Source of the DNA: Cliona cf. orientalis | Lineage: Eukaryota; Porifera; Demospongiae; Clionaida; Clionaidae | DNA length: 64,000 nt | Assembly: GCA_963930775.1 (NCBI GenBank) | Contig: OZ005690.1 | Location: forward strand, 9,760,411-9,824,410 | Direction: 5' to 3' | Part shown: piece after piece, positions 1-64,000 of the stretch | Position numbering within the stretch: the stretch's first letter is position 1 | How the letters are laid out: every line of letters starts with the position of its first letter | Notes under the pieces: generated by a model | Database searches by the model: none | Told to the model about the DNA's origin: nothing | The model's input: only the letters and a program-made list of their open reading frames with translations | Made by a program: the position numbers and the translations under genes

Positions 1-317
1 GTAGCTACTATTCAAAGTCCAGCAAGAATTGTTGCACAACCAAAAGTCTAAGAGTATGAAGATATATACTTAATAGACACCCACAAAGCAGTGTTCATCA
101 CCATGAACGGAACATAAATAAAGGGAGTTATATATATGGTTTACCGTTGGAAAATCATAAATAAATAAATTATTATTGTGGATTTAGTCGTGTCCAGTAT
201 GATAGTAATAATTAGCTATAATAGTCTTCTGCCATGATCACTGGTTCTAGATCTTAAAGCTTGTGGAATAAAGGAGTATGCTATAGCTATTTAAGATTTA
301 AAATTGAAATAATATTT
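1..317. other. Gene-free stretch before a GT61 fragment
   Basis: AT-rich sequence in which I see no coding segment. The last bases (ending ttccag at 317) resemble a splice acceptor directly before the glycosyltransferase fragment. Full-length paralogues here are intronless, so this may be chance or may mark the break of a truncated copy. Confidence 0.4.
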
Positions 318-650
318 CCAGGGACTTATTCAATGTGAAACCATTTACATAGAAGAGTTAGAGATTTGTGATCAAGTGAGAGTTGCTCATAGTGCTGATA
401 TTTTGATGGGGTCCATGGAGCTGGGCTGGTTCATTCGTGTTGGATGAAAGAGAGTGGAATGCTATTAGAACTAGTTCCACTGACTAAATTGGATCGACCG
501 ACGTACAAGGTCCTTGCTGGACTGATTGGAAGGAAGTACTACAGTGTCATTCTTAAGAATAGTCCACAAAATCATCACAGCTCTGTTAACGTTAGTGCAG
601 TGCTAGAGTTGTTAGCTAAAATCACCAAAGAATGGACGGCTGGTGCGTAG
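318..650 (+). pseudogene. Truncated, frameshifted GT61/EOGT-like glycosyltransferase fragment
   Basis: Only the C-terminal ~110 residues of a GT61-type glycosyltransferase are present, on the opposite strand to the two full-length paralogues at 36 and 45 kb. The reading frame from 318 gives a segment like ICDQVRVAHSADILMG, matching ICEQIRYAHSADAMLG in the 45-kb copy. One base is then missing near 408, and the frame continues as VHGAGLVHSCWMKES and RPTYKVLAGLIGRKY up to the stop at 648-650. The HGAGL motif is therefore split by the frameshift. The N-terminal membrane anchor and most of the catalytic domain are absent. It is best read as a decayed or partly duplicated copy; a single-base assembly error would repair the frame but not the missing 5' part. 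Confidence 0.75.
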
Positions 651-1107
651 ATATTATGGTATTGAGGCCAAGTATAGATTGCCACAAGAATTTATATTAA
701 TAAATTTTACATTTTGAAGCAGTCACGGCCGCACGTTGTATTTATATTATGTGCACAGTAATATAATAATCCTATTCATATAATTATATTAACCTTAAGG
801 GGAGATCAATAATATTGTAAGATAACATAATCTGAACACCTGTAGTGAACATACACCACATTAGTTGAATCAAATGAACTATAGTTATGAACACTGATAA
901 AAAAGTTAATATTAATCACATGACATGGAAGTACACACAAAATAATTAGTACTGGCAAAAATAGCTATTGTATGTGAACTATGAAATTGCTAAAAAAGAA
1001 ATGTATTAGCTATAGCTATAAGGGGAACTGGACATAAATAAGTTATGTACAGCTAATAAACAGTAGAGGGAGAGCCTAGATATTTCTGTACGTGTATGTA
1101 GTTAGAG
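651..1107. other. Intergenic, convergent 3' ends
   Basis: AT-rich spacer between the 3' end of the plus-strand GT61 fragment and the 3' end of minus-strand gene A. I see no coding or repeated structure in it. Confidence 0.4.
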
Positions 1108-4100
1108 TTAGGATAAATACTTATTCTCAAGATCGTTAGCAAGTGCAGTTTCACCAACAGATGGGGACCTCAGAGCATCGATTATTACTGACCAGGTAAA
1201 GGGTCGCTTCAATTGCTTTTTCCATTTAGCAAAAACTTCAAAAAAGCAATCCTGAATATTATCTCCACGTTTTTGACGATCAATGCGCTCTATGAATACC
1301 TGATCAATATCCAGATGAAGAGCTATCATTTCCCATTTGTTTGTCTTTGTTGCCACTTCATCCATCAGTAGTGCAAGGGTAGGTTCTGAGCCGATTGTTA
1401 CATTGCCAACATTAACTGCTGTAATGAAAATTGCAATGTCATGTATAGACTCATACAATTACTGTGAACATAAAAATACCATAGTCAATTTTAAGTTCCC
1501 ATGCACTCCTACATCCGTGTACAAAGATTAATTTCAAGGAGTGTTCCCATGCAAGTGTGAGACATTATAGCAAAACTCTTGTGGACTTCCATTTGGGAGA
1601 TTATGTTACTGGTAGCTATTATATTTAGAACCACGAAAATTAATTCTTGGGGCTAAATCTTATACTTTATACGAAAGATTATACTCTCCAAACATACCAG
1701 TAGCTACTATAAAATATTATTATGTACACTACACAGTAGAGTAATAGTATTACTAATAGGCAATACATGCACAGTATCAAAAAAATTTTTACTATGATAA
1801 TACTTACATTCATCGATGAAGTCTGAAGTAGAAAACCATGGCAGCTGCTTACTATTCAGTTTCACTGGCCGCTTAGACCGATTCTTGATACATCTCATTG
1901 ACCACTGTGCGTCATCTTTATCCAGTACTCTCGTTCCATGTGGTTTTGCCTGATCGCATATCTCACACAAAAATCCGGTGCTTATGTCAATGTTTTCCGG
2001 ACTATAAGCTAGACATTTGGCTGCTGCATACCAAAGAGCCTTACTAACGGTACGTCTGATGTCACAAAGGTGCTTCTTTTCACAAGTCGTATAAATCTCA
2101 AAGCATGACAATTGATCTATAATTACTACTTTTCCCAGTAGTGTCAAATCTCGATTCCATTCATGAACTCGAAATCCAATGAGGTTTCGTTTCAGCATGC
2201 TGGAATCACTATCAATTTTCCAGTGTGGAAGCTTAGCTAAAAATGCAACAGATGCACAAAAAAGACCACGTGGTGAATAATCATCAGAAAAAGATATTAC
2301 TAGGCACTCAATACCAGCAGTATCCATGTCAAAAATTATCCTTTGTAGATATTTGGAGTTTTCAGCATCGTACTCAAGTGCCAAAACACATGGTACAAAA
2401 AATTGACTAGGACTGACCTTGGCAACTATACAGAGTTCTGTTAGAAGCTCAAACAGGTCATCTTGTGTAAAGCCACGGCCAAAATCTTGTTGAAATGATT
2501 TCACTCTAGATAACAAGCCCTTATCCAAAATTCCTGTTTTACGGTAATTGCACCTCTCCTGAGCAGTAGCTCCACTATTTTCTGAGACACAGTCAAAGCT
2601 TTGAACAATCACCTCTGATACTTTGTTAAAAAGAAAAGAAGGCGAAATGAATACAATGTGAGGAAGAATTTTTGGGAAGTAAAGAACCAAGTTAAGCTCA
2701 TCAAATAATTCAAGAGCATTCCCTACATCTTTATCATCCATCATAATATCTTCTTTCTTAGCTAGAGCTGTACATTCTGTTCTGCTAATGAAATACTGAT
2801 CTTTTGAAGCATCTTTGAGAAGATTCAAGAAGAGAAACCATCGAATTGGAATCTTCACTTTTAAGCTTTCTGTAAATTTTTCAATATTTATATGAAGGTC
2901 TTCAATTACCTTTTCATTTGTAGCCCACCCTTGTTCACTACCATCAACAGCATAGATAGGCTTATCTGTGTGACGGGATGGGGTAAATGGTACACAGTTG
3001 CCAGATTCTGTGAATGGCTGGATACATTTGTGTACAGCCTCTTGCTTGCTATCAATAAGGCTGGACTCACACTTATCTTTGAACATTCCAATGACAGCAA
3101 AATGTGGTTTCGGGATTCGACTGCTAGTACGGCATTCAATAGTACGGGAAAATGTGCATGAACTTATGGTGCGTAGAGACTGTTCAAGATAAACCTTGTT
3201 TGTTATCATCATGCTTTCTGGAACAGCATATTTTACGCCATTGATTTCATAATCAAATTTTGGACGATCTCCGAGTCCCTCATTAAGTTTATGCACTAAA
3301 AAATGTACCGACGAACCCCGAATGAAAATCGGCATTATTTCTTGAAACTGGGGTTGACCTCCAGTATCAACCAGGTAGATCAGCCTCATTTTTTTCAAAC
3401 ATTTTGGCTTCCGCTTTAAATTCCTTTCAAGTAGTTTCATCAAGTTCTTCCTGATTTCACTTCTTGTTTTAGACATGAATCGCTTCATAATTATAGTAAT
3501 GTTAGGCTTTTTGTGATTGTACAAAGTGTTAGCGATCAGCAAAGAAAGCTTTTTACTGTTGGTAGTATACCACCTTACTTTAGATCCATCTCGTAGACGG
3601 TGCATTTCAACAAGCTCTTCATTAAAGTCTATCACGTTGCCAATTATGTGTTCAGCTTCTGTTGCTAAAGCCGTACTTTGTCGTCCACCCACAGGTCGCT
3701 TCTTTCCAGACACTAATGCTTTAAAGTGAGACTTACCAGAACCTGGGGGTCCAAACACACCACATTTAGCGATAAGAATTTCAACTGAACCTTCGGCTAA
3801 TGTTTCATCAAGCTGGCTATGAAAATCCTCACCTGCATGAACAAAAATACCAGTATATATAGCTAGCTAAATACATAGCTACAATTATTTCGTATGCCAT
3901 ACAGCATGGATACATATTAATTGAACCAAAATTTGAAGAATATAATATTATCAAGGTAGACCTATAATATAATATGCCGTGATTATGCTAGCCTACCATT
4001 ATAATAATGCTCTCTAAATTTGAATTCTAACAAACACTGTAGAACTGGAAGTTTTGCTGAGATGGAGAATTGTTAGTGTGTGTGTGGGGGGGGGGGGGGA

Positions 4101-7100
4101 GAGGGGGATATAACTGTACGCCAAGTTCAGTCTTCTTATTAGTCTAATATGCCCCTCATTTCTTCGTTTCACAGCATGCATTAGCCATTATAGCAGAAGG
4201 TAAGAATTTCAATGATGCATGGTGATCAAGCAGGTCTTAAGGAACAATTTAAATTACAACAGTAATGAAAGTCAAGCAAGGTTGGAGATTGATCAATTAA
4301 GAAATAACATGCACAGGTATAAAACTGTGTAAGATTTCAATGTGACAGAAATTCCACTGGGCAAAATGCAAACATTTTGTCAACAAGTGAATACGCATTG
4401 ACAAGTTTTCTATGAGTGAAAATTTTTGCCTGCGCAGTGGTAATCAACCTATAGCTATACAAGAACCTAGAGATACCATTGTAGTTATCACATGCATTAT
4501 TATGATAGTCGTATCATAGCAGGTATAACCGTAATAGTAGTTATCATGTACAAGCACATGATTTGTTGTGATAACAGTGTGGCCACAAGTGGGTTAAGCT
4601 ATGTCTAGGGTATATATCCCTGTGGTGGGGTAGTTTTGACCAGATCGATACCAGTACTGTGCAGCACACCTGCAACCACACAGCATGCATATAGTGGTAA
4701 TCAACCTATAGCTATACAAGAACCAAGAGATACCATTGTAGTTATCACATGCGTTATTATGATGGTCGTATCATAGCAGGTATAACCGTAATAGTAGTTA
4801 TCAGACAAACGCTGTACAAGCACATGATTTGTTGTGATAACAGTGTGGTCACAAGTGGGTTAAGCTATGTCTAGGGTATCCCTGTTGTGGGGTAGTTTTG
4901 ACCAGATCGATACCAGTACTGTGCAGCACACCTGCAACCACACAGCATGCATATAGCCCCGTATAAGGTCACTGACTGTGTAAATGAAACGTGATAGCTA
5001 GCTATGGTTAGGCTGACACGAATACTTAGTAGGAGGATGATATGTACACGATTTCACAGTGTATGCATTAATTGTAAATTGCTGTGTGCACCCTCCAGTA
5101 TAATTATAGGAGTGGATTAAAAAGAGCACCTGGGTGCACGTGCTAATACCCAGGACCCTACGGTATATTCACTGAATCATTAGAATTAACATTCGAATTG
5201 GAAATGGATAGATGAGAAATGTATGATTTGAATGACAGTTGGTGAGTTCAAGTACTATAATAATAAAATTAATATTATATCCCCAGTAGCAATTTACTTT
5301 TCTGTGGTTATTAGGTAATTGTGGTGTAACCTATGGTGAAATTATGATGCAACCTATGAGATAATTATGAAAAATCTAGAGCCTCGCTGGAGCCTTTCTG
5401 GGACTTGAAAATCAGTAAATATATGTAGAGTATCTTACGCGTGTATCCAGTGAATAGATTACAAGCTGAGCGCTACTTTCTCTGAGAAGTACCGTTGGTT
5501 GAACTTCACGTGTTTTCTTGGCTTACGTAATGCCGTCAAGAGTATATAAGAGGAGGGAGAGAGAGTGTCCTACTTCCTATTGCTGTGTGCAAACACCCTT
5601 TGCCAAGTACAGAGGTCAATATGGTTAGCACTACACAAAGGTTACCACAAAACAGTACAGGTGCATGACCACCCATAGTATTTTAGTGCTTATCATTGCT
5701 CACTAGACCACTATCATGTGTGCAAGTACAAGCGCGCGGTTATATGCCAGACGTTTGTGGTGAGTTTGTGTGTAAGATAGCGTAACTTGACCTCTGTACT
5801 TGGCAAAGGGTGTTTGCACACAGCAATAGGAAGTAGGATACTCTCTCTCCCTCCTTTTATATACTCTTGATGCCGTGGATAAATAAAGCTAGCCTAGCAC
5901 GCATCATTGTCAAGGGGCTGGCCGCGCGAGACTGCAGCAGCGCGACCAACCGGAAGTTCGGAAGGAATACTGTGCTGTCGAGTTCATCTCTGTGATTGAA
6001 GCATCGAAACTTGTCGTTATCAAGGTTGAGAGTTGATCTTAGACGCAATCTCCATGATTTCTGGGCCAGCATCGATCGATGTGTACGCATTCTATTGACG
6101 ACCTTTTACCACATGCACCATTACACTGTGCAGCTACTGGGGATATGGTCAAGTGTTCATTATATCAACAACCACCCAAAGTTAATAAACACGTGTCATT
6201 AAGGCTTAATTACAAACTTGACCCTATACTGTAACAGTATTACAATGTCATATCAAGTAATATGTACATTAACATTCCATAGCTATCTCGTGCAGGTAAG
6301 TAATAGTAATTAAGTACCCTTATGCTCATATCACACCATGCATCATGATTAATCATGCAGATTTGTACTGTAACACTATTTTATCAGATTATGTGGTTGC
6401 TATAATAACCATTCACTTGTGTGGTTCAAGTGGATATTTAGGGCGCATTCATTATTATTATATTATAATAAAATAGGTTCACTCCATGGTGGCATGTTAA
6501 AATAAAGCTAGCTTGTGGTTTGCTCACCATTATCACCAGCTTGTACTTGCATTGTAGTTGACACACCTCCAGGTTTACAACTTGGTACAGGTGTACTCTG
6601 CTGACTACTTGAGCTATGAGATGTGTGTGGTGGTTGTCGGCTTATAAATCTTGACTTTGTTACTGGTAGCTTAATTTTAGATGAAGTTTTCTCGTCAGCA
6701 CCCAAGGTGGAAGATGGTGATCCTGAATCTGATTGAAGTGCTATTTTAATGCCGTTACACTGAGCTTTATAGGTAACACACTCTTTAATTGGCTTTTTCC
6801 TACATAATAATGAGATAAAAAAATTTATCAAGCAAGCAAAAGACTTAGTGATGAACTACCAGTGGTATACAGATTTCAGGGTAAGCTATAAATGATTCTT
6901 CAGCTGCATAATTTCATACCCAGAACATTTTGGACAACTATCAATTTGCATGGTGCTAAACAGGGAGTTAGAGATATACACAGCTTTGTCTGCATGCAAA
7001 TTTCAATGCCATTCCCATTTATGCCTATGATCATACTAGGCAACGAGCAACTAACAGCTTGATCTGAACACAGGTTGATTCTGTATGCCAAAGCAATCAA

Positions 7101-10100
7101 GAAGCAATCAAACTTAACCCCTGTGCAAGGTGTATGCTAGTCATTCGAGTCTTTAACATGCTACATAGCTACAATAATAACAAGGTGCTATAATATTAAG
7201 CTTCTTATAGTATTCTTAAGATTAATTTTTGTTAAAATTCTTTATTCACAATTTCTGGCGCATTTGCTGGCCACTACTGCTTCTTGAGCTCTTGATGGAT
7301 AAAACAGAGAGTGATTACAGCAGTCTAGTGTATTAATTATCAGTAGTATGGTGATAATTCATCACTGGTCACAAAAAGCTAGCTATCAACCACACTTCTA
7401 TTCCTTAATGTGCTGATCTGGAATGGCATACATGCATGTCGCACTATAGCTATTATGTTTGGCATTCTTATGGTTACTCTCACCAAGTCAGTGCTGCTGG
7501 CTAAATTTTGTGGCTCGAATAGGAATAGATAAGGGTTAGGAGTATTGAATTAATGTACTAAACTTAGAATAGGGTTCCTGAAACTTGAGCTCGCTCACTA
7601 GTGTAGTACTTGGAGCATTTATTGCTGTCACTATCATAACAAGTACATGCATGGTGCTAGATAAGTGCTAATTGAGTTTCAGTCACTGATTCAGAAGCAG
7701 TTGTTACAGCAATCAGTACTTTATAGACACAACTTGTCACCATATTTCCGAAACGCAGTAACTGTTATGCAGTTTAATGCTCCTATCCCTTATTTACTAC
7801 TGATCAGAACGATAGTACTTCATGCATTATACAACAAATACTCTAGTTATCTTGAAGTGATATGGAGGTACATGTAAGTCCCATTGCTCCCCCTTCCTCC
7901 AGTCAGTAATCTGTATGACAACCAGTATTGTACTAGGGAAAACTTACAAACAAGCGTGGTGGAAACTTTTATTCCTAATGAAAGAGAAAATTTATGAATT
8001 TTTAGTATGCACTTGATAACCATAATTTTAAGTTAGTGTTAACTTACAGGCAGTTTTTGCATTCTCCACAGTCAGGCTTACTACACACAGGACAAAATTT
8101 CTTTACTTTCTCAGAGCAACGAGTTTTACGAGTACGTTTGCCACCAGGCTTTACTCTTCTCCGTTGTTTTGCAACCTTGCTGGAAGCACATGGTCTCTTT
8201 AGAGATTGCTTACGCTCCTTTTGTACACCCTCTTTTGATGACCTAGTTGACTTGACAGTCAGTGTATGTTTTTGCATTGTGGTGAGAGAGGTAGGCGGCT
8301 TATCAAGTTCAGGTACATAACCACTAGCAGTCTTATCAGATGGTGAAACCATGAATGTTTTCGTGGTGGTATTTCCTGTAACATATCCACTAATTTCTGT
8401 CACATTACTTGAGTCTATGACCTTAGGTTGATTGTTGTCTGCTGTTGCCATCGGTGACATAATATTATGTGGAATTTCGGATGAAGAGTGGCTGAGTCGA
8501 GGATCTGTATGTGGCCACTTAGTACCCACTAAAGGTTTTGTGTCAGACTCTTTACCAAATGAATGGGTGCTAAACAATTCTTTTTTTGGTACACCTGGTG
8601 GTGATGACATAATACGTGGAATTTTGGATGAAGAGTGACTGAGTTGAGGATCATCGTGTGGCCGCTTGACACCTACTTTAGATTTTACGTCAGACTTTTT
8701 ACCTGAAGAATGGGTACTAGGCAGTTCTTTCTTTTGTACACGTGGTGTTGATGACACGCGTGGAATTTTGGGTGAAGAGTGACTGAATTGAAGACCGTGA
8801 GGCTGCTTGACACCTACTTTAGATTTTACACCAGACTTTTTGCCTGAAGAATGGGTACTAGGCAGTTCTTTCTTTTGTACACGTGGTGTTGATGACACAC
8901 GTGGAATTTTGAGTGAAGAGTGACTGAATTGAAGATCGTGAGGCTGCTTGACACCTACTTTAGATTTTACATCAGACTTTTTGCCTGAAGAATGGGTACT
9001 AGGCAGTTCTTTCTTTTGTACACGTGGTGTTGATGACACACGTGGAATTTTGAGTGAAGAGTGACTGAATTGAAGATCGTGAGGCTGCTTGACACCTACT
9101 TTAGATTTTACATCAGATTTTTTGCCTGAAGAATGGGTACTAGGCAGTTCTTTCTTTTGTACACATGGTGTTGATGACACACGTGGAATTTTGGGTGAAG
9201 AGTGACTGAATTGAAGACCATTGGCAACGTGAGGCTGCTTGACACCTACTTTAGATTTTACATCAGACTTTTTGCCTGAAGAATGGGTACTAGGCAGTTC
9301 TTTCTTTTGCACACGTGGTGTTGATGACACACGTGGAATTTTGGGTGAAGAGTGACTGAATTGAAGACCAACGTGAGGCTGCTTGACACCTACTTTAAAT
9401 TTTACATCAGATTTTTTGCCTGAAGAATGGGTACTAGGCAGTTCTTTCTTTTGTATACGTGGTGTTGATGACACGCGTGGAACTTTAAGTGAAGGGTGAC
9501 TGAATTGAGGATCTGGGTGTGACCGCTTAGTACCCACTTTAGGTGTTACATCAGATTCTTTGCCAAGTGAATGCTGGGTGCTAGGCAAATCTTGTCTTAG
9601 TACATGTGGTGATTTGGGTAACTCTGCGGATACTGATTCTTCTAACTCTGATTCTTTACTAGCTAAAACAGTCTCAGCCGAGAGCCGTTCAATTGAATCC
9701 TTCAGTTTGTTCAATTCTCCAATGACAAGCTTTCTCACATTTTCTTCCCGACTAGTCTGAAACAATTCCATTATATTGTCAGCTGTAGATTCAATCACAG
9801 ACTGCACATCTGATATTTCTGCTCGGTCCGAGAAATGGATGTGAAAATTAATACAATATCATAATAATTGCATACATGATGAGCACATAGCAGATGGGTC
9901 CTTCCCACGTTTTCTCACTTAATAATAATAATTGAGTACAAGTATGTTTGATATCACAATCATGGGATAGGTGACTGAACACTACTAACAGCATGCATGC
10001 TTTGTATAATCGAGTGCCAGTTAGTACAGTGCGCATGCGCAGATGAAGCACCACCGAACTTCGAACCTATGTTATTCTTGTGTAGACCACACCCCTCACT

Positions 10101-12579
10101 GCAGGAATTAGTGTATTCCACAAAGAGCAGACATCACCTCTCGCTTCGCTCGAGGCTCGATGGGCTGCCAAGAAGGCCTGTCAAAACGCGCGGTGCTTGT
10201 GTCGCTCGCTCGAGCTTGAGAATGCATCTCTATGGCCCCCAGGCCTCGTGTGTGCACACGTCACAACAATTCTGACCAATCGTGAGTCTTCTAAACTTGT
10301 AGGAGAGCGCATCTTTTATGCCCTCCAGGTTAGGACACGGACTATAATATATTATAAGAAATTGTCGCTCTGAAAAATATTTGTTGTTGTATAATAGTAT
10401 AATTATTATGACACGGTCACCAGACCTGAATGTATACAGTGTACATGATACACCATCTGCTATGATTTCAAACTCTACAGATAAGTCTAGAGGTCCAAGT
10501 AATAATCAGACCACCAATCACAACCACTATACACATCCCTACGCTTGCTTTTTGAGTGGCATGGGGATCATATACGATAAATAATCAAATGACTGAAAGG
10601 GAGAATATGAATTTCTCCCACATGTAAGTCAAGAACACTCCAAGTATAGTATGCCTTGAATAGGTCGTCAATAGGTCTGTAAAAGCAAGCGGCTTAGTCT
10701 TAGCGTAGGGATGTATAGTTGTTGTGATTATCTCTTATCCCTACAAATATTGTTTGTGTAGCTACTTTTTGGCACTGCAATCCCTACTTCATCCTTCAAT
10801 TTTATTCAATTGTTTTTACACTTGTTATTATACTCTTGACACTTAGCTAGTATAATACTATTAGCATGGGAGTATATGCTCAATGATCTATGTATACAAT
10901 CAAGCATGCATGCATGTATGCCCATATTTATTCATTGTGAACAATACAGTTAAGGTATGGAGATATTATGCATGGCTATCAGCTTTGCATGGTCATGGTC
11001 AAGGCCCATTAGATTACATGATGTGGCTGTTGGACCTGTTCCTAAGCCGCTGGCTTAATTACCACGTCAGCTGAAGACGGTGGGATTAGCTCGAGTTATA
11101 CAGTGGAACCCCTCTATAAGGACACCCCTGAAATGACTGAGGACATCTCCCTTAGTCAGAATAGCTACTACACATGGGGTACAAGCTTCATAGAAAAGTG
11201 TATACGACCTGAAATGACACCACAGTCCTTGATATAAATCAGGACACTTAATATAGCTACATGTACATAAAACTGACTCAAGGGGAATGGAATAGAGGGC
11301 TTCCACTGTGTACCATTAAATTTTGTGGTTTATATCGCATCCGGCCATAATAATGAATAATGAATAATGAATAATAAAAATGAACCGTCCACCTGCATGC
11401 TATAATATTTTGAATCTACAACCAGAGTGGGAAACATCTATGCAAAATTGAATTTGTAGTGCCTTATAATTATCTGTTGAATACTAATGGGCTTGTTGGA
11501 GTGTAAATAGAATGGACCTGAAGAGAAAATAATTAATGCTAATGACGAAGAAATACTGTAACAGTTATAGTCGATGTCCAACTATAGGTTTATCATCGTC
11601 AGCTCTAGTGTCACTACATGTGCTCTCTGACAACAATCACAAAATTAGCTAATGATTGTCAGTGTTTTGAATTCACCTCGGTGTGTTACCTTTCCACTCT
11701 TAGACACTGTCCGAAATGTGGTAATATTGAAGCTGAAGTCTAAGTTGTCTCGAGCTAGGCCTTAGTTGATTAGAACGAGTGAAAATTTTTAAACCGTTTA
11801 GGATGCTCAACAAACTTAATGATAGGAAGTTTTTAGTTGTCTCGAGCTAGGCCTGCTCAACAAAATACTGAGGAAGGAAATAGAGATACTAATAATATTG
11901 ATATTGCCGTTCAGTTGTCTCGAACTATATTATATAGGCCTTAGGCCACTCCAAATAAATTTCCTGTTTCCCGTCCTGGAAACAACTAATGTAGTATGCG
12001 GGCGGGCGGTAAATCCCATTATTTACATAGTAGCAAGGCCTACAGGAAACACTTAAACTAATTAATTATCACTCACTTGAGGCAAGAACACTACGTGTAC
12101 AAAAGTAAATGCGGATATTGCATACATACAAAAGTACTAATAATGGAAAATTTTGTGACATGCCAGAAAAGGATGCGGGCGGTGGACGGGAAACAGGAAA
12201 TTTATTTGGAGTGGCCTTAGTTGACTAATTAATTTTAGAACGAGTGAAAATTTTAAACCGTTTAGGATGCTGAACGAAACAGCCTGGAAGGTACTAATTA
12301 ATCTTGCCGTTCAGGCTATAATACATGTATTATTAATATTCGAAAAACTAGAGTGAGTATACGGTGGATAGTTGTAGCTAATATTGCGTAAGTGAAAAAA
12401 CTAGTCTTGATACAGAAGTTCTAAAGGACACTGACATCAGTGACAAATGCAAACCATGGCTCTTACAGAAGTTAGTTTTTAGCTAATTATTATTAATAAT
12501 TACCTTTGTCTCCGGATCCATCTGGCGAGGACTGGCTGGTCGCCGATCGCGATCGGTTACCACTACTGGAGCCACTCAT
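1108..12579 (-). CDS. Gene A: CXXC-like zinc finger / Roc-COR GTPase / Death domain protein
   Basis: Five exons joined by splice phase: 12579-12504 (Met), 9818-8048, 6799-6528, 3832-1808, 1418-1108; about 1484 aa. Exon joins are phase 1, 2, 1, 1 with GTAATT, GTAAGT, GTGAGC and GTAAGT donors. Residues ~25-615 are Ser/Lys-rich and hold eight ~48-residue repeats. The exon 2/3 junction builds a CXXC-like finger (FCPVC..DCGECKNC, then KEC and AQC; no KFGG). Near residue 735 is a Walker A GPPGSGKS; downstream DTGGQ (G3) and a G4-like GMFKD mark a Roc-type GTPase, followed by a COR-like region (KIPIRWFLFLNLL). The last exon is a Death domain (TNKWEMIALHL, PFTWSVII). The P-loop exon is uninterrupted, unlike in B and C. 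The small first exon is the weakest part of the model. Reading through the exon 3 donor stops at 6508, which would give a short form without the GTPase. Role is unknown; signalling through the Death domain is inferred. Confidence 0.78.
4437..4955. repeat. Two-copy tandem duplication, ~257-bp unit, in gene A intron
   Basis: A unit starting gtggtaatcaacctatagc at 4437 restarts at 4694, and both copies end in the same cagcatgcatatag. The copies differ by small indels (for example, copy 2 has an extra gacaaacgct-like stretch near 4803), so the duplication is not brand new. Confidence 0.85.
5280..6111. mobile_element. Old inverted-repeat element, second copy at 55.4 kb
   Basis: This stretch of gene A's third intron aligns by eye with 55441-55954: a shared left part around tttacttttctgtgg, a shared middle around acaagctgag.gctactttctc, and a shared right end ttgacgaccttttacca. 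The better-preserved 55-kb copy has terminal inverted repeats (tggtaaaggtcatcaat). The copy here is interrupted by a younger element at 5537-5869. The left boundary is approximate. Confidence 0.6.
5537..5869. mobile_element. hAT-like non-autonomous element with long TIRs, nested in an older repeat
   Basis: The ends are near-perfect inverted repeats of about 80 bp (caagagtatataag... and its complement), flanked by the 7-bp direct repeat atgccgt at 5530-5536 and 5870-5876. The related repeat at 55.4 kb lacks this insert and reads gtaatcccgtggataaa straight through, so it serves as an empty site. A CAAGAG terminus with a 7-8 bp target duplication suggests the hAT superfamily; the class is inference, the insertion is not. 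No transposase is encoded. Confidence 0.8.
8455..9600 (-). repeat. Eight coding tandem repeats (~141-150 bp) in gene A
   Basis: The N-terminal half of gene A encodes eight successive units built on KKELPSTHSSGKKSDV, KVGVKQPH, QFSHSS and KIPRVSSTPRVQ. The outer units (nearest 9600 and 8460) are divergent, and the inner ones are almost identical at the DNA level, which points to recent homogenisation or expansion. Units differ by 1-3 residues in a linker after KQPH (DL, GL, VGL, VANGL). All units keep the reading frame. Composition is basic and Ser-rich, likely disordered. Confidence 0.93.
10516..10731. repeat. Short inverted-repeat element in gene A intron 1
   Basis: aatcacaaccactatacaca at 10516 is inverted at 10702-10731 (tgtatagttgttgtgatta); the arms are about 28 bp around a ~160-bp centre. 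MITE-like, but I cannot define a target-site duplication. Confidence 0.5.
11101..11310. mobile_element. Mariner-like MITE, CAGTGGAACC family
   Basis: It starts cagtggaacccctctat after TA (11099-11100) and ends in the inverted form agggcttccactg before TA (11311-11312). Related ends occur at 40.94-41.5 kb. TA duplication and CAGTGGAA-type termini fit a non-autonomous Tc1/mariner element. Confidence 0.7.
11944..12216. mobile_element. Harbinger-like MITE with TTA target duplication
   Basis: The termini are ggccactccaaataaatttc and its complement, with inverted repeats of about 35 bp, flanked by TTA at 11941-11943 and 12217-12219. The surrounding sequence is a local duplication: 11745-11830 shows the same ggccttagttga...aaaccgtttaggatgct without the insert, so the empty site (TTA at 11762-11764) is in the window. 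A subterminal gcgggcgggcgg is shared with the elements at 12790 and 17405. A 3-bp TWA duplication fits PIF/Harbinger. Confidence 0.85.
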
Positions 12580-12789
12580 AACTATCGTATTTCGATCGGC
12601 CCACACGAACACTCGACGCGATTAGTACACCCTGCGTCTCAGTTTGGCGCCTTTTTTTATGCCAAGGCATCGAGCGATATGTTATACACGTAATGTCTAT
12701 TATTAAACTTTACGGGGAGCACCTATGATTCTATATTTATAGGTACTAGCATCATGTGAGCCTAATTTTATGCTAGCGCGTGTTGATAA

Positions 12790-13065
12790 GGCGTGACAAA
12801 CTAAATTCACAGTTTATCGTCACAAAGATTTCGATTTTGCATGCGGGCGGGCGGTCATTTTTCATATTTCAGAGAGCTGGAAGGCTATGCTCGAACCTCG
12901 AAATCGCCGACGCCCCACCCTCTAATTAACGCGATCGATGGGTGGAGCTCAGAGTGCCATATGTTTACTGTAATGAATATGAAATCTGAAAAAAAAATAA
13001 TTTTGAGAAAATCTGAAAATCCATGCGGGTGGTGACGATAAATAGCGAATTCAGTTTGCCCCGCC
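12790..13065. mobile_element. Related MITE with TAA target duplication
   Basis: Imperfect ~35-bp inverted repeats (ggcgtgacaaactaaattc; right end complement ggcggggcaaactgaattcg) are flanked by TAA at 12787-12789 and 13066-13068. It carries the same gcgggcgggcgg subterminal motif as the 11944 and 17405 elements but different terminal sequence, so it is a sister family. It lies about 200 bp upstream of gene A's predicted first exon. Confidence 0.75.
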
Positions 13066-13200
13066 TAATACGAAATTCATGTATATTATAATATGTATAT
13101 ATACCCCGGTAATAGCCGGTATATTATGTACAAACATTGCACAAATTGCAAACATGTAGCTAGATTATGCTTTTAATTATAGTATGAGCAGATATTTTGC

Positions 13201-13825
13201 TTTCAGTTGACTAGCTAGCCTAAACTCAGCCACTGAGGGTGACTCTAGTGCACTGATGATCACTAGCCAAGTAAATGGAGGAGTCAATTTCATCTCCCAT
13301 GCACTTGTTGAAAACATTGATGAAGCACGCTTCAATCCTCCCTTGCTCTTCGATATGTTCTAATTATCAGTGTGAGAGAGGTCAAGCTGAAGTCCAATCT
13401 CCTCCCACTTATTCGTATGAGTAGCAACTTCATTCAGCAAATCAGGGAGAGTTGCAACAGGGCCAGAAAGATCATCTAAATTGTGTGAATATTTAGAGAG
13501 TGAGGAAAGGAGAGAGAAATAGAGAGAGAGGAATCAAAAGGAAGAGAGAGTGACGGGGAAGAGGGGTAAAAGTGACTGCATATACTGTAGCTTGGTCATG
13601 ACCCCTATAGTATTATGCACATAACATTATTATACGTGCACATGTCATGCCATTGTATGCATGCGTGCACCACACATAGTTAAGATGTTCCTATTTGGAA
13701 GTGGAGTAGATCTCACTGTGTGAGACCATACATGTCCATTAGCTAATAGCTACCACTCAACCTAATCTATAAGGGATCGGAGCTGCACGCTGCACTTCGC
13801 TATCGCCCATGATGAGTCACACTGT
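13201..13825 (-). pseudogene. Decayed fourth CXXC-Roc-COR-Death copy: Death-domain exon and COR 3' scraps
   Basis: 13201-13477 is a near match to gene B's Death-domain exon (shared ttgactagctagcctaaact and ggccagaaagatcatctaaa) but contains small indels, such as catgca inserted near 13300 and a disrupted tatcagtgtgagag stretch near 13365, which break the frame. 13689-13825 resembles part of the exon before it (gtggagtagat..gtgtgagacca; tatcgcccatgatgag), heavily rearranged. The rest of that exon is missing. No open frame survives. Confidence 0.85.
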
Positions 13826-13874
13826 GTCAACCATAGCTACCTGTTAAAATTTCGGTATTCCCACATAATATTAT

Positions 13875-14916
13875 TAACCCTCGGCGCATGCGCCGTAGGG
13901 TTACGGTAGTCGTTCTGTGTGTCTGTCTGTCTGTCTGTCCGTCTGTCTGTCTGTCTGTCTGTTAACTCTGTAACTGCTACATACTTCGTTTGCGAGTCTC
14001 AAGCTCGTGTTATATGATTCCTTATGGCGTTTCAAAGCCATGTATTGTGTGGATTTTGCTGAAAACGCTTTGTTCTCCAGTTCTGGCGACATTTACTCAG
14101 GACCGCTACCTTCCACCATAGGACCATCCTTCCACGCACCTTGGCAGCTTTTCGATGGACAGAATGAACAATAGTAGACTTCTTTCAAGGTACAAACTAA
14201 GTAGTTCCAGCTACAACTCCTGTAAAGCTACTGCCTGCCTGCCAATAGTCAGCGAAGTATAAACTGCTTAGCTTCTTGACTTCAAGCCACACCCAATGCA
14301 CTTGTCTCTATTTACACGCAAGTCATGCTACCGTATACATTGTCTAGCAGCTGTTTTTCATTTGAAAGGCTTCCCAGCAGCTGGTAAGGACGTTTAACAG
14401 TACTATTAATATGAATGTGCTTGTAGCCTTGTACCCTCCATATGTAGCCTTGTACCCAGGCCCTTGGAGGGTACAAGGCTAACACCTTTGGTTCTCCACC
14501 ACCCAGTTCACATGCAACACTTTCTGTGCAGAATTATTGTATTTTGTGATTTGATTATGCCTCCAGCCTGCAAGCAGTGTCCTAAATACTATTGTTCCAT
14601 GGCAGAAATCTGTGTGTGTGTGTGTGTGTGTGTGACTTCCAGTTTATTCCACTGGCCTAAGAGAATGAGCAATAGCATCATTGAGAATCAGCAGATGAGA
14701 TTGCATTGAGGCTAGCCACACAAACAGCACCAGAAAAGCACAAAAGTGAGCCCTAGTACACAGAATATTATTTTCTAAGTTTTTTGGTGCATGGGCTAGT
14801 TTGCCGGTACTCAAAGCACTAAATTTTAGACACAGCCTAATATTATACAATCATCTTTATAGCTACCTGCGTAGTATAATATCATTACTATAAATCTGAC
14901 AGCGCCGAGGGTTTAG
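13875..14916. mobile_element. Inverted-repeat element with CCCTCGGCGC ends
   Basis: Left end taaccctcggcgcatgcgcc, right end gcgccgagggttta, about 1.04 kb apart. Inside are a (TGTC)n tract at 13915-13960, a 16-bp inverted repeat (tagccttgtaccctcc at 14419, complement at 14466) and a (GT)n run at 14611. No transposase frame is visible. The target duplication is ambiguous because both flanks are T/A runs. Confidence 0.6.
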
Positions 14917-15043
14917 CACCAGTGGTGTTCATTATAGGTAAGTTGTACAAATCTAGCTGCTGAAAAGCTAGGAATTTGAATTTGCAGAATATTTGCAAGC
15001 CAGTGACAAAATTCAGGACATAAAATTTAATGATAGACTTTTA

Positions 15044-16651
15044 TTATCTAGCAATATATCGTCTAATTTCTTCAGCTTTTGATGAGTCCACTTCCTCTAT
15101 GGCATCGACTATATCTTTCCATGTGGGTTGGGGGTCAACCTGCTTTAGCCATTCTGACAACATTGCATGTAAACAATCTCGAACATCATCTTCATCCTTC
15201 TTTATGTTGTCCAAAACATGCCTCTCAACCCCCAGAAGACCTCCAATGGTTTTCCAGTTACTTGCAAGGGAAATCAGTCTCTTTAAAACATCCTTAAGCT
15301 TTGGTTGATCATCTAACACACATGCAAGTAAACATAGTGGTTTGTAGTATACTACTTACAGTAGCTACTGTGACTCACCAATTGCATTAATTGTACGCGA
15401 GCTGTATCTAGGACATGATTCGATAGGAGAGGAGCATTGTGATGGCAATTCATTACTTAAAGGAAATGTAATGTCTGCATTAAGTTGACTATCGCTTGAA
15501 CAACCCTCAAACCTAACAGGTAGTAAAATCTCATCAGAATTTCTCAGAGTGACTGTCATCTTTACTCAAGGAGGGTACATCCGCATCTCATGCTGCAATT
15601 TCATATTGGTGAAATCTGTATTCCAGAAGTTGATACTTGACTCTCTAATCTATTAAGGCAAGGAATAAGGAATATAAATCACTGTAAAGATAAAAAAAAT
15701 CTGTCTCACCTCTGCTGGGTTGGGATCTAAGGCTACCATACACTGATCAAGTTGGTGACTCAGAGGTGGAATGACTCTAATACACAGCTCTGTATCTTGC
15801 TCAGCTTTGAATTTAAAGGCACCATAACGTGATATTTTATAATTATCTCTCTCTGGAAATTGCTCCTGCACAGCCTGCATTCAAATATTACATAATCTGA
15901 CCTGTACAGTTTGTTTTCTATTCCTCTGATCTTACCTGAACACAAGTCTTAAGCAAGTAGACTGCTACAAAGTATATATTTCATGCCTTCTAGGTGACAA
16001 CGATCGTTCAATTCGAGCAAGACAGTAGCTGATATCGTTGGCTAGTTCTGGTGTTTGATTTGCTTTGAGGCAATAGAAACAGCAGTGTGCCGACTTTAGG
16101 ACCCCATAACTTTTTTGTCCAGATGATGCAAAGAGGGGCTTAGCATCACACACGTTAAAGTTATATATCATTTGTTTATCCTCGGCAATGGAATAGCTGC
16201 TGTGGTTAGCTTTAGCAAATTCAATCTGATGATAGTTTAATCTATCCCTCTTCAGGCCAGTGAGGAAGTGGGGGAGAATCAGTTGAAATGGTTTCATTAA
16301 AAGAGCAGTTTCCTCCTGAACACAGAGCCAGATGATTGGCGAAATTGGTGCACCATTTTCTGGAAAGTTGAATGGACCATACATTGCCACACCGATCTCC
16401 AAGTGAATTGTCTCTCCCTTAGCCACTGCTCCTTTTGGAACCCTCAGAGTAACGTCATGTTCCTCAATAGTGTATTCAAGGCCACTGTGGTCACATTCCA
16501 TTAGATGATGATGAAGAAATGGAACGTGGGCGCTTTCCTCTGCTTCACTAAAGTGAAGAGTCTTACAATTTTCACCTTTCAGCATTACTTCATGACTTAG
16601 CATAATATCCTGCATGATCATGAGCAACCATACATGCACATTAATGACCAT
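15044..16651 (-). CDS. ZU5 - Death domain protein, possibly frameshifted, 5' end undefined
   Basis: Exons by splice signals: a ZU5 exon (from an acceptor near 16609, or Met at 16651, to about 15990), then segments ending at 15936 (GTAAGA donor), 15874-15710, 15559-15379 and 15312-15044. ZU5 features are YTIEEHDVTLRVPKGAVAKG and the hydrophobic stretch PISPIIWLCVQEE. The 15874 exon (FPERDNYKISRYGAFKF, LCIRVIPP) resembles the segment between ZU5 and Death domains in sponge proteins. The last exon is a Death domain (SNWKTIGGLLGVERHVL, PTWKDIVDAIEE) with a natural stop. ZU5 plus Death is the combination of UNC5 and PIDD-type proteins. Between ZU5 and the next segment the frame is broken at an atatata run near 15985; removing one TA unit would restore it. 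The gene sits on the same strand between arrays A and B. No upstream exons or start were found. Confidence 0.65.
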
Positions 16652-17342
16652 GCTGAGTGCTGCTTTATATAAAACAACATAGTTAGCTAGCTACATGCAC
16701 ACATAAGGGGCAAGAATGAGTGTAGCTACCCCCACACTAACGCTTTACTGAATCTACCTAATCCTAGAAAGGAAGTGTGTATCCTGCAGTGGTGTATCTG
16801 GGAGGGGGATGCTCAGGGTGCTCAAGCCCTCCTCCCTTAGGCTCAGAGACATAAATAATTAGTGCTAGTATGCCTAAGTTTAAAAATATCATTAGCTAAG
16901 CATTAAAAATGCTATACTAAAGCTTCAAAATCACTACCTAGTCATCAGTAGCTGCTCACCTACACTAGTACTCTTCTGTCTCTGCAAATCAATTAACAGG
17001 TAAGAAGGAGTGCACCCCCACACTATTACTTTCCTATCACTGGCAGTAGTATCTAGCTAGTCCAGTTGTTAGCTAGCTAGACATGATGTTTGTATCAGTG
17101 ACAGATTCCAAGGAGTGTCCATAAATTAAAGTTCCAGAGAAAGTAATTTTGGTTGATATTCACAGTGTGGTAGCTAAGGCTATGATAGGATCATTCATGA
17201 ACTTCTTTTATGCATGCCGTTGATGACATTCATTGATCCTATGGCACGAACAATTAAAAAAATCACCGCCTTCCCACCGCATGCTAGCTAGTATGAAAAT
17301 TTCTAGCTATTATGAGAAACTAATTAATTTATTACCATGGCC
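16652..17342. other. Intergenic, nothing recognised
   Basis: AT-rich spacer upstream of the ZU5-Death exons. Missing 5' exons of that gene could lie here, but I see no convincing coding segment. Confidence 0.35.
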
Positions 17343-17404
17343 TTCATGCCTTTACATTGAGCTTTATAGGTGACACACTCTTCAATTGGCTTTTTCCTAC
17401 ATAA

Positions 17405-17642
17405 GGCCACTCCAAATTAATTCATTGTTTCTCATCCCCCCCTGAGCCAAAAACTGATGCGGGCGGGCGGCTGGAAATGGTCGTTTATTCACAAGTTTGA
17501 TGGGAAATGGTCATCAAAACCATAAGTTCAGCAGTCCAAAAAATCGAGGCGGTATACTTTTGTATTGTGCTGGTACTGATGGAAATACATGCGGGCGGAA
17601 ATCAAGGCGGGATGAGAAACAACTAATTGATTTGGAGTGGCC
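17405..17642. mobile_element. Harbinger-like MITE with TAA duplication and internal empty site
   Basis: Ends ggccactccaaattaattca and its complement; TAA at 17402-17404 and 17643-17645. Gene A at 6800-6812 reads cctacataataatgag with a single TAA, giving the pre-insertion sequence. It shares termini and the gcgggcgggcgg motif with the 11944 element. Confidence 0.9.
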
Positions 17643-17964
17643 TAATAATGAGATAAAAAATACAATATTATATCAAGCAAGCTAATGAACTATCTGATAT
17701 ACAGGTTTCAGGGTATAAGCTGTAAGTTATTAAGTTAAGCTGCATGCATGAAGAACGTTGATTTTCAGAAAACTATCAAATATCAATCGTATGTATGCAT
17801 GGTGCTAACCAGGCGATTAGAGAGAGGAAATCTAACTATACACAGCTTAATGTGCACGCAAATTTCAATGCCATTCACATTTTTACTGCCTATGATCGTA
17901 CTCAGGACTACCAGGCAGTGAGTAACTAGCTAACAGCTTGATCTGAACACAGCTTGATTCTATA

Positions 17965-18495
17965 CCGTAAAGTCTGGTTAATAAGCGCATGCGCTTATCA
18001 CTCTCGGTGGTAAGGAAACATGCGCCTATTAGACGATGTGCGCTTAATAGAGAGTGAAATTTTGGCCCCGCCCACTGACAGCACGTTCGAGCGCTCGATC
18101 ACAAAGCTAGCAAGTTATGAACACAGCGATTCTTGGAATAAGCTCTGTAATAGTTCATGAGAGTATGATCGGAAGCCATTGCTGGAAGAAAACCGTGGAA
18201 AAATAGCCGACTTCTTCGGCGAAACTCGCTTCGAAGTCAAGGTCAAGAGTCCGAACCTGTCTCAGTAGAACATCACAGTGTCGATCTCGTGCAGCTGGTT
18301 ATCCGAAAATAGGTTGGTAAATTAGTTCTAGCCATGTAGAGCATGGAACACTCTTGATCGAACGATGAATACTTACTGTCGTCTTTATTGGGCGCATGCG
18401 CTTATTAGACAATACTTAACAACAGGAAGGAAGCATGCGCTTATTAAAAAATATGCGCTTAATAAGCATGTGCGCTTATTAACCAGACTTTACGG
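17965..18495. mobile_element. Mariner-like MITE, CCGTAAAGTCTGG ends, supplies gene B's stop codon
   Basis: Terminal inverted repeats of about 25 bp (ccgtaaagtctggttaataa), TA duplication at 17963-17964 and 18496-18497. Gene A at 7078-7092 reads gattctgtatgccaaagc with one TA, the empty site. Several internal copies of tgcgcttatta occur. The frame of gene B's last exon runs into the right end and terminates there at 18459. Confidence 0.88.
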
Positions 18496-21400
18496 TATGT
18501 CAAAGCAATGCAATCAAGAAACAACGAGGCTATCAAATCATAGTACCTTGCTTTCAGTTGACTAGCTAGCCTAAACTCAGCCACTGAGGGTGACTCTAGT
18601 GCACTGATGATCACTGGCCAAGTGAAAGGAGGAGTCAATTTCGTCTCCCACTTGTTGAAAACCTTGATGAAGCACGCTTCAATCCTCTCTTGCTCTTCGA
18701 TTTTGATATGTTCTATATCAGTGTGAGAGAAGTCAAGCTGAAGTCCAATCTCCTCCCACTTATTCGTTTGAGTAGCAACTTCATTCAGCAAATCAGGGAG
18801 AGTTGCAACAGGGCCAGAAAGATCATCTAAATATTTAGAGAGTGAGGAAAGGAGAGACATTAATAGAGAAAGAAACCAAAAGGAAGAAGAGAGTGACGGG
18901 GGAGAGAGGTGAAAGTGACTGCATAGCTACTGTAGCTTGGTCATGACCCCTATAGCTAGTATTGTGCACATAACATTATTATAATTATGTGCAAATCTCA
19001 TGTATGCATGTGTGCACCACACATAGTTACACACATGCTTACACTCTGAGGTGAACCATGCCATCTGTTGAGATGTCAGCTGTCTTGCTCGCTTTGACGA
19101 ATTCCTGATGCATTTAGAAGACCACTTCCTCGTCTTTTGGTTGAACATTGCAGCAGTGCCGTGAGGCTCACTCACCCCACAGTCGATACGACATGAGAAT
19201 CCCACATTAACCTCCATGTCTGTGGGACTGTATGACAGACTCTCAGCAGCACACCACAGGGCACCATAGATCGTTCGTCGGATATCACAAAGATGTTCGT
19301 GCTCACAAGTGGAGTAGACCTCGATGTGTGAGACCATATCCATGATTACCACTCTAGATCTACCTAAGGGAGCCGCTTGCTGCACATTGCTATCACCCAT
19401 GATGAGATCACGTAGCTCGAATTCGATCAGATTTCGCTTTCGTTCCAGTTGGCACTGCGTACTCTCGACAATCCAGTTGGGCAGCTTTGCAAGGTGAGCA
19501 ACAGAGGCACAAAAAATACCGCGAGGGGAGTACCCATAAGGAAATGAAATGAACAGCGGCTCGATTCCAAGCTCTTGCATGTGTGAGCGAATGGCAATCA
19601 GCAGCTGGGAATTGTGGTCTTTACGGTGGAGAGCTAGGACGCATGGAATAAAGAAGCAATTGTGACTGACTTCCGCAATAATGCAAAGCTTCACTAAAAG
19701 ACACAAGAGGTTGTCAACGTTAAAGGTGACTTCATCAAAGCCACTATGAAGGGATCTTACCCTTTCCAGTTGATCCCTAGTGAAAATACCTGTTCTATGG
19801 AATTCTAACCTCTCTTGTCGCGATAAACCAGACCAATCTTCACGACAGTCAAAGCTCTGAGCAATAATTTCGGACACCTTATTGAAGAGAAACTCTGGCG
19901 AACAGAATACTACATCGCGAAGTATGTTCGGAAAGTACAGAATCAGGTTAAGCTCATCGAATAACAATAACGCATCATCTACATCTCTTTTGTCCATCAT
20001 AATGTCTTCTCGTTCTGCAATTCCGTAGCACTCGGTCAGACTCAAAAACGGACTTTTGTGGTCTTTTAGAAGATTGAGGAATAGAAACCATCGAATGGGA
20101 ATCTTCACTCCAAGACCCTCCGTGACTCGTTCAATGTGTGCATGAAGATCGTCAATGACATCACCATTCTCTGCCCACCCCTCTTCGCTACCATCAATAC
20201 AAAAAACTGGCTTATGAACATGTCGGGAGGGGGTGAGAGGAATGCACTTTTTCGACTGGGTGAATGGCCTGATGCACTCGTTTACCGCTCTGTGCTTTTC
20301 TTGCAACATTTCATCACTGCATTGATCTTTGAACATGCCAATAACAGCAAAGTGTGGTTTCGGGGGGGTGGTCCTGGTAGCTCGCTTGGTGATATTTCGG
20401 GAGAAAATGCACGAGCATATGGTACGCAGCGACTGCTCAAGATATTCTCGATTTGTTACGAACATCTCCTCTGGGATGGAATATCTCACGCCGTTGATCT
20501 CGTAGTCGAATTGTGGGCACTGGTCAAGCGACTCGTTAAGCTTATGAACGAGTAGGGTCACGGAGGAGTTCCTCACAAAGATCGGCATGATTTCCTGAAA
20601 ATGAGGCAGCCCACCAGTGTCCACGATGTACAGGAGTTTCATTTTGTTCAGACATTTTGGTTTTCCCTTGCGTGTTGACAGCATCTTGAGGTGTTTTTTG
20701 ATCACTTTCCTGATGGCTGATATTTGGTGTTTCTGCTGGGGTCGACTTTGTGATGCAGGATTTGAAGATGTTTCATCACCACTAGCGCTCCTGCTACCTA
20801 CAGTGTCAGTATAAAACTAGATTCTATATAATAATATTATATGTAATCATATAAATGTGTAAAAATAATTGTTGATGATGCAGAACACGGGCTTCTGGTT
20901 AACGTGTATGTTACAGATATTATTGAGAACACTACGGCTAAATAATACAATGTATAGCCGGAAATATTGGCAGAAATTAAATTTGGTGGTTGAGCCCAAA
21001 ATCACTATTGCAATAATAAATTTGGTGGTTTGTTACAGGATTGCCATATAATACGTATGTATGCAAGTAGAAAATTTTGGCGGATTTTAATTTGGTGGTT
21101 GTAATATAGACTGCCTAAATTTAATTCCCTGCCAAATTTTCTGGCTATTCGGTAATATGAGTAAGCTTAAGATAAATCTTCTGGAAACACTCATGATATA
21201 ATACTATTATACGTTTAATAATACGATACCTACCTTTGGTTTGGTTATGAATGGTCTTTGCTATGAGCAGCGACAACTTCTTACTGTTAACCACCAGCCA
21301 CTTGACCTTTGACCCACTCTTATTTCGATGAAACTCGACTATCTCTTCCTCGAAGTCGTGAGTGACACAAGCGGCAGGGATAATCTGGTCAGCTTCCGTG

Positions 21401-24400
21401 GCCAGGGCGGTGCTCTGACGATGAGCTGGACGACTCTTGCCAGAGATGAGTACTCGGAAATGTGATTTACCTGTACCTGCATTGCAATGCATAATCAGAC
21501 GCAGACACAACATTAATGGCTTCATGGTTTTAGTGGTTGCATATTAATGATATTCTGTGATATCAAATCTGGAAAGAGATGGGTTGCATACTCCTGGTAC
21601 GTAGTAATGTACTTATGATAATATAGGCCTTTGTATTCATTGATTAAATGTCTACGTTGATAGCAATCAAACTACACTCTATAGAGCACCACTGACCCTT
21701 CATATCATCTATAGTAGTGATCTGACCTGGAGGCCCTGAAACTCCACATTTTGCCGTGAATATTTCAACGTATCCATCTCTGAGAGCTCTGTCCAATCTC
21801 TCGTGAAACTCATCATCACTTTCATTATCAGACTCTATTATGGACATACATGATAAAGTAATATCTGGAAGTGTTATAATTATATACAAAGAGAGAGTTG
21901 GGTAAGCCATGACACTTCCACTCACAACCCTCTCCCTCCTTCCATCCACACCACTTCCCTATCATTTCAAGGATCACTATCATAATAGGATGGCTGTATC
22001 TACATGTACATTGTAAACAAAATTCCCGGAATGGTTTACCATAATATTATCACCAGATTTGACATCACAACCACCCTTGTAATATAGGCCTGAATTTGCA
22101 ATGCACATGCGTTCTAGTAGTACTGGCAGAGAGTGGTCAGTAGTGGGGGAGGGGGGGGGAGGGGGAATGTTAGTAGTGGTAGTTTATTTAGCACCCACTT
22201 AGATTACAACTTTCACAGCTTTTGTGCTGCAGTTTGTGGTAATTGTACCTCTGCAGCTGAACATACATGTAGCTATAGCTGTATAGCTGTGCTTGTGCAT
22301 GTAAGCCATTGTTGCTGCCTTCCCTTGCAAAGACACTAGTCTTATATCTGGCTGTACTATGCATAGACATGTACAATGCATAATAAATATAATGTCCGAC
22401 CAACAGTTGGTGATGTCCGACCAAACTGGAATATGGTCTGACATTTGTCAGATTATCAACAAACAATTATAATCCATCCTGCTCCAAGTTATGTACTCCT
22501 GTTAGTACACATGCAAGTGTTTTTATCTAGCACATGTAGACATTCATAGGAAGCCAACTAAATAACCATGCATAGGCAATGGCTATATAGAAATAACTAA
22601 ATTACATGCCCACCCCAGTAGAATGTTATTTATGGGGAACCCTGACTCAAAATTAGCTCCATGCTTGGACACACTGACTAGCTATGTATATGTAGTGCCA
22701 GCACAGAGTGTGCAAATGCACACCTGATAATCTTAGATCTCTCCAAGAGGGTGGATGATGCACAGGAGCTCTATTGCTTGATGACTGGCCCCCTTGGCTC
22801 CATCTAAGGCAAGGTTTGTTCTTCCTTTTTCTGCAGAATGTACGTTGATGCAATTCGATGCTGTGTTGTGATATTTTATTATTAACTTACATGCATGGTT
22901 AATTCGATCGATGATAGCGTTTTTTATCCCTATTAGAAGGATATTATGGAGATGGAGAGAGAGAGAGAGAGTGAGAGCATGGAGATGTACACACAAACAT
23001 TAAATATCGTTTGTATTAACTTTAAAGATTATCGTAAGTTTATCTAATGGTAGTCAGCAATCCTAACTTACAAGCAATATCGGCAGATGCCACAGTCGGG
23101 AATATGGCAGTTTTCACACACTCCACACCTTTTCCTTTTTTTCTTTCTTTGCTTCTTCGGCAGTTCGTTCAACTGACCCACTGAACTATCTGACGACAAT
23201 TCTTGTTCTGACAAATTAGCAGTTTGTGTGCTACTAATGGCATTCTCTTCCATGCTCAAGGATCTCTGAGTGCCGTACAGCATAATATTACTACTGGATG
23301 ACTCCCCTGTAGTTGCTCGTAGATGTACCATAGGACTACTGAGATTTGCTGATTCAGGAGGTAAAAACGGAGAGATCAGTGCACCAAGCGAATCTGCGCA
23401 GGCAGAGAGAAAATATTAATAATTATTTGATAGGATGAAAAAAGATGCTATTTAAACATAAGTATATATTGATAGCATTATAACTATTATGCACAGAATT
23501 CTCAATTATTAACCAGGTGAAGATATTCATGAACACGAAGTCTCAGAATCAAAATTAATTTATTTCATGGGCCACCCTTATTTCAAGCATGCTTCCTCAG
23601 GGAAGGGGTGAACATGCAACGTACAAGAAATAGGGATAGCTAGACAGTTGCATGAGAATCTCTACCTGGAGGTGTCTGGTTAGTTATCATCATTTCTTTG
23701 CTATTAATCTCAGACAGTCCAGGAGTATAACCCAAGGCTTGATTCACTTCGTCATCGAAAATAGTAGTCACTGAGTGAGCTCGCTTGTTTCTGTTCGTCA
23801 TCTTGGGTCTTTTTCTCGGTGGTGTGCCCTGCAGTGACCATGTACTTTCGTTTGATATCTCCCTCCTTAGCCTGCTACGAAAAATCGGGACAGGAGTTGG
23901 ACATCCATTGTCAAATGAAGGTTCTGAAGGCGTTATTTCTGTGACTGTAGAATTGAATGAGCTCTCGTTGTGCAAACTCAAATTGCCCCTAGTGGTGAGT
24001 GAAATGGATTCTTCCATCTTTGATGCTGCTGTTGGAGTGGAGGTAGAGGGCTGATGTCTATTCATTTGTACAGGAGTCCCCCCAGTGTGTGTGTCGAGTT
24101 GTTCCGGACTCTGATTGGCACACAGTACGATCAGCTCAGATGATGCAGCTTCTTGTTGTACACCTAGCTTACTCGAGGTTGTTGGGATATATATCAGATC
24201 TTCATCCATGTCACTAGTAGACCCACCACTGCTACTAACACTAGTCCTGTTAAGAGTCTCAAACTCCTGCGCAACACTAGTATTGCCCTGCACACCTAAA
24301 GTAGCACCTAACAGGGATAATGCAGGCCTAGGCTCGTCTTGAGGTGCTTCAGCGTTGGTTAGTAGTCGATAGAGGTTAATCTCATGCTGCTGAGCATTTC

Positions 24401-25361
24401 CACCCTGAGGATAAAGTGATGCACAACTAAATGCAGCAAGTTTCACTACATTATCTAGAACGCGTGCATTGACCGTTATCTGTTGCACCTGTGAAGGTAT
24501 CGGTTGAGTTGATCTGCTATTACTTCCGACGACTTGAGTCGAAGTGATTCCTACTGAATGGATAGTTCCTGATTCCTGGTTGGCCACACTTACGTGACAG
24601 CCTGACGATATCAATGTTGTGGTCACGCATGAGTTCGAGTTCACGTGCACAACTGATCTGGGTGGCGATTCACTGATGATTATAGGCATAGATCTATTGG
24701 TATCATTATTATTACTAACAGTAGTCACCTCAATAGTAGCCTCCGTAACGTTATCATTCCCGGTATCCCCAGGTTCAGTTTGGGTAGAAGGTGTTGCTTG
24801 AGTGCATCCAGTGGTCACTGTGACCTGGTTAGCCTCATCCTCGGCGGGCGGTTGTAGATTCGTCATGGCGTTTCTATTGTGATCCAGAGTTACTGTACTG
24901 TTTATCGAGCTACGTGTACGTGTGTTTGAGGGAGAGTAGCTCTGATCATCCTGAGATGAAATATCTCCAGGCAATGTTATCACAGGCGCTGGCGCCGACT
25001 CCAGGCGGAGCGGCCCGCGGCGTCGCTGCTGTTCATGTTCGGCAGACTGAGCGGGCTCACCGTGATCTTGTGGAGATACGATTACGAGTGCAATCTGCTG
25101 GGAATTTGAACCTCTACTGGAAATATCCTGAATAACAACTGCTTCGCGTTCGCCGTGAGTATCATAGTGCGCGTAAGGACTCCCGTTGATCGGCTGTTCA
25201 TCCTCGGGCAGAGGGTCGGCGCCGATTAATATCACCGGCTGAGCACTATTCGTTGAATTTATACCGCTGAGAGGCGATTCATGATCATCGTCGGAGCTGA
25301 TGATCTCTGCGCCAGGTTCTTCATCAGAAATAACGATGCATTCTTCCTTCGGATCCGCCAT
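18459..25361 (-). CDS. Gene B: SIM / CXXC-like finger / Roc-COR GTPase / Death domain protein
   Basis: Seven exons: 25361-23666, 23393-23072, 22830-22724, 21834-21727, 21476-21234, 20797-19043, 18826-18459; about 1532 aa. Every junction has GT-AG ends and matching phase (1,2,1,1,1,1). Start MADPKEEC has a good Kozak context (agcATGG), and its context is conserved in gene C. Residues 8-13 (CIVISDEE) look like a SUMO-interaction motif; ~20-640 are Ser/Thr/Pro-rich and disordered. The CXXC-like finger near 650-690 reads RCGVCENC..DCGICRYC then NKPCLRWS: no KFGG, and Ser where the eighth Cys is expected. The P-loop GPPG|TGKS (~744) is split by an intron; G3 is DTGGLP, G4-like GMFKD; a COR-like region (IPIRWFLFLNLLK) and a Death domain (TNKWEEIGLQL, PPFTWPVII) follow. 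Its tail runs into a MITE before stopping. G3 has Leu where C has Gln. Confidence 0.85.
20950..21155. mobile_element. MITE in gene B intron 5, also present in gene C
   Basis: An inverted-repeat element with tagccggaaatattggcag on the left and ctgccaaattttctggctat on the right, with internal repeats of aatttggtggtt. The equivalent intron of gene C holds the same element (31392-31605), so it inserted before the B/C duplication. Boundaries are approximate. Confidence 0.65.
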
Positions 25362-25433
25362 GCTTGAAATCAAGAGCACCTGTACATTAATTATAAACCG
25401 CACCCTCAATCCGCCGCCAAAGTAACAATCGTT

Positions 25434-25443
25434 GCGCATGCGC
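25434..25443. promoter_or_regulatory. NRF-1-like palindrome upstream of gene B
   Basis: GCGCATGCGC about 73 bp upstream of the gene B start codon. It matches the core of the metazoan NRF-1 site. The equivalent site is present upstream of gene C and PTGR1. Function is inferred. Confidence 0.5.
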
Positions 25444-25649
25444 ACATTAAAATAAATTAATAACTGTTAATAATAATATTATTGTGGACGCTATAATTTT
25501 ATAACTATTATCCTTATAATGTTATAAATAGAATAGACGTCATTCAGGGCTTATCTTCTTACCACAACTGCATGCGAACAATTGACATCTGACGACCCTT
25601 ACCATAAAAAGCTCAAAATTATTAAATAATGGCTATAATACAATTATTA

Positions 25650-26924
25650 GTAGGCATGTCAGAATCATAAAAAATTGCCTATAAAAAACCTGCACACATT
25701 TAAATATTATGAAGTTTCAGGGATCATAACTACTCACTACAATGTGCTACGAACACCAAACTTGCACCACAGGCTTCAGAAAAGATAGCACTACACTGCA
25801 GTATCTAAAGTGTTGGGTTGTAAACACTTCCGGCATTGCAGGGCTTCAGGAAAACTCCATAAAATACCACATACTCAACTGCTGTGGCACACAAATATTG
25901 CTAATGGATAACTTCAACTTGCTCCATGCTGCTCACATTTCCAGGGCATTTTATGCTTCTAGGGGTACTTCAGGGTGCTGATTTCAAATTTTTCAGTAGT
26001 TTCAACCATTTTTGAAGTGTTTGGTCGAAAAGAGCTCAATCAGCATTTTACTTTGTGTAAAATAGCATGTGTACATATGAGAAAATGCGTTGAAAATATG
26101 AAAAATGAAATTTTTGGCTCAAACTACCCCTAGCTAGACTATTTCTGCCAAAAAACATGCTACATAGAAAGTGCACACACTTTAAACTCTTTGTTGCTTC
26201 TAAGGAACTCGGGGCTTGTCTTACACTTTAAGAATAGATTCCACTTCAGAAAATAATATTAATATGTGTATAATGTGCATATACATGTGTGAACATGTGT
26301 GTGTACCACTGTGAGAGTTCTTTAAACTCTTTGTTGCTTCTAAGGAACTCGGGGCTTGTCTTACACTTTAAGAATAGATTCCACTTCAGAAAATAATATT
26401 AATATGTGTATAATGTGCATATACATGTGTGAACATGTGTGTGTACCACTGTGAGAGTTTATGTATGTGTTTGAGTGGACATTTAAACTAGAAATTTCAA
26501 AAAATCATGCATGAAGTCAGCTTCTGGAATTCTGAGGCAGTGAAGTATTAGCTACAATAACAGTCAAACCAGTATGCACACCAAATTTTTTTTATTCATT
26601 AATGCATGTTAAATTCATCAGTAGAATAAGCAGAGAGGTACTTACATGCTATATTTCAAGTTTGGAGTCAATCACTAGTGTAGCTTTTGAGTTATAGGCC
26701 TCTAAAGCAATCAACATGTTACGTGCCATTCCCCTATTGGAATAGTACACACAAGCCTGGCAGAAAAATTGTGATGTTTAGAAATATTAAAACAGCCATA
26801 TCTCCGCAACCACTCAATGAAATTTTACGGAACAAAGACTAAATTGTATCTTGAAGCCTCCTTTAGTATTACGTGTAGCAAAGAAAGTGTAAGGGATAAT
26901 CTAAAATTTTGATGTAATCTGCCT
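25650..26924. mobile_element. ~1.28 kb insertion between gene B promoter and a GT61 remnant
   Basis: The flank upstream of gene B (aatggctataatacaattatta, ending 25649) resumes at 26925 with attattagtgatcagtg. In the paralogous position near gene C (35950-36000) the two halves are nearly contiguous. The insert is bounded by attatta on both sides and begins gtaggca, ends tgcct. No coding capacity is seen. It contains the exact tandem duplication at 26181-26460. Element class is not determined. Confidence 0.7.
26181..26460. repeat. 140-bp tandem duplication, two copies nearly exact
   Basis: 26181-26320 and 26321-26460 are identical by eye except for the last base (c versus t). Either a very recent duplication or an assembly artefact. 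Confidence 0.95.
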
Positions 26925-26931
26925 ATTATTA

Positions 26932-26978
26932 GTGATCAGTGTAAATTGCCGTGTGAACCCAAAAATAATATTCAATAT
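26932..26978 (-). pseudogene. Scrap of a GT61 3' end
   Basis: gtgatcagtgtaaattgccg and the following gtgaacccaaaa match the last codons and stop of the GT61 gene at 35993 (the LGSHGNLH terminus). Similarity ends near 26978. It shows that the segment duplicated to make genes B and C reached into the neighbouring GT61 gene. Confidence 0.8.
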
Positions 26979-28421
26979 CCAGGGGGGTAAGGGGGATGCA
27001 AGTGTACCCCCCTTTGGGCTGCATCCAACATTAAGAAGTAGCTACTGATGATAAACTAAATGGAACCCCCCTTCCGGCTATAGAACTAAGAAAAATGCTG
27101 CTATGGCTCACCTTAGAATGCTTTAGAAGAAAATTCGTTCGAAAACAGATCAATTGGACTCGTAGGGCTGGTAGTTTGTCTTAGAAACGATCGAAATTGG
27201 CGTGGTTTTGCCCTAAAGTGGGCGTGGCTTCTAAATTTCGTGCAAGGGTGTACTACAACAACGGTCCTATAGATGTTTACGTAAAAGTAGGAAAATTACC
27301 ATGATTCTATCATGGGAAAGATTTTACGTGACTTCTCTCTTGGGTTAATCATGGGGAGATTTTACGTGACTTCTGCCATGATATATAATATTATTATAAT
27401 CATGGGAGGATTTTACGTAATATGTAAAGTATTCCCAGTGTTTACATTAATTTTGTTACTTTATATGGGAAGATTTTACGTAAGGTCAAAGTTTTTACGT
27501 AAAATCTTCCCAGGTAATACTGATTTACCAACACAATAATCAGGGGGCGCTTTATGTGTGACCTCTGACCTCACGTAAAATCTTTCCATGTAATACAGCT
27601 GATTTACCAACAGGTCTGAGGAGATGATTAATTTTATGTACGACCTCTGACCTTACAGCATATCTTTGCTGACATTAATGTCATCCCACAATATATTATT
27701 ATTTATTATAATATCTGGGAAGGTTTTACATGAGAATATTAAAGTGAGCATGCACGCATGCGCATGCATGCATGCAGTGTATTGTTGCAGTATTATCAGC
27801 CCAGACTTGTATATTATATTATTATCTGTCAGTACAAGTATCTACAGCAAAATTGAAGGCTAGGCCTATACTAGGCTATAGTCTGGGTGCAAGGACTACG
27901 TTATGATCTAATTTCAGTAGCTAGCTAGCTGTCACAAATTCTGTAGCTAGCTTCATACATGTAGCTAGTAGTCAGAGTATAATAATATTATATAGCCTCA
28001 GTGGCGAAAATCCCGATTTACTGGGGATGAATCATGCATGGTACGCAACTGTTTTTTGTACTCCTTATCCCTTGGTCTTTATAGTGACCATAGACAATCA
28101 ACAGATAGTTGCTTGTACTGATGTACTGTGGATCGAAGATAGTAGAGGGGGCATCCAAATCCTCCCCCTCTACTATTAAAATCTATAATTATTATTATTA
28201 TTATGAACGAAGGTTTGCCCCCTCAACGATTTACATCACCCTAGTATAAAATTAATTATCATGATAATAGTAACTCATGAATCCTTTTCAGTTTGCACAC
28301 GAAATGTGGTAGCTACTTGTACCACATGTACTATCATACTGGTAAAGAGCACATTTGAATCAATGCAATTGAATGATAATACAGCTGTGGAAATAAATTT
28401 TCATCGTGACAAAATTAATCT
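26979..28421. other. Intergenic between B and C arrays, with TTTTACGT repeats
   Basis: No gene seen. 27300-27640 carries several copies of gggaagattttacgt and its complement, plus two copies of a block containing gtaatac...tgatttaccaaca, a degenerate repeat cluster. An alternating catgcatgc tract lies near 27750. Confidence 0.5.
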
Positions 28422-31400
28422 TCACGAGGCTATCAAATGCTTTGCTTTCAGTTGACTAGCTAGCCTAAACTCAGCCACTGAGGGTGACTCTAGTGCACTG
28501 ATGATCACTGACCAAGTGAATGGAGGAGTCAATTGCGTCTCCCACTTGTTGAAAACCTTGATGAAGCACGCTCCAATTCTCTCTTGTTCTTCTATTTTGA
28601 TACGTTCTATATCAGTGTGAGAAAGGTGAAGCTGAAGCCCAATCTCCTCCCACTTGTTAGTCTGAGAAGCGACTTCATTCAACAGGTCAAGGAGAGTTGC
28701 AATGGGGCTATCTAAAATTTAATTATGAGTGTCAAGAGGGAGAGGAAGGAGGAAGAGAGGGAAATAGGAAGGAAGGGAGAGAAGGGGGTAGACTGATTGC
28801 AAAAAATAGTTATATCTTAGCCCCAGGTGACTGTAGTCTAAGATTTGTGAAATTCGTGAAGGTTTTCCCCTTTGAAAGTTTCCCGTAATCTCTATGCATA
28901 TTATCATAATTATTATTCCATACAGCAGTTATTAATAGCTACATACATACATGCACACACTAACATGCATGTGCAGATGCTTACTCTCTGTGGTGAACCA
29001 CACCATCTGTTGAGGTGTCAGCTGTCTTGCTCGCTTTGACGAATTCCTGATGCATTTAGAAGACCACTTCCTCGTCTTTTGGCTGAATGTTGCAGCAGTG
29101 CCATGAGGCTCACTCACCCCACAGTCAATACGACATGAGAATCCCACATTAACCTCCAGGTCTGTGGGACTGTACGACAGACTCTCAGCAGCATACCACA
29201 GGGCACCATAGATCGTTCGTCGAATGTCACAAAGATGTTCTTGTTCGCAAGTGGAGTAGATTTCGATGTGTGAGACCATGTCCATGATTACCACTCTACC
29301 TAATGGAGCTGCTCGCTGCACTTCGCTATCACCCATGATGAGATCACGTAGCTCAAATTCGATCAGATTTCGTTTTCGTTCGAGTTGGCATTGCGTACTC
29401 TCGACAACCCACTTGGGCAGCTTTGCAAGGTGAGCAACAGAGGCACAAAAAATACCACGAGGGGAGTACCCAAAAGGAAATGAAATGAACAGCGGCTCTA
29501 TTCCAAGCTCTTGCATGTGTGAGTGAATGGCGATCAGCAGCTGGGAATTGTGCTCTTTACGGTGGAGGGCTAGGACGCATGGAATAAAGAAGCGATCGTG
29601 ACTAACTTCCGCAATAATGCAAAGCTTCACTAAGAGATACAAGAGGTTATCAATGTTAAAGGTGACTTCATCAAAGCCACTACGAAGGGATCTTACCCTT
29701 TCCAGCATATCCCTAGTGAAAATACCTGTTCTATGGAATTCTAACCTCTCTCGTCTTGGTAAACCAGACCGATCTTCGCGACAATCAAAGCTCTGAGCAA
29801 TAATTTCAGACACCTTATTGAAGAGAAACTCTGGCGAACAGAATACTACATTGCGAAGTATGTTCGGAAAGTACAAAATCAGGTTAAGCTCATCGAATAA
29901 CAATAACGCATCATCTACATCACTTTTGTCCATCATAATGTCTTCTCGTTCTGCAATTCCGTAGCACTCGGTCAGACTCAAGAACGGACTCTTGTGTTCC
30001 TTTAGAAGATTGAGGAATAGAAACCATCGAATGGGAATCTTCACTCCAAGACCCTCCGTGACTCGTTCAATATGTGCATGAAGATCATCAATGACATCAC
30101 CATTCCCCGCCCAGCCCTCTTCGCTACCATCAATACAAAAAACTGGCTTATGAACGTGTCGGGAGGGGGTGAGAGCAACGCACTTTTTCGACTGGGTGAA
30201 TGGCCTGATGCACTCGTTTACTGCTCTGTGCTTTTCTTGCAGCATTTCATCACTGCATTGATCTTTGAACATGCCAATGACAGCAAAATGTGGTTTAGGG
30301 GGGGTGGTCCTGGTAGCTCGCTTGGTGATATTTCTGGAGAAAATGCACGAACATATGGTACGCAGCGACTGCTCAAGATATTCTCGATTCGTTACTAGCA
30401 TCTCATCTGGAACAGAATATCTCACACCGTTGATCTCGTAGTCAAATCGTGGGCACTGGTCAAGCGACTCGTTAAGCTTATGAACGAGTAGGGTCACGGA
30501 GGAGTTCCTCACAAAGATCGGCATGATTTCCTGAAACTGCGGCTGCCCACCAGTGTCCACGATGTACAGGAGTTTCATTTTGTTCAGACATTTTGGTTTT
30601 CCTTTGCGCGTCGATAGCATCTTGAGGTGTTTTTTTATCACTTTCCTGATGGATGATATTCGGCGCTTCTGTTGGGGTCGACTTTGTAATGCAGGATCTG
30701 AAGATGTTTCACCACCACTAGCACTCCTGCTACCTACAGTGTCATCATGAAAAGAGATTCTATATAATTGTTCATGATGCATAACATGAAACACTCATGG
30801 GCTTCTGGTTGTGTATGTTGCAGGTGTTATTGAGAACACTACAGCTAAATAATAATAATATACTGTACAAGGAGTGAGCTTGCTTTGCTCGCTCACTCCT
30901 TTATCTTTGTGCTGCATATTATTGTGCATGTACCGTCGACGACCTTTACCTACATATTTTGCGCATGCGCTCGCACGTGCACGTACTTCCTGATCATGTG
31001 ACTTTGTCAATCAGCTAGCTGAAGAAACTCGTTAGTTGTCTTGCAGCTTTGCTTGTAAGGGCTCCCAAGAGAAGACGCGTACGTAGAATAGAATCGCCTC
31101 CTTCTGAACAGCACCTATGGGCAATATTGACTCCAGAGTTTCACCCCTTTGCATTCTCCAGGCCGCCATTGTAAGTGGTAATGTTCAGTCCTAATTCTGC
31201 CCTGGTGTTTCTTTGAAGCAGCTGACGTTAGTCGCTGCTGGGGCCATACCTAGCCGTGTCAGTGGGCTATCTGTTGTATCGCCCCAAGTCCAGCGATGCC
31301 TAGAAATAAAACGTTTTAGCTCGGGTCGAATCGCTTCCGGTCACCTTTCCGGACGTACGCACGCACGCACGGACAACTATAATCTTAGTATAATGATAGC

Positions 31401-34400
31401 TGGAAATATTGGCAGGAATTAACTTTGGTGGTTATAATTATGTTAGTGGATTTAAATTTGGTGGTTCGGTACGGGATCGCCATAATATGTATATATACAA
31501 TAATTTTTGGCGGATTTTAATTTGGCGGTTGTAATAATAAATGTAGACTGCCAAACTGCCAAATTTAATTTCCCACCAAAATTTTCTGGCTATACGGTAG
31601 CTAATATGAACAAGCTTAAAATTGGAAACACCCATGATAATAATATTATTATTAATAAGATACCTACCTTTGGTTTGGTTATGAATGGTCTTTGCAATGA
31701 GCAGTGACAATTTCTTACTGCTAACAACCAGCCACTTGACCTTTGACCCACTCTTATTTCGATGAAACTCGACTATCTCTTCCTCGAAGTCGTGAGTGAC
31801 ACAAGCTGCAGGGATAATCTGATCAGCCTCTGTGGCCAGGGCTGTGCTCTGACGCTGAGCTGGACGACTCTTGCCAGAGACGAGAGCTCGGAAATGTGAT
31901 TTACCTGTACCTGCATTGCAATGCATATAAGCATAATGCTAGTTCAGCTCCATGTATAACATAGTATTATAATGATATTATCAGGAGTATACACATTACA
32001 AGGAGTGTGTAACGCACACAGTAGTAGTTCAAACATCTCTTTACTGATTTGACATCACAACATGGGCCTGAATGCATGTCATTAAAAGCTAGGTACCTAA
32101 ATTGCTACCACTGAATTATATAATTCTGTATACATGTAGCTACAACAAAGTTACTATCAAAACACTAATAGGACAGTGCAGACAAGACATTCATGACTTC
32201 ATGGTTTTAGTGGTTGCATATTAATGATATTCTGTGATATCAATCTGGAAAGAGGTGGGTTGCATACTCCTGGTACCTAGTAATGTACTCCTGATAATAT
32301 TATCAGCCTTCATATTCAATGATTAATGTCTATGCTGATAGCAATCAAACTACAGTAGCTACAGTAGCTCTATAGACCACAACAGACCCTTCATATCATC
32401 TATAGTAGTGAGCTAACCTGGAGGTCCTGAAACTCCACATTTTGCCGTGAATATTTCAACATATCCATCTCTGAGAGCTCTGTCCAATCTCTCGTGAAAC
32501 TCATCATCACTTTCATTATCAGACTCTATATGAACACACATGATAAATCAATATCTGGAAGTGTTAGAGTGGGGTAAGCCATATATAACACTTCCATGCA
32601 CCCATAACCCTCTCCCTCCTTCCCCCTTCCATGCATCCACACCACTTCCCTATCATTATCAGACTCTATACGAATATACATGAAAAATTAATATCTGGAA
32701 GTGTTATATATACATGTATATACATAGAGAGAGTGGAGTAAGCTATAATACTTCGATCCACTCACAACCCTCTCCCTCCCTCCCCCTTCCATCCACACCA
32801 CTTCCCTATCATTTCAAGGATCATTACCATAATAGGATGGCTGTATCTACATGTACATTGTAAACAAAATTCCAATGGTTTACCATAATATTATTATTAT
32901 TACTAGTTCACATGCAGTGTTTTATATAGCACATGTAGACATTCATAGGAAGCCAACTAAACAAGCATGCATGGGCAATAGACTAGAAATAACTAATTTC
33001 ATGCCCACCCCAGTATAAATAATAATTTAGGGAGAATCCTGACTCAAATTAGCTCCTGAATTTATCAATGCTTGGACACATTGACTAGCTAGCACAGATG
33101 CAAATGCCAGCAGCTATATCTATATACACACACTTGTATGCATACCTGATAATCGTAGATCTATCAAAGAGGGCGGGTGATGCACAGGAGCTCCACTGCT
33201 TGATGATTGGCCCCCTTGGCTCCATCTAAGGCAAGGTTTGTTCTTCCTTTTTCTGCAGAATGTACGTCGATGCAATTCGATGCTGTGTTGTGATATTTCA
33301 TTATTAACTTACATGCATGGTTGATGATAGCGTTTTTTATCCCTATTGGAAGGATATGGAGAGGGAGAGAGTGATAGAGAGTGAGAGCATGGAGATGTAC
33401 CATAAACATTGAATATCGTTTGTATTAACTTTAAAGATTATCGTAAGTTTATCTAATGGTAGACTAAGTCAGCAATCATTACTTACAAGCAATATCGGCA
33501 GATGCTACAGTCGGGAATACGGCAGTTTTCACACTCTCCACACCTTTTCCTTTTTTTCTTTTTTTGTTTCGGCACTTCGTTCAACTGACCCGCTGAACAA
33601 TCTGATGACAGTTCTTGTTCTGTCAAATTAGCAGTTTGTGTGCTACTAATAGAATTCTCTTCCATGCTAAACGATCTCTGAGTGCTGTATGGCATAATAT
33701 TACTACTGGATGACTCCCCTGTAGTTGCTCGTAGACGGAAGGATGGATCAAGTACCATAGGATCGCCAAGATTTGCTGATTCAGGAGGTAAAGGCGGAGA
33801 GATCAGTGCACCAAGCAAATCTGTGCAGGCAGAGAGAAAACATACACATTTGATAGTATGAAAAGGTGCTATTAATTTTACGTAAGACTTAGTATAATAT
33901 TATTATAGTGATAGTATTATATTATAACTATTATGCACAGAATTCTCAATTCCTAACCAGGTGCACGTGAGGATATTCACAAGCTTACAAATCTCAGAAT
34001 CATAATTCATGGGCCACCCTTGTTTCAAGCATGCTTCTTCAGGGAAGGGGTGGACATGTAACATGCAGGAAACGGGGACTCGTAGACAGTTGCATGAGAA
34101 TCCCTACCTGGAGGTGTCTGGTTGGTTATCATCACTTCTTTGTTATTAATCTCAGCCAGTCCAGGAGTGGGACGTAAGGCTTGATTCTCTTCGTCGTCGA
34201 AAATAGTAGTCACTGAGTTAGCTCGCTTGTTTCTGTCCGTCATCTTGGGTCTTTTTCTCGGTGGTGCGCTCTGCAGTGACCATGTACTTTCGTTTGATAT
34301 CTCTCTCCTTAGCACGCTACGAAAATTCGGGACGGGAGTTGGACATCCATCGTCAAATGAAGCTTCTGAAGGCATTATTTCTGTGAGTGTAGAATTGAAT

Positions 34401-35803
34401 GAGCTCTCGTTGTGCAAACTCAAATTGCCCCTAGTGGTGAGTGAAGTGGATTCTTTCGTCTTTGATGCTGCTGTTGGAGTGGAGGACTGTATATTCATTC
34501 GTACAGGAGTCCCCCCAGTGTGTGTGTCGAATTCTTCAGGACTCTGATTGGCACCCAGTACGATCGGCTCAGATGATGCACCTTCTTGTTGTACCCCTAG
34601 CTTACTCGAGGTTGGTGGGATATATATCACTTCTTTATCCATTTCATGTAAAACACTAGTAGACCCACCACTGCTACTAACACTAGTCCTGTTAGAAGTC
34701 TCAGACTCCTGCGTATTGCCTGGCACGTGCACACCTGAAGTAGCACCTAACAGGGATAATGCAGGCCTAGGCTCATCTTGAGGCGCTTCAGCGTTGGTTA
34801 GTAGTCGATAGAGATTGATCTCATGCTGCTGAGCATTTCCACCCCGAGGATAAAGTGATGCACAACTGAACGCAGCAAGTTTCACTACATTATCTAGAAC
34901 GCGTGCATTGACCGTTATCTGTTGCACCTGTGAAGGTATCAGTTGAGTTGATCTGCTATTACTTCCTACGACTTGAGTCGAAGCGGCTCCTACTGAATGG
35001 ACAGTTCCTGATTCCTGATTGGCCACACTCACGTGACAGCCTGACGATATCGATGTTGTGGTCACGTACGAGTTCAAATTCAAGTTCATGTGCACAACTG
35101 ATCTGGGTGGTGATTCACTGATAACTATAGGCATAGACCTATTGGTATCACGACTGTTACTAACAGTAGTCACCTGAATAGTAGCCTCCGTAACGTTATT
35201 ATTCCTATCCCCAGGTCTTTGGGTAGCAGGTGTTGTTTGAGTACATCCCTGAGTGGTCATCTGGTTAGCCTCATGCTCGGCGGGCATCATGGCGTTTCTA
35301 TTGTGATCCAGAGTACTGTCTATCAAGCTACGTATACGTGTGTACATGTTTGAGGGAGAGTAGCTCTGATCATCCTGAGATGAAATATCTCCCGGCAATG
35401 TTATCACATGCGCCAGCGGGCGGAGAGGCCCCGCGGCGTGGCCTCCTTGCTGCTGTTCACGTTCGGCAGACTGAGCGGCGGGTTCACCGCGATCTTGCGG
35501 GGATACGATTACGACACTAGCTTGCCTCGACGCTAACGATGCAATCTGTTGGGAATTTGAACCTCTACTGGAAATACCTTGAATCACAACTGCTTCACGT
35601 TCGCCGCGAGTACCATAGTGTGCGTAAGCACTCCCGTTGATCGGCTGCTCATCCTCAGGCCGAGGGTCGGCGCCGATTAATATCGGCTGAGCACCATTCA
35701 TTGGATTTACACTGCTGTGGGATGATTCATCGTCGGAGCTGATGATCTCTGTGCCAGGTTCTTCATCAGAAATAACGATAAATTCTTCCTTCGGATCCGC
35801 CAT
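28422..35803 (-). CDS. Gene C: SIM / CXXC-like finger / Roc-COR GTPase / Death domain protein
   Basis: Seven exons with the same phases as gene B: 35803-34108, 33820-33487, 33252-33146, 32525-32418, 31910-31668, 30733-28985, 28711-28422; about 1508 aa. Exons 1, 3, 4 and 5 have the same lengths as in B (1696, 107, 108 and 243 nt). The N-terminal FIVISDEEPG is SIM-like. Finger: RCGECENC..DCSICRYC then NKPCLRWS. P-loop GPPG|TGKSHF is split by an intron; G3 DTGGQPQFQE is canonical; G4-like GMFKD; COR-like KIPIRWFLFLNLLK; Death domain TNKWEEIGLQLHL ending KHLIAS with its own TGA stop. The CDS starts 190 bp downstream of the 3' end of a GT61 gene on the same strand. Its introns hold an extra ~525-bp element relative to B. 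Confidence 0.87.
30865..31390. mobile_element. Gene C-specific intron insertion
   Basis: The intron between exons 5 and 6 is longer in C than in B. The extra sequence begins near tgtacaaggagtgagcttgc, with a 10-bp hairpin aggagtgagc/gctcactcct, and ends near gcacgcacggacaac. No transposase. It post-dates the B/C duplication, or was lost from B. Confidence 0.55.
31392..31605. mobile_element. MITE in gene C intron, orthologous to 20950 copy
   Basis: Inverted ends gatagctggaaatattggca and ccaaaattttctggctatac, internal atttggtggtt repeats, at the same intron position as in gene B. Confidence 0.65.
32510..32818. repeat. Tandem duplication overlapping gene C exon 4 acceptor
   Basis: The block with tcattatcagactctata and aatatctggaagtg is repeated about 138 bp further on (32514 and 32652), and the pyrimidine-rich tail accctctccctcc...ccacaccacttccc recurs at 32605 and 32767. 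The upstream copy carries a second partial acceptor, so a decoy splice site may exist. Gene B has a single copy. Confidence 0.8.
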
Positions 35804-35892
35804 GCTTGAAATCAAGAGACACATGTACATATATGTATGTACACCTGTACATTAAACCGCACCGTCAATCTGCCGCCAAAGTAACAATCGTT

Positions 35893-35902
35893 GCGCATGC
35901 GC
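35893..35902. promoter_or_regulatory. NRF-1-like palindrome upstream of gene C
   Basis: GCGCATGCGC, 90 bp upstream of the gene C ATG, in a block conserved with gene B (acaatcgttgcgcatgcgca). Function inferred. Confidence 0.5.
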
Positions 35903-35992
35903 ACAGTATAATACAATTGATATCTGACGACCCTTACCATAAAAAGCTCAAAATTCAAATAATGGCTATAATACAATAATAATAATTAGTGA

Positions 35993-37579
35993 TCAGTGTA
36001 AATTGCCGTGTGAACCCAAAATATTCAATATCTCTTTTACATTGACATTCACAGTTCCCCACCCGCCGCCTATGAAGTGACTCTGATACTTCCTCCCCGT
36101 CAATTTCGACAGCACCTTGAACGATGGATTTCCTGCTTCGTAGTGTGGTTCCATCTCGATAGCCATTGCATCATCTCTCAACCACCACAGATGCACCAGT
36201 CCAGCGCCGTGCACTGCTAAAAGTACGTCCGCTTGGTTGGCATAGAATACTTGATCGCAAACGTGGAGTTCTTCCAGATGGACAGCCGTGACATTACTCG
36301 AAGGGAATGTGGTCTTAATGCCTTTCACCAGGTCTCCTTCATTGGTTAAAACTCTTTCGAATTTCCGTAGTTCATCCTTTGGTGATCGTTTGTAGGGTTT
36401 TCGCGATATCAGCACCAATCTGGAGTTATTATGGTGTCTATGGTCGTCAAGGGAACACGCTTTTACTACTCGTTTTCGAAAAGTCTGCAAATCCGAATCA
36501 GACAATCCCTTACCGTCGCAGGTCATACATTTCTCTTTCAGACTCCAGTGCATTTTACACTGAAATAACGGACTTGCGTACGATTTTGGAACAAGTACGA
36601 TACGCTTGTAGCATGTCACAACATTTGGTAGGTCAGAGATGTGTATAACGTTCGGGAAAAGGGACTTTTCAAAGTCTAGATAATGATACTCGCTTGTACC
36701 TGTGGACACTCGAACAATATCATACTCTTCCTCGTTGAGGTTATAGTCGGAGAGGGCTTTGTGTAAATTATAATAGTCTAGAAATCTGAAGTAGATATGG
36801 AAAGGGTGTGCAGTGAAGAAAAAAGCCGTCTTGTCGATTGTTTTTTCACACACACTAGATGGTACTTGCTTTCCTTTGGCTACGGTCGAAATCGTGAGGC
36901 GAATATAGTCTCCGTCTTCCATATAGGAAGCCACTCTGTGGGCATCTGGCTTTGGACACGACGTACCCTTATCACTCAAAATCTGTAAAGAATCTTCTTT
37001 GCCTGAAAAATGGATATAATCAGCATCAAAGAGCGCTTGAGAAAGTTTTGTAGGCCTGACAGCCACGTTCTCCAGTGCACATCTAGCCATGTGTCGTGAG
37101 TGAGAGTTACCATAGCATTTGATGGCATCACTACTTTGTGCTTTATCCCCACAGGCTGGAATGGAATCGTGGAATGTATCACCAAGAAATTCCTTACAGA
37201 AAGTGTCCGTTTTCCAGTTCCGAAAAGGAGAGTGCTTGTCGAAGATAGAATCACGGGTATCGCCCCGTTCGTTGGGTGGCTTAATTGCTTGCTGTTTTGA
37301 CAAATTGCCGGCACCTGTGTCCTTACTGCCGTTAACGCCACTTTGCTCTTGCTCGTTAAATTTTATCGGAAATTTTTGAGGTGCCGAATCGTTGCTTTCA
37401 TTCAAACCTAACGTTCTCCTCGCTAATTTGGATATCAGTAGATACCTGACAGAGTTACCGCTTAATGCTGACCGTATTTCTGCGGCTCTCGGCTTTGTGT
37501 AGAGGTAGACGAATCCCATGAACTGGATGACCACCAGGGTGGAGAGAATACCGATAGCCACAGCAGTTTTGGACACCAT
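35993..37579 (-). CDS. GT61/EOGT-like type II membrane glycosyltransferase
   Basis: Intronless 528-aa protein from ATG at 37579. Residues ~7-27 (AVAIGILSTLVVIQFMGFVY) form a single N-terminal signal anchor, so the catalytic domain should face the ER/Golgi lumen. A Cys-rich middle part (CKRIVL.. equivalent CYKRIVLVPKS; KCMTCDGKGL) precedes the conserved GT61-type core with AVHGAGLVHLWWLRDD at ~455-470 and IEMEPHYEAGNPSF. HGAGL is the signature of the DUF563/GT61 family that includes EOGT, POMGNT2 and plant xylosyltransferases. Donor and acceptor cannot be told from sequence; an O-GlcNAc or xylose transfer role is only family-level inference. A paralogue lies at 44915-46510. Its 3' end is 190 bp from gene C's start on the same strand. 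Confidence 0.88.
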   Translation of the reverse strand: MVSKTAVAIGILSTLVVIQFMGFVYLYTKPRAAEIRSALSGNSVRYLLISKLARRTLGLNESNDSAPQKFPIKFNEQEQSGVNGSKDTGAGNLSKQQAIKPPNERGDTRDSIFDKHSPFRNWKTDTFCKEFLGDTFHDSIPACGDKAQSSDAIKCYGNSHSRHMARCALENVAVRPTKLSQALFDADYIHFSGKEDSLQILSDKGTSCPKPDAHRVASYMEDGDYIRLTISTVAKGKQVPSSVCEKTIDKTAFFFTAHPFHIYFRFLDYYNLHKALSDYNLNEEEYDIVRVSTGTSEYHYLDFEKSLFPNVIHISDLPNVVTCYKRIVLVPKSYASPLFQCKMHWSLKEKCMTCDGKGLSDSDLQTFRKRVVKACSLDDHRHHNNSRLVLISRKPYKRSPKDELRKFERVLTNEGDLVKGIKTTFPSSNVTAVHLEELHVCDQVFYANQADVLLAVHGAGLVHLWWLRDDAMAIEMEPHYEAGNPSFKVLSKLTGRKYQSHFIGGGWGTVNVNVKEILNILGSHGNLH

Positions 37580-38421
37580 ATCCCTCTATGTCGTAGTCAA
37601 TAGTACTTAGAAGATTTCTGTCTCTTTCTTCCAGTTCACCTTTTAGATCTGTCATAAGCTGTAAGAATGGCCAGTGCAATAGTATACAGTATGAACTCAT
37701 AATTATAAACGGTATTATAGAGGGGGCTATCCTAGATCAAGGACTATAAGACTTGATAAGCTGTAGCTATATAATATTATTATTATTACAACTCCATACT
37801 GCACCGTTTGGGGCATTTGTAATGAAGCATGGATGTATGTATATACACATTGATTCATGTGTTTTTTAAACTAAGATCCCACACGTACAACATTGCAGCT
37901 GTCAGAAGGATATTGTTTTATCTTGGGAGTAAACTGTTGAATTGAATCATGCAACATTAAATTCACATGTTATACTACATTATGTTTTGGGAAACACACT
38001 ACCACCTTTGCATGACAAAACATCTATCAAGGAAATGCAATCCACAAGGGTAAAATGACCTCATATTATTTTATTATTCTTTTAGTACTAGTGGAGGTGC
38101 CTGGCAGTGCTTTCACTTGACAATAATACTACTTTCATGTGTATAACGTTGAAAAACATGGGATGACCTGGATATGAGGCCGGTTTCATAATATACATGT
38201 ACAACTTGCGAGTAGTAGTCACCATGGGAATTGAACCTAATGATCCAAACCATAGAAGTGTACAAGTCATGAATAATCTGTAGTACTTATACCTTGGTCC
38301 AATAACACCCCATCCCTACCTCGAAGCATTTGGCCCCCTCTAGAGTAAAACATTCCAATCCAATCCAGCAACAAAAATAAATGCTCATATACACTTGCAT
38401 AAAGATTATACACAATGTCAT

Positions 38422-38496
38422 AATAGTTATCTGCCAGTAATTGGGGTGCATGAGATGCATGGTCGAATGCACCCCAATCACTGTCAGATAACTATT
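38422..38496. repeat. 75-nt hairpin with 30-bp arms
   Basis: Left arm 38422-38451 (aatagttatctgccagtaat...) pairs with right arm 38467-38496 around a 15-nt loop, with about two mismatches. Size fits a microRNA precursor, but a short MITE is at least as likely. No expression evidence. Confidence 0.6.
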
Positions 38497-40938
38497 TTGT
38501 TGCATTGGTAGTTGACCTCTGTTCCGATCATTGGCTTACTTTATGATGATCTAACCCCTTCCCATAGCCGGTAAATTACCTATAAAAACTTTGGTTGCTA
38601 GGCAACTACCAACAAAGCATTATACATGTACATGTGTAGATGGCCTTGTGTCTTGCATGTCATATGGTTCACATATGAATAGCATTATGCATGATCACTC
38701 CTGCAGCCACAAACCATCACATGTGTTATCATGTGCCACAGGTATGCTGGGAGAGATCTAGATTGTCAATAACCTAATGGCCAAATAATCGCATGCTGTT
38801 GTGCTGGGGTTGCACAACAGCAGTTTATCATGTACACGTACATTCCAGAGTGGAGAAAAGTATGTACATGTACATGTACATGCATATACAATAATAATAT
38901 TATAGTTCCTAAACACGAGAGCTTGGGATGGGATGATAGCTATAGTCTACACTATTGTTAATGCGTAAGAATTACCATAATCCATTTGCCTTCACATAAT
39001 CCTATACTTATTATAAAATTTAGCTAGAGTACTCTGCTTGCATAAAGTGCACGTAAAAAAATTTAGTCTTGTGGTGTATGTGTACTATGGCACTCCCACA
39101 TGCACCGGAATCAATGTAGTAGCTTCTGTATCAATTAAAAAAATTTATATCCCATGTGGGCCAAAATCCTAAATCATGTTTAAATCCCAACGAGCACTTA
39201 TATCTAGGACACTATGGTATGTATGAGGAGGGAGTAATCTACTCTTGATAGATATACATGTATATACCAAACACCTTGAAAACAATTCTTCTGAGTGCAA
39301 ACACACAATGAGGCATCAAATAAGCTGGATATTCCTATGCACGTATGGATAAAAATTTTAATAATGACTTAGAGGGTCTACATAACAAATCTTCATATAG
39401 TGGACATTGAGTACTTCCCTTAATTATTAATTCAAGCTCCAAGTACCAAAACTCCATACACTAATTTTAGCACCCCATAAAAGCAGCCACCTCTCAATTA
39501 TACTCATAGACAGGTGGCTACACCAAGTTCCACTGTAGCACCTGAGTTGCCATGCATGTCTACCGGAACAAAACGTTACACTGAGTGACATAATGAAACA
39601 AACTTAATGTACCTAGCAACGAGCTTAATGCATACATTAGGAAATTCTCTTCCTCTAGTTGTTGTACCACTTGACCACAGATTGGTTTCAGAATGATATG
39701 ACACATGAAACCACAAGTAACTGTGACATCTTAAAAAAAAACAAAGACTTTCGTACACAGGTCACCTATAGGTATACTACTGAGTCTGTTAAATACATTC
39801 CACTCATACATGTACTGTAGGACGGGTTTTAGTTACGTAGTTTAATAATTGTGTTCTAGTCAAATCAGGCCAAATTGCGAATCCAACAATTGCAATGGAC
39901 GACCCCGTACCATACTGTAGTATACATGCACGTTTATGTTTATGAATATTATTAATTGCAAAAAGTAGAAAAACTCGCAATTTGCAATTAATAGATACTC
40001 GCAATTAAAACCCGACCTATGGTATCTGATCTATTTGGGGGAAGGGTCTGCCCCCTAGCCTCCCATCCCCCCCCCTCCCCCAGCCCCCCTACAACAAAGC
40101 ATACTATGAATAGTCATTGATATGACCTTGTGTAAAATAATACATTTTAATGATATCAAAAGCCAGCACCATATGGTTACCAATGGAGAGCCATTTCACC
40201 AAAATTAATGAAATTTACCTGGTATACCATACACTATTTTGTTCAGTCCGTCCATGCAGCTAATGTACACGTACATGTAGCTATTGACCGTCAATTTGAA
40301 GTGCGGGCCAAAGTTACCACAATGTCATAGAAATAAGTATCACATTAACCAGTTAGAACATGTACAGCTAATTTAAAGCAGAGTAGATGCAAGTTAATGG
40401 CCTGAGACACTTCTAGATTCATCACGATTCACAATGAGCGAACAAATTGCTCCATGTACGTACACACACAACTATTGTACAAGACTAGCACACACAGAGA
40501 CGGTAATTATAATTTGTATAGATATTAATTAGTCGACCGTTAGACAATGAACAACACATGTTTGGAAATGCAATTGTTTAATCAAGAGTAGAGTGGATAC
40601 CAGTGCATGTCTATAATTATGAGCCCTTGAGAACTACAGTAATCATAGTGTATTAATTAAGGAACTTTGAATAATGAAACCTTCCTAATTTGGACGGATA
40701 CTCATGTGGTCCCAGGGGTGTTCATAATCGAGAGTAAAAAGGTTGCTAATGTCTTTAGCTACTGTTCAAAGATACTGTCAATCATATACATGTAAGTGCT
40801 GATCTTGAAAACGTAACAGTAAAAGAAACAATGGCACGGTTACTCAATCCAGGGGACTATACATGCAGTAAAGGAAATCGCTAATAATTTGGCTAGTGAT
40901 CATGATGAGTATATAATTATAGGGAACCACCCAAGTTA

Positions 40939-41038
40939 CAGTGAAACACCTTCTCTGAAATGAGAATACCTCCTTTAATCAGGACACTTCAAGCTGTCCC
41001 TCTAGTCTAAGAGTGCCCGGAATAGAGGGATTCCACTA
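40939..41038. mobile_element. Short CAGTGGAA-family MITE
   Basis: Begins cagtgaaacacc after TA and ends gggattccacta before TA. Internal ggacacttcaagctgtccc. A truncated related end (cagtggaaccactctattcc) starts at 41137. Confidence 0.55.
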
Positions 41039-41296
41039 TAGCATCTGTTGGTCTACAAAGATTCGATAACACACAATGCTACTACACACATGCACGACAC
41101 TAAGATTAGTATTTATTCTGAAACCGTTTACCTATACAGTGGAACCACTCTATTCCGGACACTCTTAGAGCAGTCTATAACCAGCTACAAAAGGTAAACA
41201 TTTTCAGAATAAATTTAGACAATGACGTGTACATTATTATAGTTATAGCTACACATGTAGTGTGTCATTGAATCTTTATACACAATTTAAACAATA

Positions 41297-41496
41297 CAGT
41301 GGAACCCCTCTATTCCGGACACTCTTGGGACAGTTTAAAGTGTCCTGATTAAAGGAGGTGTTCTCATTAATTTTCAGGAGTAGTTTTGTACCATGTACAC
41401 TTTTCAGTATATAGCTGGGACCATGCATGCCATGGTGGCCCGATAAAGGGAGATAGTCTAAGATGTCCTCATTTCAGGAGTGAAGGGATTCCACTC
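41297..41496. mobile_element. CAGTGGAACC-family MITE
   Basis: Starts cagtggaacccctctattcc after TA (41295-41296); ends ggagtgaagggattccactc before TA. Same family as 11101-11310. Confidence 0.65.
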
Positions 41497-42306
41497 TACT
41501 CTAAGAAAAAAATTTAACTTTCCCACACACAGTGTACATATCAACCATGCCATTTGTGCACGCATTCAATCATTCATTCATTTGCCACTAAAAGTGCACT
41601 CACCACAGTAACTTTACTAATCAGTATCAAATTATACCCTTGCTTCCCTTACACCCTCCCTCCCCACACCCTCCCCACCCTCATCCTTCGTGCTTTAAAT
41701 GAACATGCAACACTATAGCCTGGGAACGGGCCAGGGGATGAGGCTGCTTGAAAGTTGTAAAATGATTCGTTGTACTACAAAAATTATTACCAGGTACGCG
41801 TACGTAGTATTATATAATAATTATTAATACGTAATAGTACCGTAGTGTCCAGGGCAAGCACACACTCCTAGGGTAGGCACTGCATTTCAAGGGGCCACTA
41901 TAGCAGCTTCTATACAAACATATATTATGGGATTTTGATCCCGGGTAAGTGCCCATGCGGGTCAATGAGCGATTACGAACCTGGGACACTACAGTATTAC
42001 ATGTACACATACATTTTGTATGGTACACACTTCCCTATCTTGAATGGATACATGCCCTCATCACTATTGTACTACGATACAATATCTGTACGTGCTTTAT
42101 CTTGAAAATGGAACATTTCTCGTTATAATACTATTATGCTCTATCTACCCATAGTCATTTGGTTGCACCTTAATTTTCATGATTAAAATTTAAAGATTTG
42201 GCAATTAGGCAGCCGCAATAATTTTCTCACACAGCTACTCATGTTCATAATACATCATCTTGAGATGCAAGGTGTGGATGGGGACTAGTCATACATAATA
42301 ATAATA

Positions 42307-42460
42307 CCGTAAATCGCGAATATTTCGATTTTCGGACAACATGGCTTGTGCGAAAATTAAACACACGAAATACATGCACAATATTACAATGTCTGAAATT
42401 ATTTAATGCAGAAAATTATCGCATGAAATATTTCAGACACAAAATATTCGCGATTTACGG
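42307..42460. mobile_element. MITE with CCGTAAATCGCGAATATT ends
   Basis: A 154-bp element with inverted termini ccgtaaatcgcgaatatt, flanked by TA at 42305-42306 and 42461-42462. Mariner-like by target duplication; no coding capacity. Confidence 0.85.
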
Positions 42461-43319
42461 TATACATATGTATATGGCATATATAATAGATCATGCATTA
42501 TCCCAAATCGTTGCAATAATGGCAACTACATGTACATTGATAAGACATGGAAGATTAGCTAAACCAATTAGCAAAACAAACAGAGATCAGGTGATGCGTG
42601 GAGACATTCCCATGGCCCACGGCCACCTAGTATCTACCTCTAGCTCTAGCTATTCGATCGATCAGGGATGACTATCTCACCTATCAGTGCCCAACCATGA
42701 CTCAAGATACATAGGCAAATGGCCGGTTTAGAGCATAGCTACATATGCATGTACCTCCACTGCCTGTGCCAGTATGAGCCTAACCATGCATATATAGCTA
42801 TAGACACATTTGCAGCACATAATATTGTATAAGCAGAAGCACAACTACCACCCCTCCCTAATTCTCGGCTCTGCTTTTTGCAGGCACTTTTAGTACATGT
42901 ATGTACATGGATAATAATATTAGGGCCTATGTAGTTTTTCTCGTACCATACTAGGATATTAGAACGTGGCTATGCCTGTACCCAGGTCCTGAGGCTGAGG
43001 ATCGATAGTGGAAGATAAACCTATCATGCTCATTCATGTTATTAACGTTTCGCAACAATTTAATACTTCTGACTACATGTACATTCGGTATTGAGCTAGC
43101 TCCTGTACAGTGTAGCTAGCTCACTGTTTCAGATGTTTCATACAAACAAATCTTGGCGCATCTGAACACACGGCCAACAAGAATATCACTGCCCATGGAT
43201 ACGCAGCGGAACGCCACTGAGCAGCGCGGCACTGAACGGAGCTACAGCTGGAAACCTCACAACAGTCGCCCCAACTAATTTCATTGAACAAGACCAAACA
43301 CGAAAGCTGTCTCTATCAA

Positions 43320-44476
43320 AAGTGTATGGGGGGTGGATAGTGTCAAAAGTACAGTCACTGTTTTGGAGGAGGGTGACTTCACTGAGGAGGGGGGTGGTTT
43401 CAACTGGAGGGGGTGCTTTTCAGTTGGAGGATACCACTATTTGTGGAGGAGGGGTGCGTTTTGATCTCGAGGAGGGGGTCTAGCTCATCTGGAGTAGGGG
43501 GTCATACTTCGCTGGAGGAGGGTGCATTTTGATCGCGAGGAGGGGATCATACTTTCGCTGGACAAGGGGTACATCTTGATCTCGAGGGGTCTGCTACCTC
43601 GACTGGAGGAGGGGCATATTTGAAGCAATGGAATGGAGCTAGCAGTTGCCGATAGATGCCGTTTGTGTCTATTATTATGTGGGTGTGGCACATTTCGCGC
43701 ATGCGCATAAAAAATCTTCGCGTCATGTGGCATGGCCTGTGTGCTTTGAATTTGGACATGACTATAGATATAGGCTGGGAAGCTAGTGGCGTGATTCTGG
43801 ACTGCTGTAGACGTACTACTGGTGTCTCTTGTACAAAGGTGCTACATTTATTCAATGAAGCGCAGATATTTGATAATTTGTTCGTAGCACATACAATTAT
43901 TGAACCTTTGTACGACAGGAGACACCACCAGCACATTTATAGTAGTCCAAAACAACTCATTTCCAAGCGACTTGCTTCCCAGCACACGTTCCGCACCATC
44001 ATGGTACCAGCACATAGCGCGAAGACTAAAAATAATGTTAACAGATTTGCGCATGCGTAAAAATGTGCCACACCCACAATATATATTCTGTTCGGTAGTC
44101 GGCTCCTCGATATCAAATGCATCCTCGTCCAACCAGAGTATCACCCCCTACTTCAGATGAACTAGAGCCCTCCTTGAGATCAAAACACACCACTCCTTGA
44201 TCCTCCAGCAAAAGTGTGTGATCCCCCCCCCCCCTACTCCAGGTGATGTAGACCCCCTCCTCGAGATCAAATGCACCCCTCCCCAGCGAAGTATGACCCC
44301 CTACTCCGGATGCGCTAGACCCCCTCCTCGAGATCAAAACGCACTCCTCCACAAAAACTGGTATCCTCCAACAGAAAAGTACCCCCTCCAGTTGAAACCA
44401 CCCCCCTCCTCAGAGAAGTCACCCTCCTCCAAAACACTGACTGTACTTTTGACACTATCCACCCCCCATAAAAGTG
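43320..44476. repeat. ~1.15 kb foldback palindrome
   Basis: The left arm starting atggggggtggatagtgtc at 43327 is inverted to end at 44469. Matching continues inward through purine-rich modules (ctcgaggagggggt, gatctcgaggag) to the paired gtgggtgtggcacattt near 43680/44060, a gcgcatgcg element in each arm, and gtgtctcttgtacaaaggt versus its complement, with a centre near 43890. Arms differ by indels. The open frames inside are products of the symmetry, not genes. Confidence 0.85.
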
Positions 44477-44914
44477 GACATAATTTTATTAGTATATTTA
44501 GTACGTGATTACCCCGCAATCGCTAGAAGTATCATCTTCAGGTTCGCACGCAGCTGTTCTCGATCGATCGACGGAGCGCTCGAGTCACTCACTCCCTCTC
44601 GCTGTGAAGAGGCCAGAAACAAGTCCAAACTTTATTATACCAAATAATGCTCAGTCAGCAGTATTGAATGAGCAAGCGTATGTAATTGAGCCCTTTTAAT
44701 CGAATTCATCACCGTAATTAGTGCAGTGCGGTTTGACCCGCCCACAACATGTTCCGACCATGTACCACATGACTGTATTCGCAGCTCCCTTTTCGCTAAA
44801 ATATCTAATGAATATTTAATTAATTTTTACAGTGGTCAAAGATGACATAAAAGATTGCATGGCTACCATTACTGCACATCAGAATCTCTATGATAATTAA
44901 GTATAATTATTACA

Positions 44915-46510
44915 TCACGTATGCCCTACTACACCACTAGCTTTAATCTCTTTTACTACTTTCGCTATATCCACAGTGACTTGTTTGTGATTTCCACCAA
45001 TTCTGATACTCTGATACCGCCTTCCCGTGAGCGTGGTGAGCATTCTGAAAGTCGGATTCCCAACTTCGAATCCCGGTTCCATTTCGTATGCCAAAGCATC
45101 GTCTCTCAGCCACCAGAAATGTACCAATCCTGCGCCATGTACTCCTAACATCGCATCAGCACTGTGGGCGTAGCGTATCTGTTCACAAATCGGTAGATGT
45201 TCTAAATGGATGACGTCAACTTGGGCTGATGGAAATGCTTTCTTTAACTCACTGACAAGGTTGTCTTCGTTGGTTAGAACTCTCTCGAATCGCTGTGATT
45301 GGTCAGATGGGTATCGCTCGTATGGTTTGCGAGATATGACTACGATCACTCCACCTGGATGCCTGGGTTGGCTATCGGATAAATTACACCCCTTTACCGC
45401 TCGCTCACGAAAGGAGTAAAAAGGTGTTCCAGTCAATCCCTTGCCATTACATCCGAAACACTTGCTTCTGATGCGACCGTTCATTTTCGTGCGAAACGGA
45501 ATACTTGAAAAGCATCTAGGCACTGTCACGATTTTTTTAAAGCACACCGTGGCGTCTTGAGGCAGATCTTTCAAATTTATTGCCCCAGGAAAGAGGATAT
45601 CGTCGAACTCGGGGTATCTCATTCCCTCGTTTGTTGATATCCTAACGACGAGGTAGTCCCCCTCATTAACTTGTAAGTCCCACAGGGCTTTGTGTACAGT
45701 GTAATACTCTATTAATCGGAAATAGATGTGATATTTTTCATTTATGAAAAACACGGCAGTCTTATTAATCCAGACGTCACATGCGGACGCTGGCTTCGTT
45801 TCTGAAGTCATAATTTTGTTCAGAAGTTTCAACTGGAAATCATCACGTTCGACTTTCTTCGAAAAGAACTCCACCGTCGGTTTTTCGCACGTCGTCTCTT
45901 GATCGTTGATCAAAAATATCGTTCCATCTTTATCGAATTTCCTTTCAATGGACGTATAAAGCAGTTGTGGTTGAACAGCCAAGTTTCTAAGCGTGCAGGT
46001 TGCCATATGTGCTGGGTCATGATCGTTCCCATAACAGGAAATCTGGGAATCAGCACTACTGCCTCCCTTGGAACAGACTTGGATAGAATTTGGAAACGTG
46101 TCTATGAGAAAACTGTGACAAAATGTCGACTTGTCCCAACTTTTACCGTCGCTGTTTCGCAGTGGCATTGGTTTAGATAATTGACGTGCTGCGATGTGCT
46201 TTAGTAGTTCTTCAACTCTTAGCTGTGCTGATAATAGGGATTCATTAGAGTGTGGTATGATGGAAGTGACCTTTGACCCACTTGACAGTTGGTGAAGTGA
46301 AGCATTGCTGACGCTTGGAACAACGTACAAGGAACTACTGGCGGCTTGATTGCTAGGAGCATCCTTGAATGACCCGAGGGCGGTACCGGATGCGTCGATG
46401 ATGTCATTCTGCACGACGGTCCTCGGCTTGCGGAGAAAATAGAGGGAGATTCCCCCTAATTGAAGCAGTAATAACACTCCAATGATTGACCATACTTTCT
46501 TTGATAACAT
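44915..46510 (-). CDS. GT61/EOGT-like type II membrane glycosyltransferase (second copy)
   Basis: Intronless 531-aa protein from ATG at 46510. Residues ~7-27 (WSIIGVLLLLQLGGISLYFL) are a signal anchor followed by a Ser-rich stem to ~130. The lumenal domain has CFGCNGKGL, the motif VHGAGLVHFWWLRDD near 457-471 and YEMEPGFEVGNPTF. It is a clear paralogue of 35993-37579, with a divergent N-terminal stem and conserved C-terminal third. The frameshifted fragment at 318-650 matches the same C-terminal region. Expected to act in the ER/Golgi lumen on secreted glycoproteins; specificity is not visible. Confidence 0.88.
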   Translation of the reverse strand: MLSKKVWSIIGVLLLLQLGGISLYFLRKPRTVVQNDIIDASGTALGSFKDAPSNQAASSSLYVVPSVSNASLHQLSSGSKVTSIIPHSNESLLSAQLRVEELLKHIAARQLSKPMPLRNSDGKSWDKSTFCHSFLIDTFPNSIQVCSKGGSSADSQISCYGNDHDPAHMATCTLRNLAVQPQLLYTSIERKFDKDGTIFLINDQETTCEKPTVEFFSKKVERDDFQLKLLNKIMTSETKPASACDVWINKTAVFFINEKYHIYFRLIEYYTVHKALWDLQVNEGDYLVVRISTNEGMRYPEFDDILFPGAINLKDLPQDATVCFKKIVTVPRCFSSIPFRTKMNGRIRSKCFGCNGKGLTGTPFYSFRERAVKGCNLSDSQPRHPGGVIVVISRKPYERYPSDQSQRFERVLTNEDNLVSELKKAFPSAQVDVIHLEHLPICEQIRYAHSADAMLGVHGAGLVHFWWLRDDALAYEMEPGFEVGNPTFRMLTTLTGRRYQSIRIGGNHKQVTVDIAKVVKEIKASGVVGHT

Positions 46511-47501
46511 CTTTTATACTAGGAGGAGAGGGTATAGCAGTGAATCTTGAAGAAAATTGATTATAGGTTTCATGTAGGGAAGATATCGATGGTGATGCTA
46601 TGATTTGTGTAAGGGGGGAGAGGGAAAGGAAAGAAGAGAGGGAGAGATAATTTATGCATACATTATGAGGCGTGCAGGTATACAAATTGAGAGCCACTGC
46701 CTATTTCACAATTGCCCCCGTTTCCAGATGGGCTTCATTTGTGTGGGTGTGGGGGGGGGGGGGGGGGACTCTCGCCGCCCTTGTAAAGGTAATGTTATCC
46801 AACGAATAAAGCCAAGAAATTGCCTTAACATGAATATTAATCATGATAACAAGCACCAAGTACTAAGAACATTAAAAACGTAGTGCCTGAGAGTGCAATC
46901 TCAGGGAGTCCAAAATGCAAAAATTTCCTGGGGAGCATGCCCCTAGAGATCATGTACTTAGGTACATGGAAAATAGTCTTGCCCCCCTTGATCTCATATT
47001 TAATACCTTGCTGTGCCCCCCCCCCCCCCCCCCCCGGGATACTTTCTAAATAAAGGCCTGGTTTCGCCCCTCTCCCCCACAAAGGAATCCAATATGCAGC
47101 CCTCCATGAGCTACCCATACTTCATAGCATATATCCTAGACCGATGTCTTTGATAGAGGCTTGCGCAGGGAGGTCATCCAACCTCGGCCCAGTATGTTAA
47201 AGGACTTACTGTCTATGCTGTCATACAGGAGGTTTTTTCTCAGCTGTTGGCCATGCCATGTCTGATTTTCACGCTTGTGTGCGCGTGAATCCAGGAGCTA
47301 GCTCCGCCCCTTGTGCGCGTGACATGCGACATGACACAGCTTGCAAACAAGCCACGCCCCCAATAATGATAGCGCACGCACGCAAACATAAATAAAATTA
47401 ATATAATTATAATATATGTTTGCAGGAAAAAAAATAAATACACAATCTTATAGATGCAATGAAGGTAGCAATTGATAAGTTAATGTTAAAAAATAACATG
47501 A
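46511..47501. other. Intergenic with long G and C runs
   Basis: No gene recognised. Homopolymer tracts lie at about 46750-46768 (G) and 47017-47036 (C). It separates a GT61 start from the TXNL4A stop; both genes are on the minus strand. Confidence 0.45.
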
Positions 47502-47806
47502 TCAATATCTGTACTTAGTTGAGTAGTCTTTTGGTGAGACCACTAAACCGCGCCCCTTGCTAGCGCCCCGGTACACTGTCTCAACAATGTCGATCATCTC
47601 CTCTGAATCTTCGAGAGCCCAGTTGATCTTATTGTTGTTTCCAGTACCAAGATCGATCATGATGTGCTTGTTTCGGTAGAAGAACATGATAGTACAGGGG
47701 TCGTAGAGTTCGTACATTTTGTTGAAGTCTGATACTTCTGTGATGTCGACGAGGTAGATAGCGGCGTAGTTCTTTACCTGCGTACAATGAGTGTCAGAGA
47801 GAGAGG

Positions 47807-47837
<31 letters not shown>

Positions 47838-48424
47838 GGAGGGAGGGAGGAAGGAAAGAGGAGAGGAGAAGGGGGAGAGTGTGTTACGGTACTAAACAAC
47901 TACAGTTTGCCAGAAATAAAGGGCCACAGAAGCACACTTATAACAATTATGGGCTATTCCAATATACATGTAATGTACATGTACCCCCACAGAAGACTAA
48001 ATTTACTGACTTCAACCAGGACTTGACCCCTCCCAGATTTATCAAAATGCAACAAGATGCAATGTCATTTGCATGATAACCCCCCAGAATTCACTATCAT
48101 GGTAACCATCTAGATTTCGTTAAAATAGGATACTCACCCATCAAGATCTCATTAAATACCCATTTTTACCCCACTAAAATAGCATAAATTTAGACCACTC
48201 AGAAGTAATTATGGCTCTTTCGATGGAAAAGCCCAATAGTAGTGTGAGCTAGCCGAGTCTAAAGAAAGTACCTTGTCGGCAATCTTGTACAGTATCTCGT
48301 CCATCTGCATACAGGTCGGGTCCCAGTCATGGCCGAATCGAACTACCACTACTCTCTCTTCCTCTGAGAGGATGGCCTGGTCAACCTGCCAGCCATTGTG
48401 GAGATGGGGAAGCATGTAAGACAT
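47502..48424 (-). CDS. TXNL4A: U5 snRNP thioredoxin-like protein 4A (DIM1/Dib1)
   Basis: Two exons, 48424-48272 and 47777-47502, joined in phase 0 (gacaag/gtact donor; acgcag/gtaaag acceptor), give exactly 142 aa, the usual length of TXNL4A. The N-terminus MSYMLPHLHNGWQVDQAI, the central VRFGHDWDPTCMQMDE and the C-terminus GRGLVVSPKDYSTKYRY are those of the family. It is a thioredoxin-fold core component of the U4/U6.U5 tri-snRNP needed for pre-mRNA splicing. It stands divergently from the nuclear protein gene at 49160. The intron carries a (GA)n tract at 47797-47880. No anomalies. Confidence 0.97.
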
Positions 48425-49159
48425 ACTGACTGCTTTGGTTCAAGGGGCCTGGAGCTACTGACTGATCTGGTGGTGCGTGGTCAGAAAAACCTGGTGAAAG
48501 AAAAAATAGACTTTGGTTAAAACGAACACACACACATATAATTTTAATATTGGGCCAGTACAGTTAATAAGAATACACCCCTGTTGAGGAACACTTTTCC
48601 AGTTCCCTGAAGACAAGTAATCAGATAAATTTCCCCCAGAAGACGTAATTAAAATGAAGGCAGTGACCCCCAAGACATCGTTAAAATGCACCATTTTACC
48701 CCCAGAACATCATTAAAATAGCCTCAACACCCCTCAAGACTTCATCAAGTCAAGCTACCCCCTCAGGATGCAATTATCGTTCCTCAACAGGGGTGTATCT
48801 TTATTAACTGGAATAGCCCATTAAACTCTGTCTCTCCCTATCTTACCCTCTTATTTCTCCCCTCCCTCTTTAATAAAATTTTCACACAATACCTGTACAA
48901 ACCTTAAATACAAACTGGCTCACCGACACAAAACTCTCCTCCTCTGTCAGTTCTTGTTGTGATGTGCTTTAATTGGAATAAACGCACCCGCAACGTTCGG
49001 GTCAAAGGTCCAGGTGAAGTCATGTGACTTCCAGTGGCCAAACATGCTGAGTCAGCAAACAGGAATCAGAATAGAGACACTTTCTCCCTGAACGATACGG
49101 ATGGAGAGGAGGTCTGTCTGGCTCTAAGGTGGACTTTCAAAGTTGATAGTGATCCCGGT
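48425..49159. promoter_or_regulatory. Divergent intergenic region, TXNL4A / AT-hook gene
   Basis: About 735 bp between two start codons pointing away from each other; it must hold promoters for both. 48545-48790 has repeated Alu-like short phrases (ccccagaa.atcattaaaatag) of unknown origin, also seen around 48070-48190 inside TXNL4A. No specific factor site recognised. Confidence 0.45.
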
Positions 49160-50611
49160 ATGGCTGCTGTCAGATCTTCACCGAGGCTTCGCGCGCTCCT
49201 CTTCTCCTCCAACCCTTCGGGAAAGCCAGCAGTGTTTGCCCCTCGACTGAACAGACTCGGCACTACCTCTGATCGGACCTTGAGAAGCAAAACCTCCAAA
49301 ACTAGCCCGTTAAAGGATTCTGAGTCCAGTTCGCCTACTAAGCTTCCTAGAGGGAAGAAACCAAGTGAAAAACGGTCAGTGGTGACTAAAGTGCGCTCTA
49401 AAGGGGTAAGAGGAAAGGGTGGAGTAAGTGATAACGCTTTGGTGGGGAAGAGACGGCGTTCGGATTCATCTGAGAAGATACCACGAAGCTTTACAACTAA
49501 GAGTGTCGCCAAGGTGCAAATTGGCGCCTCTAAAAGATCAAAGAGTGGTAGAATGTTGGGACGTGACGAAGCAAGGAGTGTTGAAGTGGCCACACGATGC
49601 AAGCAACGAAAAAGTAGCAGAGGTTTAGCATCATCAGCGAATAGTCCCGTCAAGAAGTTGGAACATGATATTATGGATAGCATCAGAGGTAGTGGCGATA
49701 ATGACATATCAACTAGCGTGAATGTCAAACGTAAAAGAGGTAGACCTCCTAAGAACGCGGGAAGCTGTAAGCGAGTGAAAATCACTCCCACCGTCACCAA
49801 AAAGCCTGAAATCGGTGGAGAGAACCAGAAAAAGGTTGTAATCGATCTAACTTGTGACAATGAGGCCATTGGTGAAGAAGATATTGATTCAGAACCTTCA
49901 ATCACTCCACTTGCACCATCTTCATTACCTGATCTGCATCTCTCACAGACCACCAGTACAGACTCTCTTGCGTGCTCTCCAGAAACGGATGTACGTGATA
50001 TCGATCGTGGAGAAGAAACTTTGACTGATACTGAAAACGAGAGTGACTATCATATGACATCGCTGGACCCTGACGAAACCATAGCTCAACTATTTGACTT
50101 GGGAGTGAAAGAAGAAAGTCACACTACTAGCACGAACAGTAGCAGCGAGTCAGATACTGTCACAGTTCCATCACTGAAACGCTCCAAGAATATAAGTCTA
50201 GCAATTATGGATAATATTATAGCAAACTCACAACCAACACTAGAAATTAATAGCTCAAGTAGTGACGATACCCCAGACACTTTGCATTCTCCAACTGAGG
50301 AAGAGTATCCACAGCCCTCCACCCCTCAGCAGAAGCTCATTCGGCGCTTAGCCAGACAGAAACAGCTCGAAGAAATGAAATCTAGAGAGGCAGCTCTCGA
50401 GAGAGAAGAGAGGCTCTTGCGCCGGAAAGGTGTTTTGCCCGATTCGAAGACGACTCAGGGGCAAAGCTCTGCTAAACGGATATCGTGGAGGGATGAGACT
50501 GATTTGGTGGAAATGTTTATTTATTCTCCGGTGAGGGATGATGATGCTGATACTGTGTCCGTTCATTCGGACGATGCTTCTAGTATAGAATTAGCACCTC
50601 CAGCAACTTAG
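49160..50611 (+). CDS. Nuclear AT-hook protein with SIM and PP1-docking-like motif
   Basis: Open frame from the first in-frame ATG (MAAVRSSPRLRALLF) gives 483 aa; the frame is open further upstream without an ATG. Very basic, Ser-rich N-terminal half with an AT-hook core (KRKRGRPPKN), then KKVVIDLTCDNE, a classic SUMO-interaction motif followed by acidic residues. An acidic Ser/Thr-rich middle follows, then a likely coiled coil (RRLARQKQLEEMKSREAALE), and near the C-terminus KRISWRDE, which fits an RVxF-type protein phosphatase 1 docking site. Everything points to a chromatin-associated scaffold, but I do not recognise an orthologue. The stop overlaps a good donor (ta/gtgagt at 50610), so a further exon is possible. 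Confidence 0.75.
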   Translation: MAAVRSSPRLRALLFSSNPSGKPAVFAPRLNRLGTTSDRTLRSKTSKTSPLKDSESSSPTKLPRGKKPSEKRSVVTKVRSKGVRGKGGVSDNALVGKRRRSDSSEKIPRSFTTKSVAKVQIGASKRSKSGRMLGRDEARSVEVATRCKQRKSSRGLASSANSPVKKLEHDIMDSIRGSGDNDISTSVNVKRKRGRPPKNAGSCKRVKITPTVTKKPEIGGENQKKVVIDLTCDNEAIGEEDIDSEPSITPLAPSSLPDLHLSQTTSTDSLACSPETDVRDIDRGEETLTDTENESDYHMTSLDPDETIAQLFDLGVKEESHTTSTNSSSESDTVTVPSLKRSKNISLAIMDNIIANSQPTLEINSSSSDDTPDTLHSPTEEEYPQPSTPQQKLIRRLARQKQLEEMKSREAALEREERLLRRKGVLPDSKTTQGQSSAKRISWRDETDLVEMFIYSPVRDDDADTVSVHSDDASSIELAPPAT

Positions 50612-51119
50612 TGAGTATTTCATCCTTCTAGAGATAATGTTATTGTTATAAATATTGGTCAATTTTGTAGTGGTAGTTACAATGTATGTATTTTTTTAAT
50701 CCTTCACTAGCATATCACACCATTAAAATTAAACTAAAATCATCATTGAACCAAATTGCTGGAGTCATGAAGAGTTGAAATTTATATAGCATATTATAAT
50801 AAATATTATAGTAATATTAATCATAATCATCCAATAACCATAATAACCATAACCATCCAGTAATACTCTCCCCCCCCCCCCCCCCCCCCCCCCCCAGAAT
50901 AGTTGCGTTGATAGGAACGGGGTCGTCATATTGAATATTCCCAAAACGACCATTTACCTCATCCCAATACACACACTAACCAAAACACTTAAATTCAGAT
51001 CTACTGAATTTCAAATAATATTATTAATAGATCTTAAAACAATAATAATGAGCAACTGTTGAACAATGAATTTACTAAAAAATAATGATAATCTCTGTCC
51101 ACCTGAATCACTGCCATGA
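50612..51119. other. Intergenic between convergent genes, 35-base C run
   Basis: Spacer between the AT-hook gene and methyltransferase copy 1, both ending here. A run of about 26 C residues (with a few more before it) at ~50870-50895 is the only structure seen. Confidence 0.5.
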
Positions 51120-52439
51120 CTATTGCTTCTTGGTTGCTATATTGAAAAGCAAGCTATCCCTAATCTCTACTAAATCGGATTCTTCTTTTCCTGGAAACCA
51201 TTCTTGATCAAGTTCTTTGAGCCCTTCCTCAATCTGCTCATCAGAGAACTCATAGAGAGTACTAAAGACCCTCTTGCGTAGTCTGCCATACCAGTCCAGC
51301 TTAGTCATTTTAACCGTGCCAACTTCAGTCGACGTTCTTACGTTGAAACCAGCATTTTCTAAGTACACCTGGAATTTATCGACACTAACGGGGGCGAATT
51401 TCTCTTGAAGGGCCCTCCACATTGGGAAAGTACACTGTGTTGATCTAACAATCACGACTAGCAAACCATCCGCTGGTAGGTACTTGTGAGCCTTGAGGAA
51501 AGTGCTTTGAGGGTCTGGAAAGAGATGTGCACTCTCATTGATGAGAATTTTGTTACATTTTGGTATCGAGTCGTCAGCGGTAGTGAGAAAGGTATCAGCT
51601 GTGGTTAGGCAGGGCTTCAGACCATCCCTGGATTTAGCTAGTTGTAGCATTTCTGCACTTGGCTCTATACAAACAACTGGATGATTGAGACCTACAATAG
51701 TATAATAATATCATTAACTTTTCATTAATAATTATTCAACTTATTAGCTATAGGTGTAACTAGCCCCCAATAGTTCCTCATTAAGCAAATAATTATGTAC
51801 TTAATAATATTATTATAGGATTCTTAAATAATATGCTTCTCATTCATAGAGAATGAGCGTAATTTCACTGCAGCAGTTGTATAGTAAGGTAAACCAGGGT
51901 AATTTTGTATGTGAGACAATATTCCGTATCCTCGCGTTCCCCGTTTTACAATAATTATGAGCATTTACAAAGCGAGCCAGCGGTATACTTAGTAGGTATT
52001 AGTAGCTACATAGGACACCTGGAAGTGCGGTAATTACACTCGTTGAGTAACAGACATCACGAAGATACAAAATTGCCCTGCATACGAACCTTGTATATAG
52101 GAATGATCAGTAAAAATAAGCTGGATTTGGACCTGCCATTCTCCGCTTGGGCCGGGGGTCGGATAAAACTTTTTTTGTGAGAATAGACTCATGATATACC
52201 ATGATATCAGTAGCTATAGTCATGCATGTATACACAGCATACATTTTTATACCTGCTTCCTTCCATATGAGGCTCGATATGGCACCAGTACCAGCACCAA
52301 TATCAGCTAGGACATCGTCAGGCTTCAGCTCCAAGTGTTTGATGGAAAACTGCGGTATATACTCGTAGGTAAACCCATAGAGGTCATCATATCGACTGGC
52401 AACATCTGTAAAGTGCCTTTCTACATCTGGTTGCTCCAT
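51120..52439 (-). CDS. Class I SAM-dependent methyltransferase, copy 1
   Basis: Two exons, 52439-52253 and 51691-51120, joined in phase 1, give 252 aa. Motif I is VLADIGAGTGA at ~44-53; after the intron, NHPVVCIEPSAEM is the acidic post-I loop, and LFPDPQSTF near motif IV follows. The C-terminal WYGRLRKRVFSTLYEF and EWFPGKEESDLVEI blocks are shared with copies 2 and 3. Similar to small soluble methyltransferases of the Methyltransf_11/25 type; substrate unknown. First of three tandem copies. Confidence 0.87.
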
Positions 52440-52776
52440 TGCAATTGGTATGGCCAGCAGCTAGGGTGTAAAAGGTCAAGGGTATGTTTAGGACTGCCCC
52501 GTCATATCAGGCAGGAAATTACAATTATACTGGCTGTACGTAGACAAGGCAGAAGCCAAATCAATGCTACCCACATACACTGGCATGATGAAGAGGCATC
52601 ATGCCACTAAACATCATAGCAAGCACCTCACATCTGAATTTACAACTATGCATGACAATAATAATTAATACCCAGTAATCATGATTGTTGAACAATCAAA
52701 GAATTCACTAAAAAATAGCTAATTAATTTTTAATATCTATAATAGTTAACTAGCTAACCATTGCTCATTTAATTTA

Positions 52777-53748
52777 TCATTTCTTCATTGCTATATAAAA
52801 AACCAAGCTATCGCTAATCTCCACTAAATCAGATTCTTCTTTTCCTGGAAACCATTCTCGATCAAGTTCTTTGAGCCCTTCCTCAATTTGCTCATCAGAA
52901 AACTCATAGAGAGTACTAAAGACCCTCTTACGTAGCCGATCATACCAGTCCAGCTTAGTCATTTTAATTGTACCAACTTCAGTCGACATTCTCACGTTGA
53001 AACCAGCATTATCTAAGTACACCTGGAATTGATCTTCAGAAACAGGAGCAAATTTCTCCTGCAGAGCTCTCCACATTGGGAATGTGCTCTGTGTTGCCCT
53101 AACAATCACAACTAGCAAACCATCCACTGGTAGGTATTTGTGAGCCTTGAGGAAAGTGCTTTGAGGATCCGGAAAAAGATGTGCACTCTCATTGATGAGA
53201 ACTTTGTTGCATTTTGGTACTGAGCCGTTGGTGATAGTGAGAAAGGCGTCGGCTGTGGTTAGGCAGGACTTCAGACCATCCCTGGATTTAGCTAGTTGTA
53301 GCATTTCTGCACTGGGATCAATGCAAACAACTGGATGATTGAGACCTATTAATTATTGATGACACATTTTTAAATCAATGTAGTAGTAACTGTTAATTGC
53401 CCCTATTATCTTGCTCCTGATCAATTTTGATTGTAGTTTGTAATAAGTTAAAGTTAATAGTTTTAATTGTGATGATTCATACAGAATGCAATAGAAATTG
53501 TTACTTCTTTAAAAGCTGAGCTTCATTATAATAATAACAATAATATTATAGTATGTTATACCTGCTTTCTTCCATATGAGGCTTGATATAGCACCAGTAC
53601 CAGCACCAATATCAGCTAGAACATCATCAGGCTTCAGCTCCAAGTGTTTGATGGCAAACTCTGGCAGATAGTCGTATGCAAACCCATAGAGATCATCATA
53701 ACGACTGGCTATGTCAGTGAAATGCTTTACAACAATCTGTTGTTCCAT
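52777..53748 (-). CDS. Class I SAM-dependent methyltransferase, copy 2
   Basis: Two exons, 53748-53562 and 53345-52777, phase 1, 251 aa. Exon 1 has the same length (187 nt) as in copies 1 and 3 and carries LADIGAGTGA. Exon 2 has VVCIDPSAEM and WYDRLRKRVFSTLYEF. Closest by eye to copy 1. Its start codon faces that of the PTGR1-like gene 357 bp away, so the two may share a promoter region. Confidence 0.87.
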
Positions 53749-54032
53749 TTAATACATATAGCTATTGTAATAATATTATTTCACTACAATAACTGTGAAA
53801 GAGGCACTGAAATGCATGCTTTTCTGCTTCGTGTAAAATGATCATGATTTGTTGTTTTCAAATAACGAAAAACATGCAGTGTCCCGTGGTGCTCTACGCC
53901 TCGCGATCATCTGGCCTCGGGATTGCCATGAATATCATCGACTGTGGAATGATTAGTAAACATAATATTATTATGATTTATCAATTTTAAGGCGCGAGTC
54001 ACATGCACTAACAATTAAATTTTAATTTTTAG

Positions 54033-54042
54033 GCGCATGCGC
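54033..54042. promoter_or_regulatory. NRF-1-like palindrome between methyltransferase 2 and PTGR1
   Basis: GCGCATGCGC 64 bp upstream of the PTGR1 ATG and 285 bp from the divergent methyltransferase start. Consistent with a bidirectional housekeeping promoter; inferred. Confidence 0.5.
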
Positions 54043-54105
54043 AGTTATCCAAAGCGCTACGTTAGTGTACACTCCCCCCAAAAGCTTATCAAAACTGGTA
54101 GAGAA

Positions 54106-60093
<5,988 letters not shown>

Positions 60094-60643
60094 ACCTAGT
60101 AACTTTTAATCGATAGTCGACCCTAGTAATGTGTAATTGATGATCGAGAGTATTATGGAATTATACTATTGTTACAATTATTATTAAATGAAACGGTTAC
60201 CACATCCCTAGTAGCGTCATTGTACATGGTTCGGGTCACTATGTATACAAGTAACATAATTGAGTTATGCAACATTACGTAATCATCAAATGCTTTGAAG
60301 TGGAATAACTTGAAAATGAAAACAGATGATAAACTTTAAAGTATTTACAGGTCCATTTTCCATATTCACCTGTATCTGTGCCAAATTTCACAATTCGTTA
60401 CCCTTACTGGGCAAATATTGCTTGTTAAGAAAAGTAAATTTCTACTAGGGATGTAACTTATTAATAAGCTACCTATACATGTACAGCAGTTGAATATCTA
60501 AATACTGTAACACTAGAGTAAAGTCAGATTCTACAAAGCACATAACTGTAGTAATAATACTTATGAGTGTAATAATATAGAACACAGCGAATTTTACACT
60601 TAGTCTAAATGTCATGCCATTGAATTATGTATATAGCCATAAT
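60094..60643. other. Intergenic between convergent 3' ends
   Basis: AT-rich spacer between PTGR1 and the minus-strand membrane protein; nothing else seen. Confidence 0.4.
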
Positions 60644-62518
60644 TCATATCAGTGCTTCACAAACAGTAAAGAAAACGCCTACAAGCATTGTCACTATGTA
60701 AAGGGAACTTTCCACTGGAACTTTGATACTTGTACCCCAGACACGTGGAACGAAATCAAAATGCTCGTCTTTCTCAATCTTATTCATGCTTGCCATTGCC
60801 ATCCTGCTAGCTGTCTTAAATTTTGTTAGTTGATTTTGTCGAGATATTCCTAAGTATTTGCGATGATACGTGTTCATTCTTTTTGAGCACAAAAATGCTA
60901 TTGTAAGCAAGAAAAGCTGATTGAAGTTGTAAACCATGTAAGAGACTTCGGAGAAATCATAATGTCCTTCTTCATTTGATCCATCCTTCCATGCCTTGAG
61001 AATATGGTCTGTATCCAGAGATGTACCAATGAAGTAGAGCAACCATGGAACGGGAAACCAAGTTTGGAAAATTTCTAGAATGCGTTCCACTTGACCGCCT
61101 ATCTCGACATACTTTTTTGTTTGCATTTCATGATCTTCATTCGTTTCAATTCTATCGCATAGATATTCATCAATGGTATCGATTTCAGCTGATTTAATAC
61201 GTTTGCTGTCAGTGAGTTCCTCGATTGACCATAATTCTCCAACAGCTATCGTGGCCAAAATCATCAACAAACGAATGGTTACATCATGTAGATAGAGTAT
61301 GATATCAAGAAGCCAGGAAACTATGTGATATTCGTACATGTATCCTTCACAGTTTATTTCTTGGCCACTCTGAATTTCTAGTGTGACCCCAAGAATTGGT
61401 ATAGACCAAGAATGAATAAGCATGTAAATTGTTAGGACAATAAGCAGTGCTCGAATAGTACAATTTCTTTTTAATCCATCACTGCAAAGCTGTTTAAATA
61501 TCTCCGGTGCGATCGTTGACTGGCTAAAAAAGAATTTGTAGATGTGAATGTGTATAATCAACGTCTCAAGCCAGCGTCCAATGAATAGGCTGCTGTACAC
61601 AACCATTGTGAACAGATATTGTTGCCCACTGTTATCTGACTCGTTAAAATGGCACGCTTGTGGTAGGAGGATGCGGGGTGATAATTGTCGAATGACATAA
61701 AGTGGACATTTTAACAATAGTACTGCTTGTACGATGGTAGCAAAGGTACAAAATAGGCACTTCTGTAGTATATTCTGCATGTATGATATTATTATAGTGG
61801 ATGGCATGATAATAAAGATTGCTACAGAGTATACTTTTACTTACATACCTGTACAATAATTTTAAGTCATGCATGGTGTATCTTTGTGCAATGTAGCTTT
61901 CAGGGTTTCATTGGGGGGGAGGGGGCTTCCCCCTAAGAATTTGACTTTAATTAAGTCAAGCATCATAATTATCATAATAAGTCACTAAGCTAAGCATTAA
62001 TTCTGTTTTTGATCACAAGTTACCCAAAACAATCTGCCAGTGGAGGAAGTTCTCCTAAAAGTATGTCCCAAGGAACTTTGTGTGCTAAATACACTCACTC
62101 ATTTATTGCACTTCCACCCCAAATATTTGTTGCTAGATGAAACCCTGGCTATAATATAATAATAATAATTTATAGGTATTATGCGTGCACCCGTATGGAC
62201 TATAATATAGCAATACTAAGCAACTTGCTATTATTTTGATGATTCTATGTACGTATCGCTAATAAAAAGTGATTGTGTTAGCCACAGCTCTAAGTACTAC
62301 TGTACGTACATGACATTGTGTGCTGGCTAGCTATATTATAATTATACTGAATATTATACTATGTTGTAAAATATTTTGTGTAATACAATAAGCTAGCTTG
62401 CCACAGCTTCAATTTGTGTAGTGCTGAAACTCACCTTATGTGTACTTGATGCATTGCAATTTTGAGATACAGTAGCTGGACCTGTTTCTATGGTGTGGTT
62501 CTCTCGCTCTTGACTCAT
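60644..62518 (-). CDS. Unrecognised multi-pass membrane protein, member 1
   Basis: Two exons, 62518-62435 (MSQERENHTIETGP..., GTGAGT donor) and 61774-60644, phase 0, 404 aa. Hydrophobic helices are at roughly 30-52, 75-95, 120-145, 165-195, about 270-285 and near 310-330 and 380-400. Conserved with its divergent neighbour are the block FQTWFPVPWLLYFIGTSLDT, W before a Gly/Asp loop, and YMVYNFNQLF. Cys residues after the first helix (QACHF here, SCEQI in the partner) and in the third loop (NCEGY, NCYRH) are shared. It is not a family I recognise; a channel- or receptor-like protein is possible, and no functional motif is visible. Confidence 0.72.
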
Positions 62519-62941
62519 CTTGTTTATTTCCAACTTAGCTACCAGAAGATAGTTAGCACAATATATTATTATCGTTTCGTGCATCCTTCACACATACCTT
62601 ATAACAATATTTAATGATCCCAGTTATATTGTCTATAGCATAATCATGTTTACCTTGCCAGGACTTTAATCACATGCCACAAGTTCCCTTGCTGATCATG
62701 ATTAAATTTTTACAGGTATATAGCTACTAGTCATGTTTTTGATTAGCACATTGTCAAACATGATGCACGATTAGTTTTGTTTTGCTATTATTGATAAGGG
62801 TAACTCCCTGATGGACTCCCTCGTCGCCAGTTTATTATTTCTATAATAATTTATGACTCAGCATTGTTCATGTTGTCCTTTTTAATAGTCAGATCGATCC
62901 GAGTCGCAACTTGAACTTGGTGACATATACTCAGTGTAACA
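62519..62941. promoter_or_regulatory. Divergent promoter region of the two membrane proteins
   Basis: 423 bp between opposing start codons of two related genes. No specific motif recognised. Confidence 0.45.
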
Positions 62942-64000
62942 ATGACTGGCAGTGAGAAGACTTCAAAATGGTATCATAAACTCACCTTTTTTTCAGTTCT
63001 GTCAGCAGTGTTGCTTGTTATCACCCTCAAATTAATATTTCTTATATCTCGTTATGGAATTACAGCTTCAAGTTATAGTTGTGAACAGATTGGCAGCAAC
63101 ATAACCGCTGCAGTTAGGACGAAAGTTGACCACGAATATATTTTTACAGTTGTAGTGTATGCGATTTTGAATGTACTCCGCATAGTTGAATATGTACTCT
63201 TAGGAAAGCAGTTTTATTCCTTCTTTTTTCAACAAACGGAAATAATTGATCCCTGTACTTTTTTCACCAAGCACTCAAAGAAATTTTGGTACTTGCTGTT
63301 ATTTTTCATTATTCTGTTGCCATACTTTCTCCTCGGTTTTGCTATCCCAGCGCTTGGAATATACCAAGAAATTGAGCTCAATGAACGATTGGAGAACTGT
63401 TACAGACACTACCATGAGGTCTACATCACTTACTGTGCAGTGAATCTTTTTCGTTATGTGTCCGCATTTACCGTCCGCATTGGAATGATCTACACTGCTC
63501 TTTTAATTGATAAACTCTGGTTTCCTGATATTAACCCCCCTGGGCATACGAGTGTAGGGTTGGATAAGATCCAAGTAGGATATAGCTACTGTCAAGAATT
63601 TGACGCTGAAAACACTGGATCAGCTACAGTAACTATATCAAGTCCGAACATCAACAATGTGACACCAAGTCATGAAGCTCAAAACCATGCCGTCAGTAAT
63701 CCCGGTCATGAACTCGAGCTCTTTAGTACGAGTTTCCTTCGAGACTGGACAAAAGTGAGCACCGATTTTAAGCAAATTTTTGAAAGGTATCATGAAATTG
63801 GCAAAAAAGTTCAAGTTTATCAAGAGCTGTTTCAAACTTGGTTCATTGTCCCTTGGATAATCTATATCATTAATTCTTCTCTGAAAACCTACAACGTCCT
63901 TCGCCCTTGGAATGTTGATGGAGATGGAAACACACCCCCTTCAGATATCCCAAGTATGTACTACCTCCTGTACAACATTAATCAGCTCATTACTCTGATT
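62942..64000 (+). CDS. Unrecognised multi-pass membrane protein, member 2, cut by window end
   Basis: An open frame from ATG 62942 (MTGSEKTSKWYHKLTFFS) runs 353 codons with no stop to the window end. Helices lie near residues 13-33, 60-80, 100-122 and 145-170; a hydrophilic, Asn/Ser-rich loop spans about 185-235; then QELFQTWFIVPWIIYIINSS, then YYLLYNINQLITLI at the edge. It aligns with the divergent gene at 60644-62518 along its length (same order of helices, same PWxxYxI and YNxNQL blocks). Unlike its partner, the first helix is in the same exon as the start. Function unknown. Confidence 0.8.
   Translation, partial: MTGSEKTSKWYHKLTFFSVLSAVLLVITLKLIFLISRYGITASSYSCEQIGSNITAAVRTKVDHEYIFTVVVYAILNVLRIVEYVLLGKQFYSFFFQQTEIIDPCTFFTKHSKKFWYLLLFFIILLPYFLLGFAIPALGIYQEIELNERLENCYRHYHEVYITYCAVNLFRYVSAFTVRIGMIYTALLIDKLWFPDINPPGHTSVGLDKIQVGYSYCQEFDAENTGSATVTISSPNINNVTPSHEAQNHAVSNPGHELELFSTSFLRDWTKVSTDFKQIFERYHEIGKKVQVYQELFQTWFIVPWIIYIINSSLKTYNVLRPWNVDGDGNTPPSDIPSMYYLLYNINQLITLI

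What the first reader, a model, noticed from the sequence alone, without database searches (positions are those of the whole stretch)
1108..35803. Tandem family fusing a CXXC-like zinc finger to a Roc-COR GTPase and a Death domain
In three paralogues the exon ending in the Cys-rich finger, the exon completing it, the P-loop exon(s), the COR exon and the Death exon join with matching phase, and the same join occurs in all three. CXXC fingers are known from chromatin proteins that bind unmethylated CpG (KMT2, DNMT1, CFP1, TET); Roc-COR with Death is known from DAPK1 and sponge/cnidarian relatives. I know of no described protein with both. A DNA- or chromatin-linked sensor signalling through a Death domain is a reasonable but unproven reading.
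Basis: partly seen in the sequence, partly recalled or inferred. Interest (0 to 1): 0.88.

Follow-up and report, generated by a model that had tools for sequence, protein, structure and literature searches.

The report
Sponge Roco-Death proteins with CXXC remnant
A sponge carries a small tandem family of genes that appears to join a shortened version of a DNA-binding zinc finger to a GTP-driven molecular switch and a cell-death signalling domain, a combination I did not find described, though the finger has lost the parts that usually read DNA.

The parts
23666..25361 (-). Copy B exon 1: start ATGGCGGATCC, disordered-looking, SIM-like motifs, basic cluster PPRKRPK
   Evidence: genome search found it only at B and C
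23072..23393 (-). Copy B exon 2: basic stretch and first half of CXXC-like finger (six Cys), donor TT|GTAAGT phase 2
22724..22830 (-). Copy B exon 3: remainder of finger (one further Cys) and linker; donor TCAG|GTGTGC phase 1
21727..21834 (-). Copy B exon 4: acidic stretch and start of P-loop (GPPG); in-frame ATG lies just upstream (possible internal start)
21234..21476 (-). Copy B exon 5: rest of P-loop (TGKSHFR) and Roc
19043..20797 (-). Copy B exon 6: Roc switch II (VDTGG) and COR
18459..18826 (-). Copy B exon 7: Death domain and stop
34108..35803 (-). Copy C exon 1
33487..33820 (-). Copy C exon 2: first half of finger
33146..33252 (-). Copy C exon 3: remainder of finger and linker
32418..32525 (-). 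Copy C exon 4: start of P-loop; acceptor ATAG|AGTC
31668..31910 (-). Copy C exon 5
28985..30733 (-). Copy C exon 6: Roc-COR
28422..28711 (-). Copy C exon 7: Death domain (23.4 bits, cut-off 22.6)
8048..9810 (-). Copy A first known coding exon (5' limit uncertain): N-terminal part shared with D, repeats, finger first half C-x7-C-x2-C-x4-C-x2-C-x2-C
6528..6799 (-). Copy A exon 3: remainder of finger and linker, donor AATG|GTGAGC phase 1 (6567 is an alternative, also phase 1)
1808..3832 (-). Copy A Roc-COR exon (P-loop to COR-B in one exon; no in-frame ATG before the P-loop)
1108..1418 (-). Copy A Death exon (24.1 bits, cut-off 22.6)
17342..17401 (-). Relic E: remnant of exon 3 (80% identity over 20 aa to A, with an acceptor before it)
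13682..13816 (-). Relic E: remnant of COR exon (64% over 45 aa)
13189..13464 (-). Relic E: remnant of Death exon

Best explanation
These are single genes of a sponge clade of Roco proteins: a long disordered-looking, nuclear-type N-terminus with SUMO-interacting-like motifs and basic clusters, a degenerate CXXC-derived zinc finger, a Roc-COR GTPase and a C-terminal Death domain. Shown: one continuous frame in B and C, matching phases in four copies, exclusive and conserved linkage of finger and GTPase exons, Roc-COR fold, Death similarity, constraint on the finger. Inferred: the N-terminus and finger place the protein (nuclear bodies, SUMOylated partners or another surface); Roc-COR works as a dimerising GTP switch as in other Roco proteins; when it switches, the Death domain is exposed or clustered and recruits a Death-domain adaptor, as CRADD/PIDD- and FADD-type Death domains do. 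The finger most likely keeps one zinc site (second CxxCxxC plus the next Cys) and now binds protein, RNA or DNA without CpG specificity.
Against: No RNA evidence. B and C have an in-frame ATG just upstream of exon 4, so a separate GTPase start is possible there. Pfam scores of model B are under the curated cut-offs. P0112 (B/C-type finger exon) and 8 of 13 first-exon relatives had no GTPase hit at their contig length. In D, exon 3 is interrupted by a 3557-bp element with inverted ends, and how D would be spliced is unclear. Exon 2 evolves fast (dN/dS 0.65 on 27 changes). SIM-like motifs exceed shuffles in some copies only. P0121 has lost the first half of the finger, so the finger is not indispensable in every copy. 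The finger of A has no significant match in the PDB set (best E 0.96).
Confidence: 0.6

Rival explanations
1. Two neighbouring genes, a finger gene and a Roco-Death gene, that were duplicated together; phases match by chance and the GTPase gene has its own first exon or start.
For: In-frame ATG just upstream of exon 4 in both B and C; after about 100 bp at 80-85% the stretch between exon 3 and exon 4 is diverged between B and C; no RNA; most finger-exon relatives have no GTPase hit at their contig length.
Against: No such ATG in A, and no conserved one in the relatives; phase-1 acceptor in the 18 relatives; exon 3 conservation drops at its donor; no finger exon of this kind away from a GTPase and no close GTPase without finger exons found in this genome; P0121 fusion.
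Confidence: 0.12
2. The finger is a working CpG reader of the short-loop type 3 (TET1/CXXC4) kind and the protein is a chromatin-state sensor wired to a Death domain.
For: Short loop between sixth and seventh Cys; weak matches to TET1, TET3 and CXXC4 chains (E 0.002-0.02); type 3 domains lack the long loop but bind CpG (PMC4642587, passages).
Against: TET1 reads CpG with an SHQ tripeptide (PMC3685328, passages), absent here; last Cys of the first zinc site missing in B, C, D; the closest chains are type 1 DNMT1, whose KFGG is absent here.
Confidence: 0.12
3. Both forms exist: a long fused isoform and, in B and C, a short Roc-COR-Death isoform from the ATG before exon 4.
For: ATG in frame in both copies although a 1-bp indel lies between them, so each uses a different ATG; P0009 and P0023 also open with M near this place.
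Against: No promoter evidence was sought or found; ATG not conserved in A, D or most relatives.
Confidence: 0.12
4. Decaying tandem copies without function.
For: Relic E; element inside exon 3 of D.
Against: B and C have intact frames and A is open from the finger exon on; dN/dS 0.34 between B and C and 0.20 in Roc-COR; conservation across other assemblies.
Confidence: 0.03

Closest known systems
Roco proteins with Death: DAPK1
   Same: Roc-COR followed by a C-terminal Death domain (DAPK1 is the human Roco with a C-terminal Death domain, PMC6337361, figure-legend passage).
   Different: No kinase and no ankyrin-repeat match in model B by Pfam at E up to 1; instead a disordered-looking N-terminus and CXXC-like finger. 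DAPK1's kinase and ankyrin repeats are recalled.
LRRK2/LRRK1 and bacterial/archaeal Roco
   Different: 14-16% identity in those rows; no leucine-rich repeat, kinase or WD40 match in model B; Death domain added.
zf-CXXC domains (type 1 DNMT1/KMT2A, type 2 MBD1 CXXC1/2, type 3 TET1/CXXC4)
   Same: Basic lead-in and the double CxxCxxC motif in B/C; E 2e-4 to DNMT1 chains; PF02008 positions 2-33 of 48.
   Different: No KFGG, no SHQ, seven residues before the next Cys, last Cys missing in three of four copies; A and D have C-x7-C-x2-C in place of the first CxxCxxC.
PIDD1 / CRADD Death signalling
   Same: The Death profile scores best on CRADD and, more weakly, PIDD chains.
   Different: PIDD1 is an LRR-ZU5-Death protein without GTPase (recalled).

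Membership tests
Roco (Roc-COR) family | Ras-like Roc G domain with P-loop and switch II | tested here: met
   GPPG[TS]GKSH and VDTGG[QL]P in the frame; Roc below Pfam cut-off (18.3 of 27 bits in A; 14.2 in B) but the LRRK2 fold match spans it
Roco (Roc-COR) family | COR domain directly after Roc | tested here: met
   A3 profile hits LRRK2 COR E 6e-7; 33 of 58 relatives match COR-A at E up to 1; A itself 24.0 bits, cut-off 35.3; fold match to LRRK2 to residue 673
Roco (Roc-COR) family | GTP binding/hydrolysis and dimerisation | not testable with these tools
   needs protein
zf-CXXC | Pfam PF02008 over its curated cut-off | tested here: inconclusive
   Spliced B 23.5 bits, cut-off 26.5; the genomic half-finger of B scored 30.3 with a stop read through; A first exon alone and P0117 no hit
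zf-CXXC | Eight zinc-binding Cys (two CxxCxxC plus two C-terminal Cys) | tested here: not met
   Seven Cys in B, C and D; A has eight but with other spacing
zf-CXXC | KFGG (type 1) or SHQ tripeptide (TET1, type 3) for CpG binding | tested here: not met
   Absent in all four copies; motif roles from PMC3032784 and PMC3685328, passages
Death domain | Pfam PF00531 over its cut-off | tested here: met
   A 24.1, C 23.4 against 22.6; D 21.0 and B (spliced) 17.0 below
DAPK family | N-terminal protein kinase and ankyrin repeats | tested here: not met
   No such match in model B at E up to 1; 5' end of A unknown
LRRK family | LRR, kinase, WD40 around Roc-COR | tested here: not met
   No such match in model B at E up to 1

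The most novel reading that the evidence does not exclude
A nuclear Roco GTPase of sponges in which a repurposed CXXC finger and SUMO-interacting motifs sense a chromatin, nucleic-acid or SUMO state and, through the Roc-COR switch, assemble a Death-domain platform: a nucleus-to-death pathway parallel to the PIDDosome but built on a Roco protein.
Probability: 0.15. Interest if true: 0.85.

Novelty: new variant of a known kind. Interest (0 to 1): 0.52.

Why it matters
Roco proteins are known with LRR, kinase and Death neighbours. Six paper searches on these domains listed no paper whose title or abstract describes a CXXC-type finger joined to Roc-COR or Death; but the lists were capped (15 of 350, 12 of 14, 12 of 5,329, 4 of 4, 2 of 2 and 8 of 36 papers shown) and most subscription journals are not held. 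If confirmed, the family shows how a chromatin-type finger was taken over as a module of a death-linked GTPase in a sponge tandem array, and gives a tractable case for asking what a CXXC finger still does once its DNA-reading parts are gone. It also fits a genome with at least 150 COR-A places.

Tried and rejected
CpG reading by the finger: rejected as the main reading (no KFGG, no SHQ, incomplete Cys set). All three copies as independent witnesses: rejected, B and C are near duplicates. The array of Roc-COR genes at C2:9.23-9.71 Mb (L017-L029) as further finger genes: rejected, about 21-23% identity and no finger match in the stretches fetched. Search for the first exon of A: no convincing start. 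Acceptor CTTCCAG before exon 4: rejected for C (frame lost). Reading the gap in D exon 3 as a normal intron: rejected, it is an element with inverted ends TTAACAC...GTGTTAA, 3557 bp, without ORF of 100 aa or more. The first Death profile (A4) held the Death domain of the neighbouring ZU5 gene as a fifth row; it was repeated with A, B, C and D alone, and the lead of CRADD held with weaker E-values. Identity of contigs in the protein database is inferred from equal contig lengths; names were not shown. The second structure job was not used. Foldseek was busy and not asked again; only the VIA-align look was obtained. A finger tree was not attempted (about 25 columns).
Full report
What is there. 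The window is G000:C2:9760411-9824410 of a 216.8-Mb genome in 149 contigs. The source is very probably this boring sponge, chromosome 2; the name is an inference from lengths.

Gene models. Copies B (25361-18459) and C (35803-28422) each give one frame through seven exons: E1 disordered-looking, E2 first half of the finger, E3 rest of the finger plus linker, E4 and E5 P-loop and start of Roc, E6 Roc-COR, E7 Death, with six GT-AG introns of phase 1,2,1,1,1,1. Both start at ATGGCGGATCC in well-aligned sequence. Identity between B and C drops right after the exon 3 donor, recovers to 80-85% for about 100 bp, falls to 0-60%, and returns just before exon 4. Copy A (to 1108) has a first exon ending in the finger, exon 3, one Roc-COR exon and Death; its 5' end was not found. 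Copy D, in L030 (C2:9742000-9751990), has the same order, with a 3557-bp element with inverted ends inside exon 3. Relic E (17401, 13816, 13464) keeps remnants of exon 3, COR and Death in the same order.

Is it one gene? (a) At the junction between finger and GTPase the top-scoring acceptor and donor are phase 1 in all four copies. For A the top donor is 6567, for B the top acceptor is 21864; I use 6528 and 21834, which are also phase 1. For C only the acceptor homologous to 21834 keeps the frame. (b) A has no ATG in frame before its P-loop; D has only one, just before the first strand. (c) Among the protein relatives at 46% or more (P0001-P0037), 18 reach the boundary, and in 18 of 18 the residues there fit an AG acceptor in phase 1 (my reading; P0015 and P0035 are less sure; P0017, P0018 and P0027 may be the same species as the window). 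P0009 and P0023 begin with M at or near the place. (d) Whole-genome searches, which score only the best candidates: Roc-COR of C finds 71 places, of which only C, B, D and A are close (100, 91, 56, 57%); the other 67 are 26-32%. The first exon of D is found only at D and A, E1 of B only at B and C. The finger of B finds B, C and ten ordinary CXXC places, and misses A and D, which are too diverged. None of the 37 other PF02008 hits lies within 20 kb of 159 COR hits (150 and nine of the 71, those on contigs with CXXC hits), the nearest being 58 kb away (both lists are lower bounds). (e) In other assemblies, 13 proteins match the first exon of D/A at E up to 10; five of them (P0113, P0114, P0118, P0121, P0122) share a contig length with a GTPase relative (627125, 295740, 5539, 295740, 6879 bp); the other eight, and P0112, do not. 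(f) P0121 reads first exon, exon 3 and linker up to the junction in one ORF, without the first half of the finger: nature has fused these exons in the frame that I infer. (g) P0039, a relative at 39%, has some 440 aa of Ser/Pro-rich sequence and the GTPase in one ORF, without finger. Against: no RNA; an ATG in frame before exon 4 in both B and C.

The finger. B reads KKKRKRCGVCENCHIPDCGICRYCLKRKNKPCLRWSQ. PF02008 covers its positions 2-33 of 48 at 23.5 bits, cut-off 26.5; in the genome scan the half-finger alone scored 30.3. The PDB search ranks DNMT1 first (E 2.2e-4), then KMT2A, TET1, MBD1, TET3 and CXXC4. The finger of A gives nothing significant (best E 0.96); its kinship rests on position, phase and the shared Cys. 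A and D read C-x7-C-x2-C-x4-C-x2-C-x2-C. Papers seen in passages: type 1 domains carry KFGG and bind CpG, type 2 lack it and do not, type 3 lack the long loop and bind CpG (PMC4642587); KFGG is a major determinant of binding (PMC3032784), although a later review says that it may give rigidity rather than read the sequence (PMC3685328); TET1 uses an SHQ tripeptide (same). None of these is present here. Of the 37 other CXXC places, my pattern extracted 31: 22 with KFGG, six with a one-letter variant, three others, of which L071 looks like the TET/CXXC4 type (type recalled). So the finger is a derivative without the known DNA-reading parts. It is not free to drift: in seven D-type proteins its 25 columns score highest of 500 windows (0.85 mean pairwise identity; of the D/A-type hits P0121, P0123 and P0125 were left out as lacking the finger or truncated, and P0114-P0116 as A-type), and P0112 keeps 22 of its 25 residues at 54% over the whole exon.

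Nuclear hints. SIM-like motifs by my pattern: B 5 (20 of 2000 shuffles reach this), C 3 (173), P0113 3 (29), P0117 3 (20), P0118 3 (15), P0119 2 (197), P0120 1 (788), P0121 4 (18), P0122 3 (38), P0124 3 (59), P0114 1 (864), P0115 0, P0116 1 (700). So the excess is clear in some copies and absent in others. A VIDL or VIEL motif with an acidic tail stands at the same place in seven of eight D-type proteins, MIDL in the eighth. Basic clusters stand beside the finger. These suggest, but do not show, a nuclear protein; what a SIM looks like is recalled.

Selection. B against C: dN/dS 0.63 (E1), 0.65 (E2), 0.26 (E3), 0 (E4, two changes), 0.11 (E5), 0.20 (E6), 0.23 (E7), all 0.34. Small exons carry few changes.

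Mechanism. Roc-COR proteins are proposed to cycle between monomer and dimer with the nucleotide (PMC6337361, passages). I infer that the N-terminus and finger place the protein, that the switch controls its dimer state, and that the Death domain then nucleates an adaptor complex. The fusion itself I hold at about 0.85, the functional reading at about 0.35-0.4.

Novelty. A new domain architecture in a known family. Paper searches (capped listings only, apart from PMC8195603 and PMC6337361 seen in passages) showed no described CXXC plus Roc-COR or Death protein; most subscription papers are not in that library.

Noticed in passing
L030:3543-7095 (C2 9.7455-9.7491 Mb): A 3557-bp element with inverted ends (TTAACAC[GA]TTCTCTTTT, 40 bp or more alike) sits inside exon 3 of copy D, without ORF of 100 aa or more; no further copy of the end in the loci held or the window. 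Relative P0121 is uninterrupted there.
   Followed up: partly
window 1108-1418 and L030:373-677: Death exons of A and D are 92% identical while their Roc-COR exons are about 58%: likely gene conversion or unequal exchange.
   Followed up: no
window 15047-16690: ZU5 (19.5 bits, below cut-off 21) and Death (33.2 bits) ORFs lie inside the stretch of relic E.
   Followed up: no
G000 C1 (37.5 Mb): 22 of 37 CXXC hits outside the window lie on chromosome 1; several sets are near-identical, some on different chromosomes. Mouse has 12 CXXC proteins (PMC3685328, passage).
   Followed up: no
G000 C2:9.23-9.71 Mb and C3:9.9-10.4 Mb: Tandem arrays of Roc-COR genes with long open frames (21-23% and 27-29% identical to these copies).
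   Followed up: partly
P0031: A protein labelled as from a Proteobacteria MAG (MJE68_08170) begins like the A-type sponge GTPase (by eye): probably host DNA binned with bacteria.
   Followed up: no
window 35996-37585, 44918-46513: Glycosyltransferase 61 genes flank the array (51.8 and 62.3 bits), with a fragment that looks similar at 399-650 (+) (by eye).
   Followed up: no
window 51123-55426: Three methyltransferase-like ORFs in a row, all below Pfam cut-offs.
   Followed up: no
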